From Bacteroidales bacterium (GTDB taxonomy: Bacteria; Bacteroidota; Bacteroidia; Bacteroidales; UBA932), in NCBI GenBank assembly GCA_024401695.1, contig JAKSKN010000005.1:99796-163795 (forward strand): a stretch of DNA of 64,000 nucleotides, written 5' to 3'. A program made the position numbers and the translations under genes. Below, piece by piece: positions 1 through 64,000 of the stretch (position 1 is the stretch's first letter; each line of letters opens with the position of its first letter). Below the pieces are notes generated by a model, which saw nothing but the letters and a program-made list of their open reading frames with translations, was not told where the DNA came from and did no database searches.

Positions 1-538
1 TTCCTCCGATCAGGGGCACGAATTTAGTGAAATAAAACTTGAATGCAAACCTGACCAATGCATTCGTCGGGATGGACAGTTCGAGTATGACGAGACGCCC
101 GCACGGTTTGAGGACCCTCAGGATTTCTTCCAGAGCTTTCTCGCGGTGTTCAAAATTGCGTATGCCGAAGGCGATGGTGACTCTGTCGAAAGAATTGTCC
201 GGATATGGCAGCGATTCGCTGTCGCCAAGCCGGGCACTCACTCGTCCGTCCAATCCCCTCCTGGCAAGTTTCGTCCGCATCACCTCAAGCATCCCTTCTG
301 AAATGTCAATCCCTTCTATTTCGGTCAATGGATTGGCGTGTTCCGCTATTGCAATGCTGAAATCGCCGGTTCCGCACGCAATATCGAGAATTTTCTGGGA
401 TTTATCCTTCGTGACGATTTTCTGAAGTGCTTTTCGACGCCATAACTTATCCATATTCAACGACATAAGGTGGTTCAACCTATCGTATTCCGGCGCTATG
501 GAATCGAACATATGTTCAATATTTTTCTTTTTCACCAT
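1..538 (-). CDS. menG: Demethylmenaquinone methyltransferase (MenG/UbiE), 3' end outside window
   Basis: Class I SAM-dependent methyltransferase that makes menaquinone from demethylmenaquinone in respiratory quinone synthesis. About 179 residues are visible. The N-terminus carries the family motif around MFDSIAPEYDRLN, then the SAM-binding loop LDIACGTGDFS, and IAFGIRNFEHREKAL further on, all typical of UbiE/MenG. The ATG at 538-536 gives the usual N-terminus. The C-terminal part runs off the left edge. Function follows from family motifs and is quite secure. Confidence 0.93.
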   Translation of the reverse strand, partial: MVKKKNIEHMFDSIAPEYDRLNHLMSLNMDKLWRRKALQKIVTKDKSQKILDIACGTGDFSIAIAEHANPLTEIEGIDISEGMLEVMRTKLARRGLDGRVSARLGDSESLPYPDNSFDRVTIAFGIRNFEHREKALEEILRVLKPCGRLVILELSIPTNALVRFAFKFYFTKFVPLIGG

Positions 539-602
539 TGTCCCAAATTAACAATTTGAATTACCAAATGAGAAAAAATGAATATTTTTAGTAATTAGCG
601 TA

Positions 603-633
603 TTGTTTATAAAATTATTTGAACCTATCTTTG
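603..633 (+). promoter_or_regulatory. Bacteroidota-type promoter
   Basis: TATCTTTG at 626-633 matches the -7 consensus TAnnTTTG. A TTG at 603-605 is spaced about 20 bases upstream, as expected for the -33 element. It points rightward, away from menG, and no coding sequence follows on that strand before the terminator at 672-704. Confidence 0.6.
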
Positions 634-639
634 TAGTGC

Positions 640-704
640 TCAAATACAAACAATAGTACTTTTTAACAAACCGCCGGCCTCGTGATGAGCCCGGCGTTTT
701 TTTT
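640..704 (+). ncRNA. Candidate small RNA of about 65 nt
   Basis: The stretch lies between a good rightward promoter and a strong Rho-independent terminator: stems CGCCGG (672-677) and CCGGCG (691-696), extended by CTC/GAG, then eight T residues at 697-704. There is no plausible reading frame. It may be a small RNA. The hairpin may also end the convergent hybrid-kinase transcript, since the other strand has GTTTGTT after the stem. No known RNA family is recognised. Confidence 0.35.
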
Positions 705-705
705 G

Positions 706-3700
706 TTATTTATCTATCTCCATCTCTTCCTCTAGTTCTTTCCGTCTTACAGGATTGAACTTGAAATCAAGGATAGCAAGCAAGCTGTCTATCTCGAATG
801 GTTTCGGCAGGAAGTAGTCAGCCTTGCACAGGAAACCTTTGCTGCGGTTCATCTCATCACCCTTCGCCGTAAGCAGAATTACAGGGATATGGAAATACTG
901 AGGCGTTGACTTGATCTCCTGACACAGGTCAAAACCATCTTTTTCCGGCATCACTATATCGGTTATGACGGCATCGACTTCATTGTCGTGCAGGATGTTC
1001 AATGCCTCGTCGGCGCCAGATGCGAGAAGCACCCCCTGACAGAATCTCCCCAGTTCATCATACATAAACGCCCTGAGGTCGGCGTCATCATCAACAAACA
1101 GAATGGTCTTGTCCTGAATCGTCTTGTTTTCAATCTTTCTGGCGCGGTTGCGCACCGCGTTCCGGATCTTTTCCTCATCCCTTAGAGTATCAGGGCCGGC
1201 AGGAATCTCAAACCAGAATGTGGCGCCCTGGTCGCCGGCATTGTTGAATGCCCCGATCCTGCCCTTGTGAGCCTCTACAAGAGACTTTGAATAAGCCAGG
1301 CCAAGTCCGAATCCGGTTTCCTCCTCGGTGACCTTGTAGAAGCCGTCAAAGAGCTTGTCAGTATTGATGACACCGATGCCTGAACCGTGGTCCTTTACAC
1401 CGACCTTGATCATATTCGGCTTTTCAGCATCCCATCCGGACCATATAGTAATATGGTGTCCGGCCGAATTATGCTTGAGGGCATTCGCGATCAGGTTGTA
1501 GCACGCGATTTTCATCAGGTTGTCGTCCATCGGCACCATCCCGATGGTCGGGTCAAGCCTGAGGACGAGCTTCATATTGTGAGACATCGCCTCATCATAG
1601 AACTCAACGGCGATCGAACGTAGCCAGTCATTGAAATCCACTGATGAGATGTCAAGTCTCGACAGGCCTTCCTTAATCTTGGACGTAGCCAGGATGGTAT
1701 TCAGAAGAGATGACATCTTGTTGGTCTGAAGCAGGATCTTGCTGAGAGTCTGTTGTGTCTTCTCATCAATCCCTTTATCATTCCTAAGTCGTTTCAGGTG
1801 CCCTTTGACCAATGTCAGAGGCGTGCGGAGTTCGTGATTGACATCGACAAGGAAATTGTACCTCTCTTCCTCCCTCGCCTTTATCTCGTCCTGTCTTGCG
1901 TGTGCAACCTTCCTTGCCAGGAAAAAGAAACAGAACAGGAACGCTCCCGAAAGCAACAGGAACCACGGAGATGCATAATACGGTCTCTTGACAAAAAGCG
2001 AATAAATCTGTTGCGGTTCGGTCCAGGTGCCATCTGCGTTCGTATAGGAGACCTGGATATAATGCGTTCCCGGTGATACCTGCCGCAATCTGACGACAGG
2101 TACGGATGTCTCTTCATCATATACCTGGCCGACAGGGCCGTCCACGTGGATGCGATACATCCTGGTGGACAGAATGTCGCTTGTGTTTGCGAAGAAATTG
2201 ATTTCAACCGTCCTGTTGTTCGTCGGGACTTTGAGATTCTGTATATCCAGTGCCGTCTTGCCGTCAACTGAGACCGAAATCACGCTGATATCGGGGGCGT
2301 CATTGGCCTTGAACAGGAAATCCGGGGTAATTCGGAGCAGAGAGCGTTGTGCCGCCAGATATACGTTTCCTTCCTCAGTTGCCAGTTTCGCATTCTGAGA
2401 GAATACGTCTCTTCTCATTCCGTCAATTTCAGACAGCGTAACCACCCTGCCGTCCGCCGGTGAATACGAGAAGACCTTGTCTGCAGTGGTAAGCCAGACG
2501 TTGTCGTTCGCATCGCAAAGGATCGTGGACGGCTTGCTGCTGAATTTCTGAGGGAACGAAGAGACCTTGTAATCTACAGTATTGAATGACCAGAAACCAT
2601 CTTCGGACACAAACCAGATCAGACCGTTGCTGTCCATCGAGCCTCCTCTCAGGGAATTGGCTGATTCGGATCTGTAAATCGGCCTGAGCTTCTCAGGAAG
2701 TGACTCATCCCATTCATAAAGGCACCGGCCATCCTCGATATACCTGCATTTCGAGCCTTGTACAGGACGCAGGGACGAAGTGAGGTCCAGAGTGGACAGG
2801 TCGATGAATTCTTCTTCCTTCGTATTGACGTCATACCTTATGATGGCGGTATTGAATGTAAGCACCCTTCCCTGCTCGTCGGTGTCGACGAAGGAACCGT
2901 CATAGGTGGCGTTGCTGCAGAAGAATGCCGTCTGCTTCTCTACACCCACACTTTGAAGCGCCCCTGTCTGCTTGTCAAGGATATACCCGCCATCGTTGGA
3001 GGATGTGAATGCCAGAGTATTGTCATCCAATCTTCCTATGCTGATGACTGACAGCCCTTCCGTTGACCGGATTGATTCAAACCGTTCCGTACGGGGGTCA
3101 AAACGATAGATGCCGGCGCCAATGGTGCCGATCCATATATCGTCCTGTGCACCGTCCTGGAACAAGGCCGAAAAGCCTTCGAATGAAGGCGACCAGGTGA
3201 CGAGTTCGGAACCGTAGTTCTTTATATGTGATTCGGAGATGACGAAAGCCCCGATATTCGGGGAACAGCACCATATGCGTCCGTTGTGGTCGGCAAACAT
3301 CGACGTGACGGTAGCTGTCGGGATGGATCCCCTGAAATGCTGGTTATGCTCTATTGTGCTGAGCTTCATCGTCTTGAAATTGAAAATGTTGATACCGCCA
3401 CCTTCGGTGCCTATCCACATTTCATCGCCGACTTCCTGGAAGCAGAGTATGGTTTCGCTCGTAAGGCCCTGCTCCTTCGTGATATGGCACATAACCTGTC
3501 CGTCAGGGCTTATGCAATAGTATCCGTCGTGATATATGCCCTGCCAGAGATTTCCGTTGGAGTCAACGTATGATTCGTAGAAGTCGGTGCTGTTCTGAAA
3601 AACGGACTCGCGGACGAATTTGTTCCTTGTGTCATAGATGAAGTGACCGCCGCCGCTCTTGAACACCAGCAGGTCATTACCACCGTTTCCAGCGCCGTGG

Positions 3701-4236
3701 AGCAGGTCCTTTATCCTGAATGACGGCGTAGCGTTGGATGAAAAGACTGTGGAGAAGGACTCTGTCCCATAATCGTATTTCCAGATGCAGTTCTCGCCAC
3801 CGAAATATATGCTGTCACCGATCTCACAGGCACAGTATGCGACCTTCTTGCCATCCAGACCGACGATACAGTCATTCTCAGGGAAATGAATCTGCGACTT
3901 GTACCCCACAAAACCGCCGTCTGTCATAACCCAGATGACACCGTGGCTGTCTCCAAAGATTCTCAGGACATTGTTCCCGGGGAGGAATCTGTTGTAATCG
4001 GGGGCGTTCTCGGTTGTAATATGAATGAAGGAGTTGCTGCTAGTAAGCTGATACAGACCGTCAGGAGCGCCTATCCAGGCGAAGCCGTTGTCTTCAACAA
4101 AAATCGAGTTGACCTTCGATGGGAAACCATTTGCAGAGGACAGCCTGAAATACGAATAGTCCTTGGCCTGAAGCAAAGGCGTGACTATCGTCAGCAGCAG
4201 CGCCGCTATCGTCAGTGTTAGTGTCAGTTTTTTCAT
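706..4236 (-). CDS. Hybrid two-component sensor kinase without DNA-binding domain
   Basis: Membrane sensor of the Bacteroidota hybrid (HTCS) type, 1176 residues from the ATG at 4236, where a signal peptide begins (MKKLTLTLTIAAL). An upstream TTG would only add a non-matching leader. Order: periplasmic two-bladed propeller repeats (about 25-690), a Y_Y_Y domain (about 700-780), one transmembrane helix, HisKA with phospho-acceptor in VNHELRTPL, HATPase with GFGLGLAYS, and a receiver domain with ILFVDDDADLR and phosphorylatable Asp in AVITDIVMPEKDG. Classical HTCS proteins end in an AraC-type helix-turn-helix. This one stops about 15 residues after the receiver, so output must go through protein contacts or another regulator. 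The frame is intact, so this looks natural rather than truncated. Confidence 0.9.
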   Translation of the reverse strand: MKKLTLTLTIAALLLTIVTPLLQAKDYSYFRLSSANGFPSKVNSIFVEDNGFAWIGAPDGLYQLTSSNSFIHITTENAPDYNRFLPGNNVLRIFGDSHGVIWVMTDGGFVGYKSQIHFPENDCIVGLDGKKVAYCACEIGDSIYFGGENCIWKYDYGTESFSTVFSSNATPSFRIKDLLHGAGNGGNDLLVFKSGGGHFIYDTRNKFVRESVFQNSTDFYESYVDSNGNLWQGIYHDGYYCISPDGQVMCHITKEQGLTSETILCFQEVGDEMWIGTEGGGINIFNFKTMKLSTIEHNQHFRGSIPTATVTSMFADHNGRIWCCSPNIGAFVISESHIKNYGSELVTWSPSFEGFSALFQDGAQDDIWIGTIGAGIYRFDPRTERFESIRSTEGLSVISIGRLDDNTLAFTSSNDGGYILDKQTGALQSVGVEKQTAFFCSNATYDGSFVDTDEQGRVLTFNTAIIRYDVNTKEEEFIDLSTLDLTSSLRPVQGSKCRYIEDGRCLYEWDESLPEKLRPIYRSESANSLRGGSMDSNGLIWFVSEDGFWSFNTVDYKVSSFPQKFSSKPSTILCDANDNVWLTTADKVFSYSPADGRVVTLSEIDGMRRDVFSQNAKLATEEGNVYLAAQRSLLRITPDFLFKANDAPDISVISVSVDGKTALDIQNLKVPTNNRTVEINFFANTSDILSTRMYRIHVDGPVGQVYDEETSVPVVRLRQVSPGTHYIQVSYTNADGTWTEPQQIYSLFVKRPYYASPWFLLLSGAFLFCFFFLARKVAHARQDEIKAREEERYNFLVDVNHELRTPLTLVKGHLKRLRNDKGIDEKTQQTLSKILLQTNKMSSLLNTILATSKIKEGLSRLDISSVDFNDWLRSIAVEFYDEAMSHNMKLVLRLDPTIGMVPMDDNLMKIACYNLIANALKHNSAGHHITIWSGWDAEKPNMIKVGVKDHGSGIGVINTDKLFDGFYKVTEEETGFGLGLAYSKSLVEAHKGRIGAFNNAGDQGATFWFEIPAGPDTLRDEEKIRNAVRNRARKIENKTIQDKTILFVDDDADLRAFMYDELGRFCQGVLLASGADEALNILHDNEVDAVITDIVMPEKDGFDLCQEIKSTPQYFHIPVILLTAKGDEMNRSKGFLCKADYFLPKPFEIDSLLAILDFKFNPVRRKELEEEMEIDK

Positions 4237-4316
4237 TATGTGGTCGTTACACCGAAATATAGCAAAACCAAAACACAATTCCAAATAACTGAATGACTTT
4301 CAATTGATAAAGTGAT

Positions 4317-4970
4317 CTAAAGGGTTGCGATCACTGATTCACACGAAACGGCAAGATCACCGACTTTCACCTTTATCTGTGCATCAAGAGGCAGGAAAAT
4401 GTCAATCCTGGATCCGAATTTTATGATACCGCACTGGGCTCCGGCTTCTACGGAGAGCCCCGGTTTGGCATAGTTGACTATACGTCTTGCAAAGCCTCCG
4501 GCAATCTGCTTGAACAGAATCTCGTGGCCCTCCGGAGTCTTGATCGCCGTGCAGGTATGTTCGTTGTCCTGTGACGATTTCGGCTTGAATGCGAAGAAAT
4601 GCTTTCCGGGATGATACTTGTAGTATGTGACCGTACCCTTCACCGGCCAGAAGTTTGCGTGATAATCGAAGAAATTCATATACACGGAAACCTTGATGCA
4701 GTCGCGTTTCAAGTATTCACCCTCATATTCTTGCTCGACAATCACAACTCTCCCATCTGCAACGGATAAAACATTTTTGTCACAACTCGTAACTTTTTTG
4801 TTAGGAACTAAAAAGAACTTAGTTTGCCACACTGCGACCCAGATGGCGACACCAGTTATCGTCCAGTCGAGCCAATCAATCCTTACAAGCAGGAACATCG
4901 CGGCGATGACCGCTGCACAGCAGATATATATAATTGCGATCGAGCCGTATGAATTCTTATCTATCTTCAT
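4317..4970 (-). CDS. psd: Phosphatidylserine decarboxylase proenzyme
   Basis: Makes phosphatidylethanolamine from phosphatidylserine. It belongs to the short Psd type, about 217 residues from the ATG at 4970; the longer frame upstream has no Psd-like sequence and overlaps cdsA. Two hydrophobic helices lie near the N-terminus. The autocleavage site that creates the pyruvoyl group is the Gly-Ser in IKFGSRIDIFLP near residue 180. It lies 20 bases downstream of cdsA, which makes the CDP-diacylglycerol that feeds this pathway, so the two are probably one operon with ftsH. Confidence 0.93.
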   Translation of the reverse strand: MKIDKNSYGSIAIIYICCAAVIAAMFLLVRIDWLDWTITGVAIWVAVWQTKFFLVPNKKVTSCDKNVLSVADGRVVIVEQEYEGEYLKRDCIKVSVYMNFFDYHANFWPVKGTVTYYKYHPGKHFFAFKPKSSQDNEHTCTAIKTPEGHEILFKQIAGGFARRIVNYAKPGLSVEAGAQCGIIKFGSRIDIFLPLDAQIKVKVGDLAVSCESVIATL

Positions 4971-4990
4971 TGAGGATGACTTTGGGGTTA

Positions 4991-5836
4991 TCAGATGAGT
5001 CCGAAAATCGAAAGGTAGATGCAAGAGAGTGGAATGGCTATGAGTGAACTGTCGAAGCGGTCGAGCACTCCCCCATGGCCCGGAATGGCATTTCCGCTGT
5101 CCTTGACGTGGAAATAGCGTTTCCACATTGATTCAACCAGGTCTCCACAGACGGCACCGACACTGATAATCACGCCGACAGCGATACAATGGGCAAGGGA
5201 GAACGGCAGCCACGTCAGATAATGAAGTCCGACTGCGGTGGCCGTGCCGATCACAACGGCACCCCAGAATCCCCACCAGGATTTCTTCGGGGAGATTGAA
5301 GGCGCAAGCTTCCGTGAATCCGGTTTCTGGCCTAAAGCAGTGCCGATGGCGTATGCTCCGACGTCACTCATCCAAATGATGATGAAAAGAGAAAGAAGCA
5401 TCCACCCGTCAAACACTTCGCAATCCATCACCAGCTTTGGCGACAGCGCGATAGGAAGGGCGATGTATAGCAGAGCTGCATATATATACGACAGATTGCC
5501 GTGGTCTTCGTGATTCTGCCTGAAGATGCAGCTTATAGGTATGGCGAGCAGCAGCAGGAAGCAGCAGCTCACAAGGACGGATACCAAGGTCACGGAAGCC
5601 TTGGCATAACACTCAAGGAAGTAAACGGCCAGAAATCCGCATAGACCGCAGAGAATTGCCATCGCGCGCTGTAATTTCATCGATTCGCCGATGGATATGT
5701 TGAAGAATTCTCTCATCCCATAAAGCATTATGCACCAGAACAGGCAGAAATACGTGATTCTGTCGAACGTGATGCAGAATGCCATTATGGCAACGAACAG
5801 AGCGCCGGATATGGTTCTCTTGGCTAAATCATTCAT
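4991..5836 (-). CDS. cdsA: Phosphatidate cytidylyltransferase
   Basis: Integral membrane enzyme that converts phosphatidic acid and CTP to CDP-diacylglycerol. About 281 residues with seven or eight hydrophobic segments. The CDS signature appears near the C-terminus as KDSGNAIPGHGGVLDRFDS, with the conserved Asp residues that bind metal. Its start overlaps the ftsH stop by eight bases, which indicates translational coupling. The order ftsH-cdsA-psd links membrane protein quality control and phospholipid synthesis. Confidence 0.95.
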   Translation of the reverse strand: MNDLAKRTISGALFVAIMAFCITFDRITYFCLFWCIMLYGMREFFNISIGESMKLQRAMAILCGLCGFLAVYFLECYAKASVTLVSVLVSCCFLLLLAIPISCIFRQNHEDHGNLSYIYAALLYIALPIALSPKLVMDCEVFDGWMLLSLFIIIWMSDVGAYAIGTALGQKPDSRKLAPSISPKKSWWGFWGAVVIGTATAVGLHYLTWLPFSLAHCIAVGVIISVGAVCGDLVESMWKRYFHVKDSGNAIPGHGGVLDRFDSSLIAIPLSCIYLSIFGLI

Positions 5837-7811
5837 TGACTGATGCTGTTTCTACAGGTTTTTCTTCTTTCTTGAGTCTGTCTTCGCCGTGCTTACCGGC
5901 CTTAGGGCCAAGAAGAGCCTCGATATCGTCGGACATTATGACTTCCTTTTCGATAAGCAGACTGGCAAGCTTGTCAAGTGCCTCCCAGTTGTCCTTGAGG
6001 AGCTTCCTTGTACGGTTTGTCACCTCTTCGATGAGAGCCTTTGCTTCGGAATCGATAAGTTCGGCCGTCTTTTCGCCATATGGCTTCGTGAATCCGTATC
6101 CAGCGCCTTCAGCATCATAATAGCTGAGGTTGCCGACCTTTTCGCTCATTCCGAAGTACGTGACCATCGAATACGCTATCTTGGTCATCCGTGAGAAGTC
6201 GCTGAGCGCACCCGTGCAAGGCACGCCGTCATTGATCATCTCTTCAGCCACGCGGCCGCCTACAAGGCAGCACATCTCGTCCATAAGGTCGCTCTTGGAC
6301 TGCATCACCTTCTCGTCAGGCAGGCTCCAGGTGATGCCCAGGGCCTGTCCTCTTGGGATGATGCTGACCTTCAATACAGGGTCACAACCAGGAAGCAGCC
6401 ATCCTGCAACGGCGTGGCCGGCCTCGTGGTATGCGGTGATCCTCTTCTCCTTCTCGGACATTATGGTCTTCTTCCTCTCTATGCCGCCGACCACGCGGTC
6501 AACTGCGTCCATGAAGTCCTGGTTGCAGATGTCCGTTCGGTTCTTGCGGGCGGCAGTAAGCGCCGCCTCATTGCATATGTTGGCAATATCGGCGCCCGAG
6601 AAGCCAGGGGTATGCTTGGCAATGGCCTCAAGGTCGAAATCAGTTGAAAGCTTGAGATTCTTGATGTGGACCTGGAATATCTCCTTGCGTTCGTTCAGAT
6701 CAGGCAGGGTCACGTGGATCTGGCGGTCGAAACGTCCGGCACGCATAAGGGCCTTGTCCAGGATGTCGGCACGGTTGGTGGCGGCAAGCACGATGACGCC
6801 GCTGTTGGAACCGAAGCCGTCCATCTCTGTAAGAAGCTGGTTCAGGGTGTTCTCGCGCTCGTCATTGGAACTCCAGCCCGCATTCTTGCCGCGGGCACGG
6901 CCGACGGCATCAATCTCGTCGATGAAGACGATGCAAGGGGCCTTTTCCTTTGCCTGGGAGAACAGGTCACGCACACGGCTTGCACCGACGCCGACAAACA
7001 TCTCGACGAAATCTGAACCGCTGATCGAGAAGAACGGAACGTTGGCCTCGCCTGCCACAGCCTTCGCAAGAAGGGTCTTACCTGTGCCCGGAGGGCCTAC
7101 AAGCAGGGCACCTTTAGGAATCTTTCCGCCGAGCGAAGTGTATTTCTTAGGATTCTTGAGGAAATCGACTATCTCCATCACTTCCTCCTTTGCTCCGTAC
7201 AGTCCAGCCACATCCTTGAAAGTGACGTTGACCTTGTCCTTGTCGGCAAGCTTGCCCGTGGCCTTGCCGACGTTGAAAGGATTCATCCCACCACCGGCAC
7301 CGCCGCCGGCACCTTTGTTCATACCACGGAACATCCATCCCCAGAGGATGAACAGTAATATCAGAGGCAGGATCCACTCAAGCACGTTCGACCATATCTT
7401 GGCGTCATTCTCCATAACGACCTTGACCTGTCCGTCTTCCGGGAGCTGGCTGTTCAACTCCTCGAAAGTGGTTTCGGGATCGAATCTTGTCGAAGTCAGG
7501 AAGAAGAAATGAGGCGAGCGTGTCGGAACCCTGCCGCCGGCGAAGAGCCCGTCATACTTGGCCAGGCAGTCAGGCTTGACGGTAACGTTGCCCTTGAAGT
7601 CATTGCGGACGAAATGAATCTCCTTGACGTCCCCGTCAAGTATCATTTCCTTGACCTGGGCCCATTCGATCTTCTGTGCCGCCGGAGAACTGTTGCCGAA
7701 AAGCATCCAGCCTATGCCCAGTATAAGCAGTATGTAGAACCACGAAAGGTTGATGCGGATGACCTTGGTCTTCCTGCCTTTCTTTTTGTTGTTATTTCTG
7801 TTATTTGCCAT
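5829..7811 (-). CDS. ftsH: ATP-dependent zinc metalloprotease FtsH
   Basis: Membrane-anchored AAA+ protease that degrades misfolded and regulatory membrane proteins. 660 residues: a basic N-terminal tail, TM helix 1, a periplasmic region, TM helix 2 (about 143-160), a Gly-rich linker, the AAA domain with Walker A GPPGTGKT and Walker B VFIDEID, an SRH with [17 protein letters not shown], and the zinc site HEAGH. Length and motif order are canonical. The first gene of the ftsH-cdsA-psd run, divergent from birA. Confidence 0.97.
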
Positions 7812-7829
7812 ATTTCTGTCTGGAATGAC

Positions 7830-7838
7830 TAACTTTGT
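7830..7838 (+). promoter_or_regulatory. birA promoter -7 element
   Basis: TAACTTTGT matches the TAnnTTTG consensus and sits about 25 bases before the ATG at 7861. This favours 7861 over the in-frame ATG at 7825 as the start of birA, because the latter would lie upstream of the transcription start. Confidence 0.5.
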
Positions 7839-7860
7839 ATTCTACAAATATACAACAAAA

Positions 7861-8469
7861 ATGGCACCATCCCATACGCGCGGGCGCATATTGTGGTATA
7901 ATGACGTGGATTCCACGAACAGCGAGCTCAGAAGGCATATTTCCGAGCTTGACAATCTGTCAGTAATCGCTGCTGCCGGCCAGTCCGCAGGCCGCGGTCA
8001 GGGCACCCACAGCTGGTTCTCCACCCCGGGAGCCAACCTGACGTTCTCCATACTCTACAACCACGACGGCCTCGATGCGTCCGAGGCCATACTCGTCACC
8101 TGCGTGACCACTTTGGGCATACGTGACTATCTGCTGGGGCGTGGTGTGCAGACACGTATCAAATGGCCCAATGACATATGGGCCGGGGACAGGAAAATCT
8201 GCGGGATTCTCATTGAAAACATCCTTGAAGGCCACTCGATAAGGCAGAGCATAGTCGGCGTAGGGTTGAACCTCAATGAGACGGACTGGCCTGCCGAACT
8301 GCCGAATCCTGTCAGTCTCAAGGAGCTGACCGGCAGAAGTTATGTCATTGAAGCTGAACTTGATGCGCTGTCAGACGCAATCTGCCGTCGATTCGGGCAG
8401 ATGGCTACGAAAGACGGCAGACTCGGATTGCAAGAAGAATTCGAAAAGTATATGTTCAGACTCCCCTGA
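7861..8469 (+). CDS. birA: Biotin--[acetyl-CoA-carboxylase] ligase
   Basis: Attaches biotin to the carboxylase carrier protein. About 202 residues, catalytic domain only, without the N-terminal helix-turn-helix of E. coli BirA, so it is an enzyme and not a repressor. The biotin/ATP loop is seen in SAGRGQGTHSW, followed by IKWPNDIW and the GILIEN segment with the conserved Lys and Ile. Its 3' end overlaps convergent rpe by 14 bases. Confidence 0.92.
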   Translation: MAPSHTRGRILWYNDVDSTNSELRRHISELDNLSVIAAAGQSAGRGQGTHSWFSTPGANLTFSILYNHDGLDASEAILVTCVTTLGIRDYLLGRGVQTRIKWPNDIWAGDRKICGILIENILEGHSIRQSIVGVGLNLNETDWPAELPNPVSLKELTGRSYVIEAELDALSDAICRRFGQMATKDGRLGLQEEFEKYMFRLP

Positions 8470-9106
8470 GCATTTTTATCGCTTCCGCAGGATTGTCCGA
8501 CCTGAATACCGTGCTCCCCGCTACGATCAGATCGACTCCGGCCTCCCTCAGAGCCTGGACATTGCCGGCGTTCACGCCGCCGTCAACCTCTATCAGAGCC
8601 GTCGCTCCCCTCTTCTCAATCTCGGCCTTCAGCGTCATTACCCTGTCAATGCTGTCATAGATGAATTTCTGGCCGCCAAAGCCGGCAAACACCGACATTA
8701 TCAGGAAATAATCCGCCTTGCCGATATACGGGAACAATTTCTTGACGGGCACATCAGGGTCAATGGCGACACCGGCCTTGATCCCGAGGGCGTGGAGCCT
8801 GTCGATGAAGCGGGAAGTCCTGCATCTGGACGCTTCCCAATGGAATGACACCATCTGCACGCCGTCCGACTGGAGTTTCTCGAACCAGCGTTCCGGATGG
8901 ACAACCATAAGGTGGACATCCATCGGACGTTCAGCCTTCTTTGCGAGCTGGTCTATGACCGAGAAACCGAATGAGATGTTGGGCACGAGCGTACCGTCCA
9001 TCACATCCAGATGAAAGATATCTCCGCTCTTGTTGACGAGACGGATATCATCCTCCAAATGCAGGAAATCAGCTGCCAGTATTGACGGAGCTACTTGTAC
9101 GGACAT
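8456..9106 (-). CDS. rpe: Ribulose-phosphate 3-epimerase
   Basis: TIM-barrel enzyme of the pentose phosphate pathway that interconverts ribulose 5-phosphate and xylulose 5-phosphate. 216 residues, standard length. Metal ligands are visible in FHLDVMDGTLVPN, in VHLMV, and in EVDGGVN with the phosphate-binding GSTVF after it. It lies 23 bases downstream of dnaA and may be co-transcribed. Confidence 0.96.
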   Translation of the reverse strand: MSVQVAPSILAADFLHLEDDIRLVNKSGDIFHLDVMDGTLVPNISFGFSVIDQLAKKAERPMDVHLMVVHPERWFEKLQSDGVQMVSFHWEASRCRTSRFIDRLHALGIKAGVAIDPDVPVKKLFPYIGKADYFLIMSVFAGFGGQKFIYDSIDRVMTLKAEIEKRGATALIEVDGGVNAGNVQALREAGVDLIVAGSTVFRSDNPAEAIKMLRGV

Positions 9107-9129
9107 ATCTGGAATATGAATGATCTTGA

Positions 9130-10554
9130 TTACTGACGGGGCACCAGTATTGCCTCGATGTCTGAAACGTATTTCTTGAAGACCTTGTCGGTCGACATAA
9201 GGTCAGAGACCGTGGTGCAGGCGTGAAGTACCGTTGCGTGGTCCTTGCCTCCTATCTCCGCTCCGATGGTTGAAAGGGAGCAGTTCGAGATGAGGTTGCG
9301 GCTGAGGTACATCGCAATCTGACGTGCCTGGACTATCTGGCGCTTGCGTGACTTCGAAAGGAGGTCGTCGCGTGTGATGTTGAAATAGTCGCAGACAGTC
9401 CTCTGGACCTTGTCCATATTGACGTCTGTCTTCTCCTCGCCCACGATCTTTTCTGTGATGGAAGCGGCGATTTCAAGAAGCGGACGGTTCTTCTGGACGG
9501 TTGCGTATGCGGTGAGCGATATCAGGGCACCTTCAAGTTCGCGGAAGTTCGTCTTGACACGGCTCGCGATGAACTCAAGGACATCAGGAGGAAGGTTTAT
9601 GCCCTCCCGCTCGGCGCGGGCCTTGAGCATCTCGTAGCGTGTACGGTAGTCAGGATGCGAGAGCTGGACGGAAAGACCCCACTTGAAACGGGACAGAAGC
9701 CTTTCCTCGAAGTTCTGCAATTCCACAGGGGCGCGGTCTGAAGTGAATATCAGCTGCTTACCGTTCTGGTGAAGATGGTTGAAGATATTGAAGAAGGCGT
9801 TCTGGGAGCCCTGGCCGAGAAGGTCCTGGATATCATCCACGATAAGCACATCGATCTTCTGGTAGAAGGCCAGGAAATCGGTAAACTTGTTGCGGACGAC
9901 TACGGCGTCTATGTATTGGGTCTTGAATTCGTGCCCGGTCACATAGAGAACGATCAGATTAGGGAACTTCTCCTTTACGGCAAGACCTATGGCCTGTGCA
10001 AGGTGTGTCTTTCCAAGGCCGCTGCCGCCGAAGATGAACAGAGGATTGAACGGAGTCTTGCCCGGAGCGGCGGAGATGTTGATGCCGGCGGTCACGCCCA
10101 TCTTGTTGCATTCCCCCTCGATGAGGTTCTCGAAATTATACAGAGGATTCAGATTGGAATTGATCTGGATCTTCGGGCAGGTCCCGGGATATACGAACGG
10201 GCTCGGATTCCCTGCGGACGATACGTTTATGGTGACAGGTTTGTTGGGAGCAACCGGCTGCGGCTGGCCCTTGACCGTCATAGCTTCTCCGTCCTTGACG
10301 GGACGGGTTTTATAATAAAGTCTTGCGTTATTGCCAAGCAGACGGCGGACAGCAAGGCTCAACACGTCAAGGTAGGCTTCTTCGAGATATTCTCTGAAGA
10401 AAGGGCTGGGAACTTCCAGGGTGAGCTTGCTGTCGACAAGGGATACGGGACGGAGAGGTGCGAACCACGTAGCATACTGCTGCGGCTCGACGAGAGTCCT
10501 GATAATCTCCAGGCATTTCTCCCAAATTTCCGTATGTGTCAACTGATCGCTCAT
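9130..10554 (-). CDS. dnaA: Chromosomal replication initiator DnaA
   Basis: AAA+ initiator that binds DnaA boxes and opens oriC. 474 residues: N-terminal DnaB-interacting domain (1-90), Pro/Gly-containing linker, AAA+ core with Walker A GGSGLGKTH and Walker B VLIVDDIQDL, and C-terminal domain IV with the box-binding signature GGKDHATVLHAC. In the AT-rich 276 bases upstream (10555-10830) I see no clear cluster of TTATCCACA boxes, so oriC is not placed here. Confidence 0.97.
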   Translation of the reverse strand: MSDQLTHTEIWEKCLEIIRTLVEPQQYATWFAPLRPVSLVDSKLTLEVPSPFFREYLEEAYLDVLSLAVRRLLGNNARLYYKTRPVKDGEAMTVKGQPQPVAPNKPVTINVSSAGNPSPFVYPGTCPKIQINSNLNPLYNFENLIEGECNKMGVTAGINISAAPGKTPFNPLFIFGGSGLGKTHLAQAIGLAVKEKFPNLIVLYVTGHEFKTQYIDAVVVRNKFTDFLAFYQKIDVLIVDDIQDLLGQGSQNAFFNIFNHLHQNGKQLIFTSDRAPVELQNFEERLLSRFKWGLSVQLSHPDYRTRYEMLKARAEREGINLPPDVLEFIASRVKTNFRELEGALISLTAYATVQKNRPLLEIAASITEKIVGEEKTDVNMDKVQRTVCDYFNITRDDLLSKSRKRQIVQARQIAMYLSRNLISNCSLSTIGAEIGGKDHATVLHACTTVSDLMSTDKVFKKYVSDIEAILVPRQ

Positions 10555-10830
10555 GTGGCTTTGTCTGGTGCAAAGGTGGTAGATAAAAAATTGAAAAAAA
10601 AGTTTTTTTGATATTGCAAAATTAGTTTTTTCGACTTAAAATATGGTTTAGGATGCCCGAATTTATGATTTTGTAAATCACTTATAATCAGTAATATACA
10701 TACTAATAAAAAGACCTAACTACATCATTTTCAAAGCAGTCGGTCTTTTGAATAATTCTAAATTAGTAATCAAGCGTTTTCCCCTATTGCAAACGGCTGG
10801 CTTTGGGGAAAATATCGAAATGGCAGATTA

Positions 10831-11925
10831 TCATTTCAGCATCTCTGACCTGCCGGATGAAATTTTAACCAAAAATGCCTGTGGATATTTTTTCTTTATT
10901 GCCGAAAGATTCTTTTTTGCACCGTCGGGAGAATCGGAAAGGCCGATTATATATTTATTGACATTTCCCGACTTGATGACCATATGCTTGTATCCCATGA
11001 ATTCCGGTGAGCCGGCAGGCAGCTGGCGTGAAACGGCGAATATCTGCACTCCGTACCGGACCTCGCCGTCCTCAGGATGCACGGCCGTTTCGGAGACAGC
11101 CTCCTTCGAGACTTCCTCCTTCTTTATTTCAAGGGATGTATCAACCCCGTCGTACGATGTCTTGTATTCCTTGAAGGCATCGAAAAGGCATTGCGCAAGC
11201 TCTTCCCTGCCGCTCTGCTGGCGAAGCACGCCCAGGTCGGCAGAGTTGCTGATGAATCCCAGTTCCACAAGTACTGCAGGCATTGAAGTCTTCCACAACA
11301 CGATGAACGGGTTCTGCCAGATGCCCCTGTTGGCCTTGATCGGGCCGTCTTTCAGCCTGGCCGCTGCAATCTCTGCAAATTTCAGGCTCTGCTCCTGATA
11401 TGCGCTCTGCATCAGCATCGCGAATATCTGGGACTCGGGATCGTCCTCAAAGCCCTCGTACTGAGCCGAATCCTCTTCAAGCGACACCACGGAGTTCTCC
11501 TGCTTGCAGACATCGAGGTTATATGCGAACAGGTCTCTGTTCTTGTTGGACGACTGTCCGAGGATGTGGATGGAATAGCCGTTCGGCTTCGACGATTTCG
11601 TGGAGTTGACGTGGATGGAGATGAACAGGTTGGCGTCCGCCCTGTTGGCCTTGCCGGCACGGTCTGCAAGCTCGACGAATTCGTCCTTCGACCTGGTAAG
11701 GATCACCTTGACATCGGGATATGCTTCCGAAATCTTGGCTGAAAGACGCTTCGAGATATCCAGGACAAATGTCTTCTCGTAATTCTTCCCGTCAGTGGAC
11801 ACTGCGCCGGGGTCCTTGCCTCCGTGGCCCGGATCAATGACGACGGTTTTCAGCCGGAGGCCGTCAGCGCCGGATGCAAGCAGGCAGATGGCTGCCAGCA
11901 GAAGTGTGCAGATTGTGCGTTTCAA
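10831..11925 (-). CDS. N-acetylmuramoyl-L-alanine amidase with SPOR-like domain
   Basis: Periplasmic peptidoglycan amidase of the Amidase_3 family, 364 residues. A signal peptide of about 20 residues is followed by the zinc-hydrolase domain: VIDPGHGGKDPGA, FISIHVNS and VLVELGFISN hold the ligands and the catalytic Glu. The C-terminal ~75 residues (VRYGVQIFAVS onward) look like a SPOR domain that binds denuded septal glycan. Probably works in daughter-cell separation, like AmiC. Confidence 0.9.
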   Translation of the reverse strand: MKRTICTLLLAAICLLASGADGLRLKTVVIDPGHGGKDPGAVSTDGKNYEKTFVLDISKRLSAKISEAYPDVKVILTRSKDEFVELADRAGKANRADANLFISIHVNSTKSSKPNGYSIHILGQSSNKNRDLFAYNLDVCKQENSVVSLEEDSAQYEGFEDDPESQIFAMLMQSAYQEQSLKFAEIAAARLKDGPIKANRGIWQNPFIVLWKTSMPAVLVELGFISNSADLGVLRQQSGREELAQCLFDAFKEYKTSYDGVDTSLEIKKEEVSKEAVSETAVHPEDGEVRYGVQIFAVSRQLPAGSPEFMGYKHMVIKSGNVNKYIIGLSDSPDGAKKNLSAIKKKYPQAFLVKISSGRSEMLK

Positions 11926-11976
11926 TAATTTGTACTACTTTTGTAAGATATTACAAAAATAGTAATTTTTCCCGAT

Positions 11977-14721
11977 TTGAGGAAGCTTCTCCATATTGTT
12001 TTGCTGCTGACAGTGCTCTGCACCGCCCTGGTGCCGTCATCTGCGCAGAACCGCCGCCAGCGGAACGGCGGCAATAAATACGGGCTCCTCACCATTCGAG
12101 AAAAAGAACTGCCTGACTCTCTGGAACTTGCGCGCAGGGATTCCCTGCACCGTGCCGATTCGCTGCACAGGGCTGATTCCGTGGCGCTTCTCGGCAAGAG
12201 TTCACTTGATTATCCCGCATTCTCTTCAGCCAAGGATTCCATTGTCGAGATATTCACCAACGGACAGCGCATCATCCACTACTACGGCGGTGTGACCGTC
12301 AAGTACGACGATATGGAGCTGACGGCCGACTATATGGAGTACAATATGAACAACAGCACGCTTTTCGCGCGCGGCGTCTATGACTCCACCGATGCCGACT
12401 GGAAAGGCCGCCCGGTGATGAAGCAGCAGGGCAAGACCTACAATATGGAGGAGCTCTACTACAACTTCGACACCCGCAAGGCACGCATCAAGAATATGGA
12501 CACGTCCGAGGCTGACGGCCAGATCCAGGGCAAGAAGATCAAGATGATGCCGGACAACTCCATAAACATGACTGACGGCCGATATACCGTGTGTGATGCC
12601 GAAGAACCGCACTACTACCTGCATCTCACAAGCGCCAAGGTCATCACGAAGCCATCGCAGAAGACCGTCTTCGGCCCGGCCTGGGCAGTTTTCGGCGGTG
12701 TGGCCCTGCCGGTCGTCATACCGTTCGGCTTCGTGCCGAAACGTCCCGAGAGGGCTACCGGCATCCTCTTCCCGACCTTCGGCGAAGAGCAGGCGCGCGG
12801 CTTCTTCATGCGCGACGCCGGAATGTACTTCGTGTTCGGGGATTACTTCGACCTTTCCGTGACGGGCGACTACTACACGCTCGGCTCCTGGGCTGTTGAC
12901 GTCAATTCCAGGTATATGGTCAAATACAAATTCACCGGCTCCCTGTCGGTGAACTACTCATATGACCAGACCGGTGACAAGGATATCCCCGGCGACTTCT
13001 TCAGCTCATCCAACTTCGGACTCAAATGGTCCCATTCGCAGGATTCCAAGGCACATCCCGGGTCATCCTTCAGCGCTTCGGTCAACTTCTCGACCCCGTC
13101 CAACAACAGGTACAACTCACGGTCCATAGATGAGACCCTCAACAATCAGGTTTCATCTTCCATCAGCTATTCGCACAACTGGAACGGCAAATTCAACCTG
13201 TCGCTGAGCGCCCAGCACTACCAGAACTCAAGGGACTCCTCCTATTCCATCACCCTGCCTAACCTTTCATTCTCGATGAGCACGATCTATCCGTTCAAGA
13301 GAAAGAACCGTGTCGGCAAGGAAAGGTTCTACGAGAAGTTCAGCATCTCATACAACACCTCATTCACCAACAAGGTGAACTTCAAGTCATCGGAATTCGA
13401 CCTCAAGAATCTCGGCAAGCTCGTGGACAAGATGGACAACACGATGAACCACAACTTCAGCATCGGCCTCCCGAGCTTCACTCTCCTTAAATACCTCAAT
13501 TTCACGCCTTCAGTCTCGTACGGCATGAACTGGTATTTCAGAAAGTTCGACGCCGAGTACAATCCGGAGACCGACCGGGTGGAGCAGACCAAGGGGACGG
13601 CGTTCAGCTCATTCGGAATAGCGCACAGGGGGTCGGCCGGGCTTTCGATGAGCACCCGCCTGTACGGCACCTTCAATTTCGGCAAATACCGGAGAGTACA
13701 GGCAATCCGGCACGTGATATCCCCGTCGCTGTCGTTCAGCTACGTCCCTGACCTGGGTAAGGAATGGAACGGTTACAGGAATCTCAGCTACGTCGACTCC
13801 AAGGGAAACGAGATGCTCTACCAGTATAACGTCTATACCGGAAGCGTGGGCAAGCCGACCGGACAGTCCGCCAACGCCACCATAAACATACAGAACAACC
13901 TCGAAGCCAAGGTCCGCGATTTTGCCGACACCACTGGTACAGGGTCGAAGAAAGTCAAGCTCATCGACCAGCTGAGCATAGGCACCAGCTATAATTTCCT
14001 CGCGGACAGTATGCGTATGTCGGCCGTGAACATAAGGATGTCCACCAACCTCTTCGAAAAGATCAACATCAGCGGCGACGCCAGCTTCGACCCTTATGCC
14101 ATCAACGAGAGGGGTACCCGCATCGGGAAATTCGCGGTTGCGGCCGGACAGGGACTCGTCCGTTTCACCCGTGCGAGCGTCTCACTCTCCTACTCCATTT
14201 CCGGAAAGGGCGAGATCAAGGGCGATGACGGTATGCACGACCCGAACACCCCGGGCGGCAGCGATGCCACGCAGGGCGCCGCTTCCTACTACCAGCGCAT
14301 ATACTATCATCCTGTCACCGGAGAATACATCCCGGGCGGCTGGCTGTACTACACCAACCCCAACGTGCCCTGGTCGCTCAACGCAAGCGCCAACTTCAGC
14401 ATAACCAGGAACCCGTTCTACGACACCAAGACAGAGACGCTCACCTATAAGAACAACCTCACCGCAACGATGAGCCTCTCCGGAAACATAAAGCTGACAC
14501 CGCGTCTTTCAATCAACATGTCAACCGGTTTCGACTTCAAGGAGATGAAGATCACCACTTCGCAGGTCACCGCGAACTATGATCTGCACTGCTTCAACAT
14601 CGCCGTGTCGTGGATCCCGGTCGGCACATACAAGATGTACAGTTTCCGCATCGCAGCGAATGCCGCGGCGCTTGCCGACCTGTTGAAGTTCAAGAAGAGC
14701 ACGAGCTATTGGGATAATTAA
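11977..14721 (+). CDS. lptD: LptD-like outer-membrane LPS assembly protein
   Basis: Predicted beta-barrel that inserts lipopolysaccharide into the outer leaflet. 914 residues; a TTG start at 11977 gives a good signal peptide (RKLLHIVLLLTVLC) and a TAnnTTTG-like box lies about 40 bases upstream. An OstA/LptA-like N-domain (about 75-230, YYGGVTVKYDDMELTADYMEY) precedes a long barrel with alternating strands ending in aromatic residues. It is divergent from the amidase. The Bacteroidota LptD is diverged in sequence, so the assignment rests on architecture and the OstA domain. Confidence 0.8.
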   Translation: MRKLLHIVLLLTVLCTALVPSSAQNRRQRNGGNKYGLLTIREKELPDSLELARRDSLHRADSLHRADSVALLGKSSLDYPAFSSAKDSIVEIFTNGQRIIHYYGGVTVKYDDMELTADYMEYNMNNSTLFARGVYDSTDADWKGRPVMKQQGKTYNMEELYYNFDTRKARIKNMDTSEADGQIQGKKIKMMPDNSINMTDGRYTVCDAEEPHYYLHLTSAKVITKPSQKTVFGPAWAVFGGVALPVVIPFGFVPKRPERATGILFPTFGEEQARGFFMRDAGMYFVFGDYFDLSVTGDYYTLGSWAVDVNSRYMVKYKFTGSLSVNYSYDQTGDKDIPGDFFSSSNFGLKWSHSQDSKAHPGSSFSASVNFSTPSNNRYNSRSIDETLNNQVSSSISYSHNWNGKFNLSLSAQHYQNSRDSSYSITLPNLSFSMSTIYPFKRKNRVGKERFYEKFSISYNTSFTNKVNFKSSEFDLKNLGKLVDKMDNTMNHNFSIGLPSFTLLKYLNFTPSVSYGMNWYFRKFDAEYNPETDRVEQTKGTAFSSFGIAHRGSAGLSMSTRLYGTFNFGKYRRVQAIRHVISPSLSFSYVPDLGKEWNGYRNLSYVDSKGNEMLYQYNVYTGSVGKPTGQSANATINIQNNLEAKVRDFADTTGTGSKKVKLIDQLSIGTSYNFLADSMRMSAVNIRMSTNLFEKINISGDASFDPYAINERGTRIGKFAVAAGQGLVRFTRASVSLSYSISGKGEIKGDDGMHDPNTPGGSDATQGAASYYQRIYYHPVTGEYIPGGWLYYTNPNVPWSLNASANFSITRNPFYDTKTETLTYKNNLTATMSLSGNIKLTPRLSINMSTGFDFKEMKITTSQVTANYDLHCFNIAVSWIPVGTYKMYSFRIAANAAALADLLKFKKSTSYWDN

Positions 14722-14794
14722 AATTATTTCCTACCTTTGCTCCTGTAATCTATCTCTCCGGTATCCTGCCGGGGGTTAAAATCACAAATAATAT

Positions 14795-16540
14795 ATGTCA
14801 CACAGCCTCTTTGAGCTGAATGCGATGAATCGGGAACAACTCGAAAACATTGCGAGCAATTATCAGATTAAATTCAAAAAACTTGACGATGAGCACCTGG
14901 CTTATGCGATTCTCGATGCAGAAGCCCAGGAAGCGTCACTGAAACCTGCCGAAGAAAAGAAGCCGCGCAAGCCTCGTCTTGCAAAGAAACCGGCTGAAAA
15001 AACCAAGGAAAAGCCTTCAGAGACTCCTGAGGAAGCCCCGAAGGAAGAAGCTTCGCCGAAGCCTCAGAAACCGGGCAGAAAGCCAGGGAAGAAGGCAGCA
15101 CAGGCAAAAGAGGAAGCTGCAAAGCCTGAAGAACCGGCCGCTCCTGTCAAGGACGAGCAGGCACTTCGCGCCGAAAAGGTTGAGAGCATAGTCAGAAAAG
15201 CCAAGAAAGAGATCAAGCGGAAGGCCGAAGAAGCGGCCGCTGCCGCAGAACAGCAGATTCAGCAGGGCCAGCAATCCGAGAATCCCGCCCAGGAGCCACA
15301 GCAGCCGGCTCAGGCCCAGGCCCAGCAGCAACCGCAGCGCCAGCCTCAGCCTCAGAAACAGAATCAGCAGCAGAAGCCCGCGCGCCCGCGCGTGCCTGAT
15401 TTTGAAGGTACGGTCGAGGCGACCGGCGTCCTGGAGATAATGCCGGACGGCTATGGTTTCCTCCGTTCATCCGACTACAATTATCTCAATTCCCCGGATG
15501 ACATCTACGTTTCGCAGCAGCAGATCAAGACCAACGCCCTGAAGAGCGGCGACACCGTGACAGGTGAGATCCGTCCTCCGCGCGAAGGCGACAAATACTT
15601 CCCTCTCGTCAAGATCAAGCTCGTGAACGGCCGCACCCCTGAATTCATCCGCGACCGCGTCCCATTCGACTTCCTCACCCCTCTCTTCCCGGAAGAGAAG
15701 TTCAACCTGCTTGGAAACGGCCACGCCAACGACCCTTCCTGCCGCATCGTCGATCTCTTCGCCCCTATCGGCAAAGGACAGCGAATGCTCATCGTAGCGC
15801 AGCCTAAGACGGGTAAGACAATGCTCCTGAAGTCTCTGGCAAATGCCATCGCCGACAACCATCCGGAAGTCTATATGATCGTACTTCTCATCGACGAACG
15901 TCCTGAGGAAGTCACCGACATGCAGCGCAGCGTCAAGGCCGAAGTCGTTGCTTCAACCTTCGACGAACCTGCCGAGCACCACGTCAAGGTGGCCAATATG
16001 GTCATTGAAAAGGCACGCAGACTTGTGGAATGCGGCCACGACGTGGTCATAATGCTTGACTCCATCACACGTCTCGGACGTGCCTTCAATACAGTCCAGC
16101 CTGCATCGGGCAAAGTGCTTACCGGCGGTATCGACGCCAACGCCCTTCAGAAGCCGAAGCGTTTCTTCGGCGCCGCACGAAACATCGAGGGCGGCGGATC
16201 CCTCACAATCCTAGCCACCGCACTCACCGAGACAGGTTCGAAGCAGGACGATATCGTCTATGAGGAATTCAAGGGCACCGGCAACTCCGAAATCCAGCTG
16301 GACCGCACCCTTGCCAACCGAAGGATATTCCCGGCAGTCAACATCCTGCTCTCAGGCACCCGCCGCGACGACCTTCTCCTGGACAAGAGTTCCGCCAACA
16401 GGATATGGATACTCCGCAAGCTGCTTGCAGAAATGAATCCTACGGAGGCAATGAACTTCATGAACCAGCTTATGGACGAGTTCAAGACCAACGAGGACCT
16501 GCTGGACAATATGAACAAGGTCAGCATTCAGAAGTCATAA
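14795..16540 (+). CDS. rho: Transcription termination factor Rho
   Basis: RNA-dependent hexameric helicase that ends transcription. 581 residues: N-terminal Rho-N domain (1-50), then a Lys/Glu/Ala- and Gln/Pro-rich disordered insert (about 50-200), the RNA-binding cold-shock domain ([14 protein letters not shown]), and the RecA-fold ATPase with Walker [10 protein letters not shown] and [12 protein letters not shown]. Such inserts are common in Bacteroidota Rho. It overlaps the convergent patatin gene by 13 bases. Confidence 0.96.
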
Positions 16541-18912
16541 CCGAAGGAGAGATAGACTCCCAGCTTGTGCTGCATCTGCGACCACTGTCCGAGGATTGAG
16601 AGCGGCCCAAGCCTGGTGTTGTAGGAATACTGGAGGCCGAAGCCTAATTCACGTGTACACCGTTCCCTGTCGGCTGAGAAATAATCCAGGATGTCCGGTG
16701 CCTCCATCCTGTGGTTGACGATTGCAGTGATGTAATGTTTGGTGGCGAAATTTGCCCTGACATCGCATCTGAAGACAGACAGATTGGAATTGGCGCACAG
16801 CGAGACACCGTTGACACCCACAAACGGGATCTGGCCATCGGTGAAGCGGTCCATCTTCGTGCCGCCGAAAGCATTGTTCAGTACCATCGGCACCCCTGCA
16901 TTGGCGAAGAGCGTACGGTGATATATCTGCGGGACAATAGTTATCGGGCCGTGCCCCGGAGTGATATTCCACTCAAAGGCAAGCTTGATGTCGTGGACCG
17001 GGAATTCATTGATGAAGGAGAAATCCATCGACCAGTTATTGTTGCTCAGTGTATACCGGCCATCCAAGGCCAGCCTGATGCCACTCGTGCTGAATAAAGG
17101 AGTATTCCTGTTGTCGAAGACATACTTCACGAACAGTCCGATGCGCTCATTCCCCTGATCAAGGTCGCCCCTGCTCAGTGTTTCCATCAAAGGATTGCAC
17201 CAGTACCTTTCATATTCCCCTCCGATGGCGAATTCCATATTCCGTGAATAGAAATTCGAGAAATAGAACCTTGCACGGAAGCGCTGGTTGTCATCTTTCC
17301 TTCTCAGATTGGAGTAATCATTGTCCAAAAAGAATGTTGACCGCCAGTAGTCCGCACTCAGATTGACATTGAGGAAAGACCGTATCGCCCAAATGGCACG
17401 GAGTTCAGCATATGGATTGTAGGAAATCTTGGCATTCACCAGCGCTGAGAGGCCGGACAACTTGTTTTCATTGAGGCCAAGATGGACTCCAAGCTCCACT
17501 GCGTTTTCAGAGTCAGCCCTGATGCCGAAAGCCACCCTGTGCGGTTCTTCCGGCACAAAATCCAGCTCGAGGCGGTATCCGTTCTCCACCACATCGTCCT
17601 TGATCGTGTTGTAGCTCACCTTCTTGAACCGTCCCGTACCGATATATTTGGAAATGGCCCGTTTCAATTCGTCAGGAGTGATGTCGCTGCCGACTTCGAT
17701 GTTCCATTTGCGCATCAGCCATCTTGCCTCCTTGGGGTCGATGCCGGACGCGGAGATGCTTGTGATATGGATTTTGTCCAGATCGGCGAAATATGACGCT
17801 TTCTCCGAGTTGTATGTCTGCTGTACCGGCCCGTTGATCTCAACGGCCTTTTTGATACGCTCAATCTGATCCCGGTACCTGCCGGCCTCCTTATACCCGC
17901 GGTCAACCAGGGAGTCAACGCTGGCGGCGTCGAAGCTCATCGTGCCGTATCCGGAGACATCCGGCCTGATGTAGACGTCGCAGAGCTTGCGGTTGTCGGC
18001 GTTGTGACCGGAAGTTACTATCGCGAACAGCTGGCTGAACAGGCCGGGGATGGAACTCAACTCGCTCTCGTCCACCTTGAAGCCCTTTGACAGCTCAACG
18101 CCTATGATGTAGTCGGCACCCATATCACGGCAGACGTCCGTCGGGAAATTGTTCACCATTCCGCCATCGACCAGGAGCATATTGTTGTACTGGGTCGGCG
18201 AAAAAACCATAGGTATGGCCATTGACGAACGCATTGCATAGGCGATGCGGCCGCTTTCGAGCACGACCTGGCTTCCGTCTATCAGATTCGTTGCCACACA
18301 GGCATACGGGACAGGCAGTTTCCTGAAATCTATGGAGTCCTGATACCCGACGCTGAGGTCATTGAAAAGATTGGCGATGTTGTTGCCCTCGATCACACCG
18401 CCGGGCAGTGAGCGCAGAAAGTCCGAACTCCTCTCCTGGTTTACAAGATGACCGTCCCGGGCAAGACGCGCCTCGTCTTCAAGGACCTTCTCCTCTGCCT
18501 CATATATTTCCTGTACACCCTTCATCGAGAAAGGCAGTGACAGCAGATACGAGTCGTTCCTCTTCTTCACCTCATACGATTCATAAAGTCTCGGGACAGA
18601 GTTGCTCATCAGCAACTGCCAGTCGGCATCCTTTATGATGCGGTCGATGTCACTTGGAGCATAGCCCATCGCATACAGGCCACCGATGATGGCGCCCATA
18701 CTGGTGCCGGCGATATAGTCGATCGGAATCCCCTGCTCCTCCAGATATTTGAGGACCCCGACGTGTGCGGCGCCCTTTGCACCGCCGCCGGCAAGGACCA
18801 CGCCTACCTTAGGCCGGGCATTCCGTATTGAGTCCCGCGCACAGTTGTCCTGAGCGTATGACAGCGGGAAAATGGCAGCAGCCGCAACGAGCGTGGCTAG
18901 AAGTTTTTTCAT
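16528..18912 (-). CDS. Patatin-like phospholipase fused to outer-membrane beta-barrel
   Basis: 794 residues with a signal peptide ([18 protein letters not shown]). The patatin domain (about 35-310) has the oxyanion loop GGGAKG, nucleophile Ser in GTSMGA and the catalytic Asp in [15 protein letters not shown]-like segment (about 370-440) and a BamA/Omp85-type 16-strand barrel ending in a terminal Phe follow. This is the architecture of PlpD-type proteins, which display a lipase in or across the outer membrane. Substrate unknown. Ends on the last bases of rho. Confidence 0.92.
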
Positions 18913-18920
18913 ATAGGGTT

Positions 18921-19550
18921 CTACTTGGTTCCGAAGATCCTGTCGCCGGCATCGCCGAGGCCCGGTACGATGTAGGCATTCTCATTGAGATGGTCGTCCA
19001 CGGCGGCAACATAGACATCCACGTCGGGATGGTTCCTGCGGACGGTGTCTATGCCTTCCGGCACGCCGACCAGACACATCAGACGGATGTTCTTGCAGCC
19101 GCGTTTCTTGAGCATCGTGATTGCATCGGATGCGCTGCCGCCGGTTGCCAGCATAGGGTCGGTGACTATCACGAAGCGGTTCTCGATATCGTCAGGCAGC
19201 TTGCAGTAGTACTCCACAGGCTGATGGGTCTCCTCGTCGCGGTACAGACCGATATGGCCCACCCTTGCCACCGGGACAAGGTTGAGAATGCCGTCAACCA
19301 TACCGAGGCCGGCACGGAGGATAGGCACGATGGCAAGCTTCGGGCCGGAGAGCCTCTTGGCAAGCGTCCTGCATATCGGCGTTTCAATCTCTACGTCTTC
19401 AAGCGGAAGGTCACGGGTGACCTCGTAGCCCATAAGGAGTGATATTTCCCTGAGGAGTTCGCGGAAATCCTTTGACCCCGTGTTCTTGTCCCTCATTATC
19501 GAAAGCTTGTGCTGCACAAGCGGATGGTTGATTACGTGAAGCTGACTCAT
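18921..19550 (-). CDS. upp: Uracil phosphoribosyltransferase
   Basis: Salvage enzyme that makes UMP from uracil and PRPP. 209 residues, standard length. The PRPP-binding loop is seen in [14 protein letters not shown], and the uracil-binding C-terminal region in [16 protein letters not shown]. The ATG at 19550 gives the usual N-terminus. It lies nine bases upstream of the patatin gene on the same strand and is divergent from a nucleoside kinase, so pyrimidine salvage genes face each other. Confidence 0.96.
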
Positions 19551-19614
19551 AACTGTGTGATTCTAATGGAAACAAATTTACACAAAATTCCTAAATTTGT
19601 AAAAATATGGATTT

Positions 19615-21279
19615 ATGCTGAAGATCTACTGCAAGAACACCGGGACGTACAAGGAGTTCACCGAGGGCACTACCCTGCTGGATATGCTTCCGGCATTTGA
19701 TTTCGAGAAGCCATACGACATCATTTCGGCCAAGGTCAACAATGTCGGCCAGGGGCTGAAGTACCGGGCTTTCAACAACCGCGACGTCGAATTCCTCGAT
19801 TACCGCTCCTACAGCGGCCGCAGCGCGTACTGCCGCTCGCTCTGCTTCCTTATGAGCAAGGCCGCCCGGGATGTCTTCCCGGACTGCAGGATCACGATGC
19901 GCAGGCCTATCTCAAAGGGATATTTCTGCACGCTGATAAAGCCGGACGGGGCCGCGACCACCCTTGACGACATCGACAGGATCGCTGCACGGATGAAGGA
20001 GCTCGTATCGGCCGACACACCGTTCCGCCGCCACGAGGTTCAGGCCGACGAGGCGCTCGCCATCTTCAAGGAGATGGACTATTTCGACAAGGTCCGCCTG
20101 ATTGAGACGAGCGGGCAGCTGTACGTGAACTACTACACCCTTGACGACACACCGGACTACTATTACGATGCGCTCGTCCCTACCGCGGGATACCTGAAGG
20201 TATGGAGCCTGTCCCCGTACAAGGACGGGATCCTGATGCGCGTGCCCGACCGGCACAACCCCGAAGAACTTGCACCGTTCTTCGAACAGCCGAAGACATT
20301 CGCCACATTCAAGGAAAACCTGCGGTGGAACGCAATAATGGGCCTCGACAACGTTGGCGACGTGAACATCGCCTGCCACGAAGGCAAGGCGTCGGACCTC
20401 ATACAGGTCGCCGAGGCTCTGCAGGAAAAGAAGATCGTGCAGATTGCCGAAGAGATCGACAGCCGCGCACGCCGCGAGAACCCTGTCAGGCTGGTCCTCA
20501 TCACAGGCCCGACCAGCAGCGGGAAAAGCACCTTCTGCAAGCGTCTGAGCATACAGCTCAAGGCCTGCGGGCTCCATCCGATATCATTCTCGACCGACGA
20601 CTATTTCGTGAACCGGCTCGACACCCCGAGGCTGCCCGACGGTTCGTTCGATTTCGACAACTTCGACACCGTTGACCACGAATATCTGCAGAACGATGTG
20701 ATCAAGCTGCTTCGCGGCGAGACCGTGGAGGTGCCGGAGTACAACTTCGTCACCGGCCTCCGCGAGTTCAACGGCAAGCGTCTCAAACTCGAGCCGGGCT
20801 CCATACTCCTCATAGAAGGCATCCACGCGCTGAATCCGATGCTGACCGACAAGGTGCCCGAACAGTGCAAATACCGCATCTTCATAAATACCGTCACCAG
20901 CATCTCGCTCGATGACCACAACTGCATACCTACCAGCGACAACCGCCTGCTGCGCCGCATAGTCCGCGATTTCAACAACGGCTCCTTCTCCGCACAGGCC
21001 ACGATCTCCAACTGGCCGAACGTCCGCAGGGCCGAGGTCAAATGGATATATCCATATCAGGAAAATGCCGACGTGCTCTTCAACTCATCCTACCTGGTTG
21101 AATTCGCCGTCCTCCGCTCCCACGCAGAGCAGATACTGCGCACAGTGCCCCACAACTGCCCTGAATACAGCGAGGCGCACCGCCTGCTGAAGTTTCTCAG
21201 CTATTTCACACCGGTATCGGACAAGGACGTTCCCGCCACATCCCTGATCCGCGGATTCATAGGCGGAAGCAATCTGTAG
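19615..21279 (+). CDS. Nucleoside (uridine) kinase with TGS-like N-terminal region
   Basis: 554 residues. The N-terminal part (about 1-270) resembles the TGS and editing-like regions of threonyl-tRNA synthetase. The C-terminal half is a phosphoribulokinase/uridine kinase fold with Walker A GPTSSGKST, followed by STDDYFVNR and FDNFDTVDHE. This fusion is common in Bacteroidota and Firmicutes and is usually annotated as uridine kinase; the exact nucleoside is not shown by the sequence. It ends one base before mnmE, so the two are co-transcribed. Confidence 0.88.
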   Translation: MLKIYCKNTGTYKEFTEGTTLLDMLPAFDFEKPYDIISAKVNNVGQGLKYRAFNNRDVEFLDYRSYSGRSAYCRSLCFLMSKAARDVFPDCRITMRRPISKGYFCTLIKPDGAATTLDDIDRIAARMKELVSADTPFRRHEVQADEALAIFKEMDYFDKVRLIETSGQLYVNYYTLDDTPDYYYDALVPTAGYLKVWSLSPYKDGILMRVPDRHNPEELAPFFEQPKTFATFKENLRWNAIMGLDNVGDVNIACHEGKASDLIQVAEALQEKKIVQIAEEIDSRARRENPVRLVLITGPTSSGKSTFCKRLSIQLKACGLHPISFSTDDYFVNRLDTPRLPDGSFDFDNFDTVDHEYLQNDVIKLLRGETVEVPEYNFVTGLREFNGKRLKLEPGSILLIEGIHALNPMLTDKVPEQCKYRIFINTVTSISLDDHNCIPTSDNRLLRRIVRDFNNGSFSAQATISNWPNVRRAEVKWIYPYQENADVLFNSSYLVEFAVLRSHAEQILRTVPHNCPEYSEAHRLLKFLSYFTPVSDKDVPATSLIRGFIGGSNL

Positions 21280-21280
21280 A

Positions 21281-22660
21281 ATGGCACATTTCTCCGACAC
21301 CATCTGCGCACCTGCTAGCGGTTCCGGCGGAGCTGTAGCAATGATACGCGTGAGCGGGCCGTCCGCACTTGAGGCAGCGGATTCGGTGGTCGCATTCCGC
21401 AATGGCACAGCTTCGGCTGCAAAGGGGTATTCTCTCAAGTTCGGCAGCATCGCCGGCGTCGACGACGTGCTGGTGTCCGTTTTCAGGGCGCCCCATTCCT
21501 ATACGGGAGAGGATTCCGTTGAGATCAGCTGCCACGCGTCGCCTTTCATCGTGTCGAGCATCCTCGAGTTGCTCTTCAAGGCGGGCTGCAGGCTGGCGGA
21601 GCCGGGTGAATTCACGCAGAGGGCATTCGTCGGAGGCAAGATGGACCTTGCACAGGCGGAGGCGGTTGCAGATGTGATCGCATCGGCATCGGCCACCGAG
21701 CACCGTGTTGCAATGAACCAGATGAGAGGCGGTTATTCCGCCGAACTGCGCGGCATACGCGACGAGATGATGCAGCTTGCGGCCCTGCTCGAGCTGGAGC
21801 TGGATTTCAGTGAAGAGGAAGTCGAGTTTGCCGACCGCGGCCGGCTGATGTCCCTCTGCTCCTCGGCCAGGGAGCATTGCTCGCGCCTGTCGGAGTCTTT
21901 CCGTCTGGGCAATGCCGTCAAGAACGGAGTCCCGGTTGCCATCGTGGGTGCACCGAACAGCGGCAAGAGCACCTTGCTCAATGCCCTGCTGGGCGACGAC
22001 AGGGCCATTGTGTCGGACATTCCGGGCACGACGCGCGACACGATAGAAGAAGTGTGCGTGCTGAATGGGGTGAAATTCAGGTTCATCGATACCGCGGGGC
22101 TTCGTGAGGCTTCGGATGCGGTCGAAAAGATGGGCATAGAGCGGTCTTACGCCGCCCTGGAGAAGGCTCAGATCGTTCTGGGTGTCGTTGACGGCACCAC
22201 ACCGTCGGCGGCCGCAGAAGGCGCTGAGATAGCCGCGAAGGTTTCCGACGGACAGAAGCTGATAATCTGTTATAACAAGAGCGATATCCGGGAGGCAGCC
22301 TCAGGACAGTCAGGCAGATGTGCAGAGGGCGTACCGGCAGCAGCTTCGGCCGTGGCTTGCAGCATTTCGGCCCGTACCGGGGCCGGCCTGGGCGGACTTC
22401 GCTCCGCACTTGTGGCTTCCGCCGGCCCGCTCGACGGCTCCGAAACCCTGGTCACCAACGCCCGTCACGCCGCGGCTCTGCGCGCCGCCTGCGACTCCCT
22501 CACCCTTGTCAGCGACGGTCTCGGCTCCGGCCTCTCCGGTGACCTCGTCGCCGAAGACCTCCGCGCCGCCATCGCCTCCCTGAACGGAATCCTTGGAGAA
22601 GACATCACTGCAGATGACGTGCTCGGGGAGATTTTCGGGAAGTTCTGCATCGGGAAATAA
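21281..22660 (+). CDS. mnmE: tRNA modification GTPase MnmE
   Basis: With MnmG, forms 5-carboxymethylaminomethyl uridine at the tRNA wobble position. 459 residues: N-terminal folate-binding domain, helical domain, and inserted G domain with GAPNSGKST (G1), DIPGTTRDT (G2/G3 area) and YNKSD (G4). The C-terminus is FCIGK with the invariant catalytic-loop Cys. The frame is complete although an element is integrated at its last codons: the attachment core keeps the coding sequence and stop intact. Confidence 0.97.
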   Translation: MAHFSDTICAPASGSGGAVAMIRVSGPSALEAADSVVAFRNGTASAAKGYSLKFGSIAGVDDVLVSVFRAPHSYTGEDSVEISCHASPFIVSSILELLFKAGCRLAEPGEFTQRAFVGGKMDLAQAEAVADVIASASATEHRVAMNQMRGGYSAELRGIRDEMMQLAALLELELDFSEEEVEFADRGRLMSLCSSAREHCSRLSESFRLGNAVKNGVPVAIVGAPNSGKSTLLNALLGDDRAIVSDIPGTTRDTIEEVCVLNGVKFRFIDTAGLREASDAVEKMGIERSYAALEKAQIVLGVVDGTTPSAAAEGAEIAAKVSDGQKLIICYNKSDIREAASGQSGRCAEGVPAAASAVACSISARTGAGLGGLRSALVASAGPLDGSETLVTNARHAAALRAACDSLTLVSDGLGSGLSGDLVAEDLRAAIASLNGILGEDITADDVLGEIFGKFCIGK

Positions 22661-22661
22661 A
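22646..22661 (+). other. Left attachment site core (attL)
   Basis: TGCATCGGGAAATAAA encodes the last residues CIGK and the stop of mnmE. The same 16 bases occur at 58422-58437. The 28 bases that follow each copy agree at 24 positions, including GAAAACGGGTGAAA. Confidence 0.85.
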
Positions 22662-22805
22662 TGGTGAAAATATATGAAAACGGGTGAAACTCCAAGTTTT
22701 CATAAAGTGTTATAAATCTCTTAATAATAGGCAGTTAACCCCATTTTAGGCAGAAAGTCATTTTTCATTAGTTTTCATTAAAAATCAAGTTGGTGGACAA
22801 TTTCT

Positions 22806-22838
22806 ATTGATTTTGTCCACCGATTTTTATACCTTTGT
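22806..22838 (+). promoter_or_regulatory. Integrase promoter
   Basis: TACCTTTG at 22830-22837 is an exact TAnnTTTG box, with TTG at 22807-22809 about 20 bases upstream. The integrase ATG is 21 bases downstream. A GTGGACAA/TTGTCCAC pair (about 22792-22820) overlaps this promoter and could be an operator. Confidence 0.65.
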
Positions 22839-22858
22839 AGCAGTTAACAAATGAACCA

Positions 22859-24226
22859 ATGGCAAAGATTTATTTATCACTCTCAACCCGCGTACAGAAG
22901 GATACAGGCAAGTCTGAGGTCCTTTTGAGGTATCGCAACACACGCGAGATCGGGCAACGCGCACACTCCCATGTTTACCTCCTCCCGAAGTACTTCGTGG
23001 ACGGAGAAATCGTAATTAAGGCCAGAATCGTCACTCCGGAGGTCAAAGAAGCCAAAGAAGCCAAGCTGGCGGTGGACAAAATCGTCGCACATCTGCACGA
23101 AGTCGGCAACAAGATGGTCCTCTCTGATTTCGGTCCGGACTGGGCTCAAGAGACCGTTGACAGATTCCTCTTCCCTGACAAATTTGTAGAGGTCAAGAAA
23201 GACGAACACCTCTTCCAGGACAGGATCGAGGATTTCCTCAAGTTCAAGAAGGTATCAGCGCAGCGTCACAAGAGCTACCGCACTATCTTCAGCATCGTCA
23301 AGCGCTTCGAGCTCTACACCGGCTCCCCTATCAACCTTGATACGGCCACCGCAGACACCCTGGTATCACTGGAGAAATTCTTCAAAGAGGAACACACCTT
23401 CTTCGAAGAAAAGAAGTACAAGTACCGCACAGTCCTTCGCCCTAAGGCCAAATACAAGTATGTCTGGGACAACTCAGAGCACGAGCGAGTTCCTTTGGAG
23501 CGCAGCGACAACGCCATTGTCACCTATATGAGTGCAGTAAGAGCATACTGGCGCTGGTGTATGGATATGGGCTACACCACGAATGATCCGTTCCGCAAAT
23601 ACGTGGTAGGCTCCCAGAAGTATGGCACACCATACTATATGACAACAGCTGAGAGGGACCTGTTATACAAGACAGACCTACGATCGAACCGAGAATTAGC
23701 AACTGCACGCGATATTTTCATATTTCAATGCTATATCGGGTGTAGAATCAGCGACCTCTTCGCTCTCACGGAAGACAATATAGTGAAGGACAAAAACGGA
23801 ATTGCTGTCCATTACATCCCGAGCAAAACGAAAGAAGAACGCCCGCGCGTAGTAAAAGTGTACCTCGCCCCGACCGCCATCGAGATTCTGAACCGCTACA
23901 AAGGCAAGTATAAGAACAGCCTGTTCCCGTTCATCAGTACCGGCAAACTCAATGACCTTATCCGCGAAGCGATGAAACAGGCCGGCATAGACCGAGTCGT
24001 TACAATCGTCAATCCAGTCACCAAGCAGCCGGAGCAGCACCCGATTTGCGACGTGGCCAGCTCACACATGGCAAGACGTACATTCATCGGCAATCTCTAC
24101 AAGAAAGTCAAAGACCCGAACCTTGTAGGAAAGCTCTCCGGACACTGCGAAGGTTCCAAGGCGTTCGCCAGATACAGAGATATCGATGACGATATGATCA
24201 AGGAAATGACGAATTTGCTTGACTAG
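22859..24226 (+). CDS. int: Tyrosine recombinase (integrase)
   Basis: Site-specific recombinase that would integrate and excise the element at mnmE. 455 residues: an N-terminal arm-binding region, a SAM-like core-binding domain (about 115-240), and a catalytic domain with Arg in CYIGCRISDL, HxxR in SHMARRTFIG, GHCEG and the nucleophile Tyr in FARYRDID. Family and length fit the Bacteroidota phage/CTn integrases. It is the first gene inside attL and points away from it. Confidence 0.95.
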   Translation: MAKIYLSLSTRVQKDTGKSEVLLRYRNTREIGQRAHSHVYLLPKYFVDGEIVIKARIVTPEVKEAKEAKLAVDKIVAHLHEVGNKMVLSDFGPDWAQETVDRFLFPDKFVEVKKDEHLFQDRIEDFLKFKKVSAQRHKSYRTIFSIVKRFELYTGSPINLDTATADTLVSLEKFFKEEHTFFEEKKYKYRTVLRPKAKYKYVWDNSEHERVPLERSDNAIVTYMSAVRAYWRWCMDMGYTTNDPFRKYVVGSQKYGTPYYMTTAERDLLYKTDLRSNRELATARDIFIFQCYIGCRISDLFALTEDNIVKDKNGIAVHYIPSKTKEERPRVVKVYLAPTAIEILNRYKGKYKNSLFPFISTGKLNDLIREAMKQAGIDRVVTIVNPVTKQPEQHPICDVASSHMARRTFIGNLYKKVKDPNLVGKLSGHCEGSKAFARYRDIDDDMIKEMTNLLD

Positions 24227-24245
24227 TTGAATATCACCCACTTGA

Positions 24246-24279
24246 CCTCCGATGTTGAAAACTCATCGGAGGTTTTTTG
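24246..24279 (+). terminator. Rho-independent terminator after integrase
   Basis: Stem CCTCCGATG (24246-24254) pairs with CATCGGAGG (24264-24272), followed by six T residues. It isolates the integrase from the next gene, which supports the later start at 24342 for that gene. Confidence 0.85.
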
Positions 24280-24341
24280 TATACACATACCAGAAGTTCG
24301 AAGCAATTTTTGTAAATTCAAGGTCCATTTTCCCGAACCAT

Positions 24342-25226
24342 ATGGACGACCATTTATCCCTGCTGCAACTCTGGGCTGTAGAGAAAGCCCTTATACTATA
24401 TATCAACGAACTGAACAGCTTCGCCACCCTTATCAGTGATGACTTTGACGATAGTGACCACGAGGATATGAAGATCCTGGCGATGGACATTGACAATGCC
24501 CTTACCCTGCGTTCAGATTCGCTGTTTCTCGGACTGTCAGACGAAAACGAGCACACCACCCCGGACCAGGTCCGCGCATTCATCAACGCCGTTCACGACT
24601 ATATCATAATCAACCAGGACATCAACTTCGCCACCGACATCGTGGAATCCGACCCGAGGCTTGCCCCCGTTCTCGATTTCCTCCTGAAGCATTCCCCCAC
24701 TCCGAAGAAGCCCTGTCACAGTGCCATCATAATTGATGTACTAAAAGACAGCCTTTATGACATTATAGCCTGGGCAGAACTCTGGTACATCCATCAGAGC
24801 AAAGACATCCACGACATAATCTCTTCTCGAAGCAACTCAGCAGCTATGATCATCGCCAGAGACCCTGACATCGACGACTCCCACATAAATGCAAAGGACG
24901 GAATGGACTCCACCAAAGCCTTCCTCAGTTACTTCGTCAATGACTATGACCCAATCAAGATTGCAAAAATCAATGCACGCATCAACGAGTTAGGCAAACA
25001 GAAGAAAGACAACTACGTCACCAACATCGCCGCGCTGATTGCCGTACTCTTCGACAAGAAGGTTCTCTGCAAGACATTCAAGGCAACTCTCGCCTTTATT
25101 TTCAAGCGTCTTGGCATCAAAGAAGACTCCGCATCATACAAACCGGCGCAGTTTAAAAGGTGCAGTATGAAAGGAACCGTGCCTGCAACGTGGTCAGAGG
25201 CCGAATCCTTTTTCAATTCACTTTGA
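24342..25226 (+). CDS. RteC-like protein of the integration module
   Basis: 294 residues from the ATG at 24342; the upstream part of the open frame overlaps a terminator. Mostly alpha-helical and acidic. The C-terminal region (NYVTNIAALIAVLFDKKVL and the helix after it) and the central ELWYIHQSKDIHD resemble RteC, the regulator of CTnDOT excision, whose C-terminal half is a winged-helix-like DNA-binding domain. The match is weak and by pattern only. Placed between integrase and excisionase, a regulatory role in excision is plausible. Confidence 0.45.
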   Translation: MDDHLSLLQLWAVEKALILYINELNSFATLISDDFDDSDHEDMKILAMDIDNALTLRSDSLFLGLSDENEHTTPDQVRAFINAVHDYIIINQDINFATDIVESDPRLAPVLDFLLKHSPTPKKPCHSAIIIDVLKDSLYDIIAWAELWYIHQSKDIHDIISSRSNSAAMIIARDPDIDDSHINAKDGMDSTKAFLSYFVNDYDPIKIAKINARINELGKQKKDNYVTNIAALIAVLFDKKVLCKTFKATLAFIFKRLGIKEDSASYKPAQFKRCSMKGTVPATWSEAESFFNSL

Positions 25227-25309
25227 TTTTCATAATACAGGTGAAAATCGTTTCCTAACTCGCTGTTAAATAGCGATATGACGATTCACCCGGAATGCCC
25301 TTGAAATCA

Positions 25310-25342
25310 CCGTTCCACCTCAATCAGGTGGGACGGTTTTTT
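25310..25342 (+). terminator. Rho-independent terminator
   Basis: Stem CCGTTCCACCT (25310-25320) and AGGTGGGACGG (25326-25336) with a five-base loop and six T residues. It ends the RteC-like gene transcript. Confidence 0.9.
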
Positions 25343-25389
25343 CATCTGTTCTCACAAAATCACATATATTTTTGTATTCGGAGGACAGA

Positions 25390-25794
25390 ATGAAATACGG
25401 CATTCTCACGCCCTCTGCATCTTGCCACTACGGACCGTATCACGTCACGGCGGGTGCTACTCCCAAATGTTTCACACTTAAAATGGACATAACCCTTATC
25501 GAGGTCGCACAGCAGAACCCCGACCTCATCGTCTCCCTCAAGCTCGGCGAATTGCTTGAATTCGGACAGAGTATCGCCGCCAGTGTCATAGAATCGAAGC
25601 CGGCACCGGAGCCAGTCAAAAAGGAAGAGCAATATCTCTCCCGCAGCGAAGTAATGGAAATCTTCGGCATCTCCTCGGCCACACTATGGCGCTGGAGCAA
25701 GGACTACCTTGTTCCCGAGAAGATTGGCAACAACGTAAGATACCGTATGTCTGACATACAGAAGCGCCTGGAGGAATCGAAGTATGTCGGATAG
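25390..25794 (+). CDS. Excisionase-like helix-turn-helix protein
   Basis: 135 residues from the ATG at 25390, which has a GGAGG ribosome site seven bases upstream and an ATATTTTTG promoter-like box before it. The C-terminal ~60 residues form a MerR/Xis-type winged helix: LSRSEVMEIFGISSATLWRW, then NNVRYRMSDIQKRLEE. Small proteins like this act as directionality factors or as AlpA-like regulators in integrative elements. Overlaps the next gene by 11 bases. Confidence 0.75.
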   Translation: MKYGILTPSASCHYGPYHVTAGATPKCFTLKMDITLIEVAQQNPDLIVSLKLGELLEFGQSIAASVIESKPAPEPVKKEEQYLSRSEVMEIFGISSATLWRWSKDYLVPEKIGNNVRYRMSDIQKRLEESKYVG

Positions 25795-26794
25795 CAACTC
25801 ACTCGACGCCATACGCGCCCAAGTCACCGCCGTGCAGCCAAAAGACGGCGAGACATTCGTGGGCATGCTCTCGATCAAGTCAGCAAACCAGACAGTAATC
25901 GATGCAGCACGCCGTCCAAACCCAGTAGACCTGTACTCCTCCCTCTGGTACGAGGGAGAGGTCTGCTGCCTCTTTGCAGACTCCAATATCGGCAAGTCTA
26001 TCTTCGCCGTTCAGATGGCAGACTTTATCGCTCATACACAGCCAGTTCTCTACGTTGACTGCGAGTTGTCCGACAAGCAGTTCCAGCTTCGCTACACTGA
26101 TGAAGACACGGGCCTGCGGCACATCTTCCCGGACCAGCTGCTTCGCGCCGAGATCCGCGCAGAAGCCATCAATGCACAGAACTACGAAGACGATATTATA
26201 ATGAACATCGAGCAGGCCGCCATCACCACGAACTGCCGGGTAATCGTCATCGACAATCTCACCTACCTCTGCAACAGCAGCGAGAAAGGCGATGTCGCCG
26301 GCATCTTCATGATGAAACTGATGACCTTGAAGAAGAAACACGGCTGGAGCCTCCTGATCATCGCGCATACACCAAAGCGCAACCTCTCGAATCCAATCAC
26401 CCAGAACGACCTCGCAGGCTCCAAGAAGCTCTACAACTTCTTTGACAGTGTGATTGCCATCGGGCAGTCGGCCAAAGACCCCGGCATCAAGTACGTCAAG
26501 CAAGTCAAGGTCCGCGCAGGAGAATACAAATACGGCTCAGACAACGTCATAGTTCACGAAATCGTATCGGAAGGCGGCTTTGTCCACTTCTCAGCCCGGG
26601 GATTCTCCAAAGAGAAAGAACACCTGAAGGAACAGGAGGATTCAGAGGTAAGCCAGGAGAAAATGAATGTTGCCGAACTCGTGGAAGCTGGTAAATCCAT
26701 CCGCGAAATCGCCTCCGAACTCGGCATTTCCAAATCAAAGGCAGGCCGCATCGTCTTCCAGCTCAAGAACAATCCTAAAAAGGAAGAGGAATGA
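25784..26794 (+). CDS. RecA-fold ATPase, replication protein (RepA/AAA_25-like)
   Basis: 336 residues. A P-loop with unusual sequence FADSNIGKSIFAVQM (around 65-80), Walker B-like VIVIDNLTYL, and IAHTPKRN and QNDLAGSKKLYNFFDS motifs put it with mobile-element RepA/DnaB-type hexameric ATPases (AAA_25). The C-terminal 45 residues include a helix-turn-helix (IREIASELGISKSKAGRIV). It lies between the excisionase and primase and is translationally coupled to both, so it probably serves as replicative helicase or initiator of the element. Confidence 0.75.
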   Translation: MSDSNSLDAIRAQVTAVQPKDGETFVGMLSIKSANQTVIDAARRPNPVDLYSSLWYEGEVCCLFADSNIGKSIFAVQMADFIAHTQPVLYVDCELSDKQFQLRYTDEDTGLRHIFPDQLLRAEIRAEAINAQNYEDDIIMNIEQAAITTNCRVIVIDNLTYLCNSSEKGDVAGIFMMKLMTLKKKHGWSLLIIAHTPKRNLSNPITQNDLAGSKKLYNFFDSVIAIGQSAKDPGIKYVKQVKVRAGEYKYGSDNVIVHEIVSEGGFVHFSARGFSKEKEHLKEQEDSEVSQEKMNVAELVEAGKSIREIASELGISKSKAGRIVFQLKNNPKKEEE

Positions 26795-27915
26795 ACTGGT
26801 CACTTGAACGATACTCAGGCTTGAAGAGCAGGCACACCTGCCCGGCCTGTGGGCGCAAGCGCTGCTTCACCCTTTACGTCAACGAAGACGGCGAAACTCT
26901 CAATCCATCAGTCGGTCGCTGCGACCACGAATCCGCCTGCGGCTACCACTACACTCCTGCACAGTTCTTCCAGGATCATCCTGAAGCCAGCGACAACTGG
27001 AGGAACAACTTTATGTCAACACCAATTAAAGTCCCACATCAAAAACCAGCACCCAAACCATTATGCTTCATCCCATCGGACCTCGTTACACGTTCGGTCA
27101 ACACAAAATATCAAAGCGACTTTACACGCTTTCTCGCATCCCTGCTCGGCCCAAACAACACGCAGAGAATCGTAAACGAGTACCGCCTAGGTGTCACCAA
27201 AAGCGCAGACGTCATCTTCTTTCAGATTGACATACACGGACGCTGCCGCACAGGTAAGGTAATGAAGTACGACCCGAATACAGGCCATCGTATCAAGGAT
27301 GAAGCGGTCGGAGGACGAATTACCTGGGTACACTCGTTGATGAAGCGCAGTGGCGCTCTGAAGGCCGGCTGGGAGCTGACGCAATGTCTCTTCGGAGAAC
27401 ATCTGCTGTCCAAGTGTCCGGGACGCACAGTCGCACTCGTAGAGTCGGAGAAGACCGCAGTAATCTGCTCGGCTTTGATGCCCGAATATGTCTGGCTCGC
27501 TACCGGAGGAAAGTCCCAGCTCGGAGACAAGCTCAATGTCCTGCAGCAACGAACCGTCATCGCCTTTCCTGATGTTGACGGCTACGAGTTGTGGAAGCAG
27601 AAGGCCTCGGAACTCACGTCGCTGCGCATCACGGTATCAGATTATCTGGAGACTACGGCCACGCCTGAGGAACGGGAAGCGCACATCGACATCGCCGACA
27701 GACTGATTGCTCAGATCCGAGACGGTTCCCTTGTCCCTCCTGCCGATTGTCCCACTCCTTCCCCGTCATCGTCCCACTATGGGACACCTCTGGAAAATCC
27801 GGACTTTCTTCAGATTGCTCCCTACATTTCACCTGAATACCAAGGTGTTGTTGCCCTTTTGATGGATGATCTCGGACTTGTCCCGGTTGACATCCAACCA
27901 CTGTCCCACGACTAG
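26791..27915 (+). CDS. Primase-like protein (DUF6371-type, zinc finger plus Toprim-like)
   Basis: 374 residues. The N-terminus has a CHC2-type zinc site: CPACGRKRCF, then CDHESACGYH. A DUF6371-like core follows with LVESEKTAVICSAL (Toprim-type Glu) and VIAFPDVDGYELW (Toprim-type DxD). Overlaps the ATPase gene by four bases (ATGA). Together they form an origin-specific replication pair as in satellites and integrative plasmids. The C-terminal tail overlaps several TGTCCC/GGGACA repeats. Confidence 0.75.
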   Translation: MNWSLERYSGLKSRHTCPACGRKRCFTLYVNEDGETLNPSVGRCDHESACGYHYTPAQFFQDHPEASDNWRNNFMSTPIKVPHQKPAPKPLCFIPSDLVTRSVNTKYQSDFTRFLASLLGPNNTQRIVNEYRLGVTKSADVIFFQIDIHGRCRTGKVMKYDPNTGHRIKDEAVGGRITWVHSLMKRSGALKAGWELTQCLFGEHLLSKCPGRTVALVESEKTAVICSALMPEYVWLATGGKSQLGDKLNVLQQRTVIAFPDVDGYELWKQKASELTSLRITVSDYLETTATPEEREAHIDIADRLIAQIRDGSLVPPADCPTPSPSSSHYGTPLENPDFLQIAPYISPEYQGVVALLMDDLGLVPVDIQPLSHD

Positions 27916-27994
27916 GGACAAAACCACAGAATATGTCGAATTTGTCCCATCTGTCCCCGCTGTCCCACTCGGTGGGACAAGGGACAACGGGACA
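27902..27994. repeat. Cluster of eight TGTCCC/GGGACA hexamers (candidate origin)
   Basis: TGTCCC at 27902, 27943, 27952 and 27961; GGGACA at 27915, 27974, 27981 and 27989. More copies lie inside the 3' end of the primase gene. One pair forms the palindrome TGTCCCACTCGGTGGGACA. Dense short repeats just downstream of replication genes suggest an origin bound by a Rep protein, or an operator for the next gene. Confidence 0.55.
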
Positions 27995-28012
27995 CAAAAC
28001 AGAGAAAAAGTT

Positions 28013-28230
28013 ATGAATACGCAGATACAGCAAATCGTCAAAATGTTCCTCAATTATCCTCAGCTGATGCAGAGCTGGAGCGCCACGGAGTTTGTCTTCC
28101 TGTCCGAAGAATGTGTCGGATTCAAGGTCAGCACGCCGAACTACAACGGCACGGTCATCATCACCTTCCAGGACAATTCCTTCTATTCCGTTTCGTTCCG
28201 TGACCTGGAGTTCAAGATACTGGGAATTAC
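28013..28230 (+). pseudogene. 5' part of small gene split by IS66
   Basis: Codes for MNTQIQQIVKMFLNYPQ and onward to ILGIT, where the IS begins. The rest lies at 31019-31082. Joined across one copy of the 8-bp duplication, the reading frame is restored to about 93 residues ending GEVWV. The ATG at 28013 follows AGAGAAAAAG. The family is unknown; small acidic alpha/beta protein next to replication genes. The IS supplies a stop four bases after the junction, so a 73-residue fragment may still be made. Confidence 0.8.
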
Positions 28231-28307
28231 GTAAGCCCCCGGTGACGCACGTCCTTGGGACGAGGATCTGAACCGGTATCTTTGTCGACAAAAATAGCGA
28301 AAATACT

Positions 28308-28682
28308 ATGATGTCGAAAGAGGAAGTTGCAGAAATCATGACGTACTGCAAGGAGAAGGGGATCTCCTACAAGTCCAGGCTTGAGGAACTGGGCATCCCC
28401 GCCTGGAAGTTCTTTGACAGCAAATCACGCTATGCGAAGGAACAGTCTGAATCGCCGTCTTCGAATGGCGAGTTCCTTCAGCTGACCTCCGGCGGAGCGT
28501 TTGTTCCGATGCCTTCGTTTGCTGCGACCACAGGCCGGGGCTTCTCAAAGAAGAAGGAGCAGTCGCAAAAGATGATGAGCATCGAGCTTCGGACTCCGAA
28601 CGGAACGATGATGCGAATCCAGGGCGAGATGACCCTCCAGTATATCCAGGCGATAATCCAAGCATCGAGCGGCCGTGTTTAG
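28308..28682 (+). CDS. tnpA: IS66 accessory protein TnpA-like
   Basis: 124 residues. N-terminal helix-turn-helix-like region (KEEVAEIMTYCKEKG onward), and a C-terminal IELRTPNGTMMRIQGEMT typical of the first IS66 open frame. Required with TnpB for transposition in this family although it is not the transposase. Overlaps tnpB by eight bases. Confidence 0.85.
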   Translation: MMSKEEVAEIMTYCKEKGISYKSRLEELGIPAWKFFDSKSRYAKEQSESPSSNGEFLQLTSGGAFVPMPSFAATTGRGFSKKKEQSQKMMSIELRTPNGTMMRIQGEMTLQYIQAIIQASSGRV

Positions 28683-29046
28683 TCTGAACGACAGCATGCG
28701 GTATATGTGGTACACCCAGCCGACCGACATGCGCAAGAGTTACAACACGCTCAGCGGCATAGTGACGAATGCTATGGGATGCGACCCGTGTGATGGCAGC
28801 GTCTACGTGTTCATGAACAAAGCCCGCAACCGTATCAAGCTGCTTCATTGGGAACCGGGAGGTATGGTGATATACTCCAAACTTCTCGAATCCGGGACAT
28901 TCGGGCACCCCAATATGGAGAGCAAAGATGAAATTGCGGGAACTATAGAATGGCGAGATCTGGTACTCATTGTCGAAGGAATCATCGAGAAACCGGACAG
29001 CAGGAAACAGCGTCTCGAAGACCTGAAAAATCTTCGGAAAAGATGA
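28675..29046 (+). CDS. tnpB: IS66 accessory protein TnpB
   Basis: 123 residues from a GTG start. Contains the family signature MRKSYNTLSGIV, then VYVFMNKARNRIKLLHWEPGG and a C-terminal basic tail. Exact biochemical role unknown, needed for IS66 movement. Translationally coupled to tnpA. Confidence 0.92.
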   Translation: MFSLNDSMRYMWYTQPTDMRKSYNTLSGIVTNAMGCDPCDGSVYVFMNKARNRIKLLHWEPGGMVIYSKLLESGTFGHPNMESKDEIAGTIEWRDLVLIVEGIIEKPDSRKQRLEDLKNLRKR

Positions 29047-29121
29047 AGAAAAATCATCAATATACTTGCGTAAATCATTGTTTTTCACTATCTTTACATA
29101 TAGAAAGAAAGCAAAAAAACA

Positions 29122-30906
29122 GTGGCAATCGAGGAACGGATCAAGGCTCTCATGGAGGAGAACGAAGCACTTCGCAGGCAGGTGTCTGAGGACAAGGTGA
29201 CAATCGCTTCTCAGGAGGAGAAGATTGCTTCTCAGAAAAATGAGATTGCCTCCCAGCTGGAAAAGATCTCTTCCCAAAGAAGTGAGATTGCCTCCCAGCT
29301 GGAAAAGATCTCTTCCCAAAGAAGTGAGATTGCCTCGCAATTGGAGGAGATAGCTTCTCAGAGAGATGAGATTGCCAAGCTTCAGGACACCCTCGCTTAT
29401 CTTCGCAAGAAGCAGTTCGGGCAGATGTCTGAGAAACATCTTCCTCTCGATCCTGCCCAGCTCACCCTGTTTGACCAGCAGGAAATGACGGAAGAAGAGA
29501 AGGCGGCCCTCGCGCAGGATGTGGAAAAGGCCGAAGAGACCATCACTTACTCCGTTACCAGAAAGGCCAAGCCTTCCCGCAGGACGCTTGACGACAGCAA
29601 TCTCTCCGTTAAGGAAGTCCATATCTATCCCGACGGAACGACCGACGAGAATGGGAACCTCAAGCCCGAGTATGTCGAGATTGGCGCCGAAGAGTCCAGA
29701 ACTCTCGAGACCGTTCCTGCAAGTGTCTATATCTTGAATACGATACGCCATAAGGTTATCCTGAAGTCAGATGTTGAAAGCAAGCTGCCGGAAGAAAGAA
29801 AAATACTCATCGCTCCTCTTCCTCTCCAGCCGGTGTTCAGATGTCTTGCCGGAGCCTCGGTCCTGACGGACATCATAATAGGAAAGTTCATGTATCATCT
29901 TCCGTTCTACCGGCAGATACAGCAGTACAAGGAGGCCGGAATCGTGATAAGCGACTCCACGATGGGAGAATGGTACGAGGCGGCGGTCGAGCGGCTCAAG
30001 TTGCTGTATGATCTTCTGCGAAAACAGATACTGCAAAGCGAATACGTCCAGGTTGACGAAAGTGTGGTTCCAGTGATAGACAACGAGAAGCATAAGGCCC
30101 GCAAGGGTTATGAATGGTGCGTGCGTGACGGCCTGTCCGGTGATGTCATGTTCTACTACGACCGTGGCAGCCGTGGCGGCAAGGTTGCCCGTGAACTTCT
30201 CGGGAACTATAAGGGCAATGCCCAGACAGACGGCTACGAAGGCTACGATCAGTTCGAACCGATGGAGGGAATCACGATGTTCGGTTGCTGGGCTCATGCC
30301 AGGAGAAAGTTCGTTGATGCTCTTGAAACTGACAGGAAACATGCTACGGAGGCTATCGTTTATATCAGAAAACTGTATGAGGTCGAATCCAAGGCTGACG
30401 AGGCGAAGCTGAGCCCCGAGGAGCGCAAGGCAAAGCGTCTGGAAATATCATATCCGACGATACAGGTCTTCGAGAAGTGGATGTTGGACACATATCCCAC
30501 TGTCCTTCCGAAGAGCAAGATCGGCATGGCTATATCATATACATACACTCTGCTCCCAAGGCTGAGCCGATATGTCAACGACGGACGCATAAATATCGAT
30601 AACAATCTCATAGAAAATGCAATCAGGCCACTGGCCCTCGGACGCAAGAACTGGCTCTTCTGTGGCAATGACGCATCAGCATACCGTGCAGCCATTGTGT
30701 ACTCGCTCATCAGTACCTGCAAGAATGCAGGCATCGAACCGCGCATCTGGATGGAGGACGTCCTGACAAAAATCCCGTACTATCTTCGCGACGGAAAGGA
30801 CCTCTCGGAACTTCTTCCCCGTAGGTGGGCCGAACTTGGGACTAATCGTACCAACTCGGACTCATTAGTTCCTAATCGGAACGAGTCGGATACTAATCGC
30901 AACTAA
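29122..30906 (+). CDS. tnpC: IS66 transposase TnpC
   Basis: 594 residues from a GTG start: an N-terminal leucine-zipper coiled coil, a zinc-binding region, a DDE catalytic core with QVDESVVPV, QTDGYEGYDQF and the downstream NLIENAIRPLALGRKNWLF, and the IS66 C-terminal domain. The coiled coil carries a 42-base near-perfect tandem repeat (29248-29331, ASQLEKISSQRSEI twice), so its heptads have been copied recently. The last 20 residues are a low-complexity Asn/Arg/Ser tail. Confidence 0.95.
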   Translation: MAIEERIKALMEENEALRRQVSEDKVTIASQEEKIASQKNEIASQLEKISSQRSEIASQLEKISSQRSEIASQLEEIASQRDEIAKLQDTLAYLRKKQFGQMSEKHLPLDPAQLTLFDQQEMTEEEKAALAQDVEKAEETITYSVTRKAKPSRRTLDDSNLSVKEVHIYPDGTTDENGNLKPEYVEIGAEESRTLETVPASVYILNTIRHKVILKSDVESKLPEERKILIAPLPLQPVFRCLAGASVLTDIIIGKFMYHLPFYRQIQQYKEAGIVISDSTMGEWYEAAVERLKLLYDLLRKQILQSEYVQVDESVVPVIDNEKHKARKGYEWCVRDGLSGDVMFYYDRGSRGGKVARELLGNYKGNAQTDGYEGYDQFEPMEGITMFGCWAHARRKFVDALETDRKHATEAIVYIRKLYEVESKADEAKLSPEERKAKRLEISYPTIQVFEKWMLDTYPTVLPKSKIGMAISYTYTLLPRLSRYVNDGRINIDNNLIENAIRPLALGRKNWLFCGNDASAYRAAIVYSLISTCKNAGIEPRIWMEDVLTKIPYYLRDGKDLSELLPRRWAELGTNRTNSDSLVPNRNESDTNRN

Positions 30907-31010
30907 TCGTCCGTATCGCTTTGAAATGTACCACCTGCAGCGGAATCAAATGTACCGCCCTGGGTGGTGATGCTCCGAAATAAAAAACACGTGCCTCACC
31001 GGAGGCTTAC

Positions 31011-31082
31011 GGAATTACCGGTGCGGAGAAAGTCCTGGATGCAGTGAAGGACTTTGTGGAGAATGGAGAGGTGTGGGTATAA
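31011..31082 (+). pseudogene. 3' part of small gene split by IS66
   Basis: After the target duplication GGAATTAC the sequence continues the interrupted frame as GAEKVLDAVKDFVENGEVWV and stops at 31082. It has no start of its own. Confidence 0.8.
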
Positions 31083-31097
31083 AAACGAAGGGCAGGC

Positions 31098-31334
31098 TTA
31101 TTCAGTCTGTCCTTCCTTCTTATCGTGACCAAGGATGACGCCTCTTTTGACAATCACATAATCGTTTTCATAAGGCTCCTCCGAACCATACTTGTGCTTT
31201 CGAAAGGTCTTATAAGCCATGCCCATCAAAGGCTGGATTCTTGGATCGTTAAACATAGCAGCTGCGGACACATAGTAGAAGTCTTCCCTACTGTCCTTCA
31301 CATACACGTGGACTATTTTTCGAAATACTCTCAT
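31098..31334 (-). CDS. Small conserved-looking protein of unknown function
   Basis: 78 residues, alpha/beta, with a basic N-terminal half (RVFRKIVHVYVKDSREDFYYVSAAAMF). No recognised family. It has a GGAGG ribosome site seven bases before the ATG, a TATATTTG promoter box (about 31350-31357, minus strand) and a palindromic operator-like site just upstream, so the gene looks real and controlled. It might be a regulator of its own site; that is inference. Confidence 0.6.
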   Translation of the reverse strand: MRVFRKIVHVYVKDSREDFYYVSAAAMFNDPRIQPLMGMAYKTFRKHKYGSEEPYENDYVIVKRGVILGHDKKEGQTE

Positions 31335-31364
31335 ACATACCTCCTATATCACAAATATAGCTCA

Positions 31365-31395
31365 ATGGGGACAAATATGCAATTATTGTCCCCAT
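31365..31395. promoter_or_regulatory. Palindromic operator ATGGGGACAA-N11-TTGTCCCCAT
   Basis: Perfect 10-base arms at 31365-31374 and 31386-31395. The site lies immediately upstream of the minus-strand promoter of the 78-residue gene. The arms contain the same GGGACA/TGTCCC hexamer that is clustered after the primase gene at 27902-27994. Confidence 0.6.
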
Positions 31396-31515
31396 GCCAT
31401 TACGAAACTAGGGCGTCATTCTAGGTCGTATCGAGGATAGTGAAGATTGGATACTGTGTAGGTATTGTCTTCGGCTCTGTATACGCCTCAGGCATAAATG
31501 AATCACACAAAGTCT

Positions 31516-33273
31516 TTAGAATGAGGCAACAGGAAGTATCATTGGGCCTGAAAAAAATCGTGATGAGGAACTCTTCTCAGTATTAAATAGTACTGATGAG
31601 ACTACTAAATGGGCGCTGTATGGAGCCCCATTCTCATCAATGCTCGAGGACCATATTCCGTCCAGTGTATGATAAGATGATAGAATCATCTTACGCTGTT
31701 CTGGCATTATAGATTTTTCTATGGACTCTTTGATCTTCACAGACGGTCCATACTGATTGTCCGGTGTTGCCTCAAATATATTGAAGAATAAATCTATTAA
31801 TTGTTGTATCGTTGGTAGATACCACCCACTCGTTTTTCCTTTGGGCAATGGAAAACTGCTTTTTATCATGCTTGCTTGATATATTGCATCGAAAAGAGGA
31901 TTATCCTTAATGATGTCAATATTACATTTAACATAACCACTTTTAGCAGCTTCAGATCCAAATGAGGTAATATAGTGTCGAATATCAGTTTCACTATCTT
32001 TCGAGAAATCTGCGGGAAGAGGAATTGTCAAATCACCCCAACCGCCAGACCTGGGAAGAAGATACTCTTCCATGGCCGATACAATACATCCATGTGACCA
32101 CCCTTTTTGAGCATCAGATTTATCCGGCTTTGTAGAGAATACAATCCCTATGCATTTCTTATTACTTGCCTTTACATGTGATAATGTCCCATCTTCATAA
32201 AAGAAATCCCCAATCTTCACATTTGAATAGTCATCAAAGAAAAGAGTATCAATACATTCATTGATAGGCGTGGTTTGGTTCTCTTTTACGTCCACAACTG
32301 TCTTGAACTCTGTTCCTTCTTCAGTTTTGACCGAAATAAATTTCTGGCCTATTGGCACATCACGTATTATCATTGGAGAACACCCGACGCTCCTCCCATT
32401 CAAATAAATATTTGAGCCCACTGGAGAAACGTTCACACTGACACTACCGGTAATAGGTTTCAGCGAAGAAAAAACAACATCCTGATTACTGTCAATCACC
32501 TGTCTTTTGGTTAATGGATAATACTTGTCTTTTCGCGCTTCAAAACAATGATCCCCTTTTGACAACTGACCTTCCCAAAAACCTCTTCCTACATTTACTC
32601 TGTCGACAAAAATCTCTGTATCATCTTCTTCTGTTGTGATTGTTACCAAATGTCCGGAGGCAGATTGTTTTAGCAAATTAATGTCCAACTTTACAGACTC
32701 TGTTTCAGTCAGTTGAACCTTACCGTCTTCGTGAAATGGTAGTTTTTCCACCTTATAGCTATGAAGTCCAAGTGGCAGTTCCCCCACCCAAACGCCATTT
32801 TGAGTTACCTGAATTACATCGTCTATGTATAAATCCGAATTCTTCGGCGAGATATTAACGATTAAGAATTGAGTTATTTCGGAGTTCGCATCTTTATTGG
32901 CATCTTCCTCGACTTTCTGTTCATCTGGACTTTGAGAAAAAATTCCCATGGAATACAGGAATCCGCCAAAGACGTAGTTAACAAGGTCTTCCTTGTAGCC
33001 TGAATTTGTGCAGAATGAAGAAGAAAGTTTAGCGATTTGGAGTTTAATTTCTTCAGGACTTTTCTTTGTTCTGAAAAGGCCGTGAGGGCTAGCCACATTA
33101 ACTACATTGCTGCAAACACCTTCCTCAATCATTGATTTGAGAATTTGTTTTGCTGCTGGAAAATCGCTGAACGCGTTGTAATCTAAAAGCATATTAATCA
33201 CTTTCATATCGGAAATGATTTTTATGCCATATTGTTTGACGATAGTGGCCAGGGCTTTGTTGAACGTATTCAT
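31516..33273 (-). CDS. Shared N-domain, PEGA repeats and Lcl/DUF1566-like C-domain
   Basis: 585 residues, last gene of the long operon. Residues 1-110 are the shared domain also found at 41237-42439 and 42448-43170 (YKEDLVNYVFGGFLYSMG). Three PEGA-type beta repeats follow (about 150-195, 208-265, 270-330; for example SNIYLNGRSVGCSP and IFVDRVNVGRGFWEG). The C-terminal half resembles the Lcl/DUF1566 domain, with GWYLPTIQQLIDLF and a late IWSSS. PEGA and Lcl domains are usually carbohydrate- or surface-associated, yet no signal peptide is visible. The function is unknown; the shared domain suggests it is an output of the same signalling system. Confidence 0.7.
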   Translation of the reverse strand: MNTFNKALATIVKQYGIKIISDMKVINMLLDYNAFSDFPAAKQILKSMIEEGVCSNVVNVASPHGLFRTKKSPEEIKLQIAKLSSSFCTNSGYKEDLVNYVFGGFLYSMGIFSQSPDEQKVEEDANKDANSEITQFLIVNISPKNSDLYIDDVIQVTQNGVWVGELPLGLHSYKVEKLPFHEDGKVQLTETESVKLDINLLKQSASGHLVTITTEEDDTEIFVDRVNVGRGFWEGQLSKGDHCFEARKDKYYPLTKRQVIDSNQDVVFSSLKPITGSVSVNVSPVGSNIYLNGRSVGCSPMIIRDVPIGQKFISVKTEEGTEFKTVVDVKENQTTPINECIDTLFFDDYSNVKIGDFFYEDGTLSHVKASNKKCIGIVFSTKPDKSDAQKGWSHGCIVSAMEEYLLPRSGGWGDLTIPLPADFSKDSETDIRHYITSFGSEAAKSGYVKCNIDIIKDNPLFDAIYQASMIKSSFPLPKGKTSGWYLPTIQQLIDLFFNIFEATPDNQYGPSVKIKESIEKSIMPEQRKMILSSYHTLDGIWSSSIDENGAPYSAHLVVSSVLFNTEKSSSSRFFSGPMILPVASF

Positions 33274-33289
33274 AGTATTCGGGATTGCT

Positions 33290-34045
33290 CTATTTTGCTA
33301 TTTCGTCCTCGCCTTTCTTTTGTGACCGAAGCTCATCAAGGTAGCTCGCAGTAATGACACCCGAAGGAAGCGCTATCACGGCAACACCGAATAATGAGGA
33401 AAGCATACTGACGCAACGGCCAATATCGGTTACAGGACACAAATCTCCGTATCCTACAGTGGTGAGGGTTACTGTGGCCCAATACAATGCATCAAAGAAA
33501 TCCGAAAATGTTACAGCCCCAGTATTCGGATTAATATGCGGTTCTACATTGAACATAATGAGAGCAGTCAAGAAAACATAGAAAACGGCGATAACCAGTA
33601 CGGATAATAACACGTTCTTCTCTTTTTTTAGTACCCTCATAAATATTGTTATCTTATTCGAATAACGAAGGAATTTGAAAACACGAAGTATTCTGAGTAA
33701 ACGGGTCACCCTGAATATCTTGAATCCCTGACCAAGAACATTGAAACCAGGAAGGATTGACAAAAGGTCAATAATAGCCATTGGGGTGAATGGATACAGG
33801 ATAAAAGACAATCCTTTCTTCTCAATCTTATAATCAGCAGTGAACCACCTAAGAAGGTAATCGATGATGAAGAATGAAACCGTGACTATTTCAACATACT
33901 TAAACCACTTTAGTTCTTCTACGAACATAAGTGGTACGATGCTTATAATAATCGCGAGGAACATTGCAATGTCGTATACAATGCTTCCAGTATCGCCTTT
34001 TTGGCCTTTTTCAACGATTTCAAATATTCTCTTTCTCATATTCAA
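33290..34045 (-). CDS. Voltage-gated-type potassium/ion channel protein
   Basis: 251 residues with six hydrophobic helices. The fourth carries regularly spaced Arg residues (FRVTRLLRILRVFKFLR), the voltage-sensor pattern, and the pore holds the potassium selectivity filter TTVGYGD. Belongs to the ion-transporter superfamily (Kv/KCNQ-like bacterial channels). In an operon with a kinase, phosphatase and nuclease it may be a membrane-depolarising effector or a sensor of depolarisation. It lies nine bases after the DUF3320 gene. Confidence 0.9.
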   Translation of the reverse strand: MNMRKRIFEIVEKGQKGDTGSIVYDIAMFLAIIISIVPLMFVEELKWFKYVEIVTVSFFIIDYLLRWFTADYKIEKKGLSFILYPFTPMAIIDLLSILPGFNVLGQGFKIFRVTRLLRILRVFKFLRYSNKITIFMRVLKKEKNVLLSVLVIAVFYVFLTALIMFNVEPHINPNTGAVTFSDFFDALYWATVTLTTVGYGDLCPVTDIGRCVSMLSSLFGVAVIALPSGVITASYLDELRSQKKGEDEIAK

Positions 34046-34054
34046 TAAGCGAAA

Positions 34055-35983
34055 TTAGATGTTTGAATAGATTCCATTGCCACGCACGGATAATATTCCA
34101 TGAGTTTCACCATAAAGGATGCCATTTTCCATAGCCGCAACCACATTGGTGCCTAAACGAGAAAAACCGAATTCGTTGGCTGTATCGCGAATAACGAAAT
34201 CTTTATCAGTATTCCCCGAACAGTCAATATTGTATGCCATACAGTTTGCTATTTCCTGTGGAGCTATATCAAGGGCATCTCGATTTCCACCCTTTCTATA
34301 AGCCTTATAATTATCTGGCCTGGTATTGTTAGACCAGAAAAATAATTTTCCATCCGTAGTCGTTAACAATTTCATGTCAATAAGAATAGAAACCAATTTT
34401 TCATTGAGTCTTGCGCTCACGCGAGAAATACCCATCGCTGCGCATATTCGACGATTCAACAAGTCTCGGCTAATTGGAGCCTCCTGATCAATCACACTTT
34501 GGATGAATGCCTTTATTTTGCTTATAAACGCAGCATCACTCTCTGGGATTGTTTCAGTTACCATATATTCTTTGTACTCAATTTCTCCGTATGATGAACT
34601 ATAACCATCTTCTTGGGTGCTATCCGGCTCTATGCTTGGCTGCATTCCTGAGGACTTTATTTCTTCCAGCATTGACGCATAGTTTCTTGACACTTTAACG
34701 GTACTCATCAGATTCCGAATAGATTCATCAATGGCAGTCTGAATTTCGCCGTTATCATGAATTGTTGCTGCAATTAGTTTTGCATCGTCGATAGATATTT
34801 CAATAATATCTGAACGTTTTGGTGTTACTGGTTTCTGAAGTGGTTGTGCTGCATTCTTGATAATTGCGTCAACTTCTTTGTTATATTGCCCTATATGAAT
34901 ACGTCGTAGCCCGTTGACATCATCAATATCAAAGTAGTGATTGAATGACAGTGCGGATGCGTATAGGTCAATATAGCCTGAAAGTATTAGCTGCTGGAGT
35001 ATATCCCTGTCGAATTCTATCCATAACAAGCCAAGGGCAGCGGGTAATTCCACAAGGGAAACCCTGACCTTTTTTATATTCAATGCAAGGCTGAAACATT
35101 TACTGGCAAGGTAAAATGCCAGGCCTAGGTAAAACTTTGTCTTTTCTAGTTTGAGATCTTTTCCCGGCTTGCTTTTTATGCTTATTTTACCTGTAGCATA
35201 TAGCTGAGCGGTTTCTCTTGGAATTGGGACATCTACGGGAACATCAACAACCAGATTCAGGAGTCCATCCTTTTGATTGTAATCTAGTTCAAAAGGCAAG
35301 CTTCTAAATGGAATATTCTTATCTTGAAGTGTATCGGTTATCTGTTGCTTAACGTATTCATCTGGGCCGTATATCCTATTTTCAAGATCTGTTTTCGTGC
35401 TAATAAACTGCTCGTAATATGCTTTATTCTTTTTTGCCGCTAGGATAGTCTCGACATAGTCATAGTAGGTAACCACTTCTTCCCAGTGCCTAAGCCTATC
35501 TTGGTACATGGTTTCAAGATTCTCTGAGATGTATTTCTTCTTTGCGGAGGTATTGCTGGAAAAAAGGCGGTAAAACTTTTTATCGGCTTCTTGAATCAGT
35601 TCTTTCTCAACAAGCGCTTTAGTAGGCTGAGGTTCGGGGCAAGGTCGCTTGGAATATGTTTCGGGGCAGAGTGAATGAAGTCGTTTCTGATATATAACAT
35701 CAGACTCGATTTTTACGCACTTTGAAGCTATCATTGTGAATGCATCTGTAGCAGAGGAATATGCATTCATCATTTGCCGAGTAACCTCATTAATGGCAGA
35801 CTTATAATATACGCTCCTCCTGGCAGTAGCATCAGTTACCCCATATGGGACATCGATCATATAATTGCCAAGAAAGTCAAGCGTCAACTTCGCAGAGTGA
35901 TAACGGTCATTGAGCAAAAATGATTTCTGGATATTTCGTGGCACCTCGCAAGTGTTACCAAAGAACGTTTTTTTAACTTTCAT
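34055..35983 (-). CDS. Large protein with C-terminal DUF3320 domain
   Basis: 642 residues, no signal or membrane segment. The N-terminal two thirds are helical with a charged coiled stretch (about 110-220) and are not recognised. The C-terminal ~130 residues fit DUF3320: EAPISRDLLNRRICAAMGIS, then FFWSN, RDALDIAPQEIANCMAY and FGFSRLG. DUF3320 usually sits at the C-terminus of giant DUF4011 helicases in stress and defence loci. Here the helicase part is absent. A nucleic-acid or protein contact role is possible. Confidence 0.6.
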   Translation of the reverse strand: MKVKKTFFGNTCEVPRNIQKSFLLNDRYHSAKLTLDFLGNYMIDVPYGVTDATARRSVYYKSAINEVTRQMMNAYSSATDAFTMIASKCVKIESDVIYQKRLHSLCPETYSKRPCPEPQPTKALVEKELIQEADKKFYRLFSSNTSAKKKYISENLETMYQDRLRHWEEVVTYYDYVETILAAKKNKAYYEQFISTKTDLENRIYGPDEYVKQQITDTLQDKNIPFRSLPFELDYNQKDGLLNLVVDVPVDVPIPRETAQLYATGKISIKSKPGKDLKLEKTKFYLGLAFYLASKCFSLALNIKKVRVSLVELPAALGLLWIEFDRDILQQLILSGYIDLYASALSFNHYFDIDDVNGLRRIHIGQYNKEVDAIIKNAAQPLQKPVTPKRSDIIEISIDDAKLIAATIHDNGEIQTAIDESIRNLMSTVKVSRNYASMLEEIKSSGMQPSIEPDSTQEDGYSSSYGEIEYKEYMVTETIPESDAAFISKIKAFIQSVIDQEAPISRDLLNRRICAAMGISRVSARLNEKLVSILIDMKLLTTTDGKLFFWSNNTRPDNYKAYRKGGNRDALDIAPQEIANCMAYNIDCSGNTDKDFVIRDTANEFGFSRLGTNVVAAMENGILYGETHGILSVRGNGIYSNI

Positions 35984-35986
35984 ATG

Positions 35987-36727
35987 TTACCTCCTCCAAT
36001 CTTTTGCATTATATGTGGTCTCCGCTTTTTTTTCGATAGAATCTGGGATGAGTGAGAAAAAGTCAAAACCTGTCTTCTTTTCAACCTCATCAACAGGACA
36101 AGCATAATCATAAATGCTTCCCTTAACATCCCTGTTTGGAAATATAAAACCTATTGTAAAGTATATGCCATTGACGTTCTTGCATACCACTTTGAAGAAA
36201 CCATCAGGAACGGCAACCGCATTTTCTCCAATAGTGTCAAATGTCTCTCCCATTATTGGGCCACATACAACATATACATTTCCCTGCGCTCTGGCCCAAT
36301 CTCTAACTGCTTCTTCTAATCCGAGCCATATTCCACCATTTAATCCACGGTCTTGAGGACAAATATTTGAGAGATAAAAGCTTTCTGTCATCGTTCTTTC
36401 ACTCCACTTCATATCGGCCGCAGGTGCCATATGACCTCTATCCCAACCAGAATTACTGTAATCATACGTCGTCGCCGTTCTCCCCTTAACATCTGGATCA
36501 GGGCAAAAAGCACCTCTGCGAGGAACTGTACCCTCAACTTCTGTTGACGTAAGCTCGTATGCTACCCAGTTAGGGATGAGCCAGTCCTGATTATACGACA
36601 CCGTGTAACCTGTATGAGTGATAATTTGCTCGGTACATTGCTTCTTACGTACCGGTATTTCCATTGCCTGAGCAAATGCAAATACCGGGATGAGGAAATA
36701 CAATATTATCAGTGCCGTCTTTTTCAT
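35987..36727 (-). CDS. Secreted DNA/RNA non-specific endonuclease (NUC1 family)
   Basis: 246 residues with a signal peptide (MKKTALIILYFLIPVFAFA). The beta-beta-alpha-metal nuclease motif is present as WDRGHMAPAADMKW (the DRGH motif with catalytic His), with supporting SNICPQDRGLNGGIW that gives the metal-binding Asn. Predicted to cut DNA and RNA in the periplasm or outside the cell. No immunity-like protein is recognisable beside it. Four bases separate it from the DUF3320 gene. Confidence 0.93.
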   Translation of the reverse strand: MKKTALIILYFLIPVFAFAQAMEIPVRKKQCTEQIITHTGYTVSYNQDWLIPNWVAYELTSTEVEGTVPRRGAFCPDPDVKGRTATTYDYSNSGWDRGHMAPAADMKWSERTMTESFYLSNICPQDRGLNGGIWLGLEEAVRDWARAQGNVYVVCGPIMGETFDTIGENAVAVPDGFFKVVCKNVNGIYFTIGFIFPNRDVKGSIYDYACPVDEVEKKTGFDFFSLIPDSIEKKAETTYNAKDWRR

Positions 36728-36732
36728 ATTCT

Positions 36733-37830
36733 CTATATGTTACCAACCATAGAAAGCAAGTTCATAATAAACCAGCTATCAAATCCCTGGAAAGTCAAAC
36801 GCTTAGCGTTACCGTCTTTGTGAACTTCTATTCCGTCAGAATAAGGAGTGATACCTACAATCTTATTAAATGGTACTTTATTATTCTTCTGTTGTGAATA
36901 GAATATCAAGTTCTTGTTGGTGACTATCAAAGCACCATTCCCTTCAAGATTCATTCGACTATGCTCAACCGGATGGCCCTTGAACTGTCCGACCCTATAT
37001 GTAACTCCTTTGCAAACTCGAAAACTAAAACCACCGCTACGTCCAACTGTCTCTCGTTCAATTTTTTCCATGTACATGGAAACACCATTATAAGCCCACA
37101 GAACGTGTTCGTTTTTAGCCAAGATTATAGGAAGTTGAACATTACAAACAGGATATATACCATTCTGCAGATCCCGGAGGACCGCAGCCTGACCGACTTT
37201 TGCAATATCAGAGTCCTGATACTTTGCAGGAAGGTTGGAGATCGAGATACCAGTTTTTGCGACGAAATCATCTATATGTTGTTGCTCTGATGCTGTCAGA
37301 ACACCATCCTTCATGAAGTTGACAGATGCCTTTTCAAGCATCTCCATATAAATATCGTTCTCAAGAGAACTGCTAATCGGCAAAGTCTTCATAATCCTTT
37401 CACATCGACTGAAGGCTTTGTCCAATGGCAGAACATCCGTAAAGAAGTCAGCAATGAATCCCTTCATCAACTTTGTCGCAATAGAATCAAGAGAACCTTT
37501 TGAATTCAACGCTGAATAAGATACGCCAGTAGCAGAAATGAAGTCACTAGTAATACCAAGTATTGAAGCAGGAAATGGTCTGCGCAGGGTCTGGCAATAT
37601 GTGTTTATCGCATCTCCTCCCAGACGTGCGACATCATCGTTGGAAACGAAGTATTCATTCTTCTTACTCTGTATAGTACTACTAACAACGGATGCAGTTT
37701 TCGCACCTTTGAAGTAATCAGAAAACACAGCAAATAACTCAGAGCAAGCTCTATTATGCCTCTCTTCGCACTCTTTGTGGACGCTGGAAAACAGTCCAAC
37801 GCTCTTGCCGCAATACTTACAAGTTCCCAT
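36733..37830 (-). CDS. Zinc-ribbon protein with C-terminal PH-like domain
   Basis: 365 residues. The N-terminus is a short zinc knuckle: CKYCGKSVGLFSSVHKEC. A helical middle (about 60-220) includes KDGVLTASEQQHIDDFVAKTG, which resembles a TerB-like or EF-like helical module. The C-terminal ~110 residues look like a bacterial PH/GRAM fold: ALIVTNKNLIFYSQ, KVPFNKIVGI and FQGFDSWFIMNLLS. Such proteins appear with TerY-P type clusters as membrane-lipid or scaffold factors. Function inferred from architecture only. Confidence 0.6.
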   Translation of the reverse strand: MGTCKYCGKSVGLFSSVHKECEERHNRACSELFAVFSDYFKGAKTASVVSSTIQSKKNEYFVSNDDVARLGGDAINTYCQTLRRPFPASILGITSDFISATGVSYSALNSKGSLDSIATKLMKGFIADFFTDVLPLDKAFSRCERIMKTLPISSSLENDIYMEMLEKASVNFMKDGVLTASEQQHIDDFVAKTGISISNLPAKYQDSDIAKVGQAAVLRDLQNGIYPVCNVQLPIILAKNEHVLWAYNGVSMYMEKIERETVGRSGGFSFRVCKGVTYRVGQFKGHPVEHSRMNLEGNGALIVTNKNLIFYSQQKNNKVPFNKIVGITPYSDGIEVHKDGNAKRLTFQGFDSWFIMNLLSMVGNI

Positions 37831-37833
37831 ATT

Positions 37834-38700
37834 TTACAATGCTTTTATTCCGTTAAACTCTTTTTTCGATGTGCCAAATAAGCCACAACACTCACATTTC
37901 AACGAACATGCGTTACAGCAATCAGCATATCTTACTTTCCAGTCTGATATGCTGTGCTTTGAGAAGCGTCTGGCATCTTCACGAAGGAGGCACAATGGGA
38001 TATTGAAAATTGCTACGTCCATTCCCCAGTCCGCGAGCCTCTTTACAGCCTCCCCTAAAGAATCCTTATATTCCTCCGGTTCAATCCAAATCTGTTTTTC
38101 GTTGGCAATAGCATATCCCGTATGTTCCATTCCCATATATGCGACCCAACTCACAAATGGAAGATTCTTGTAGATGAACTCTGACATCAAGGGGAGCCTA
38201 TAAGCATTTATAGAGTTGATGACCACACGAAGCTCAATCTCGACGCCAGCAGCGTTCAGGTTGTATAAACCGAGCATTGTTTCGTCATAGGCGCCATTAA
38301 CTCCAGCGACGAGATTATGATCACCCACATAATCAGAATGAAGTGGTATGCCCACAAATAGGTTATCACCACCAACTTCCTTCATTCGCTTAGCGTATTG
38401 ACTGTCTGAGAATCTACGGCCATTACTCAATAGTTGAATCGCAGTCTCTGGAAGTTTGGAACGGATCTTCTCGATCAAAATAAAAAGCTTATCTCCCAAA
38501 AGAGTTGGCTCTCCACCAGTAATGCCAACTACTTTTATTCCTTGAGGCGCATTATCTATAGCTTTAAGGTTCTTTTCAAGCAGATCATCAATGTCATCCT
38601 GATGCAAAGGTGGCTGGCAACACATAATGCACCTATTGTTACATTGTGCTGTAACGAACAGGGCATTATCATTTGACTCTATATTCCACTCAAACCTCAT
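37834..38700 (-). CDS. hxsC: His-Xaa-Ser system radical SAM maturase HxsC
   Basis: 289 residues from the ATG at 38700, which overlaps the hxsB stop (ATGA). The radical SAM cluster motif is CNNRCIMCC (CX3CX2C, Cys 20, 24, 27), followed by the HxsC-typical QPP and VVGITGGEPTLLG. C-terminal Cys residues (CCNACSLKCECCG) may bind further iron-sulfur clusters. Known role of the family: predicted modification of HxsA together with HxsB. Chemistry unproven. Confidence 0.88.
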   Translation of the reverse strand: MRFEWNIESNDNALFVTAQCNNRCIMCCQPPLHQDDIDDLLEKNLKAIDNAPQGIKVVGITGGEPTLLGDKLFILIEKIRSKLPETAIQLLSNGRRFSDSQYAKRMKEVGGDNLFVGIPLHSDYVGDHNLVAGVNGAYDETMLGLYNLNAAGVEIELRVVINSINAYRLPLMSEFIYKNLPFVSWVAYMGMEHTGYAIANEKQIWIEPEEYKDSLGEAVKRLADWGMDVAIFNIPLCLLREDARRFSKHSISDWKVRYADCCNACSLKCECCGLFGTSKKEFNGIKAL

Positions 38701-40094
38701 GACAACCAAGATTTAAAAATTGGCAGCACTTCATCTTCCCTATCTACCAGCAAGGAAATAAGGTACTCGATGATTGCCTTATTCTTCTTGCACAATGCGG
38801 AGTTGTATCGGATTCCATACATATCCCCCTGGGTAGAATAGTTCCTTACGGGGTCGGCTCCACAGTATGGTCTAACTGGACAATCAGAACATCCGGCCAA
38901 ACATTCATTTGACCAGACTTTTGCGAATGCCCTAGCTTTTTCGCCAAAGAATAAATCTTCGTAAGAATCCGTTACCTTTCCTAGTTTGAAGGTATAGTCA
39001 TTGAACTCTGCCAGCATTCTAGACTCATCAGAAGCATATACGTTACCATCATAGTTATAGACGATAACAGAATTCAAGATTCCAGCTGGAGATTGTAAAT
39101 CAACAAAGCCCGTAGTGAATGGCGTAAGAATCTTCCGGAGAAGTATAACTGCATACTCTTCCATGAAGAATTTACCGGCTTTGTTTATATCCAGGATATG
39201 TTCAAAAGCTGTTTTATAGAATGTAATGAACTGATCTGTGTATTCATCCCAATTGTCATTTTGAGTTGCTAAGCCGTATGGGTTAAGCGCCCTCAAGAAA
39301 ATACTGTTGAACCCCAATCTTACATACTCGTTCACTATCTCAATTGGATAATGAACGCCAAAGGTGGATGTAGTCATAAGTGCGGAAACGCGGTCTTTCC
39401 CAAGTTCTTCTCGTGCTATTTCAATACCCTTAGTTACTCTATCATAGCTACTATCCTGGCCTCTGTTGTGATTATGGATAAACTTTGGCCCATCCAATGA
39501 GGTTGAAATTACGATATTGTACCGCTTGCATAGCTCCAGAACTTCATCAGTTAGATTCACGCAATTTGTGCAAAGCACATACGTTAGATGGCGTTTCTCT
39601 TGGAGATTAATCTGTTCGGCCAACTCTATTCCGTATCGTATAAGTCCAGGCTCAAGCGATGGTTCACCGCCCTGGAATTCCATCGTTAGATACTCGGATT
39701 TTGATTTGAACATGAGTTTCACCGCAGCATCCATTGACTCTATTGACATAGAGCAATGCTTATTTTCGGCTGCACGACTGGACGCTTGACAATAGATGCA
39801 GTTTTGATTACAACGCAGTGTCAACACAAAGATATGGAGGGCCGTTCCTGCTCCGAGAAAACTTTTCTTGGTTTTCAACCTGCTGGCATAGATATCCAAT
39901 GTTCCAGGGATATCACCTTCATATAAGAAATAGTTTGCGACAAGTGATTTGTACAGTTCCGCATCTATATCCTCGTGGTTGATTATTCTTTCCACGGTTC
40001 CTCTAGGCGAAACTAATAGATCGCCCAATTCATTCACCAGAACTTCTTTTTCTTTAAACCTGGTGAAATTGAAAGGAAGCAATCTATATTTCAT
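38697..40094 (-). CDS. hxsB: His-Xaa-Ser system radical SAM/SPASM maturase HxsB
   Basis: 465 residues. N-terminal ~80 residues form a RiPP-recognition-like region, then radical SAM motif CNQNCIYC (Cys 95, 99, 102) and EFQGGEPSLEP. The C-terminal SPASM/Twitch region has CLAGCSDCPVRPYCGADP and a last Cys in SALC, which would hold auxiliary clusters. Close in plan to maturases that build cyclophane cross-links in triceptide peptides; that chemistry is inferred, not seen. Overlaps hxsD by 11 bases. Confidence 0.9.
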   Translation of the reverse strand: MKYRLLPFNFTRFKEKEVLVNELGDLLVSPRGTVERIINHEDIDAELYKSLVANYFLYEGDIPGTLDIYASRLKTKKSFLGAGTALHIFVLTLRCNQNCIYCQASSRAAENKHCSMSIESMDAAVKLMFKSKSEYLTMEFQGGEPSLEPGLIRYGIELAEQINLQEKRHLTYVLCTNCVNLTDEVLELCKRYNIVISTSLDGPKFIHNHNRGQDSSYDRVTKGIEIAREELGKDRVSALMTTSTFGVHYPIEIVNEYVRLGFNSIFLRALNPYGLATQNDNWDEYTDQFITFYKTAFEHILDINKAGKFFMEEYAVILLRKILTPFTTGFVDLQSPAGILNSVIVYNYDGNVYASDESRMLAEFNDYTFKLGKVTDSYEDLFFGEKARAFAKVWSNECLAGCSDCPVRPYCGADPVRNYSTQGDMYGIRYNSALCKKNKAIIEYLISLLVDREDEVLPIFKSWLS

Positions 40095-40389
40095 TAATAT
40101 CCTCCTCAGTTATATTGTCACAGTCAGAGAACGCCTTGACGTACAGAATAGTCCTGATGTCTTTGGTTTCTTCCTTGATTTTCTCACGAAGCTTATAGTC
40201 ATTTAAACTGCTCCAAAATTCGTTTTCTATGAACAGATTTGGTATAGCTACATTCATCGCCTCAATTGTGACAGTCTCTTCATTTTCTCCCGAAATAGCT
40301 CTCGAACAGGTATACTTCTGTCCAAGCCAATACAACGTATTAGCGATACACTCATCGGAGTAGATTCGTCTGTCAACTTTAATTGTCAT
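40084..40389 (-). CDS. hxsD: His-Xaa-Ser system protein HxsD
   Basis: 101 residues. Matches the small HxsD family in length and in its C-terminal pattern (LREKIKEETKDIRTILYVKAF) and in starting with a beta strand plus YSDECIANTLYWLG. HxsD always travels with HxsB and HxsC and could act as a peptide chaperone or recognition partner. Overlaps hxsA by four bases. Confidence 0.85.
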   Translation of the reverse strand: MTIKVDRRIYSDECIANTLYWLGQKYTCSRAISGENEETVTIEAMNVAIPNLFIENEFWSSLNDYKLREKIKEETKDIRTILYVKAFSDCDNITEEDINEI

Positions 40390-41234
40390 TTTGCAGCTGC
40401 TTTAAGTCTAGCGATTGTTGTAGAATCAAGATTGCCTGTTACTGGTAGTTTACTATAAGCTTGGAACATCTTGATAGCCATCGTGATATCCTCAGTCATT
40501 TTCGGCTTACCGTTTTCATATTCAAGTTTAGCAGGATCAGGTGCATAACCAGCTTTTGAAAGTAATTGTATTAATTCGGCGACATCAGTGCCGGAATTAC
40601 CAACGACAAGATCTCTAACGCCAAGGACAACAGTAGTTTTATTTACATCCCAGACTTTGAGTTGCGCTACCGTCTTTGAATCAGCATTGCCAGTTGCGGA
40701 CAAATTTGCATCCTTTTGAAATCTCATAACAGCACTTTTGACCTTAGCATTGTATACTATTTTGCCGCTACTTTCTGTTAAGTCTGCTTTATTCAAATAC
40801 AGATTTCTAATTAGAAGATCTGTAAGAGCAGATACGTCTGCTCCGTTCATGCCCTGGCTAATAGTTCTTTCTCCAAGAGAATACACCTTTGGGGCCACTG
40901 GCGTAGACATAAAACTAGATGACTTAGTCGAAGAACTACTTGAGCTATAATGGCTTGAGCTATAGTGGCTTGACCCGGATCGATGAGAAGAGTGCGAACG
41001 ATGGGATGAATGTGATCTATGGTCTGCAATATATCTTACACTGCCATTAGTGCCTACTTTTACAACGTCTTTTACAGTTTTTGGCCTAAGTGCATTAAGT
41101 AATTTTTTACTAGAGCCATCGGTTAGGCCTTCTGGATTTGTAGACACTTTTGCCTCTCCACTGTTTGTGTGCAACAATGAGAGTGCGGAGGTAAGAAGAA
41201 ATGTCTTTAGTATCTTTTTCGAGATTTCATTCAT
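40386..41234 (-). CDS. hxsA: His-Xaa-Ser repeat protein HxsA, predicted maturase substrate
   Basis: 282 residues. A signal-like N-terminus (1-28) is followed by the repeat block at 72-104: His at 72, 75, 78, 81 and 84 in exact H-x-S triplets, then HYS at 90 and 95 and a poly-Ser stretch. Two peptidoglycan-binding (PGBD1-type) domains follow (about 112-190 and 205-280). Family knowledge: HxsB and HxsC are thought to modify the His/Ser repeats. So the product would be an exported, wall-binding protein with modified side chains. The first hxs gene in the operon. Confidence 0.92.
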   Translation of the reverse strand: MNEISKKILKTFLLTSALSLLHTNSGEAKVSTNPEGLTDGSSKKLLNALRPKTVKDVVKVGTNGSVRYIADHRSHSSHRSHSSHRSGSSHYSSSHYSSSSSSTKSSSFMSTPVAPKVYSLGERTISQGMNGADVSALTDLLIRNLYLNKADLTESSGKIVYNAKVKSAVMRFQKDANLSATGNADSKTVAQLKVWDVNKTTVVLGVRDLVVGNSGTDVAELIQLLSKAGYAPDPAKLEYENGKPKMTEDITMAIKMFQAYSKLPVTGNLDSTTIARLKAAAK

Positions 41235-41236
41235 GC

Positions 41237-42439
41237 TTACTTGCTTTTATTTAAAACGAAGTTCAGCCAATAATCATCAGGTGCAACCTTAAGCAACTCA
41301 TTCAATGTCTCATGAGTCGTGGCGTCTAGTTTACGTCCCTTCGTCGAAATAGTCATCAATAATGTATTCTTACCATCAGATACAGCGTTAACTATTACAT
41401 CTTCGAGATTCTTCTGTTCACTTTCAAGTGATGAACGCATTGCGTTATCAAATGGATATTGTTCAAATCCTTTAAGCAATTCGCGGGCATCTGCATATTT
41501 GCCTGCTGCAGCCATCTCTCGTGCGGACGCAACTGTCTCATTAAAGAGCGGCGTGATTGCTTCTGTTAGTTTTGTAGTGGCGGCCTTCTTTTTTGACGAT
41601 GGAGCAAAAACACCATCATAACCTTCACCTGCAGAAACAAAAGCTTCAATAGCATCAGCATAATTCCCTTTAGCTAGAGCGGCTTCTCCCGATGCCATGT
41701 AGGAATTGTACTCGTTCAGTTCTTTTGAGGATGCAAAATACTTTATACCTTCAGTTGAGCCAATTAGCAAAATTAGTACGGGCAATATTACTTTTGCGAA
41801 TACTGCTCCAAATTGGCTAGATTTAGTCCTTTGGAACTGGGAGAGGACTTTTTCTTTCTCGGATTTACACCAAGCTGAGTTGTTTTGTCCGAGAGCGGCA
41901 CTGATTATGTCTATCTTATGCTCCACAACCCATAATTCAGAAATCGCTTGAGCTGGATAATAGCCGGATTTCTTGTATAGTCTACCTTCAGGAACCACAA
42001 TTAGGCTGTTGAGCATAGATATGTATTCCTTCTGCATAAGGATCAGCTGCTTATCAAGATCGACACCGGTCAAGTCCTCTGTGTAATCCTTTTTTGCGCT
42101 TTTTTGTCCACTTTGGTTGTATGATGGTTCATCCTTTATCCAACCAAGTCCATACTCAATACACTCAAAGACGTATTTTACAAGATCTTCCTTGAATCCA
42201 GTCTTACTAGCAAATTCGGAGACATATGACTGCATCTTATTTTGCCAAGGAAGATTAGAACTATACAGATACAAGGCTTTTTCGCCATATCCTTGTGCAA
42301 CAAATTCTTTAAGAACTTGCTTTGAAGCAAGCGCTTCCTCATAGCCTGAATAGTCTGACACAATATTATGGATTGTATTACGTAAACATTCAGGACCTAT
42401 ACTCTGTATTGATTGGTATATTGCGGCTGATAAAGTCAT
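41237..42439 (-). CDS. Shared N-domain, transmembrane helix and TPR-like domain
   Basis: 400 residues. Residues 1-100 are the shared domain (TGFKEDLVKYVFECIEYGLG). A charged helical region follows (about 115-205), one transmembrane helix (about 213-233, VILPVLILLIGSTEGI), and a TPR-like region with ALAKGNYADAIEAF and AAGKYADARELLKGF. Topology suggests cytoplasmic N-domain and periplasmic repeats that could touch HxsA. Two bases upstream of hxsA, so tightly coupled. No known family. Confidence 0.6.
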   Translation of the reverse strand: MTLSAAIYQSIQSIGPECLRNTIHNIVSDYSGYEEALASKQVLKEFVAQGYGEKALYLYSSNLPWQNKMQSYVSEFASKTGFKEDLVKYVFECIEYGLGWIKDEPSYNQSGQKSAKKDYTEDLTGVDLDKQLILMQKEYISMLNSLIVVPEGRLYKKSGYYPAQAISELWVVEHKIDIISAALGQNNSAWCKSEKEKVLSQFQRTKSSQFGAVFAKVILPVLILLIGSTEGIKYFASSKELNEYNSYMASGEAALAKGNYADAIEAFVSAGEGYDGVFAPSSKKKAATTKLTEAITPLFNETVASAREMAAAGKYADARELLKGFEQYPFDNAMRSSLESEQKNLEDVIVNAVSDGKNTLLMTISTKGRKLDATTHETLNELLKVAPDDYWLNFVLNKSK

Positions 42440-42447
42440 GTAAGATA

Positions 42448-43170
42448 TTATTCGGCGTAAACAATAATTTTAGCAATGTCGGATGGCATATAGCCTTGAA
42501 TATGAGGGTTAACGTTGTATACACCAAAGGACTTATGAGTATTTGAGTCAACATAAGTAGAGCTGACATCTATTATAGAGTTGTCAAAACCATATGAAAT
42601 GACTTTGATGCACATGAACTCTTTTAATTTTCCGGTAACTTCGACATTACAGTAGTAATAGAAATCTTTATCCTTAAATGAACGATCCCATACGCAAGAG
42701 ATGTTAGTGAATTGCACTCCAAATGAACTCAATGAATCATTCTTAAGCTCTACAATAGAGGAGAAATATTGATTGATGTCATTAACAGATGCATTATTCC
42801 CTAGTTTAACCTTGGCTCTGTGAGGATGCATAGGAGGCACTGTTGGATTCTTAACACTACATTTCTCTATTGTGTTTTTCCACCCAAGTCCATACGCTAA
42901 ACTCTGGAAAATCGTCCAAACAATATCTGGTTGGAATCCGGTACTACTTGCAAACTGACCACTCAACTGCTGAGCTGCCATATCCCATTTCGTACATTGA
43001 AGTAGTTTCTTAGAGTATCCATCATCAATGATTGCTCGCATTACATACTTTGATGCGGGAATGGCATCAAATGCCTGAAAGTCGCATAGTATGTTTACTA
43101 AGCGACCTTCAGTGATGATGGAAGGGCCATCAGTCTTCACTATATTCCTCAGTGCAAGGTGTAACTCCAT
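42448..43170 (-). CDS. Shared N-domain protein of 240 residues
   Basis: Residues 1-100 are the shared domain (TGFQPDIVWTIFQSLAYGLG), preceded by FDAIPASKYVMRAIIDDG as in the other copies. The C-terminal half is beta-rich (VSDINQYFSSIV, then FTNISCVWDRSFKDKDFYYYCNVEVTG spread over strands) and is not recognised; it may be a ligand- or phosphopeptide-binding fold. It overlaps the end of the PP2C gene by 41 bases, which supports a functional link. Confidence 0.55.
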   Translation of the reverse strand: MELHLALRNIVKTDGPSIITEGRLVNILCDFQAFDAIPASKYVMRAIIDDGYSKKLLQCTKWDMAAQQLSGQFASSTGFQPDIVWTIFQSLAYGLGWKNTIEKCSVKNPTVPPMHPHRAKVKLGNNASVNDINQYFSSIVELKNDSLSSFGVQFTNISCVWDRSFKDKDFYYYCNVEVTGKLKEFMCIKVISYGFDNSIIDVSSTYVDSNTHKSFGVYNVNPHIQGYMPSDIAKIIVYAE

Positions 43171-44398
43171 CTACTTCTTCATCTATCTTGTCAGCCACAT
43201 GTTCAATGACCTCGGCTGTTGGTTCTTCAATAATGTTATCAACTCCTATCTCGTCAGAATAAGGTACAAAGTCTTCACCATCTCGTTCCTGGAGAAGGAT
43301 ATCTAGCTTCTTCACAAGATTCCTTTTTTGCAAGAAAGCCCTATCGAGGTCATTCATTGCATACTGTAACTCAATCTTTGTTTTGTCGCTAGAAATAAGT
43401 TTCCTCTGGAGAGCATCGCGTTTGTTTTTTAGATTAACTATTCTCACATTGATGTCTTCCACTGCAGCCATTACATTAGATACCTGCCATTGGACAAGAC
43501 TCTTGTACAATGCCTTCAGATCGCTTTTGTCATAGACGCAGGCAACCGACATGTCATCTCTACTGCCAATCTTGCTGAGCTGAGGAAGTGTCTCTTGTAA
43601 TGATACCTCTGCCTTTTCCCTTGACTGTAAGACTATTTCCTTCGCAAGTTGAATGTAGAAGTTGACCATATTGGTTGTCTCGCCAAAAGAGTCATCAATG
43701 CCATCTGACCCAAGAAATACTGCAACTGGATAGTTCCCTTTTCCTTGATAACAGTATCTGAATTCATTTATGGCATCTGAATCGCACAACGATGTGGTTT
43801 TATTAAGGAAACATCGTTCATCCCATGGTATCGGTTCACACCATATTGGGTCTTTCTGGAGCGCGATACATTTGCCATCTCCAAGATGGAATGCGAACCA
43901 ATAATGTTTCGCTCTTACGAATGCCATCAAAGTACATCCATAGGTCTTTTCAAGGTTCTTCTGCTGCGAAAATTCATCGAGATACTTCTGTTCAACATGC
44001 TCCGTTTCCCATTCGCTTATTGGAGTTGCGCCAGCATGTTCAAGTATCTTTTCATTCCACTTGAAGATTATTGACGAGAATAATTGTCTAAACAGCTTAT
44101 CTATTTCTGTCTCCTTATAACCTTCTGGCAACTCTTTGATTGGCCCGACTGCCGTGAATGGCTTATCCCTAAATATGTCAGAATCAATGTTCTTTACGAA
44201 CATACGAACTGATTCTTCTGTTATCTCGGCAGCGTATTTGGCACCAATATCGCTTCTGAAATATCGATTCCCGCCGTGGCCATCGCACACGATAGCCACC
44301 GTCGTTCTTTCTCTGGACGACGCAAGCGAATAGTCTTGACAGACTTTATTATCCGCCTTATGACTTTCACCTTGGCAGGTAAAATTCAGATATTCCAT
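43130..44398 (-). CDS. PP2C-type serine/threonine phosphatase with coiled-coil tail
   Basis: 422 residues from the ATG at 44398; a TTG five codons upstream lies in the vWA stop region. Phosphatase motifs: CQDYSLA, AIVCDGHGG (metal Asp), FHLGDG, FLGSDGIDD and SRDDMSVA. The C-terminal ~130 residues form a coiled coil with an acidic end (VDNIIEEPTAEVIEHVADKIDEE in pieces). In TerY-P triads the PP2C reverses the kinase. Five bases separate it from the vWA gene. Confidence 0.9.
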   Translation of the reverse strand: MEYLNFTCQGESHKADNKVCQDYSLASSRERTTVAIVCDGHGGNRYFRSDIGAKYAAEITEESVRMFVKNIDSDIFRDKPFTAVGPIKELPEGYKETEIDKLFRQLFSSIIFKWNEKILEHAGATPISEWETEHVEQKYLDEFSQQKNLEKTYGCTLMAFVRAKHYWFAFHLGDGKCIALQKDPIWCEPIPWDERCFLNKTTSLCDSDAINEFRYCYQGKGNYPVAVFLGSDGIDDSFGETTNMVNFYIQLAKEIVLQSREKAEVSLQETLPQLSKIGSRDDMSVACVYDKSDLKALYKSLVQWQVSNVMAAVEDINVRIVNLKNKRDALQRKLISSDKTKIELQYAMNDLDRAFLQKRNLVKKLDILLQERDGEDFVPYSDEIGVDNIIEEPTAEVIEHVADKIDEEVDGVTPCTEEYSED

Positions 44399-44403
44399 AT
44401 GTT

Positions 44404-45144
44404 TTAATCCCAATCGTCAGAGTATGAACTGCTATCTACCTGAGTCGCAGCCTCTGCACCATCGATATTTTCAATCTGAGCTTTTACTTCTTCTACAACT
44501 TGATCCTGTTTTGTGGCATCACCTGCACTACTGCTCTTACTGCCAATCTGTGACGATGTAACTGCAACGACACGAATAATCTGCTTGAGTGCATCAATGT
44601 TGTGTACTGTGAACACAGCCTCATTCGAGCCAGTAAATTCTTCAAGAACTTTAAGATCAGCATCATCACCGATTGCAATTGCGACCTTGATGGCTGCCTT
44701 GAACCAGTTATTGTTCTTCAACTTAGAAATGCCAGTTTTATAATCATCAGTTGGGCCACCATCAGAAAGGAGGATGATGGCTGGAGCAAATGAGCCACTT
44801 GCTGCCTGCATGAATCCACTACGAGATAATTTTGTATTAAGTTCCGAGCAAGCCTCCCCAAGTGAAGTCAATCCACCAGCTGTAACATCCTGCCATACAA
44901 ATTCCGAAGCGAGTTTTGGCTCCGAATATAGCCAACTTGCTCCATTAGAGAATTCAAGTGCAGCAACCTTGATTTCGGCATCAGGATTGGTCTCAGAAAT
45001 CTCATCCAACATAGGAAGCACGTTTACAACTGCATCATTAACGGCTCCAATTTTGTTGCCCATCATACTTCCTGATGTATCAATCATGAAGAACAGGGTC
45101 ATTGTTCGGCGTGGTACGCTTACTACTTCATCAAGTAAAGACAT
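44404..45144 (-). CDS. TerY-like von Willebrand factor A protein
   Basis: 246 residues. The metal-ion-dependent adhesion site is complete: FMIDTSGSMMGNK (DxSxS), the Thr in AGGLTSLG and the Asp in LLSDGGPTDD. Such cytoplasmic vWA proteins act as metal-responsive scaffolds in tellurite-type stress clusters. The last 45 residues are an acidic Ser/Ala-rich tail. It lies between the kinase and phosphatase genes, the classic TerY-P order. Confidence 0.9.
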   Translation of the reverse strand: MSLLDEVVSVPRRTMTLFFMIDTSGSMMGNKIGAVNDAVVNVLPMLDEISETNPDAEIKVAALEFSNGASWLYSEPKLASEFVWQDVTAGGLTSLGEACSELNTKLSRSGFMQAASGSFAPAIILLSDGGPTDDYKTGISKLKNNNWFKAAIKVAIAIGDDADLKVLEEFTGSNEAVFTVHNIDALKQIIRVVAVTSSQIGSKSSSAGDATKQDQVVEEVKAQIENIDGAEAATQVDSSSYSDDWD

Positions 45145-45167
45145 AGTATTGAAATTTTAATGGTTAT

Positions 45168-46436
45168 CTATGCAATTATTTCTCCTTTGGATATATTTGA
45201 AAAAGATATCTTGATTCCAGTCTTAACTGGCATAAATCCCTTTGGCTCTATTTCTTTGATTTTCCCGCTTGGGGTTTCTGCAGTCCATTTCTGTCCAGAT
45301 ATGTTTTGAATCAAAAGCATTGAGGGATCTTGAGGGTTGGATACAACAAGTGCATCGGCAACGTTGTCATTGTCAATGTAAAGTTTGGTATTCGGAGTTA
45401 GAATAAGGGAACGTGATCCTATTTTGATATATCTATCGATAGAAACAACCTTACCGCAATTCATACATTTGCATTCGTCCGAAGTGGTATCAAGGAATGT
45501 TTCCTCTCCACAAGAAGGGCATACAACAAGAGAATCTCTAACTTTTGCTATAAGTTTTTGCCACTCCTGCTCAATCATTCTTGTAGTAGGATTCTTCAGC
45601 TTTTCCTGACTGAATTGTTGTATAAAATTATCTTTGAGAATCGCCGGGAAGACTGGCCATCTCCTGATAACATTCTGGTGAACACCACGAACTGGCAGAT
45701 TGGATTTATCATTCGGATTGTAAATAAACACTGCTTCACTCCCATAAAACTTCTTCTCATACGACTCTGTCATACATGGGCAAGCAACTACTTTTGCGCC
45801 TTCGAAAGGATGATTCGCGAAGAAAAGCATGAATAATATTACCGACAAGGAAAACCTATCGCTGTATTTGTCGGGAATTCCTCCAGCAACCACTTCTGGA
45901 GCCATATACCTGGCTTTACCCATAATACCGGACTTCTCCCCCTGTGGCATAACGTTATCGTTATCACAAATCAAGACATCTCCGGTTGATGGATCAATAA
46001 AAAAGTTGCCATCGTTAAGATCCTGGTAACTGAAACCAAACCGATGGAGCATCATGAAGCCATCGCAAATCTTCATAGCAGCAGCAAGCATAGCATCAAA
46101 AGACTTGAAGTTTTTCTTCGCTAGAAGGAAATTGCCAAACTCAAAATAGTTTGCTGGACGGAGCTTCATAATATAGCCATAGTAGCCTTTAGTTTTGAGC
46201 GTAAGATATTCTGGCCAAATAAAAGCATCAGAAGGAGCTCCGCTTTGGATGTTTTTCTCAAGATTTTTGTAGAATTTATCTCCAAGAGGGTTGAGATACC
46301 ACTTTAATGCCATTTTTTGGCCACAAAGATCAACAAGGTAAACAATCCCCTGTCCTCCACGGCCGAGTTCCTTAATAACAGTCGCCTGACCACCAATGGT
46401 CAAATCTACTTTACTTCCTGGCTTAAGCTCTATCAT
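45168..46436 (-). CDS. Serine/threonine protein kinase with zinc ribbon
   Basis: 422 residues. Kinase domain (about 1-290): glycine loop ELGRGGQGIVY, Lys in MALKWY, catalytic YQDLNDGNFF (Asp and Asn), the metal Asp in ICDNDN, and KARYMAPEVVAGG as the APE motif. A four-Cys zinc ribbon follows (CPSCGEETF, CKCMNCGK). The C-terminal ~90 residues are beta-rich and could be FHA-like. With the vWA and PP2C genes this makes a TerY-P-like phosphorylation triad. Predicted cytoplasmic. Confidence 0.9.
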   Translation of the reverse strand: MIELKPGSKVDLTIGGQATVIKELGRGGQGIVYLVDLCGQKMALKWYLNPLGDKFYKNLEKNIQSGAPSDAFIWPEYLTLKTKGYYGYIMKLRPANYFEFGNFLLAKKNFKSFDAMLAAAMKICDGFMMLHRFGFSYQDLNDGNFFIDPSTGDVLICDNDNVMPQGEKSGIMGKARYMAPEVVAGGIPDKYSDRFSLSVILFMLFFANHPFEGAKVVACPCMTESYEKKFYGSEAVFIYNPNDKSNLPVRGVHQNVIRRWPVFPAILKDNFIQQFSQEKLKNPTTRMIEQEWQKLIAKVRDSLVVCPSCGEETFLDTTSDECKCMNCGKVVSIDRYIKIGSRSLILTPNTKLYIDNDNVADALVVSNPQDPSMLLIQNISGQKWTAETPSGKIKEIEPKGFMPVKTGIKISFSNISKGEIIA

Positions 46437-46458
46437 TTTCGATTATACTTATTTCAAA

Positions 46459-46821
46459 TTAAAAACCACCACCCTTCAAATCAACACTTTCAATGTCTGT
46501 GACATCTCCAGAGAATCCACATTGAGGGCAAGAAACACGCCTCTGGCCATGATAACAGATTACGCTACCGCAGTTGCCACAGAATACAAAATTCTTTGAT
46601 CCACAATATGGACAACCTGGATACTCGGAGTCTGTTGAAACTGTTCCGCGAACATGTTTCTCATCGTAACCTTCCTTATGAGCTTTTGACTTGTCAATAG
46701 GAAAAGCCCAATGGAAAACAAAGTGATTAGAACCAGCTTTATCCACAGTGATTCCATATGTTTTTTTTGCTTCTGGGCAGACAGCCAGTATCGCAAATGC
46801 TTCGTTGCTCAATTTCGACAT
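46459..46821 (-). CDS. TerY-C-like zinc-ribbon protein
   Basis: 120 residues from the ATG at 46821; the open frame continues to a TTG further up but the extra 12 codons sit in the promoter zone. The N-terminal part is a small alpha/beta region, the C-terminal half a double zinc ribbon: CPYCGSKNFVFCGNCG and CPQCGFSGDV. It matches the metal-binding module usually fused behind TerY vWA domains, here as a free protein and the first gene of the operon. Confidence 0.7.
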   Translation of the reverse strand: MSKLSNEAFAILAVCPEAKKTYGITVDKAGSNHFVFHWAFPIDKSKAHKEGYDEKHVRGTVSTDSEYPGCPYCGSKNFVFCGNCGSVICYHGQRRVSCPQCGFSGDVTDIESVDLKGGGF

Positions 46822-46865
46822 GTCCTTAGTTTTAGGAGGGTTGCAAAATTCAATCAAATTAGAGG

Positions 46866-46882
46866 TAAATATACGAACAATT
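46866..46882 (-). promoter_or_regulatory. Operon promoter, half of an inverted pair
   Basis: On the minus strand this reads AATTGTTCGTATATTTA, with a TATATTTA box close to TAnnTTTG, about 45 bases before the ATG at 46821. It drives the 15 kb kinase-to-PEGA operon. Its near-identical partner faces the other way at 46930-46945. Confidence 0.5.
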
Positions 46883-46929
46883 CTTCATTTAAGGATGAAA
46901 TGTTGCTGAAATCGAATGAAAACATATGA

Positions 46930-46945
46930 AATTGTCGTATATTTA
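46930..46945 (+). promoter_or_regulatory. HNH gene promoter, half of an inverted pair
   Basis: Reads AATTGTCGTATATTTA, the same motif as the operon promoter with one base fewer. The HNH start is 35 bases downstream. Two mirrored copies 47 bases apart suggest one regulator controls both directions. Confidence 0.5.
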
Positions 46946-46979
46946 AGCATCTTTTCGTAACTAACTCACCAATAGTGCC

Positions 46980-48065
46980 ATGGAAGATGTCGTCTCAACA
47001 TATAATGAGACCAGAGAATGTGACTACAAAGACCGTCATTATTCGGTTCGAAATAATGGCGCAATTTATCGTCATCCAAAGAAAGGATGTCGGGCTACCA
47101 AACTTGACAACATATGGACATTTGGGACTAAAGATGTTAAGAGTGGATACATGCTTTACGGTGGCGTCAGGGTTCATCAGGTAGTTGCCACGGCATTCCA
47201 CGGAGTTCCAGAAGACCCGAACATGGTTGTAGATCATATTGACACAAACCGCTGCAATAATCGTCCTGAAAACTTGCGATGGCTAACCCGTTTGGAGAAC
47301 GTACTTAACAACCCCTTCACACGTAAGAGAATCGAGTTTCTATGTGGCTCGATCGAAGCCTTTTTAAAGAATCCCGCAATCCTTCGTCAGTCATCTGCCG
47401 AACCAAATACGGTGTGGATGCGCACTGTCTCCAAAGAAGAAGCAGCTAAGTGCCTTAGGAACCTTACTCGCTGGGCTGAAGAGGACAAGAAACTTGAAAA
47501 CACCAAACCATCAGGGAACGGCATTGGAGAATGGATTTATCAAGATGGAGACAAGAAATCCGATGGCTTTGGAGAACCCTGGGATAAAGATTGGAATCAC
47601 CAGGAATATCGTACTCAGTGGCAAATTCAGAAAGAGCAGATTGAGAGAGAAACACAGGCTTATTTTGAGGCCCAGTTAGCACTAAAGCCTTCCCTTACGC
47701 CCGGAGCGATGCAGCGTGAATGGAAGATACCTACTGAATTCCCGCTTTGCCCTCAAAAACCTTCTTCTTCCCCACTGCAAGACTATCTTGTCAATCTCAA
47801 ACCTAGCGAGATTTACTGTCACAACGATGTTTATGAATCTCCTATCCTAAAGGCGGAATTGAGTGTAGATGGGCAGAAAATAGCCGTGCTCTGCACTACG
47901 AGCGGAGCAACAAATTTTGCACTGTCAGAAATCACATTTGAGGACGGCCAATATGTGCATACAAGTGTGAGAACATTCTTTAGTGAAGAAGGTGCTGAGA
48001 AGTATTACACAATCTCGCTTGGGAAAGAATGGGCAGGTGGAGATGTCTTTGAAGACTTCTGTTAA
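46980..48065 (+). CDS. HNH endonuclease domain protein
   Basis: 361 residues. An N-terminal recognition-like region (RHYSVRNNGAIYRHPKKG, of the NUMOD type) precedes an HNH core: VHQVVATAFHG, MVVDHIDTNRCNNRPENLRW. The rest (about 130-361) is charged and helical, then beta-rich, without a known match. HNH proteins of this plan occur in phages and mobile elements as homing or nicking enzymes. It is divergent from the kinase operon and may be co-regulated with it. Confidence 0.8.
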   Translation: MEDVVSTYNETRECDYKDRHYSVRNNGAIYRHPKKGCRATKLDNIWTFGTKDVKSGYMLYGGVRVHQVVATAFHGVPEDPNMVVDHIDTNRCNNRPENLRWLTRLENVLNNPFTRKRIEFLCGSIEAFLKNPAILRQSSAEPNTVWMRTVSKEEAAKCLRNLTRWAEEDKKLENTKPSGNGIGEWIYQDGDKKSDGFGEPWDKDWNHQEYRTQWQIQKEQIERETQAYFEAQLALKPSLTPGAMQREWKIPTEFPLCPQKPSSSPLQDYLVNLKPSEIYCHNDVYESPILKAELSVDGQKIAVLCTTSGATNFALSEITFEDGQYVHTSVRTFFSEEGAEKYYTISLGKEWAGGDVFEDFC

Positions 48066-48070
48066 TCAAC

Positions 48071-48120
48071 TACCTTTGTAGTCGGAATTCGGTAGCTGCT
48101 GTAACATTTATTGTACAGCA
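48071..48120 (+). promoter_or_regulatory. Promoter and structured leader of the lysis amidase gene
   Basis: TACCTTTG (48071-48078), then the leader GGAATTCGGTAGCTGCT and a hairpin GCTGTA...TGTACAGC (about 48097-48119) that ends four bases before the ATG. The same leader type precedes the gene at 52445. Confidence 0.6.
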
Positions 48121-48122
48121 CA

Positions 48123-48719
48123 ATGAAAATCTTCATCGACAATGGCCATGGTCGGAACACGGCCGGGAAACGGAGTCCGGACGGACAATTTCTTGAGTAT
48201 TATTACAATCGCATCGTTGCGCGTCGGGTGACAGCAAAACTACAGGCGCTGGGCCTTGATGCTGAGTTGCTGGTGCCGGAGGAGGATGATATCTCTCTGG
48301 CGGAGAGGTGTCGCAGGGTGAATGCCTGGTGCCGGGTTAACGGGAAGGAGAATGCGATCTGCGTGAGCATCCATTTCAATGCCTACGGGAATGGTTCGGC
48401 GTGGACTTCCCCATCGGGATGGTCTATCTATACATCAGTTGGCAATACTGCTGCGGACAGATTGGCTGACTGCATCGCCGAGGCTGCTGCCGTGCATCTT
48501 TCATCGATGAAGTTGCGGGGTGAATGGTCGGACGGTGATATCGACTACGAGGAAGGCTTCTACCTCTTGCGTCACACCCTCTGCCCTTGCGTCCTGACTG
48601 AGAACGGCTTTATGACCAATGAGCAGGAATGCCACTGGCTGATGACGGAAGAAGCGATTGAATCAATTGCGATGACGCACGTGGACGGGATTGCCGGGTA
48701 TCTTCTGACATTGGAATAA
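48123..48719 (+). CDS. N-acetylmuramoyl-L-alanine amidase, endolysin-type
   Basis: 198 residues from the ATG at 48123, no signal peptide. Amidase_3 fold: IFIDNGHGRNT, the zinc Glu in FLEYYYN, ICVSIHFNAYG and the catalytic Glu in LTENGFMTN. Lack of a signal peptide and of a SPOR domain fit a phage or satellite lysin released by a holin. Such a holin-like gene is at 54249-54512. Distinct from the chromosomal amidase at 10831-11925. Confidence 0.9.
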   Translation: MKIFIDNGHGRNTAGKRSPDGQFLEYYYNRIVARRVTAKLQALGLDAELLVPEEDDISLAERCRRVNAWCRVNGKENAICVSIHFNAYGNGSAWTSPSGWSIYTSVGNTAADRLADCIAEAAAVHLSSMKLRGEWSDGDIDYEEGFYLLRHTLCPCVLTENGFMTNEQECHWLMTEEAIESIAMTHVDGIAGYLLTLE

Positions 48720-48737
48720 TTCTTTCCTTATATACTC

Positions 48738-48770
48738 TTGTTGTCAGAATGAAAATTATTTGTACCTTTG
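48738..48770 (+). promoter_or_regulatory. Promoter of candidate small RNA
   Basis: TACCTTTG at 48763-48770 with TTG at 48741-48743 (spacing 19). No start codon with a usable frame follows before the terminator at 48845-48870. Confidence 0.6.
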
Positions 48771-48776
48771 CAGAGT

Positions 48777-48870
48777 CAAAGGGGAATTCGCAGAAGGGAT
48801 GACAACCCTTACGGTTTAACAGCCGTTTCGAGCCCCAGCCTTCTAACCACCGCTCTGCGGTGGTTTTTTA
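48777..48870 (+). ncRNA. Candidate structured small RNA of about 95 nt
   Basis: Between a full promoter and an intrinsic terminator. Internal hairpins: GGGATGACAACCC (48796-48810 region), ACGG...CCGT, and GGGG near the 5' end able to pair with CCCC before the terminator. AGAAGG can also pair with CCTTCT, giving a tRNA-like outline without the arms of a true tRNA. No known family is recognised. It lies between the endolysin gene and a convergent gene. Confidence 0.45.
48845..48870 (+). terminator. Rho-independent terminator
   Basis: AACCACCGC (48845-48853), loop TCT, GCGGTGGTT (48857-48865), then a T run to 48869. It ends the candidate RNA and possibly the amidase transcript. Confidence 0.9.
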
Positions 48871-49287
48871 TTGTTCTGTCGAAGGTACTATGGCTGACAA
48901 ACTGTATTGAACTTTGTCCTGATTGGACTTCTGGACGCCTACAATCAATTTGACGTCGTCATGCCGCATAATCAAAAGCTTTTCGAAACTCTTCTGATTC
49001 TTGTCATACGGTTTGGTTGGCTTCTCTTCAATGAGAACCGCTTTTTGCAGGACTTCTGTCAAACGAAATACAGCAAGAGTCGATTCATAACGCCTCGCCG
49101 CCTTGTTGTAAGTTTCATTGATGGAAATGAACTTTACCAGGATATAGTCTTGAAGATTGTCATTCCAAACTTTCTTCTCAGGATTCTCAGAAATCCAATG
49201 AGCATAGAAATCCTTGATAACCTTCTCTCGCGCTTTGATATCCTCCTTCGTGATACCTTGTGGTATGTTCAATTCCGTCGTTTCCAT
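48868..49287 (-). CDS. Conserved hypothetical protein of Bacteroidota elements
   Basis: 139 residues from the ATG at 49287. The 46 codons upstream in the same open frame lie in GC-rich non-coding sequence and precede the promoter. Contains ITKEDIKAREKVIKDFYAHW and SINETYNKAARRYESTLAVF, a family I recall as widespread in Bacteroides genomes without known function. TATCTTTG (minus strand, 49294-49301) sits seven bases before the ATG, so the message is almost leaderless. Confidence 0.75.
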   Translation of the reverse strand: METTELNIPQGITKEDIKAREKVIKDFYAHWISENPEKKVWNDNLQDYILVKFISINETYNKAARRYESTLAVFRLTEVLQKAVLIEEKPTKPYDKNQKSFEKLLIMRHDDVKLIVGVQKSNQDKVQYSLSAIVPSTEQ

Positions 49288-49714
49288 ATGATGCAAAGAT
49301 ACTGCTTTTCGCGTAATCTCAGCGCGATTTTTCAAAATAGGTACTCGGTCGTGTTCCTCCGCTAACGCTGCGTCACACCACCGACCTTCTCCCCGCTCCG
49401 GTCGCTGCGAGAGAAATGTCCGCAAGCGGCCATTACACTCGCAGTCGCTCCCTCCGCATTAACAACAAAGCGGTGTCGGTCAGCCTCCGGTTGTTCCGCT
49501 ACGCTCCACAATCCTCGCCTCACCGACCCTGTTTATTGGCTCCAGGCGGGCAAGACTGTTGACATCAGCCGCTGCGCGTCTGAGTCCACAGACTTGCTTC
49601 CGCCTTCCGCACTGCCTCGGCTGCTTCGCAGCCTGCGGCTTTCCCCGCCCTCCCGCCCTGCGGGATGCCGACTACCGGCTGCCGCCGGTCATCGTGCTGC
49701 CGTTGTTATCAGGG

Positions 49715-50242
49715 ATGTTGTTGTCAGTGGTAGTAGTGTTCTGCGATTGTCCTGCCAGCGCGAGCGTGGTTATCCTATATGTGGCGGTAGTGCTTATGCT
49801 CTTATACCATATCAGAAGACAAGCCGCTTATCCCCTTTATCCTCTACTGGTATTACTGCTATTGGGGATTTTGAGCCTTTTGATGATTCCCGCCTTCGGC
49901 GAAATTTTGCGTCAGTGGGATGCGAAGGTCAGTGCAGGGCCTCCGTTGTCGAGCACTCACTACGGCCCACAGCGTCAGTGCAGTGCGGAGAAAGGAAAAA
50001 GGTCAGCTGCGGTCGGTAAGTCGGCCTACGGCCGCCATACCCACCTTGCTGGGTCAAATATGCTCCTCTACGTCGGCGGAGCCGCCGCAGAAGAGCAGGA
50101 TAATAATGGAAGAAGGTATGCGAGACAGAGTCGGCTGACGCCGCCTCAGACTCGCATCCTATATGCCCCCAACCCCCGAGGGGAGATAAACGGCCAGGCA
50201 CCTCCCTTCGACTCACCGGCAGTGCAGTGCGCCGCGAGTTAA
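49715..50242 (+). CDS. Possible small hydrophobic protein inside the structured region
   Basis: From the ATG at 49715 (AGGG just before it) the first 70 residues are strongly hydrophobic with two or three potential helices (MLLSVVVVF, VVILYVAVVLMLLYHI, LYPLLVLLLLGILSLLMI). The remaining ~105 residues are low-quality sequence from hairpins. It could be a real membrane peptide with a random tail, or chance. Weakly supported. Confidence 0.2.
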   Translation: MLLSVVVVFCDCPASASVVILYVAVVLMLLYHIRRQAAYPLYPLLVLLLLGILSLLMIPAFGEILRQWDAKVSAGPPLSSTHYGPQRQCSAEKGKRSAAVGKSAYGRHTHLAGSNMLLYVGGAAAEEQDNNGRRYARQSRLTPPQTRILYAPNPRGEINGQAPPFDSPAVQCAAS

Positions 50243-50329
50243 CATAATCTATCGAGATTGTGTAACAGGTCGGATGGGGCCCCAACCCCACCGCCTGTTT
50301 TCGCTCCGCACACAATCTAGATTATGTAT
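50242..50329. repeat. 88-bp nested inverted repeat (cruciform)
   Basis: Outer arms ACATAATCT (50242) and AGATTGTGT (50255-50263) pair with ACACAATCT (50310) and AGATTATGT (50319-50327). Inner stems AACAGG (50264-50269)/CCTGTT (50294-50299) and TGGGG (50275-50279)/CCCCA (50286-50290). Each outer arm is itself a near palindrome. Could be an origin, recombinase site or RNA stem. Confidence 0.65.
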
Positions 50330-51508
50330 AACTAGCTGTGTCAGTGCGTTGAAAGACCGTCATTGAGTGTGCCTGTCCGAAGAGTCCGCCGCTGTCAGGA
50401 GCGGCGCTCGTCAGGAGGAAGGCACCCCTTTTCCTCGTCCTCGCGCCGCGGACTGCTGTCGCAGTCCATTTACCGCATCACACGCTATGACCGTCAGTGC
50501 TTATGTGAGTGTCCGTTCCCCGCTCGTGGGCGGCGGACTCTATGCCCTTCGGGCGGGTCGCTGCGGCTGTGACCCCTTGTCGCTCGCAGGCTCCCGACAA
50601 AGAGTCAAGAGCCTCCGCTCCTCGGTAAGGCTTCGCCTTGTCTTTTATACTGCTCGCTTGATCCTCTCCAGACGTGTGCTGCACTGCGTTCCGCACACCT
50701 CTTCCGAGGGCTCGCAGGAAAGCGAGACTGTTCCTTCCGCTGTCGCTCCAGTCACAGACTCGCAGGTGGTATCGCTGCGCGATGTGTTTATGTCCGGTCA
50801 CGCTATTCGCCGCTGCGGTCAGTTCCCTCGTTACGCAGAGACTGTCCGCATTCCGCTCGTACCTCGCTCCAGCGTACAGACTCTGCTACGCTCCACGGCT
50901 TTCCGCGGAGTCATCTGAGCCTTCCGGCAAAGGCTTCGTTCCTCAGCCCTTGCCTCCAGTCTCATCTGCCTTGACCGCTCCAAGCCGCTCCGCTTCCACT
51001 CGGTCACTCACCTCGCGTCGGCGGCCGGACTCTCCCGTCCCAACGCCGTTACCGTTGTGCTTCTTTTCGAGATTCTGTGCCAGTGGCGGAGTCACCGTCA
51101 TCTCTCGCATCAGCGTTTATGCGTCCGCCACCTGCCGCGCCGTACCGGCTTGCCTGCTCGCGATTTCTGTCCCTCCGGCTTCACGGCTGACGCCGTCAAG
51201 CCTACGCTCCAGAAACCGCCGAGCCCGCCCACACTGACGCACGCCCCCAGGTCGTGCCGGAATCGACCGGCATCACCCGCGCGACCGGGACCACGGAAGA
51301 TAAATCTGTTTCATCAAGGGCGGCTCCGCCGCCGTTGCCTTTATCGAGGATTTTCGCTATCTTCGCATACAAGGGATGCCGGTAAAGTTCTTGCCTATTC
51401 ACTTGCTTGCTTTTTACTCAATCGCAGCCCCCTATGAGCTACCTATGAGTTCAAGACTTTACCCCCTCGGCCCCCCTCCTGGGGCTGATATTCTGGCTTA
51501 AGTCCCTT

Positions 51509-51544
51509 AGCCTCCCAGACGCTCTTGGTCAAGGAGGCTTTTTC
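51509..51544 (+). terminator. Rho-independent terminator
   Basis: AGCCTCC (51509-51515) pairs with GGAGGCT (51533-51539), followed by TTTTT. It closes the structured region. Confidence 0.8.
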
Positions 51545-51556
51545 CGTATTATATAC

Positions 51557-51588
51557 TTGATGTATTTGCCATAGTATCAGTATATTTG
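51557..51588 (+). promoter_or_regulatory. Promoter of the first structural-like gene
   Basis: TATATTTG at 51581-51588, TTG at 51557-51559 with spacing 21. The ATG of the next gene is at 51619. Confidence 0.6.
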
Positions 51589-51618
51589 CATTACTTATTT
51601 CATCCTATACTTTAAGAT

Positions 51619-52332
51619 ATGCCAAGATACATTCCAAATGCTCAAATCTCAGACTGCTGGGCCTCTGCAGGCGATGTTACTTTCTTCCATCGTGACGGCA
51701 TCTGCTATTGGAAGAAGAAGGCCGTCTGTGAGTTCAAAGGTACTCCGGGACAATTGGACCAGGCCGAACTTCACCATCGAGCACTGGAGGCATGGAGAGG
51801 TTTGGATCACGAGACGCAGTTGCTCTGGAGTGAGTATGCCGCAACTGTCGAGAGTCATCGGCCACCGTTCGACTCTTCATCGCATATCTCAGGACACAAT
51901 CTATTCGTGAGTGCATACCACGGATTTGCGCAGCTGGGTGACGAGCACGTTCCCTCGCCCGCATCCTGCGAGAGTTTCCCGGTATTCTTTGCCGAGTTCT
52001 CCAGTGTCGAGGCTGTCGGCGACTCGGACCTCATACTGAATATGCACGTCATTCTTGGTGCCACCCTGAAGCCAGAACGATATCGGCTGATGACGAAGAT
52101 ACAGCTCACAAATCCGGGGCAAGGCCGGCAACCAGGATTTATGCGCAGCCATATTGCCTCAGAAAACTGCACAGGTAACGACTGTATTGTTCAGGTGCCG
52201 GTGTCAGATTACAAATCAAAATGGGGACTCGGCCTGCACTCATATCAGGTCCATATGCGTTACCTTTTGATAGACTCGGAGACCGGTTACCGGTGCAATT
52301 TCAAGAAGTTGTCATTCGTGATTGAGTTCTGA
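51619..52332 (+). CDS. DUF6266-like structural-type protein, paralogue 1
   Basis: 237 residues. Shares a plan with the genes at 52445 and 54999: a start motif with WASAGDVTFFHRDG, a helix with a Gln-Leu-Trp-centred pattern (AWRGLDHETQLLWSEYA), and ISGHNLFVSAYHGFAQLG, then a beta-rich region. This resembles the DUF6266 type of Bacteroidota proteins. Function unproven. Neighbouring lysis-like genes suggest virion or surface-appendage components. Confidence 0.55.
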   Translation: MPRYIPNAQISDCWASAGDVTFFHRDGICYWKKKAVCEFKGTPGQLDQAELHHRALEAWRGLDHETQLLWSEYAATVESHRPPFDSSSHISGHNLFVSAYHGFAQLGDEHVPSPASCESFPVFFAEFSSVEAVGDSDLILNMHVILGATLKPERYRLMTKIQLTNPGQGRQPGFMRSHIASENCTGNDCIVQVPVSDYKSKWGLGLHSYQVHMRYLLIDSETGYRCNFKKLSFVIEF

Positions 52333-52401
52333 AAAATACTTAAAGTCAAACTATAAGTAAAATAGTGTAATACATTTATACATAGATATTACATTATTTC
52401 T

Positions 52402-52443
52402 TATATTTGCAACGGATTCGGTGGCTGCTACAAGAAATTGTAG
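52402..52443 (+). promoter_or_regulatory. Promoter and structured leader of paralogue 2
   Basis: TATATTTG at 52402-52409, then GGATTCGGTGGCTGCTACA and a hairpin CTACAAGAAATTGTAG that ends one base before the ATG at 52445. Leader is near-identical in type to 48084-48120. The hairpin occupies the ribosome-site position, so translation may be controlled. Confidence 0.6.
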
Positions 52444-52444
52444 T

Positions 52445-53497
52445 ATGAAAGTCGTACCATCCATCGCATTCGGAGATTTCTCCGGTTCAGCCGGAGACGT
52501 GACGGCCCGCAGTATCGGAGGCCGAACAATTCTCAACCACAAAGCATATCAGAACAAAGTAAAGAGCGCAGCACAGTGCTCTTCTAGAAATACTCTGTCC
52601 AAAGTTTCCCGGGCGTATAAGCAGCTTACCGATTCCCAAATGAAAGCCTGGGGAGCTTTGGCTGAGCATCTCAAAGGTATATCCACTTTCGGCAAGGCGG
52701 CAGAAATGACCGCCCACAATGCGTTTGTTCGCATCAATGCCAACCGAGAAATGGCTGGCGAGGGTATGCTTGTCGATGCTCCTGATTATCGTTGTGACGT
52801 TCCTGAGGTAGATTGGGACGCCATCTGGGTTACTCCTGTCCGCGTACTCTTCACCGGTATCGAGAACCCAACCGGCTCCTACAAGCTGGTCGTAAAGATG
52901 TCTGCCGGTCAGGGCGCAGGTGTATCGAAAGGATGGAGCAAGACCGTGGTTGTTTCACCTGGTATGGTGGACAACTGGGGCGATGCGGCATTGACCCAGC
53001 TCTATACCAAGAAAATCGGTTTCATGCCGGCTGTAGGTGACAAGGTGTTCATCGAACTGTACTGGCTTGACCCTGCAACAGGATTCGTGGGAGAAACGAT
53101 GCGTACGACTCGTGTCTGCATAACCGAGGAAGAAGCCCACGAGGAAGGCTTTGAAGAGCGCGTAGAGTTTACGCTCGACAATGTCAGCCCGGAGAGCCAC
53201 GTATCCAAACTGGATATAGATCTGAGCACTGGCGCACCTGCAATCTCGTTCGACACTGTCTGCCTCGGCCATAGCAATGTGGCATCATCTGAGGTCTACC
53301 CTGAAGATGGCGTTCCGACTTCAATGGAAGGATTCAGCTATGTGCTTGCTCGTGGTGCCAATGGAACCAAGATTACCGCACAGTCCTATCAGGTGCAGTT
53401 CATAGGCTCTTATAATCCTCGTATTGTCCTTGCCCATCGTGGCGGCTATTACGTCAAACCATCCGAAGTGTTCGGAACCGGAGTGTATTACAAATAA
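52445..53497 (+). CDS. DUF6266-like structural-type protein, paralogue 2
   Basis: 350 residues from the ATG at 52445, chosen because MKVVPSIAFGDFSGSAGDVT aligns with the start MKYVPSIAFEEMSGSAKGVT of paralogue 3. Middle motif SRAYKQLTDSQMKAWGALAEH and TAHNAFVRINANR as in the family. Two beta domains follow; the second (about 245-350, GFSYVLARGANGTKI) is an extra C-terminal domain not in paralogue 1. Likely a multi-domain structural protein; host function unknown. Confidence 0.6.
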   Translation: MKVVPSIAFGDFSGSAGDVTARSIGGRTILNHKAYQNKVKSAAQCSSRNTLSKVSRAYKQLTDSQMKAWGALAEHLKGISTFGKAAEMTAHNAFVRINANREMAGEGMLVDAPDYRCDVPEVDWDAIWVTPVRVLFTGIENPTGSYKLVVKMSAGQGAGVSKGWSKTVVVSPGMVDNWGDAALTQLYTKKIGFMPAVGDKVFIELYWLDPATGFVGETMRTTRVCITEEEAHEEGFEERVEFTLDNVSPESHVSKLDIDLSTGAPAISFDTVCLGHSNVASSEVYPEDGVPTSMEGFSYVLARGANGTKITAQSYQVQFIGSYNPRIVLAHRGGYYVKPSEVFGTGVYYK

Positions 53498-53511
53498 ATC
53501 ATCCTTGACCT

Positions 53512-54246
53512 ATGTTCAACTCAATAAGCAACAACTTCGGCGCTGGAACCATCCAGTTCAAGGACTATCAGGAAGAGAACTATGTAGTCCTTAATGCCAA
53601 ATTCATATACGACACCACTTCACCGGAATATCAGGCTGCTGATGTTCTGGAGATAAAGGTCCCGGACCTGATGATCGACCGCTCTGCGGATACCGGCGTA
53701 TTTGCACGCTTCATCGACAGGCAGGTAAGGCCAACCTACACGATGAACTACGACAGTGGTACCGTCATCCGCAGCTGGATAAAGGACAAGAACACAATCT
53801 GTCTGGAGAAGTTCGCTCCTCTTGAATGTGCGGACGAGGTTATCGTCTATATCCAGGCGATGTATGTCGGCAAGCACAAGGATTCTACGGCCACTCAGAT
53901 TACGAAGACCTACGCCACCTTTGTCCAGCCTACGAAATACCTCTATACCTCGGACGTCATCTGCGTCATCCACGAGAAATGGGTATTCTTCCACTGCACA
54001 TTCTCAAGTGTGTCATATGCCTACAGGGATTTGCCGTGGGAGGCTACTATTCAGGGCCTGCCAACAGACTTTGCTCTTGATATACCATTCCCGGGCGGCT
54101 ATTGCCAGGGGCACGACACAATGGATGGTCTTTCAGAGGCTCATATCGAGAACGGCGTATTCACCAACGAGGAAAGAGTGTCAGGCTGGGGTTCCACCGG
54201 ATATGAACCGTTCCTGTTCTTCTTCGCAGTTAGAGATACCGAATAG
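53512..54246 (+). CDS. Unknown protein in structural-like block
   Basis: 244 residues, beta-rich, no signal or membrane segment. Features MFNSISNNFGAGTIQFKDYQ, VPDLMIDRSADTGVFARFI and aromatic-rich DLPWEATIQGLPTDFALDI. No family recognised. It lies 14 bases after paralogue 2 and two bases before the holin-like gene, so it belongs to the same transcript. Confidence 0.55.
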   Translation: MFNSISNNFGAGTIQFKDYQEENYVVLNAKFIYDTTSPEYQAADVLEIKVPDLMIDRSADTGVFARFIDRQVRPTYTMNYDSGTVIRSWIKDKNTICLEKFAPLECADEVIVYIQAMYVGKHKDSTATQITKTYATFVQPTKYLYTSDVICVIHEKWVFFHCTFSSVSYAYRDLPWEATIQGLPTDFALDIPFPGGYCQGHDTMDGLSEAHIENGVFTNEERVSGWGSTGYEPFLFFFAVRDTE

Positions 54247-54248
54247 TT

Positions 54249-54512
54249 ATGGCACGTATGACACAGAAAGAGATGACACGTCTGCAGGGCATTATGGCCG
54301 TCGCATCATTTGTGGCGGGTGTAGCTATTGCCTGCCTGTGTCTGTTCCTGGTACCGCCTCCGGGAGAAATCTCGAACTCGGCCATCAGTATAGTCAGCGA
54401 ATTGCTTGTGCTGGCCGGTGCCATCCTTGGAGTCAAGACGAGCTATGATGCCAAATTCATAAAGATAGAATCCGACCTTCGGAAGAAGGCAGACAAACCA
54501 GATTTTGATTAG
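54249..54512 (+). CDS. Holin-like small membrane protein
   Basis: 87 residues with two hydrophobic helices (about 14-34 GIMAVASFVAGVAIACLCLF and 45-62 AISIVSELLVLAGAILGV) and a charged C-terminal tail (KIESDLRKKADKPDFD). This is the layout of class II holins, which release an endolysin through the inner membrane. Assigned by size, topology and the presence of an endolysin and a spanin-like gene; sequence similarity alone would not decide. Confidence 0.6.
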   Translation: MARMTQKEMTRLQGIMAVASFVAGVAIACLCLFLVPPPGEISNSAISIVSELLVLAGAILGVKTSYDAKFIKIESDLRKKADKPDFD

Positions 54513-54522
54513 ATCACTCGTG

Positions 54523-55002
54523 ATGAAAAACTTCATACTACTTCTCCTCCCGTTCCTCTCTGTGGCCTGCTCGGTTTCCCGGCAGGTCACACCACGGGAA
54601 CAAACCACGGTCGAAGTTCGGGAGAAATCTGTATTCGTCACGGACACGGTTTATGTCGAGCTTCCCAGGATTGTGGAGAGGGTGCAGACACTCGACACCA
54701 CTTCGGTAATCGAGAACAAGTACGCCAAATCGGCCGCTTCGGTATCGGGTGGAGTACTCGCCCACTCTTTGGAGTTAAAGCCCGTCAGAGAGCCCAAAAC
54801 CGTACAGAAAGAGATTGTCTACAAGGACTCGGTTATCGTCAGGGAGATAAATGTCGATCATTACATCAATGTTCCTGCAGAACTATCCGGGTGGCAGAAA
54901 TTCAAAATCAAACTGGGCGGCTACGCCTTCGCTCTGGTAATACTTTCGATAGTGTGTTTCACTATATATTTTGTTTCACGTTTTAACCATTCAAAGCTAT
55001 GA
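54523..55002 (+). CDS. Spanin-like lipoprotein
   Basis: 159 residues from the ATG at 54523. Lipoprotein signal with lipobox LSVAC (Cys about 15), a long extended/coiled middle (KTVQKEIVYKDSVIVREINVD in part), and a C-terminal transmembrane helix (AFALVILSIVCFTIYFVS). An outer-membrane lipid anchor plus an inner-membrane helix in one protein is the plan of a unimolecular spanin, the last step of phage lysis. The next gene overlaps its stop (ATGA). Confidence 0.65.
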   Translation: MKNFILLLLPFLSVACSVSRQVTPREQTTVEVREKSVFVTDTVYVELPRIVERVQTLDTTSVIENKYAKSAASVSGGVLAHSLELKPVREPKTVQKEIVYKDSVIVREINVDHYINVPAELSGWQKFKIKLGGYAFALVILSIVCFTIYFVSRFNHSKL

Positions 55003-55694
55003 AGTACGTTCCTTCAATCGCCTTTGAGGAGATGTCAGGCTCCGCAAAGGGTGTGACTGCGGCAAAGACCCGTGGTCGCAAGTACATCCGCAACCGCGGA
55101 TACGGTAATGCTTCAGGGACTTCCAGCCAGGCGTCCGTGAAGGCTATTTTCAAGCAGCTGTCACAGGCTTGGCAGGGGCTCACCAACGCCCAGATCCTCG
55201 CCTGGAACTCTGCCGCTCTCTCTGCTGAGGCCAAGTCTGTCCTCGGTACCAAGACCAAGATCACCGGAAGCAACCTCTTTATGAGGCTCAACTACTGGGT
55301 GGTCTTCTGTGGTGGTGACATCCTCACCCTCCCTCCGACTCTGTCCGGTGTCGATGCTCCTGCAGCAGCGACCCTCGCACTGTCAGACGAGGCATTCACC
55401 CTCACTCTGGCATCAATCCCTTCTGTCACCACCAACCTCAAGCTCGTCATCTGTGCTTCCGAGCCACAGAGCAACGGCATCAGCAAGGCGTACGCAAAGG
55501 CTGCGGAGTTCATCGCTCCTCAGACTCCCGTCACCACTGCTATCGCTCTCAAGACTGCGTACGACAACAAGTACGGCGCTCCTTCAGAGGGCAAGCCAAA
55601 GGTGTTCGTGAAGTACTTCTACGTCAACACGGCCACCGGCGAGAAGTCTGGCAACATGCTCGCACTGGCAGTGCTTGAGGCAGACGAAGACTGA
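54999..55694 (+). CDS. DUF6266-like structural-type protein, paralogue 3, UGA-terminated form
   Basis: 231 residues. MKYVPSIAFEEMSGSAKGVT, QLSQAWQGLTNAQILAWNSAA and ITGSNLFMRLNYW are the family motifs; a beta-rich region follows to VLEADED. The frame stops at TGA (55692-55694) but stays open in the same frame for another 147 codons, so a longer product may exist (next entry). Starts inside the spanin-like stop. Confidence 0.65.
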   Translation: MKYVPSIAFEEMSGSAKGVTAAKTRGRKYIRNRGYGNASGTSSQASVKAIFKQLSQAWQGLTNAQILAWNSAALSAEAKSVLGTKTKITGSNLFMRLNYWVVFCGGDILTLPPTLSGVDAPAAATLALSDEAFTLTLASIPSVTTNLKLVICASEPQSNGISKAYAKAAEFIAPQTPVTTAIALKTAYDNKYGAPSEGKPKVFVKYFYVNTATGEKSGNMLALAVLEADED

Positions 55695-56138
55695 GGCCCC
55701 GCTCCGGACACCCCCGGAGGTGGCGACTCCGGGGGCGCGTCCGGGGATGATCCCGGACAAGGTCCAGGGTCAGGCGGTAACGAGCCGGAAAGAGAACCGA
55801 CGATTTATTCAGTCGTAGTCGGCTCAACAGGTGGAGGATACAGCATCAATGAGTATGGCTCATCCAATGCCGTAATGGACACCCAGGCCGATGGCAAGTT
55901 CTTCTTCAGGCTGACCGGACAGAACCTTGATGCGATTCAGTCGCTGAAGGTGGTCTGCAAGGATACAGAAGGCAACTTCATCATATCTGAGCCAGTGCTC
56001 GATGAAGAAGAATCCACAGAGACCGAGTATCGCTACACATTCATCTATGATGGAGATTCGGAAACACTCAAGTACGACTGCATCCTGCTGAATGGAGAGA
56101 TAAAATTCTGGGCGTACGGTTCAACCTACATGCTCTAA
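55695..56138 (+). CDS. In-frame extension behind UGA: Gly/Pro linker and C-terminal domain
   Basis: Continues the frame of the previous gene without a gap: a flexible linker (GPAPDTPGGGDSGG and on, about 36 residues), then a beta-rich domain of about 110 residues (TIYSVVVGSTGGGYSIN, FFFRLTGQNLDAIQSL, FIYDGDSETLKYD) that ends GSTYML at 56138. The first ATG inside it is at 55875, well within the domain, and no ribosome site precedes it. Best explained as a readthrough extension or as one gene with a nonsense mutation. Confidence 0.6.
   Translation, partial: GPAPDTPGGGDSGGASGDDPGQGPGSGGNEPEREPTIYSVVVGSTGGGYSINEYGSSNAVMDTQADGKFFFRLTGQNLDAIQSLKVVCKDTEGNFIISEPVLDEEESTETEYRYTFIYDGDSETLKYDCILLNGEIKFWAYGSTYML
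55704..55744 (+). promoter_or_regulatory. Strong stem-loop nine bases after the UGA
   Basis: CCGGAC (55704-55709) and CCCCCGGAG (55711-55719) pair with CTCCGGGGG (55727-55735) and GTCCGG (55739-55744); loop GTGGCGA. No T run follows, so it is not a terminator. Position and strength resemble readthrough-stimulating stems. Confidence 0.6.
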
Positions 56139-56176
56139 GCCGCAACATCAGAAAGCCGAAAGGCTGGTAACAAATG

Positions 56177-56211
56177 CCCTCCGTAGAGAAATCTGCGGAG
56201 GGTTGTTGTTT
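56177..56211 (+). terminator. Rho-independent terminator after the structural-like block
   Basis: CCCTCCG (56177-56183) and CGGAGGG (56196-56202) with an 12-base loop, then TTGTTGTTT. It ends the operon that includes the readthrough extension. Confidence 0.75.
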
Positions 56212-56263
56212 GTATATTCGTATCTGAGCAGCAGAAACGGTTCGAGGAACCGGTGCTGATATG

Positions 56264-56335
56264 AAAAACTAAACCCGGTAGCTTGAATTGCTTCAGGGGC
56301 TATCGGGAATCAACGATGCAAATGTACGAATAATA
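56264..56335 (+). repeat. 72-bp direct repeat, copy 1
   Basis: Identical to 58745-58816. It contains a hairpin CCCGGTAGC...GCTATCGGG. Preceded by another hairpin (CGGTTCGAGGAACCG). Here it is followed by the 3' end of antisense abiEii, not by a plus-strand gene. Confidence 0.95.
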
Positions 56336-56380
56336 ACTGATTCAGCAATAGGATATAGGAGTCAGAGACTCAAATCAACG

Positions 56381-57298
56381 TTAACAAGGCGTTTGGCAGA
56401 TCTTCTCCAATTTGTCTGCTTCTTCCTGCAACTTGGAAGGATTGTGAGCCTTGAGATTTTCAAGGTTCTGCAGTTTCCATCTGACTGACGGATAGTTCTG
56501 GAAATATGCAAACTCGAACTTATCCCAGTCCGGTTCAGCACGTTCAAAACTCAGCAGAAACTCTTTATCCTCGGGCGTCAGAATTGCATTTACATCCTTT
56601 ATGAGCTTCGCCCTGGTCTCTTCAAACTCCTCGTATGTAAAAGGAATGTCTGTCATTCCGTCAAACTGATTCACGAGTGCATCCCTCTGGTCGATGAGGT
56701 TCGGCGCAAGCATCTCATGTATTGGTCTGTCACTGCTCAGAAGACAGAACAGGAGGCCTTCTCTCGTCTCTTCAAAAGGAAACTCCATATACTTCACGTC
56801 GAACATATCTCTTGGGTGCTGGCGTGATAGGGCGGCAGCAATCTTACCGCCATAAAGCAAAGTCATCGGGACAATGTCGGTCTCGCAATACAGACCGAAC
56901 TCCTCCTGGGCTTTGTCGCAGACCGGCATTCTTACCACATCTCCCCCAATGATTCCCCTTTTTGCCTGATTTACCTCAATCTTGATCTGGTATCCCTGGT
57001 ATTCGCAAAGCAGTTTGCAGATATCCGGCTTTGCAACGATGTGCATCCCTCGGAATGCCTTTCGCGCTTTGGCCGCAATGGAATCAAGATGCGCGTTAAT
57101 GCTTTTCAGGCTGGTTGCCCTGTCCTCAAGTGGGATATACGTCAAATCTATATCCACCGAATACCGAGGCAGGTCCCGGACGAAGAGATTGATTGCCGAA
57201 CCGCCGTGAACGGCGAAAACACCTTCATCTGTAACAAGGGGAATTATCCTCAAGAGGATTTCAACTTTGCGTGCGTATTCCTTATTCATAGTCTGCAA
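56381..57298 (-). CDS. abiEii: AbiEii-type nucleotidyltransferase toxin
   Basis: 305 residues. Nucleotidyltransferase of the type IV toxin-antitoxin AbiE: GGSAINLF then SVDIDLTYIP give the GS and DxD active site; LLYGGKIAAALSRQHPRDMFD is the second conserved block typical of AbiEii/AbiGii. Such toxins transfer nucleotides to tRNA 3' ends and cause abortive infection. Overlaps abiEi by 17 bases. Full length. Confidence 0.9.
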   Translation of the reverse strand: MQTMNKEYARKVEILLRIIPLVTDEGVFAVHGGSAINLFVRDLPRYSVDIDLTYIPLEDRATSLKSINAHLDSIAAKARKAFRGMHIVAKPDICKLLCEYQGYQIKIEVNQAKRGIIGGDVVRMPVCDKAQEEFGLYCETDIVPMTLLYGGKIAAALSRQHPRDMFDVKYMEFPFEETREGLLFCLLSSDRPIHEMLAPNLIDQRDALVNQFDGMTDIPFTYEEFEETRAKLIKDVNAILTPEDKEFLLSFERAEPDWDKFEFAYFQNYPSVRWKLQNLENLKAHNPSKLQEEADKLEKICQTPC

Positions 57299-58040
57299 GT
57301 TCTGCTGGAATTGTTATCTGGTATTTGCTTATGTATCTGCCGTTTTCGGCAAACAAGTGCTTTCCTGTACCGAGGTCTATCTTTGAAAGGTCAAGAGCCT
57401 TGAACCATTGATGGCCCGCTTTCTCCGCCATATAGAGGAATAGGCGCTTCACCTTTACGGATGAGCAGCACTCAAGAAGTTTCTGCACAAGTTTCGGACG
57501 GAGTGTTGTGAGCATTTCCATCACATAGTACAGGTCGAGCAGGGCGAACTGGGACGGAGCCAGATGCAGGCACTCCATAAATGCCATTTCCGGCCCGGAT
57601 ATCAGCAGCTGGTATCCTTGATAGTCGAGAGTCTCCAACCCTTGCTCACAGGCAAATATGGAGGTCGTGAAGGACTTTACAGTCATATCCCACTCCAGCT
57701 CCGTCAGCCAGGATGGAAGCCTCTGCTCCCTTGAAGTGAACAGATAAGCCTGAGGCTTGCCGATTGCCACGAAATGCGAATAACCCCTCAGATCAAGTGC
57801 GGATATTGCCCCGATATGGCAGGATTTCTTCAACTGAGCATTGTATGAGGCAACGGCTGCATATAATGTCGGCGAGCTGCCTTCCAGTTTATACACACCT
57901 TGCGCTACCCTCTCCAGCCAGCCGCTCCGCACATACAATGACTGCTCCTTCCTGTCTATGCCGTTATCGGCAAGCCAGGACGAGAAATACAGGGAATTCT
58001 GTGGCGTTGAACTCAGTATTTGTTTTATTTTGGTAGCCAT
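57282..58040 (-). CDS. abiEi: AbiEi-type antitoxin / transcriptional regulator
   Basis: 252 residues from the ATG at 58040; upstream codons precede the promoter. The N-terminus is a winged helix (SSWLADNGIDRKEQSLYVRSG in parts), followed by the AbiEi core (GHIGAISALDLRGYSHF, MAFMECL). In type IV systems the antitoxin represses its own promoter and counteracts AbiEii without binding it. First gene of the pair. Confidence 0.85.
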   Translation of the reverse strand: MATKIKQILSSTPQNSLYFSSWLADNGIDRKEQSLYVRSGWLERVAQGVYKLEGSSPTLYAAVASYNAQLKKSCHIGAISALDLRGYSHFVAIGKPQAYLFTSREQRLPSWLTELEWDMTVKSFTTSIFACEQGLETLDYQGYQLLISGPEMAFMECLHLAPSQFALLDLYYVMEMLTTLRPKLVQKLLECCSSVKVKRLFLYMAEKAGHQWFKALDLSKIDLGTGKHLFAENGRYISKYQITIPAELADYE

Positions 58041-58065
58041 AGCGGTAAAAACTACCGCAAATATA
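58041..58065 (-). promoter_or_regulatory. abiE promoter with initial hairpin
   Basis: Minus strand: TATATTTG (58065-58058), then GCGGTAGTTTTTACCGC just before the ATG. The hairpin GCGGTA/TACCGC lies at the predicted 5' end of the message and could be the AbiEi operator. Confidence 0.6.
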
Positions 58066-58289
58066 AACAAAAATTAACAAACTAAAGATAAGTCTGTATA
58101 AATTGCAGTAGGAGGATAAACCTGATGACATCATTCAAACCGCTACAAATTGTAACGGTTTCAAAATCCTTTTTGTACCTTTGCCCCTTGAGGTCTGATG
58201 CCAGACTTCATTTGTTAACACCTGGGCGGTTCCCTCTTCGTGAGAGAATCGCCCTTCTCGTTCTATTTGTTTCATAGAAGTTAGGAGTT

Positions 58290-58334
58290 CTCGCCGAAGA
58301 CCTCGGTGACGCTATCAATTCTGTCCACGGTCTA
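58290..58334 (+). pseudogene. Scrap of an mnmE 3' end
   Basis: Read in frame it gives LAEDLGDAINSVHGL, which matches VAEDLRAAIASLNGIL near the end of intact MnmE at 8 positions of 15 with no gap. It then continues into element-like sequence (TTGGTGGACAA). A leftover of an earlier integration event. Confidence 0.55.
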
Positions 58335-58421
58335 ACTTGGTGGACAAACGGTGGACAATTTTGATAACTCTTTTGCCTTAATTCATTGATTTTCAGAAGT
58401 ATAACTACTGCTTCCATCTGC

Positions 58422-58437
58422 TGCATCGGGAAATAAA
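58422..58437 (+). other. Right attachment site core (attR)
   Basis: TGCATCGGGAAATAAA identical to 22646-22661. Followed by CAGTGAAATTAAATGAAAACGG, similar to the sequence right of the left core. Confidence 0.8.
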
Positions 58438-58702
58438 CAGTGAAATTAAATGAAAACGGGTGAAAACGCCTCTTTTCATTTTTCCCTATAAAACATTCAT
58501 CTATAAGCATTTACCCCACTTTTAGGGCGTAGGTCGATTTTCAGCAGATTTCATTAGAATTCAAGTTGGTGGACAATTTCAATTGTTTTTGGTCCCCGTC
58601 ATCTCTTATTTTCTAACGGAAATAATTTAGACACTATATCCGCGAAAAGACCGATCTGCTTGACTGATCAGCCGGAATTGAACGCGTCTCGAGAAATATT
58701 TG

Positions 58703-58739
58703 TAACTTTGTGAAAGCGGGGCCTTTGAAGCAAGGCCCC
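58703..58739 (+). promoter_or_regulatory. Promoter and hairpin before repeat copy 2
   Basis: TAACTTTG (58703-58710), then GGGGCCTT (58718-58725) pairing with AAGGCCCC (58732-58739). The 72-bp repeat starts five bases later and the DUF3800 gene follows it. Confidence 0.5.
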
Positions 58740-58744
58740 ATATA

Positions 58745-58816
58745 AAAAACTAAACCCGGTAGCTTGAATTGCTTCAGGGGCTATCGGGAATCAACGATGC
58801 AAATGTACGAATAATA
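58745..58816 (+). repeat. 72-bp direct repeat, copy 2
   Basis: Identical to 56264-56335. It forms the 5' leader of the DUF3800 gene; its hairpin CCCGGTAGC/GCTATCGGG would fold in the message. Confidence 0.95.
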
Positions 58817-58825
58817 TTTGGACTG

Positions 58826-59575
58826 ATGAAAGAAAGATTTTATATGTATGTTGATGAGTGTGGGGATCAGAATCTTTCTAACTTCGAGCCCACATTCCCA
58901 ATCTTTTCCCTTTGCGGTATTATTGTCTCAGAGCAGCAGAACAATGCGTTGAAAGAAAAAGTCAATGCAATGAAGAACAGATTTTGGGGAACAGAAGGAA
59001 TAATCCTGCACTCCAGGGATATCCGCAAGTGTCAGAAGGGTTTTGAGATTTTGTTCAACCTTGACGTCAAAAGAGAGTTCTATAACGCTGTAAACGAGAT
59101 TCTTGGAGAAACTGAAGCCTACAAAGTTGTATCCTGCTCTATCCTCAAAGAAGACTACATTCGCCAGTTTGGAAAACTCAACGACGTGTATGCCCAGTCT
59201 CTTTCACACCTTGTGGAGCGTGCAATCTTCTACCTTGATGATTTGAAGATAGAGAACGGTGTTGAACTGGATATCATTGTAGAACAGCGCGGCGAAAAAG
59301 AAGACCAGAATCTCCTGCGTTTCTACAACCGTCTTCGCGACGCCGGTACATACTGGGTATCGACTGAAAGACTACAATCGCATATCAGGAGATTTGACTT
59401 CGTTCCTAAAAGCAAGAATGTTGTTGGACTGCAGATAGCCGACCTGGTTGCATATCCTATCACAAGGCATATCCTCGAACCAGATCTGATAAATCCGGCA
59501 TTCTCGATTCTGGAACCTAATATCTATGAATCAGACGGAAAGAGACTCGGCCTTAAAGTGATACCGCATAAATAA
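58826..59575 (+). CDS. DUF3800 domain protein
   Basis: 249 residues from the ATG at 58826. DUF3800 proteins have an RNase H-like fold: MYVDECGDQN with acidic residues at the N-terminus, IIVEQRGEKEDQ in the middle, and VVGLQIADLVAYPITRHI at the end. They occur often in mobile and defence islands; the activity is not established. The message starts with the 72-bp repeat. An in-frame TTG inside that repeat was not chosen as start. Confidence 0.85.
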   Translation: MKERFYMYVDECGDQNLSNFEPTFPIFSLCGIIVSEQQNNALKEKVNAMKNRFWGTEGIILHSRDIRKCQKGFEILFNLDVKREFYNAVNEILGETEAYKVVSCSILKEDYIRQFGKLNDVYAQSLSHLVERAIFYLDDLKIENGVELDIIVEQRGEKEDQNLLRFYNRLRDAGTYWVSTERLQSHIRRFDFVPKSKNVVGLQIADLVAYPITRHILEPDLINPAFSILEPNIYESDGKRLGLKVIPHK

Positions 59576-59577
59576 AA

Positions 59578-59605
59578 AAAAGAGTTGATAACTCAACCCT
59601 TTTCC
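59578..59605. terminator. Weak terminator after DUF3800
   Basis: GAGTTGATAACTC hairpin with an A run on the left and CCCTTTTCC on the right. It would be stronger on the minus strand, where a T run follows. Confidence 0.35.
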
Positions 59606-59834
59606 AACCGGGGACACCCCAGTCCAATAGAACGATAACTCGCTCGTGTTGCAAATATAAGAAACTTCTTTGAAACTACAAAATTCCCCCTCCCATGTTG
59701 AAAAATAGTGGGATATTTGTTCTATTAGTTTTTCCCGAACTTTGTCGTCTAATGAAAGACTATTGTTAGAGTGACATCGCTTGATTTGCTGCATAAAATG
59801 AATAAATTTGCAAGACAATCATACAGAACCTATT

Positions 59835-60626
59835 ATGAAAAAGATTATCATATCAATTTTTATCGCACTGTTTTCTGTAATATGTTCAGGAAAGGATAAT
59901 GGTGCACTTAAGTTTTTGGGAATTCCCATCGATGGCACAGAATCACAGTTTGCTTCAAAGCTGAAGGACAAAGGATTTACCTATAATTCACTCTCTGAAA
60001 GCTATAAGGGTCAGTTCAACGGGAAAAACGTAGATGTTTATATTCACACAAACCACAATCTTGTGGACAGGGTATATGTCGCTTTCCCTTATACATCAGA
60101 AGAGAGTATTAGAGTTGAATTCAATACACTTCTTGGTCAGTTCAATGATAACGGGAAGTACCTGGACCTCAGCATGAATGAAGAAATACCAGCAGAAGAA
60201 GATATATCGTACGAAATTTCTGTCAACAAAAAACGCTACCAAGCCAGCTTCAGCTATTTTGACCCTGAACAGGATATGGTCGCTTTTATGAACGCTCTTC
60301 TTGATAAGTTCAGTGATTTCTTTACCAAAGACCAGTTGGCCACACTCAAAGAGTATTGCATTAAGGCGATGGATGCTCCTGCTTCAGATCAAGAGTCACT
60401 TCAGGCGGAAGTAATGGCTAAAATGCAGGCTATGGGCCTAGCGCCAAGTGGAGATGAAGCTGCAGATCAAGAAAAGTCCATTCGGTTCCTGATGGCGTAT
60501 TTAGATGGGATGAAATCACTTGCCGATGGCGATGTCTGGTTTATGATACACGAGTACTATGGTCGATTCCAGATAGGCCTATACTACGATAACCGTCACA
60601 ACCAAGCACACGGTGAGGACCTATAA
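59835..60626 (+). CDS. Secreted or periplasmic protein of unknown function
   Basis: 263 residues from the ATG at 59835. Signal peptide MKKIIISIFIALFSVICSG; the Cys near its end could be a lipidation site though the lipobox is poor. The mature part begins LKFLGIPIDGTESQF and is an alpha/beta domain, then a helical acidic region. The same N-terminal type (a short fixed motif about a 'specific' small-domain repeat) is common in Bacteroidota but unnamed to me. Function unknown. Confidence 0.6.
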   Translation: MKKIIISIFIALFSVICSGKDNGALKFLGIPIDGTESQFASKLKDKGFTYNSLSESYKGQFNGKNVDVYIHTNHNLVDRVYVAFPYTSEESIRVEFNTLLGQFNDNGKYLDLSMNEEIPAEEDISYEISVNKKRYQASFSYFDPEQDMVAFMNALLDKFSDFFTKDQLATLKEYCIKAMDAPASDQESLQAEVMAKMQAMGLAPSGDEAADQEKSIRFLMAYLDGMKSLADGDVWFMIHEYYGRFQIGLYYDNRHNQAHGEDL

Positions 60627-60717
60627 CTGTAGCGATCTTTTCTCCAGTGAGCGCATCTTTTTTATGTAAAAGTTAACTGATATCACCTTTGCTTCGCACA
60701 AAAGCTTTATTGTTTAT

Positions 60718-62898
60718 ATGAACCGTTACTTCTACCATAGTTCTATTCCGAATTTTTTTACCGCTCACCCTGATGAGATATGGGCTACCCTATCCCAGAA
60801 TAGCAGGCTGGACGATAATGTCGAGCAGAAGGATTCATGGAGCCACGAGATCAAGTGCCTGAAAGAATCCATGGTCGGACTGGACGGACAAATATTCATG
60901 GAGTATTCTATCCCTCGTCTTGGGAAGAGAGCGGATGTCGTGCTCCTTATCTCAGGTATCGTTTTCGTACTTGAGTATAAGATTGGCGAAAAGGGATTCA
61001 ACCGCGCAGATATCGAACAAGTCTGGGATTATGCCTTGGATATCAAGTATTTCCATGACGCTAGCCACAAGCTAATTATTGCACCAGTATTAGTCGCCAC
61101 TGGAGCTAAAGAAAAGTCTCAAACGATATCGCGTTCATCATATGACCGAGAGGTCTTTGAGCCATTATGCTGTAATGATTCAACACTCCGAAGCGTTATC
61201 GATATCATCGTTGATCAATATGGTGACGATTCAATAAACCTTGATGAATGGGCTGACAGTAAGTTCAACCCTACACCGACTATCATTCAAGCGGCAACAA
61301 CGCTCTATCGCCGGAAGAATACCAAAAATAAATCCATCGAAGATATCACGAGGAAAACGGCATCTGATGCTAGCCTACAGAACACTACCGATGCGGTACT
61401 TAGCATTGTAGAAGAGTCAAAACGTTTGTCACAAAAGAGCATTTGTTTCGTAACGGGCGTGCCGGGTGCCGGCAAGACTTTGGTCGGACTCAATATAGCC
61501 ATCAGCCTATTTGAAGAAAGCAAGGACAAAGAAGCCAGTGAAGACAGGAGTCTAGCCGTTTACCTCAGTGGTAATGGTCCGCTTGTCAAAGTATTGAGAG
61601 AGGCTCTTGCCCGGGATGCCGTAGAGCAGGAAAAGGCTAAGGATCCTAAGACAAAATACAGTAAGACAGAGGCCCATAAGGCAGTCGATTCCTTTATCAT
61701 GGATGTTTATCATCATCGAGATTATGTGATGCAGATGGTCAAGAAACCGATTGAAGAAGGCGCATCGCTGGTAGTCAACGAAAAGGTATCAAAAGATAAC
61801 GGTGCGACATGGCTTCACGAACATGTAGAAATTTTCGATGAGGCACAGCGCAGTTGGACCTATGATCAACTCTCTAATTGGTTGAGCAGAAAGAAAGGCA
61901 TTAGCAATTTCCCAATGTCAGAGCCGGAATTCCTTACTTGGGGATTAGACAAGAAGAATGACTGGGCTGTCATCATTTGCCTTGTCGGTGGTGGCCAGGA
62001 AATCAATACTGGTGAGGCTGGAATTTCTACCTGGCTGCAAGCAATCAATGAAAAGTTCAATGATTGGCATGTTTACTATCCGGACAATCTGACAGAGAAA
62101 GAGTATGCCGATGGAAGGGTCGCCGAACAGATTTCAAAGCTTAGTGATGACCATAAACATGCACATAGCAAATTGCACCTCAAGGCCAGCATGAGAAGTT
62201 TCCGTGCAGAAAACCTCAGCAAATTCGTAAAGGATCTTCTTGATGTGAATATCGATGGTGCAAAGGCTCAGTTCGAAAAACTGAAGAAGGACTATCCTAT
62301 TGTCCTGACACGCAATCTCGATGAAGCCAAGGAATGGCTCAGGAAAAAAGCTAGAGGCACAGAGCGTTATGGACTTCTCGTATCTTCTCAGGCATATAGG
62401 CTGCGTCCACTTTCTATCGATGTGCGGTGCAAGCCTGATACAGTTCATTGGTTCCTTGATGATATCTCCGATATTAGGTCTTCCCTATTCCTTGAAGATG
62501 TCGCGACTGAGTTCGATGTTCAGGGTCTTGAGCTTGACTGGGCAGGAATTGTATGGGACGGTGATATGATATATGATCCAGCCCATTCCGTCCTCTCAGC
62601 AAAGGAACGCAAGAACCATGATCTTACCCAGGACGCATGGACACACCGCTCGTTCACCGGAGGCAAATGGCAAAACATCGTCTCGGACTATCGCCGAATG
62701 TATCAGATAAATGCTTATCGCGTATTACTTACCAGAGCTCGCCAGGGAATGGTTATCTGCGTTCCAGAAGGCAATAACAACCGTAATATAGATGGCGAGT
62801 ACCAGGATCCAACAAGAAAGCCGACATTCTATGACAGCACCTATGAGTACCTGCATGATGTCATTGGTATTCGAAATATCAACGAGATAGAGGAATAG
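60718..62898 (+). CDS. DUF2075 domain ATPase/helicase-like protein
   Basis: 726 residues. The N-terminal part (about 60-180) has a restriction-endonuclease-like core with VLLISGIVFVLEYKIG (candidate D...ExK). The DUF2075 ATPase follows with Walker A VTGVPGAGKTLV, Walker B-like EIFDEAQRSW, and late motifs LTRARQGMVICVPEG typical of superfamily 1 helicases. Such nuclease-plus-DUF2075 proteins are frequent in defence islands. Probable antiviral or DNA-processing role is inferred. Confidence 0.85.
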   Translation: MNRYFYHSSIPNFFTAHPDEIWATLSQNSRLDDNVEQKDSWSHEIKCLKESMVGLDGQIFMEYSIPRLGKRADVVLLISGIVFVLEYKIGEKGFNRADIEQVWDYALDIKYFHDASHKLIIAPVLVATGAKEKSQTISRSSYDREVFEPLCCNDSTLRSVIDIIVDQYGDDSINLDEWADSKFNPTPTIIQAATTLYRRKNTKNKSIEDITRKTASDASLQNTTDAVLSIVEESKRLSQKSICFVTGVPGAGKTLVGLNIAISLFEESKDKEASEDRSLAVYLSGNGPLVKVLREALARDAVEQEKAKDPKTKYSKTEAHKAVDSFIMDVYHHRDYVMQMVKKPIEEGASLVVNEKVSKDNGATWLHEHVEIFDEAQRSWTYDQLSNWLSRKKGISNFPMSEPEFLTWGLDKKNDWAVIICLVGGGQEINTGEAGISTWLQAINEKFNDWHVYYPDNLTEKEYADGRVAEQISKLSDDHKHAHSKLHLKASMRSFRAENLSKFVKDLLDVNIDGAKAQFEKLKKDYPIVLTRNLDEAKEWLRKKARGTERYGLLVSSQAYRLRPLSIDVRCKPDTVHWFLDDISDIRSSLFLEDVATEFDVQGLELDWAGIVWDGDMIYDPAHSVLSAKERKNHDLTQDAWTHRSFTGGKWQNIVSDYRRMYQINAYRVLLTRARQGMVICVPEGNNNRNIDGEYQDPTRKPTFYDSTYEYLHDVIGIRNINEIEE

Positions 62899-62904
62899 AA
62901 TCCT

Positions 62905-63023
62905 ATGCCCCCACCCTCATCTACATCCACGGCCAGTACGGCTCGCCTGAGGAGGCTGAGCACTACCGCCCGCTGTTCCCGGGCTGCGAGGTGATAGGCT
63001 TCGATTATAAGGCGCAGACGCCG
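62905..63023 (+). pseudogene. Frameshifted 5' fragment of a hydrolase gene
   Basis: Matches the start of the gene at 63879-64000 over about 119 bases with roughly nine substitutions and one missing T after the ATG, which shifts the frame. It ends at GCAGACGCCG and is followed by unrelated sequence. It and the intact copy flank the NERD gene. Confidence 0.8.
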
Positions 63024-63078
63024 GGAATTGTATTCCCCACACATGGAAACTAATAAGTAATTCACCTCAATATTCAAA

Positions 63079-63870
63079 TTGTCCGAAAACATCATCATAC
63101 TTATTGCAGCCATCGGTCTTGTCACCTTGATAGTGATCCGCATCATCAAGGCGAAGAGGTATCGTGAGCAGATTCAATCTGTCACGGCTATGAACAGAGG
63201 GACCTGGTCTGAAAGGGACTTGATACCGCAGCTCATAAACAGATGCGGAATCGACCAGCGTGCAATATACCACGACCTGTACATCCGCAAAGAGGACGGC
63301 ACATACACACAGATTGACCTTGCCGTCCCTACGCCACAGGGAATCATCGTGTTTGAAGTCAAGGATTACAGCGGATGGATCTTCGGCAATGGCAACAATA
63401 AGTATTGGATGCAGATTCTGGCCTATGGTGAGGAAAAGCACCAATTCTACAATCCGATTTGGCAGAACCGATCCCACATCACCGCTCTCCGCAAACTGCT
63501 TCCAAACAACCCGGACGTCTCTATCTTCAACATCGTTGTTTTCTATGGCAACTGTGAATTTAGGGATTTGAGCTACGACACGACAGGAAGAGTCCGAGTA
63601 ATATACAATACTCAAGTTGCCGAACTTGTCAACCACATAAAGGCTCTTGAACCCGGAGGATATGGCAACAAACGCGAGGTGGCAAATGTTCTCGCCGAAG
63701 GTGTCCGCAACGGTCAGGACCCGGAAATTCGTCTGGCACAGCAGAATCTCGTCGCCAGAGCCAAAGCAAATAGCAGAGAATCGCATACCTACAGTTCAGG
63801 GCGATTGGGATTCGGATTACCATCCCAGCGGACTCTTACCCGACGAATGATGAGGAACCTGTTCAAATGA
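63079..63870 (+). CDS. NERD domain nuclease-related membrane protein
   Basis: 263 residues from a TTG at 63079, which adds one transmembrane helix (IIILIAAIGLVTLIVIRII); the next ATG at 63190 would lose it. NERD core: TYTQIDLAVPTPQGIIVFEVKDYSGWI, with the D and ExK of a nuclease fold, and FYNPIWQNRSHI. The C-terminal ~50 residues are basic. NERD proteins occur with DNA-processing and defence genes. Start choice is uncertain. Confidence 0.8.
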   Translation: MSENIIILIAAIGLVTLIVIRIIKAKRYREQIQSVTAMNRGTWSERDLIPQLINRCGIDQRAIYHDLYIRKEDGTYTQIDLAVPTPQGIIVFEVKDYSGWIFGNGNNKYWMQILAYGEEKHQFYNPIWQNRSHITALRKLLPNNPDVSIFNIVVFYGNCEFRDLSYDTTGRVRVIYNTQVAELVNHIKALEPGGYGNKREVANVLAEGVRNGQDPEIRLAQQNLVARAKANSRESHTYSSGRLGFGLPSQRTLTRRMMRNLFK

Positions 63871-63878
63871 GTAAACCC

Positions 63879-64000
63879 ATGTCCCCCACCCTCATCTACA
63901 TCCACGGCCAGTATGGTTCGCCTGAGGAGGCGGAGCACTACAGGGCGCTGTTCCCGGGCTGCGAGGTGATCGGCTTCGATTACAAGGCGCAGACGCCGTG
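63879..64000 (+). CDS. Alpha/beta hydrolase-like protein, 5' end only
   Basis: About 40 residues visible: MSPTLIYIHGQYGSPEEAEHY, then GCEVIGFDYKAQTP. The first strand with the HG oxyanion motif suits an alpha/beta hydrolase (YqiA-like esterase). It continues beyond the window. It starts eight bases after the NERD stop. A diverged duplicate of this 5' end is at 62905-63023. Confidence 0.65.
   Translation, partial: MSPTLIYIHGQYGSPEEAEHYRALFPGCEVIGFDYKAQTP

Follow-up and report, generated by a model that had tools for sequence, protein, structure and literature searches.

An operon joining a TerY-P-type phospho-switch to a His-Xaa-Ser maturation system in Bacteroidales: a possible envelope-based defence system

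Does a run of fifteen genes that joins a phospho-switch to a His-Xaa-Ser (Hxs) maturation system, a nuclease and an ion channel encode one system, and what would that system do? The genes lie in the window analysed here, a stretch of 64,000 nt from Bacteroidales bacterium (GCA_024401695.1, JAKSKN010000005.1, forward 99,796-163,795), whose end is the end of its own contig. An ORF check of the window finds all fifteen ORFs that the earlier note had described as minus-strand genes with short gaps or overlaps; they form one operon, with intergenic distances of -41 to +23 nt and none above 23 nt. The start at 46821 given in that note is an in-frame ATG, but the zinc-ribbon gene can begin 12 codons earlier, at TTG 46857. 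Apart from the corrections given below, the family assignments made there are matched by Pfam and NCBIfam profile searches. Rfam and tRNA scans across the window give nothing, a Bacteroides-type promoter pattern has three matches in the window and none before the operon, and sigma-70 and terminator-like sites are not more numerous than in shuffled sequence. Judged from its genes and their relatives, the operon has a probability of just under one half of being one integrated envelope-surveillance defence (conflict) system, and the 15-gene combination, seen in gut-type Bacteroidales, could represent a kind of envelope-based defence that has not been described.

The phospho-switch occupies the first four genes (all coordinates are on the minus strand). 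ZnR (46459..46857), a TerY-C-type zinc-ribbon protein of 132 aa, has three CxxC motifs and matches PF15616 with 39.5 bits (cut-off 28.4). KIN (45168..46436) is a Ser/Thr kinase (PF00069, 54 bits; YQD and DND motifs) that carries, from residue 306, a C-terminal zinc ribbon, CPSC..CMNC, with sub-threshold matches to ribbon families; it also matches the PD-T4-6 kinase models of PADLOC, from 1.7e-12. VWA (44404..45144; PF00092) has the MIDAS DxSxS motif in the form DTSGS, and the PP2C phosphatase (43130..44413; PF13672, PP2C_2, 89 bits) has DGHGG, SDG and RDD. Three enzymes, vWA, PP2C and Ser/Thr kinase, stand in adjacent genes, and a ribbon forms the C-terminal end of the kinase, as in the TerY-P triad, which the relevant passages of PMC11090510 describe as a hypothesised metal-sensing phospho-switch of Ter and CoCoNuT systems. 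Unlike that triad, the window has a separate TerY-C ribbon protein, SD partners and Hxs genes. No TerY-named model appears among the PADLOC matches of KIN, VWA and PP2C at E 0.01, if PADLOC holds any such model. Membership of the CoCoNuT systems is rejected, since neither an McrBC-type GTPase nor a CnuH helicase nor a CnuE HEPN is found among the Pfam matches of the 15 genes.

Several proteins of the operon share SD, an N-terminal domain of about 100 aa with no Pfam match. The sharing of a domain had been noticed before in two proteins, but the number is three: SD240, SD400 and the PEGA protein. SD240 (42448..43170; SD profile E 1.6e-37) has a C-terminal part without an assigned family, and at an E limit of 10 the protein still matches nothing in Pfam. 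SD400 (41237..42439; 4.2e-35) has a predicted cytosolic SD, one predicted membrane helix (210-228) and a TPR-like C-terminal part, whose TPR_14 match is below the cut-off of that family. The hydropathy scan places a hydrophobic helix near 210-235 in the window and in L018, L019, L025 and L046, with a second hit in L019 that lies within SD; Lys and Arg are richer on the N side of the helix in six of seven homologues and equal on both sides in L046. The SD-PEGA protein (31516..33273; SD 1.4e-32, PEGA 49 bits) closes the operon. No SD match is found by the profile in the kinase, vWA, PP2C or ZnR. A comparison with known structures gives no convincing relative of SD; the best is an engineered protein, with no stretch that passes alone.

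The Hxs genes follow SD400. HxsA (40386..41234) has seven H-x-S units and two PG_binding_1 stretches (PF01471, 68.6 bits), is rich in His and Ser, and scores 53.6 bits against NCBIfam TIGR03979, below the curated cut-off of 121.65. On visual inspection its N-terminus looks like a signal peptide, but with the threshold at 1.6 the hydropathy scan flags no segment in the six HxsA proteins examined. HxsD (40084..40389; TIGR03976, 77.5 bits, cut-off 50), the radical SAM/SPASM maturase HxsB (38697..40094; TIGR03978, 554 bits, cut-off 370; CNQNCIYC) and the radical SAM maturase HxsC (37834..38709; TIGR03977, 330 bits, cut-off 268; CNNRCIMC) all exceed their curated cut-offs, and HxsB and HxsC are Radical_SAM proteins by Pfam as well. 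The window has an H-x-S protein and the three other components of the Hxs system, to which two papers on the system, in the passages concerned, assign no function; it differs in its low-scoring HxsA with two peptidoglycan (PG)-binding domains and in its coupling to a phospho-switch, a channel and a nuclease.

Four genes lie between hxsC and the PEGA gene. ZRPH (36733..37830) has a zinc-ribbon-like start (CKYC), a DGxxTxxEQ middle and a GRAM/PH-like C-terminus; for this 365-aa protein the PH-like reading of the earlier note finds GRAM and bPH_3 matches, but only sub-threshold ones. Its homologues in L018, L019, L046 and the Prevotella plasmid pE2-28 are 45-46% identical. NUC (35987..36727) is an EndoG/Serratia-type nuclease (PF01223, Endonuclease_NS, 187 bits; DRGH) that matches EXOG among PDB sequences at 1.8e-28 and has, in the hydropathy scan, a hydrophobic, signal-peptide-like N-terminus. 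D3320 (34055..35983; PF11784, DUF3320, 42 bits) combines a conserved N-terminal region with a C-terminus that resembles the tail of ProA-type helicases: a stretch of 213 aa is 30% identical to the end of the L061 SD-ProA protein, and the C-terminus also matches PDC-S37 of PADLOC; among known structures it has no convincing relative (best E 0.61). CHAN (33290..34045) is a Kv-type channel with a TVGYGD filter (PF00520, Ion_trans, 106 bits), and matches KCNQ1 among PDB sequences at 1.6e-20.

Integrase, IS66 and AbiE genes share the window with the operon, and the GC fraction is 0.39-0.42 per 2-kb step at 32-48 kb, compared with 0.46-0.59 to the left (2-32 kb) and 0.40-0.57 to the right (48-64 kb). 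The low GC and these genes would suit an assembly of chance neighbours on a mobile island. A mobile setting, as had been claimed, agrees with the integrase and IS66 genes nearby, but the ends of an element were not found. The left neighbour gene is held by 8 of the 11 genomes of the genus, seven besides the window's own; in the three of those seven loci that were examined the contigs end soon after this gene, with no match to an element gene apart from a weak AbiEii in L102. Against chance stands the co-occurrence search that the earlier note had proposed, which confirms a conserved linkage: the order ZnR-kinase-VWA-PP2C-SD-HxsA-D-B-C is kept by another five Bacteroidales genomes (L017, L018, L019, L025 and L046), giving five lineages with the window included, as L018 and L046 are near-copies. 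HxsB is 64-70% identical between lineages. Of 19 genomes, 11 have the nuclease near hxsB, where 0.26 would be expected, and 8 have the channel there, against 0.11 expected; in the 14 triad-less genomes of the 19, the nuclease lies by hxsB in six and the channel in four. These 19 are 20 genomes with G375 and G780, which have identical coordinates, counted once; the adjacency flags were set by hand, and the searches covered genomes other than those of L017, L023 and L031. L022 and L033 repeat the region on second contigs of the MAGs that gave L021 and L025, and were dropped before counting. Because the linkage is conserved across lineages and the adjacency statistics agree, chance neighbourhood is rejected as hardly credible. 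Nuclease and channel as operon members hold for the window, but NUC is on the opposite strand in L018, L019, L025 and L046, and L025 is without ZRPH and CHAN.

Linkage is not the same as obligate partnership. The kinase is present in 6 of 22 Hxs genomes, every time inside the Hxs locus, and absent from the other 16; the triad is no obligatory companion of Hxs. In the HxsB tree, built without L034-L037, L056 and, as weak or short loci, L040-L043, all six triad-linked HxsB proteins fall in one clade of nine (bootstrap 89, SH-aLRT 99) together with the triad-less L020, L021 and L044; the triad label requires four changes, of which well-supported branches force at least two, and 29 of 500 shuffles need no more than this. 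Kinases linked to Hxs are 65-73% identical to that of the window, and those of chassis without Hxs are equally close (L061 71%, L068 72%); from these identities and the HxsB tree, strict co-inheritance of triad and Hxs is rejected. Once the near-copy pair L018-L046 is set aside, the correlation between the divergences of Hxs genes and those of triad genes is only 0.19-0.84. Some Hxs loci, such as L017, L020 and L026, end at contig ends, and therefore neighbours can be missed. Outside Bacteroidales, 13 annotated plasmid Hxs loci (of 405 matching plasmid records, with incomplete gene tables) list no Ser/Thr kinase-vWA-PP2C set, and phage sequences give one weak kinase match only.

The label changes, and the finding of either half alone (Hxs with nuclease or channel but no triad in L021, L027 and L030; triad and SD without Hxs in L061 and L068), are what would be expected if the operon combined a TerY-P defence chassis with a second module, an Hxs-channel-nuclease set of other function, the two sharing a transcript in one clade and having no direct mechanistic link. 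This arrangement is unlikely, as five lineages keep the gene order and in none of the 22 Hxs genomes is the kinase found outside the Hxs locus. SD400, moreover, spans both halves. In L044, where the genome has no such kinase and the SD400 homologue lacks exactly SD, the membrane/TPR part is found with Hxs only, while the SD part occurs only with the triad.

SD itself follows the switch. SD proteins accompany the Hxs-coupled phospho-switch in 6 of 6 loci. The 16 SD copies in the profile search came from loci fetched for Hxs or for the kinase, and the unbiased test is a set of 295 Bacteroidales genomes, each scored for no more than 15 first-look candidates, in which weak copies may be missed: SD is found in three, all of them among the four kinase-positive genomes at E 1e-40 (hypergeometric p 9e-7). 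In a class sample of 395 genomes only the window's own has the kinase at E 1e-60. Searches beside more distant triads, in G211 and on a Methylomonas plasmid (L069), find no SD. With the SD of SD400 as query the plasmids give no match, though the five SD copies of pE2-28, against three in the window, are reachable by profile only. SD is read as a docking tag of the phospho-switch. Such an assignment has a parallel in the effector-associated domains (EADs) of Kaur et al. 2020, described in passages of PMC7159879 as a small domain repeated within one operon and proposed as a coupling adaptor. SD likewise has several copies in one operon, but neither the kinase nor vWA nor PP2C carries one, and the copies within an operon are no nearer to one another than to copies elsewhere; the SD240 of the window is 50% identical to SD231 of L017 and 26-29% identical to its own operon mates. 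The likeness of SD and EADs is one of description.

Judged by gene content, the triad and its SD proteins make up an exchangeable chassis, on which cargo other than Hxs is found as well. A sister operon on Prevotella plasmid pE2-28 combines the triad/SD/ZRPH chassis with ZorA2 (5.5e-157), ZorB2 (1.8e-80) and ZorE2 (8.6e-68), and in L061 SD is fused to a protein that scores 2049 bits as anti-phage ProA, for which NCBI sets the cut-off at 1500. This cargo supports the defence side of the defence or competition role suggested in the earlier note, but competition as an output is not supported, since no secretion apparatus or immunity gene is recognised among the 15 genes. A competition or bacteriocin system with neighbouring cells as the target of HxsA and NUC, in keeping with the export-type N-terminus of NUC and with the competition option raised there, is very unlikely: an export peptidase is likewise not recognised among the 15 genes, and the wall-binding domains would keep HxsA on its producer. 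The operon is not itself assigned to Zorya: no Zor model appears in the PADLOC matches of ten window proteins (ZnR, SD400 and HxsA-D not included), and MotA, MotB and OmpA families are absent from the Pfam matches of the 15 genes. Zorya, for which passages of PMC11890865 report that PG binding, ion flow and nuclease matter, has in type II (ZorA-ZorB-ZorE) the same three kinds of part, PG-binding, ion-conducting and nuclease; the window operon differs in its Kv-type channel and its export-type EndoG-like nuclease, and no ZorA or ZorB is found in it.

In the integrated system outlined at the start, HxsB, HxsC and HxsD would modify the H-x-S region of HxsA, which would then leave the cytosol and bind peptidoglycan. 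SD400, whose gene immediately precedes hxsA, would sense wall-bound HxsA or its disturbance and pass the signal to the kinase/PP2C/vWA switch, and effectors would be gathered by SD domains. The response would consist of ion flux through the channel, degradation of DNA outside the cytosol by NUC and some nucleic-acid step of D3320. HxsA, channel and nuclease would take the places of the PG-binding ZorB, ion-conducting ZorA and nuclease ZorE of the Prevotella sister operon. A more specific proposal, new anti-phage immunity with radical-SAM-modified, PG-bound HxsA as envelope sensor, SD400 as relay across the membrane, a switch that assembles effectors via SD, and isofunctional replacement of ZorAB-ZorE by Hxs, channel and nuclease, is put forward tentatively. 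The defence reading competes with a response to envelope or metal stress that involves no phage, in which His-rich, modified, wall-bound HxsA would bind metal or sense wall damage, the TerY-P switch would respond, and channel and nuclease would restore ion balance or scavenge DNA. The metal-sensing role hypothesised for TerY-P (PMC11090510, in the passages concerned) and the His/Ser-rich HxsA would fit such a response, as would NUC and CHAN, ordinary families able to serve physiology, CHAN also occurring without Hxs. It appears somewhat unlikely, as no ter gene (TerY-type aside), metal transporter or efflux gene is recognised among the 15 genes, the chassis carries ZorA2/B2/E2 and ProA parts elsewhere, and the patchy distribution of the kinase suits defence better than housekeeping.

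If the anti-phage sensor reading is true, the Hxs system would gain a function, and the conserved coupling to a defence-type phospho-switch makes an Hxs function testable. The apparent exchange of ZorA/ZorB/ZorE for HxsA/channel/nuclease would be a clear sensor-effector swap on a kept signalling core. SD would explain how one switch serves a ProA-type helicase, FtsK-like ATPases, a membrane linker and a PEGA protein, and is usable as a search handle for further systems. Passages of PMC7159879 link radical-SAM/peptide genes to vWA ternary conflict systems, in which, as in the window, a radical SAM enzyme is joined to a vWA-centred conflict system; these are MoxR/FtsH vWA systems, and the passages do not mention HxsABCD.

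The channel is not specific to Hxs, a possibility rejected because 6 of the 8 channel-bearing genomes in the order sample are without HxsB. The channel neighbourhoods of these HxsB-less genomes (L080-L085) hold no other homologue of the window operon genes; the c65 protein of L027 finds a weak match in L080.

The operon comprises 15 minus-strand genes from 46857 to 31516, with intergenic distances of −41 to +23 nt in the ORF map of the window, which bears out the tightly spaced fifteen-gene operon of the earlier note, with families assigned by Pfam and NCBIfam. It opens with a TerY-C zinc-ribbon protein (ZnR), a Ser/Thr kinase with a zinc ribbon at its C terminus (motifs YQD and DND), a vWA protein (DTSGS) and a PP2C phosphatase (DGHGG, SDG and RDD). 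Two proteins, SD240 and SD400, without any Pfam or NCBIfam family over cut-off, precede HxsA (seven H-x-S units, two peptidoglycan-binding domains), HxsD, recognized by its NCBIfam family, and the radical SAM proteins HxsB and HxsC, each with a CX3CX2C motif. The remaining genes encode a 365-aa zinc-ribbon protein (ZRPH), an EndoG/Serratia-type nuclease of the Endonuclease_NS family with a DRGH motif and an export-type N terminus, a DUF3320 protein, a Kv-type Ion_trans channel with the filter TVGYGD, whose best match among PDB sequences is KCNQ1, and a PEGA family protein. The motifs of the kinase, vWA, PP2C, radical SAM, nuclease and channel proteins, all present, are those expected of these families. 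HxsA scores below the curated NCBIfam HxsA cut-off; its N terminus resembles a signal peptide by eye only, and a hydropathy scan flagged no signal segment. ZRPH (36733-37830) and the c65 protein of another Hxs locus (L027:8336-9046) both contain a DGxxxxxE motif reminiscent of TerB, and neither matches Pfam TerB.

Directly upstream lies a divergent HNH_3 gene (46980-48065) with a PADLOC homing-endonuclease match. The window also contains a phage-type integrase gene (22859-24226), IS66 genes (28675-30906), an AbiEi/AbiEii toxin-antitoxin pair (56381-58070) and a Schlafen-type (SLFN-g3) helicase (60718-62898), and on the left side there are genes for proteins of the DnaA, LptD, Rho and FtsH families. 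This setting fits a defence-rich integrated element. The integrase, IS66 and AbiE genes favour the mobile element proposed earlier, but its ends were not found in the window, and the contig stops where the window ends.

The order ZnR-kinase-VWA-PP2C-SD-HxsA-HxsD-HxsB-HxsC is the same in six of the fetched Hxs loci (the window, L017, L018, L019, L025 and L046), as mapped by tblastn and ORF maps. Since L018 and L046 are near-copies, these loci represent five lineages, between which HxsB is 64-70% and the kinase 58-73% identical. The earlier note had made its proposal depend on conserved linkage, and the gene order is shared by all five. A co-occurrence search of the kind that it suggested (HxsB/HxsC with TerY-like vWA, PP2C and kinase genes) found the kinase in 6 of 22 genomes with Hxs loci (E 1e-20), always within the Hxs locus. 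Among 295 Bacteroidales genomes, HxsB is present in 14 and a close kinase relative in four (E 1e-40); the kinase and a close-type HxsB occur together in two, that is, 2/4 kinase genomes and 2/5 such Hxs genomes (Fisher p 0.0014). In a class sample of 395 genomes (E 1e-60), the kinase was found in one, the window's own.

The DUF3320 gene follows in every triad-Hxs locus but L017, from Candidatus Sodaliphilus, whose contig ends before that position. ZRPH and the channel are present in the window, L018, L019 and L046, and absent from L025. Except in L017, each locus has a nuclease gene nearby; in L018, L019, L025 and L046 this gene is encoded on the opposite strand. After the channel gene of L018, a 708-aa protein (L018:15614-17740) has a membrane helix at its N terminus and SD, the domain described below, at its C terminus. 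Two MAGs carry their Hxs locus on two contigs each with identical gene maps (L021/L022 and L025/L033), through either faulty assembly or duplication of the element.

A 30-row HxsB tree places all six triad-linked rows in one nine-row clade (bootstrap 89, SH-aLRT 99), together with the triad-less L020, L021 and L044. Mapping the triad label onto this tree takes four changes, of which well-supported branches force at least two, and an equally good fit is reached by 29 of 500 shuffles; losses or exchange have thus occurred. Once the pair L018-L046 is set aside, divergences of Hxs and triad genes correlate at 0.19-0.84, which supports strict co-evolution only weakly.

At their N termini, SD240, SD400 and the PEGA protein have in common a domain (SD) some 100 residues long, which has no Pfam match; the earlier note correctly saw it in the first two, but the PEGA protein adds a third copy. 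Iterated profile searching of the ORFs in loci that had been fetched for Hxs or kinase gave 16 SD copies, all in TerY-P operon proteins. In an unbiased profile search of the 295 genomes (E 1e-5), SD was confined to three kinase-positive genomes, namely the window's own, with three copies, G178 and G201 (p 9e-7 for this confinement), and was not found in G211, the fourth kinase-positive genome. Five kinase-operon proteins of the Prevotella plasmid pE2-28 carry SD, two of them annotated FtsK. The SD of G201 is part of a fusion with a 2302-aa protein, which reaches 2049 bits against a cut-off of 1500 for the NCBI family 'anti-phage protein ProA'. In SD400, a single membrane helix separates SD from a part with a sub-threshold Pfam TPR match; positive residues flanking this helix are more numerous on the SD side in 6/7 homologues and equal in L046. 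L044 provides a natural test of the association, since no such kinase was found in its genome at E 1e-20 and it retains the DUF3320 gene, HxsADBC and an SD400 homologue from which precisely SD is missing. We infer that SD is the docking tag of this TerY-P switch (kinase, vWA and PP2C).

The pE2-28 operon has the same ZnR-kinase-VWA-PP2C head as the window operon and likewise encodes SD proteins and a homologue of ZRPH (46% identical), whereas ZorA2, ZorB2 and ZorE2, assigned by PADLOC, stand in place of Hxs. On this Prevotella sp. E2-28 plasmid, the triad, the five SD proteins, ZRPH, ZorA2-ZorB2-ZorE2 and a UvrD-like helicase form one gene run (L068:17624-37041). Against the PADLOC models, the match of the annotated ZorA sets in only after roughly 45-60 positions, and this copy may be wrongly annotated or shortened. 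Zorya depends on ion flow and on the binding of ZorB to peptidoglycan, and ZorE is the effector nickase of type II Zorya (PMC11890865). In the window operon, members of unrelated families offer these three properties: wall-binding HxsA, a Kv-type channel and an EndoG/Serratia-type nuclease. Zorya genes on the same chassis, together with these published needs, point to the window operon as a putative envelope-surveillance system with an anti-phage role. HxsA, presumably modified and exported, would be the wall-bound component, SD400 the transmembrane reader and the TerY-P switch the decision step, with the channel, nuclease and DUF3320 protein as outputs; events would run in that order, from wall to outputs.

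The genes after the triad of G211 (L062) encode coiled-coil ZorA-like and MotB/ZorB-like proteins with weak PADLOC scores, a second vWA protein and two CHAT-TPR proteins, another TerY-P combination, matched to no named system. A more distant kinase-vWA-PP2C run, its kinase 35% identical, is on a Methylomonas plasmid (L069:11989-14900), with no SD or Hxs matches beside it.

The original Ter paper is reportedly that of Anantharaman et al. 2012, and the Hxs paper is that of Haft and Basu. The TerY-P triad and its occurrence with restriction systems have already been documented (PMC11090510). Kaur et al. (PMC7159879) describe EADs as well as GAP1-N2 systems, the latter containing PP2C, vWA and a kinase-zinc ribbon, and name a radical SAM domain as one of the effectors of FtsH ternary systems. 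The building blocks are of known kinds. No publication joining Hxs with TerY-P was among the matches listed from the openly licensed literature, in line with the earlier note, which proposed an undescribed system; within that scope, neither this union nor the SD domain seems to have been described.

A homologue of the nuclease is found no farther than about 10 kb from hxsB in 11/19 genomes and a close-type channel in 8/19, where 0.26 and 0.11 would be expected under random placement; in the 14 triad-less genomes, the counts are six and four. This excess shows clustering of these genes and says nothing on function. The channel occurs in 8/295 genomes, six of them without HxsB. In the triad-less L027, L028 and L030, Tubulin_2 and papain-like protease genes precede Hxs (Pfam on L027 only). 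Ahead of HxsADBC, these two genes are accompanied by a 310-aa gene (L027:341-7545, L028:38-7239 and L030:1541-8725), a set suggestive of a second regulatory chassis for Hxs. Plasmid matches to HxsB numbered 405 records, of which 14 were viewed and 13 were annotated, all 13 outside Bacteroidales. The gene tables of these 13 loci, which are incomplete, six being seen with 5-kb flanks, contain no Ser/Thr kinase-vWA-PP2C set. A thermonuclease-family gene adjoins hxsC in Methylobacter (L105:12591-13307), and another is near hxsC on the other strand in Nostoc (L107:12982-13518), so that in 2 of the 13 annotated plasmid loci, all from outside Bacteroidales, Hxs is accompanied by a nuclease that belongs to a different family.
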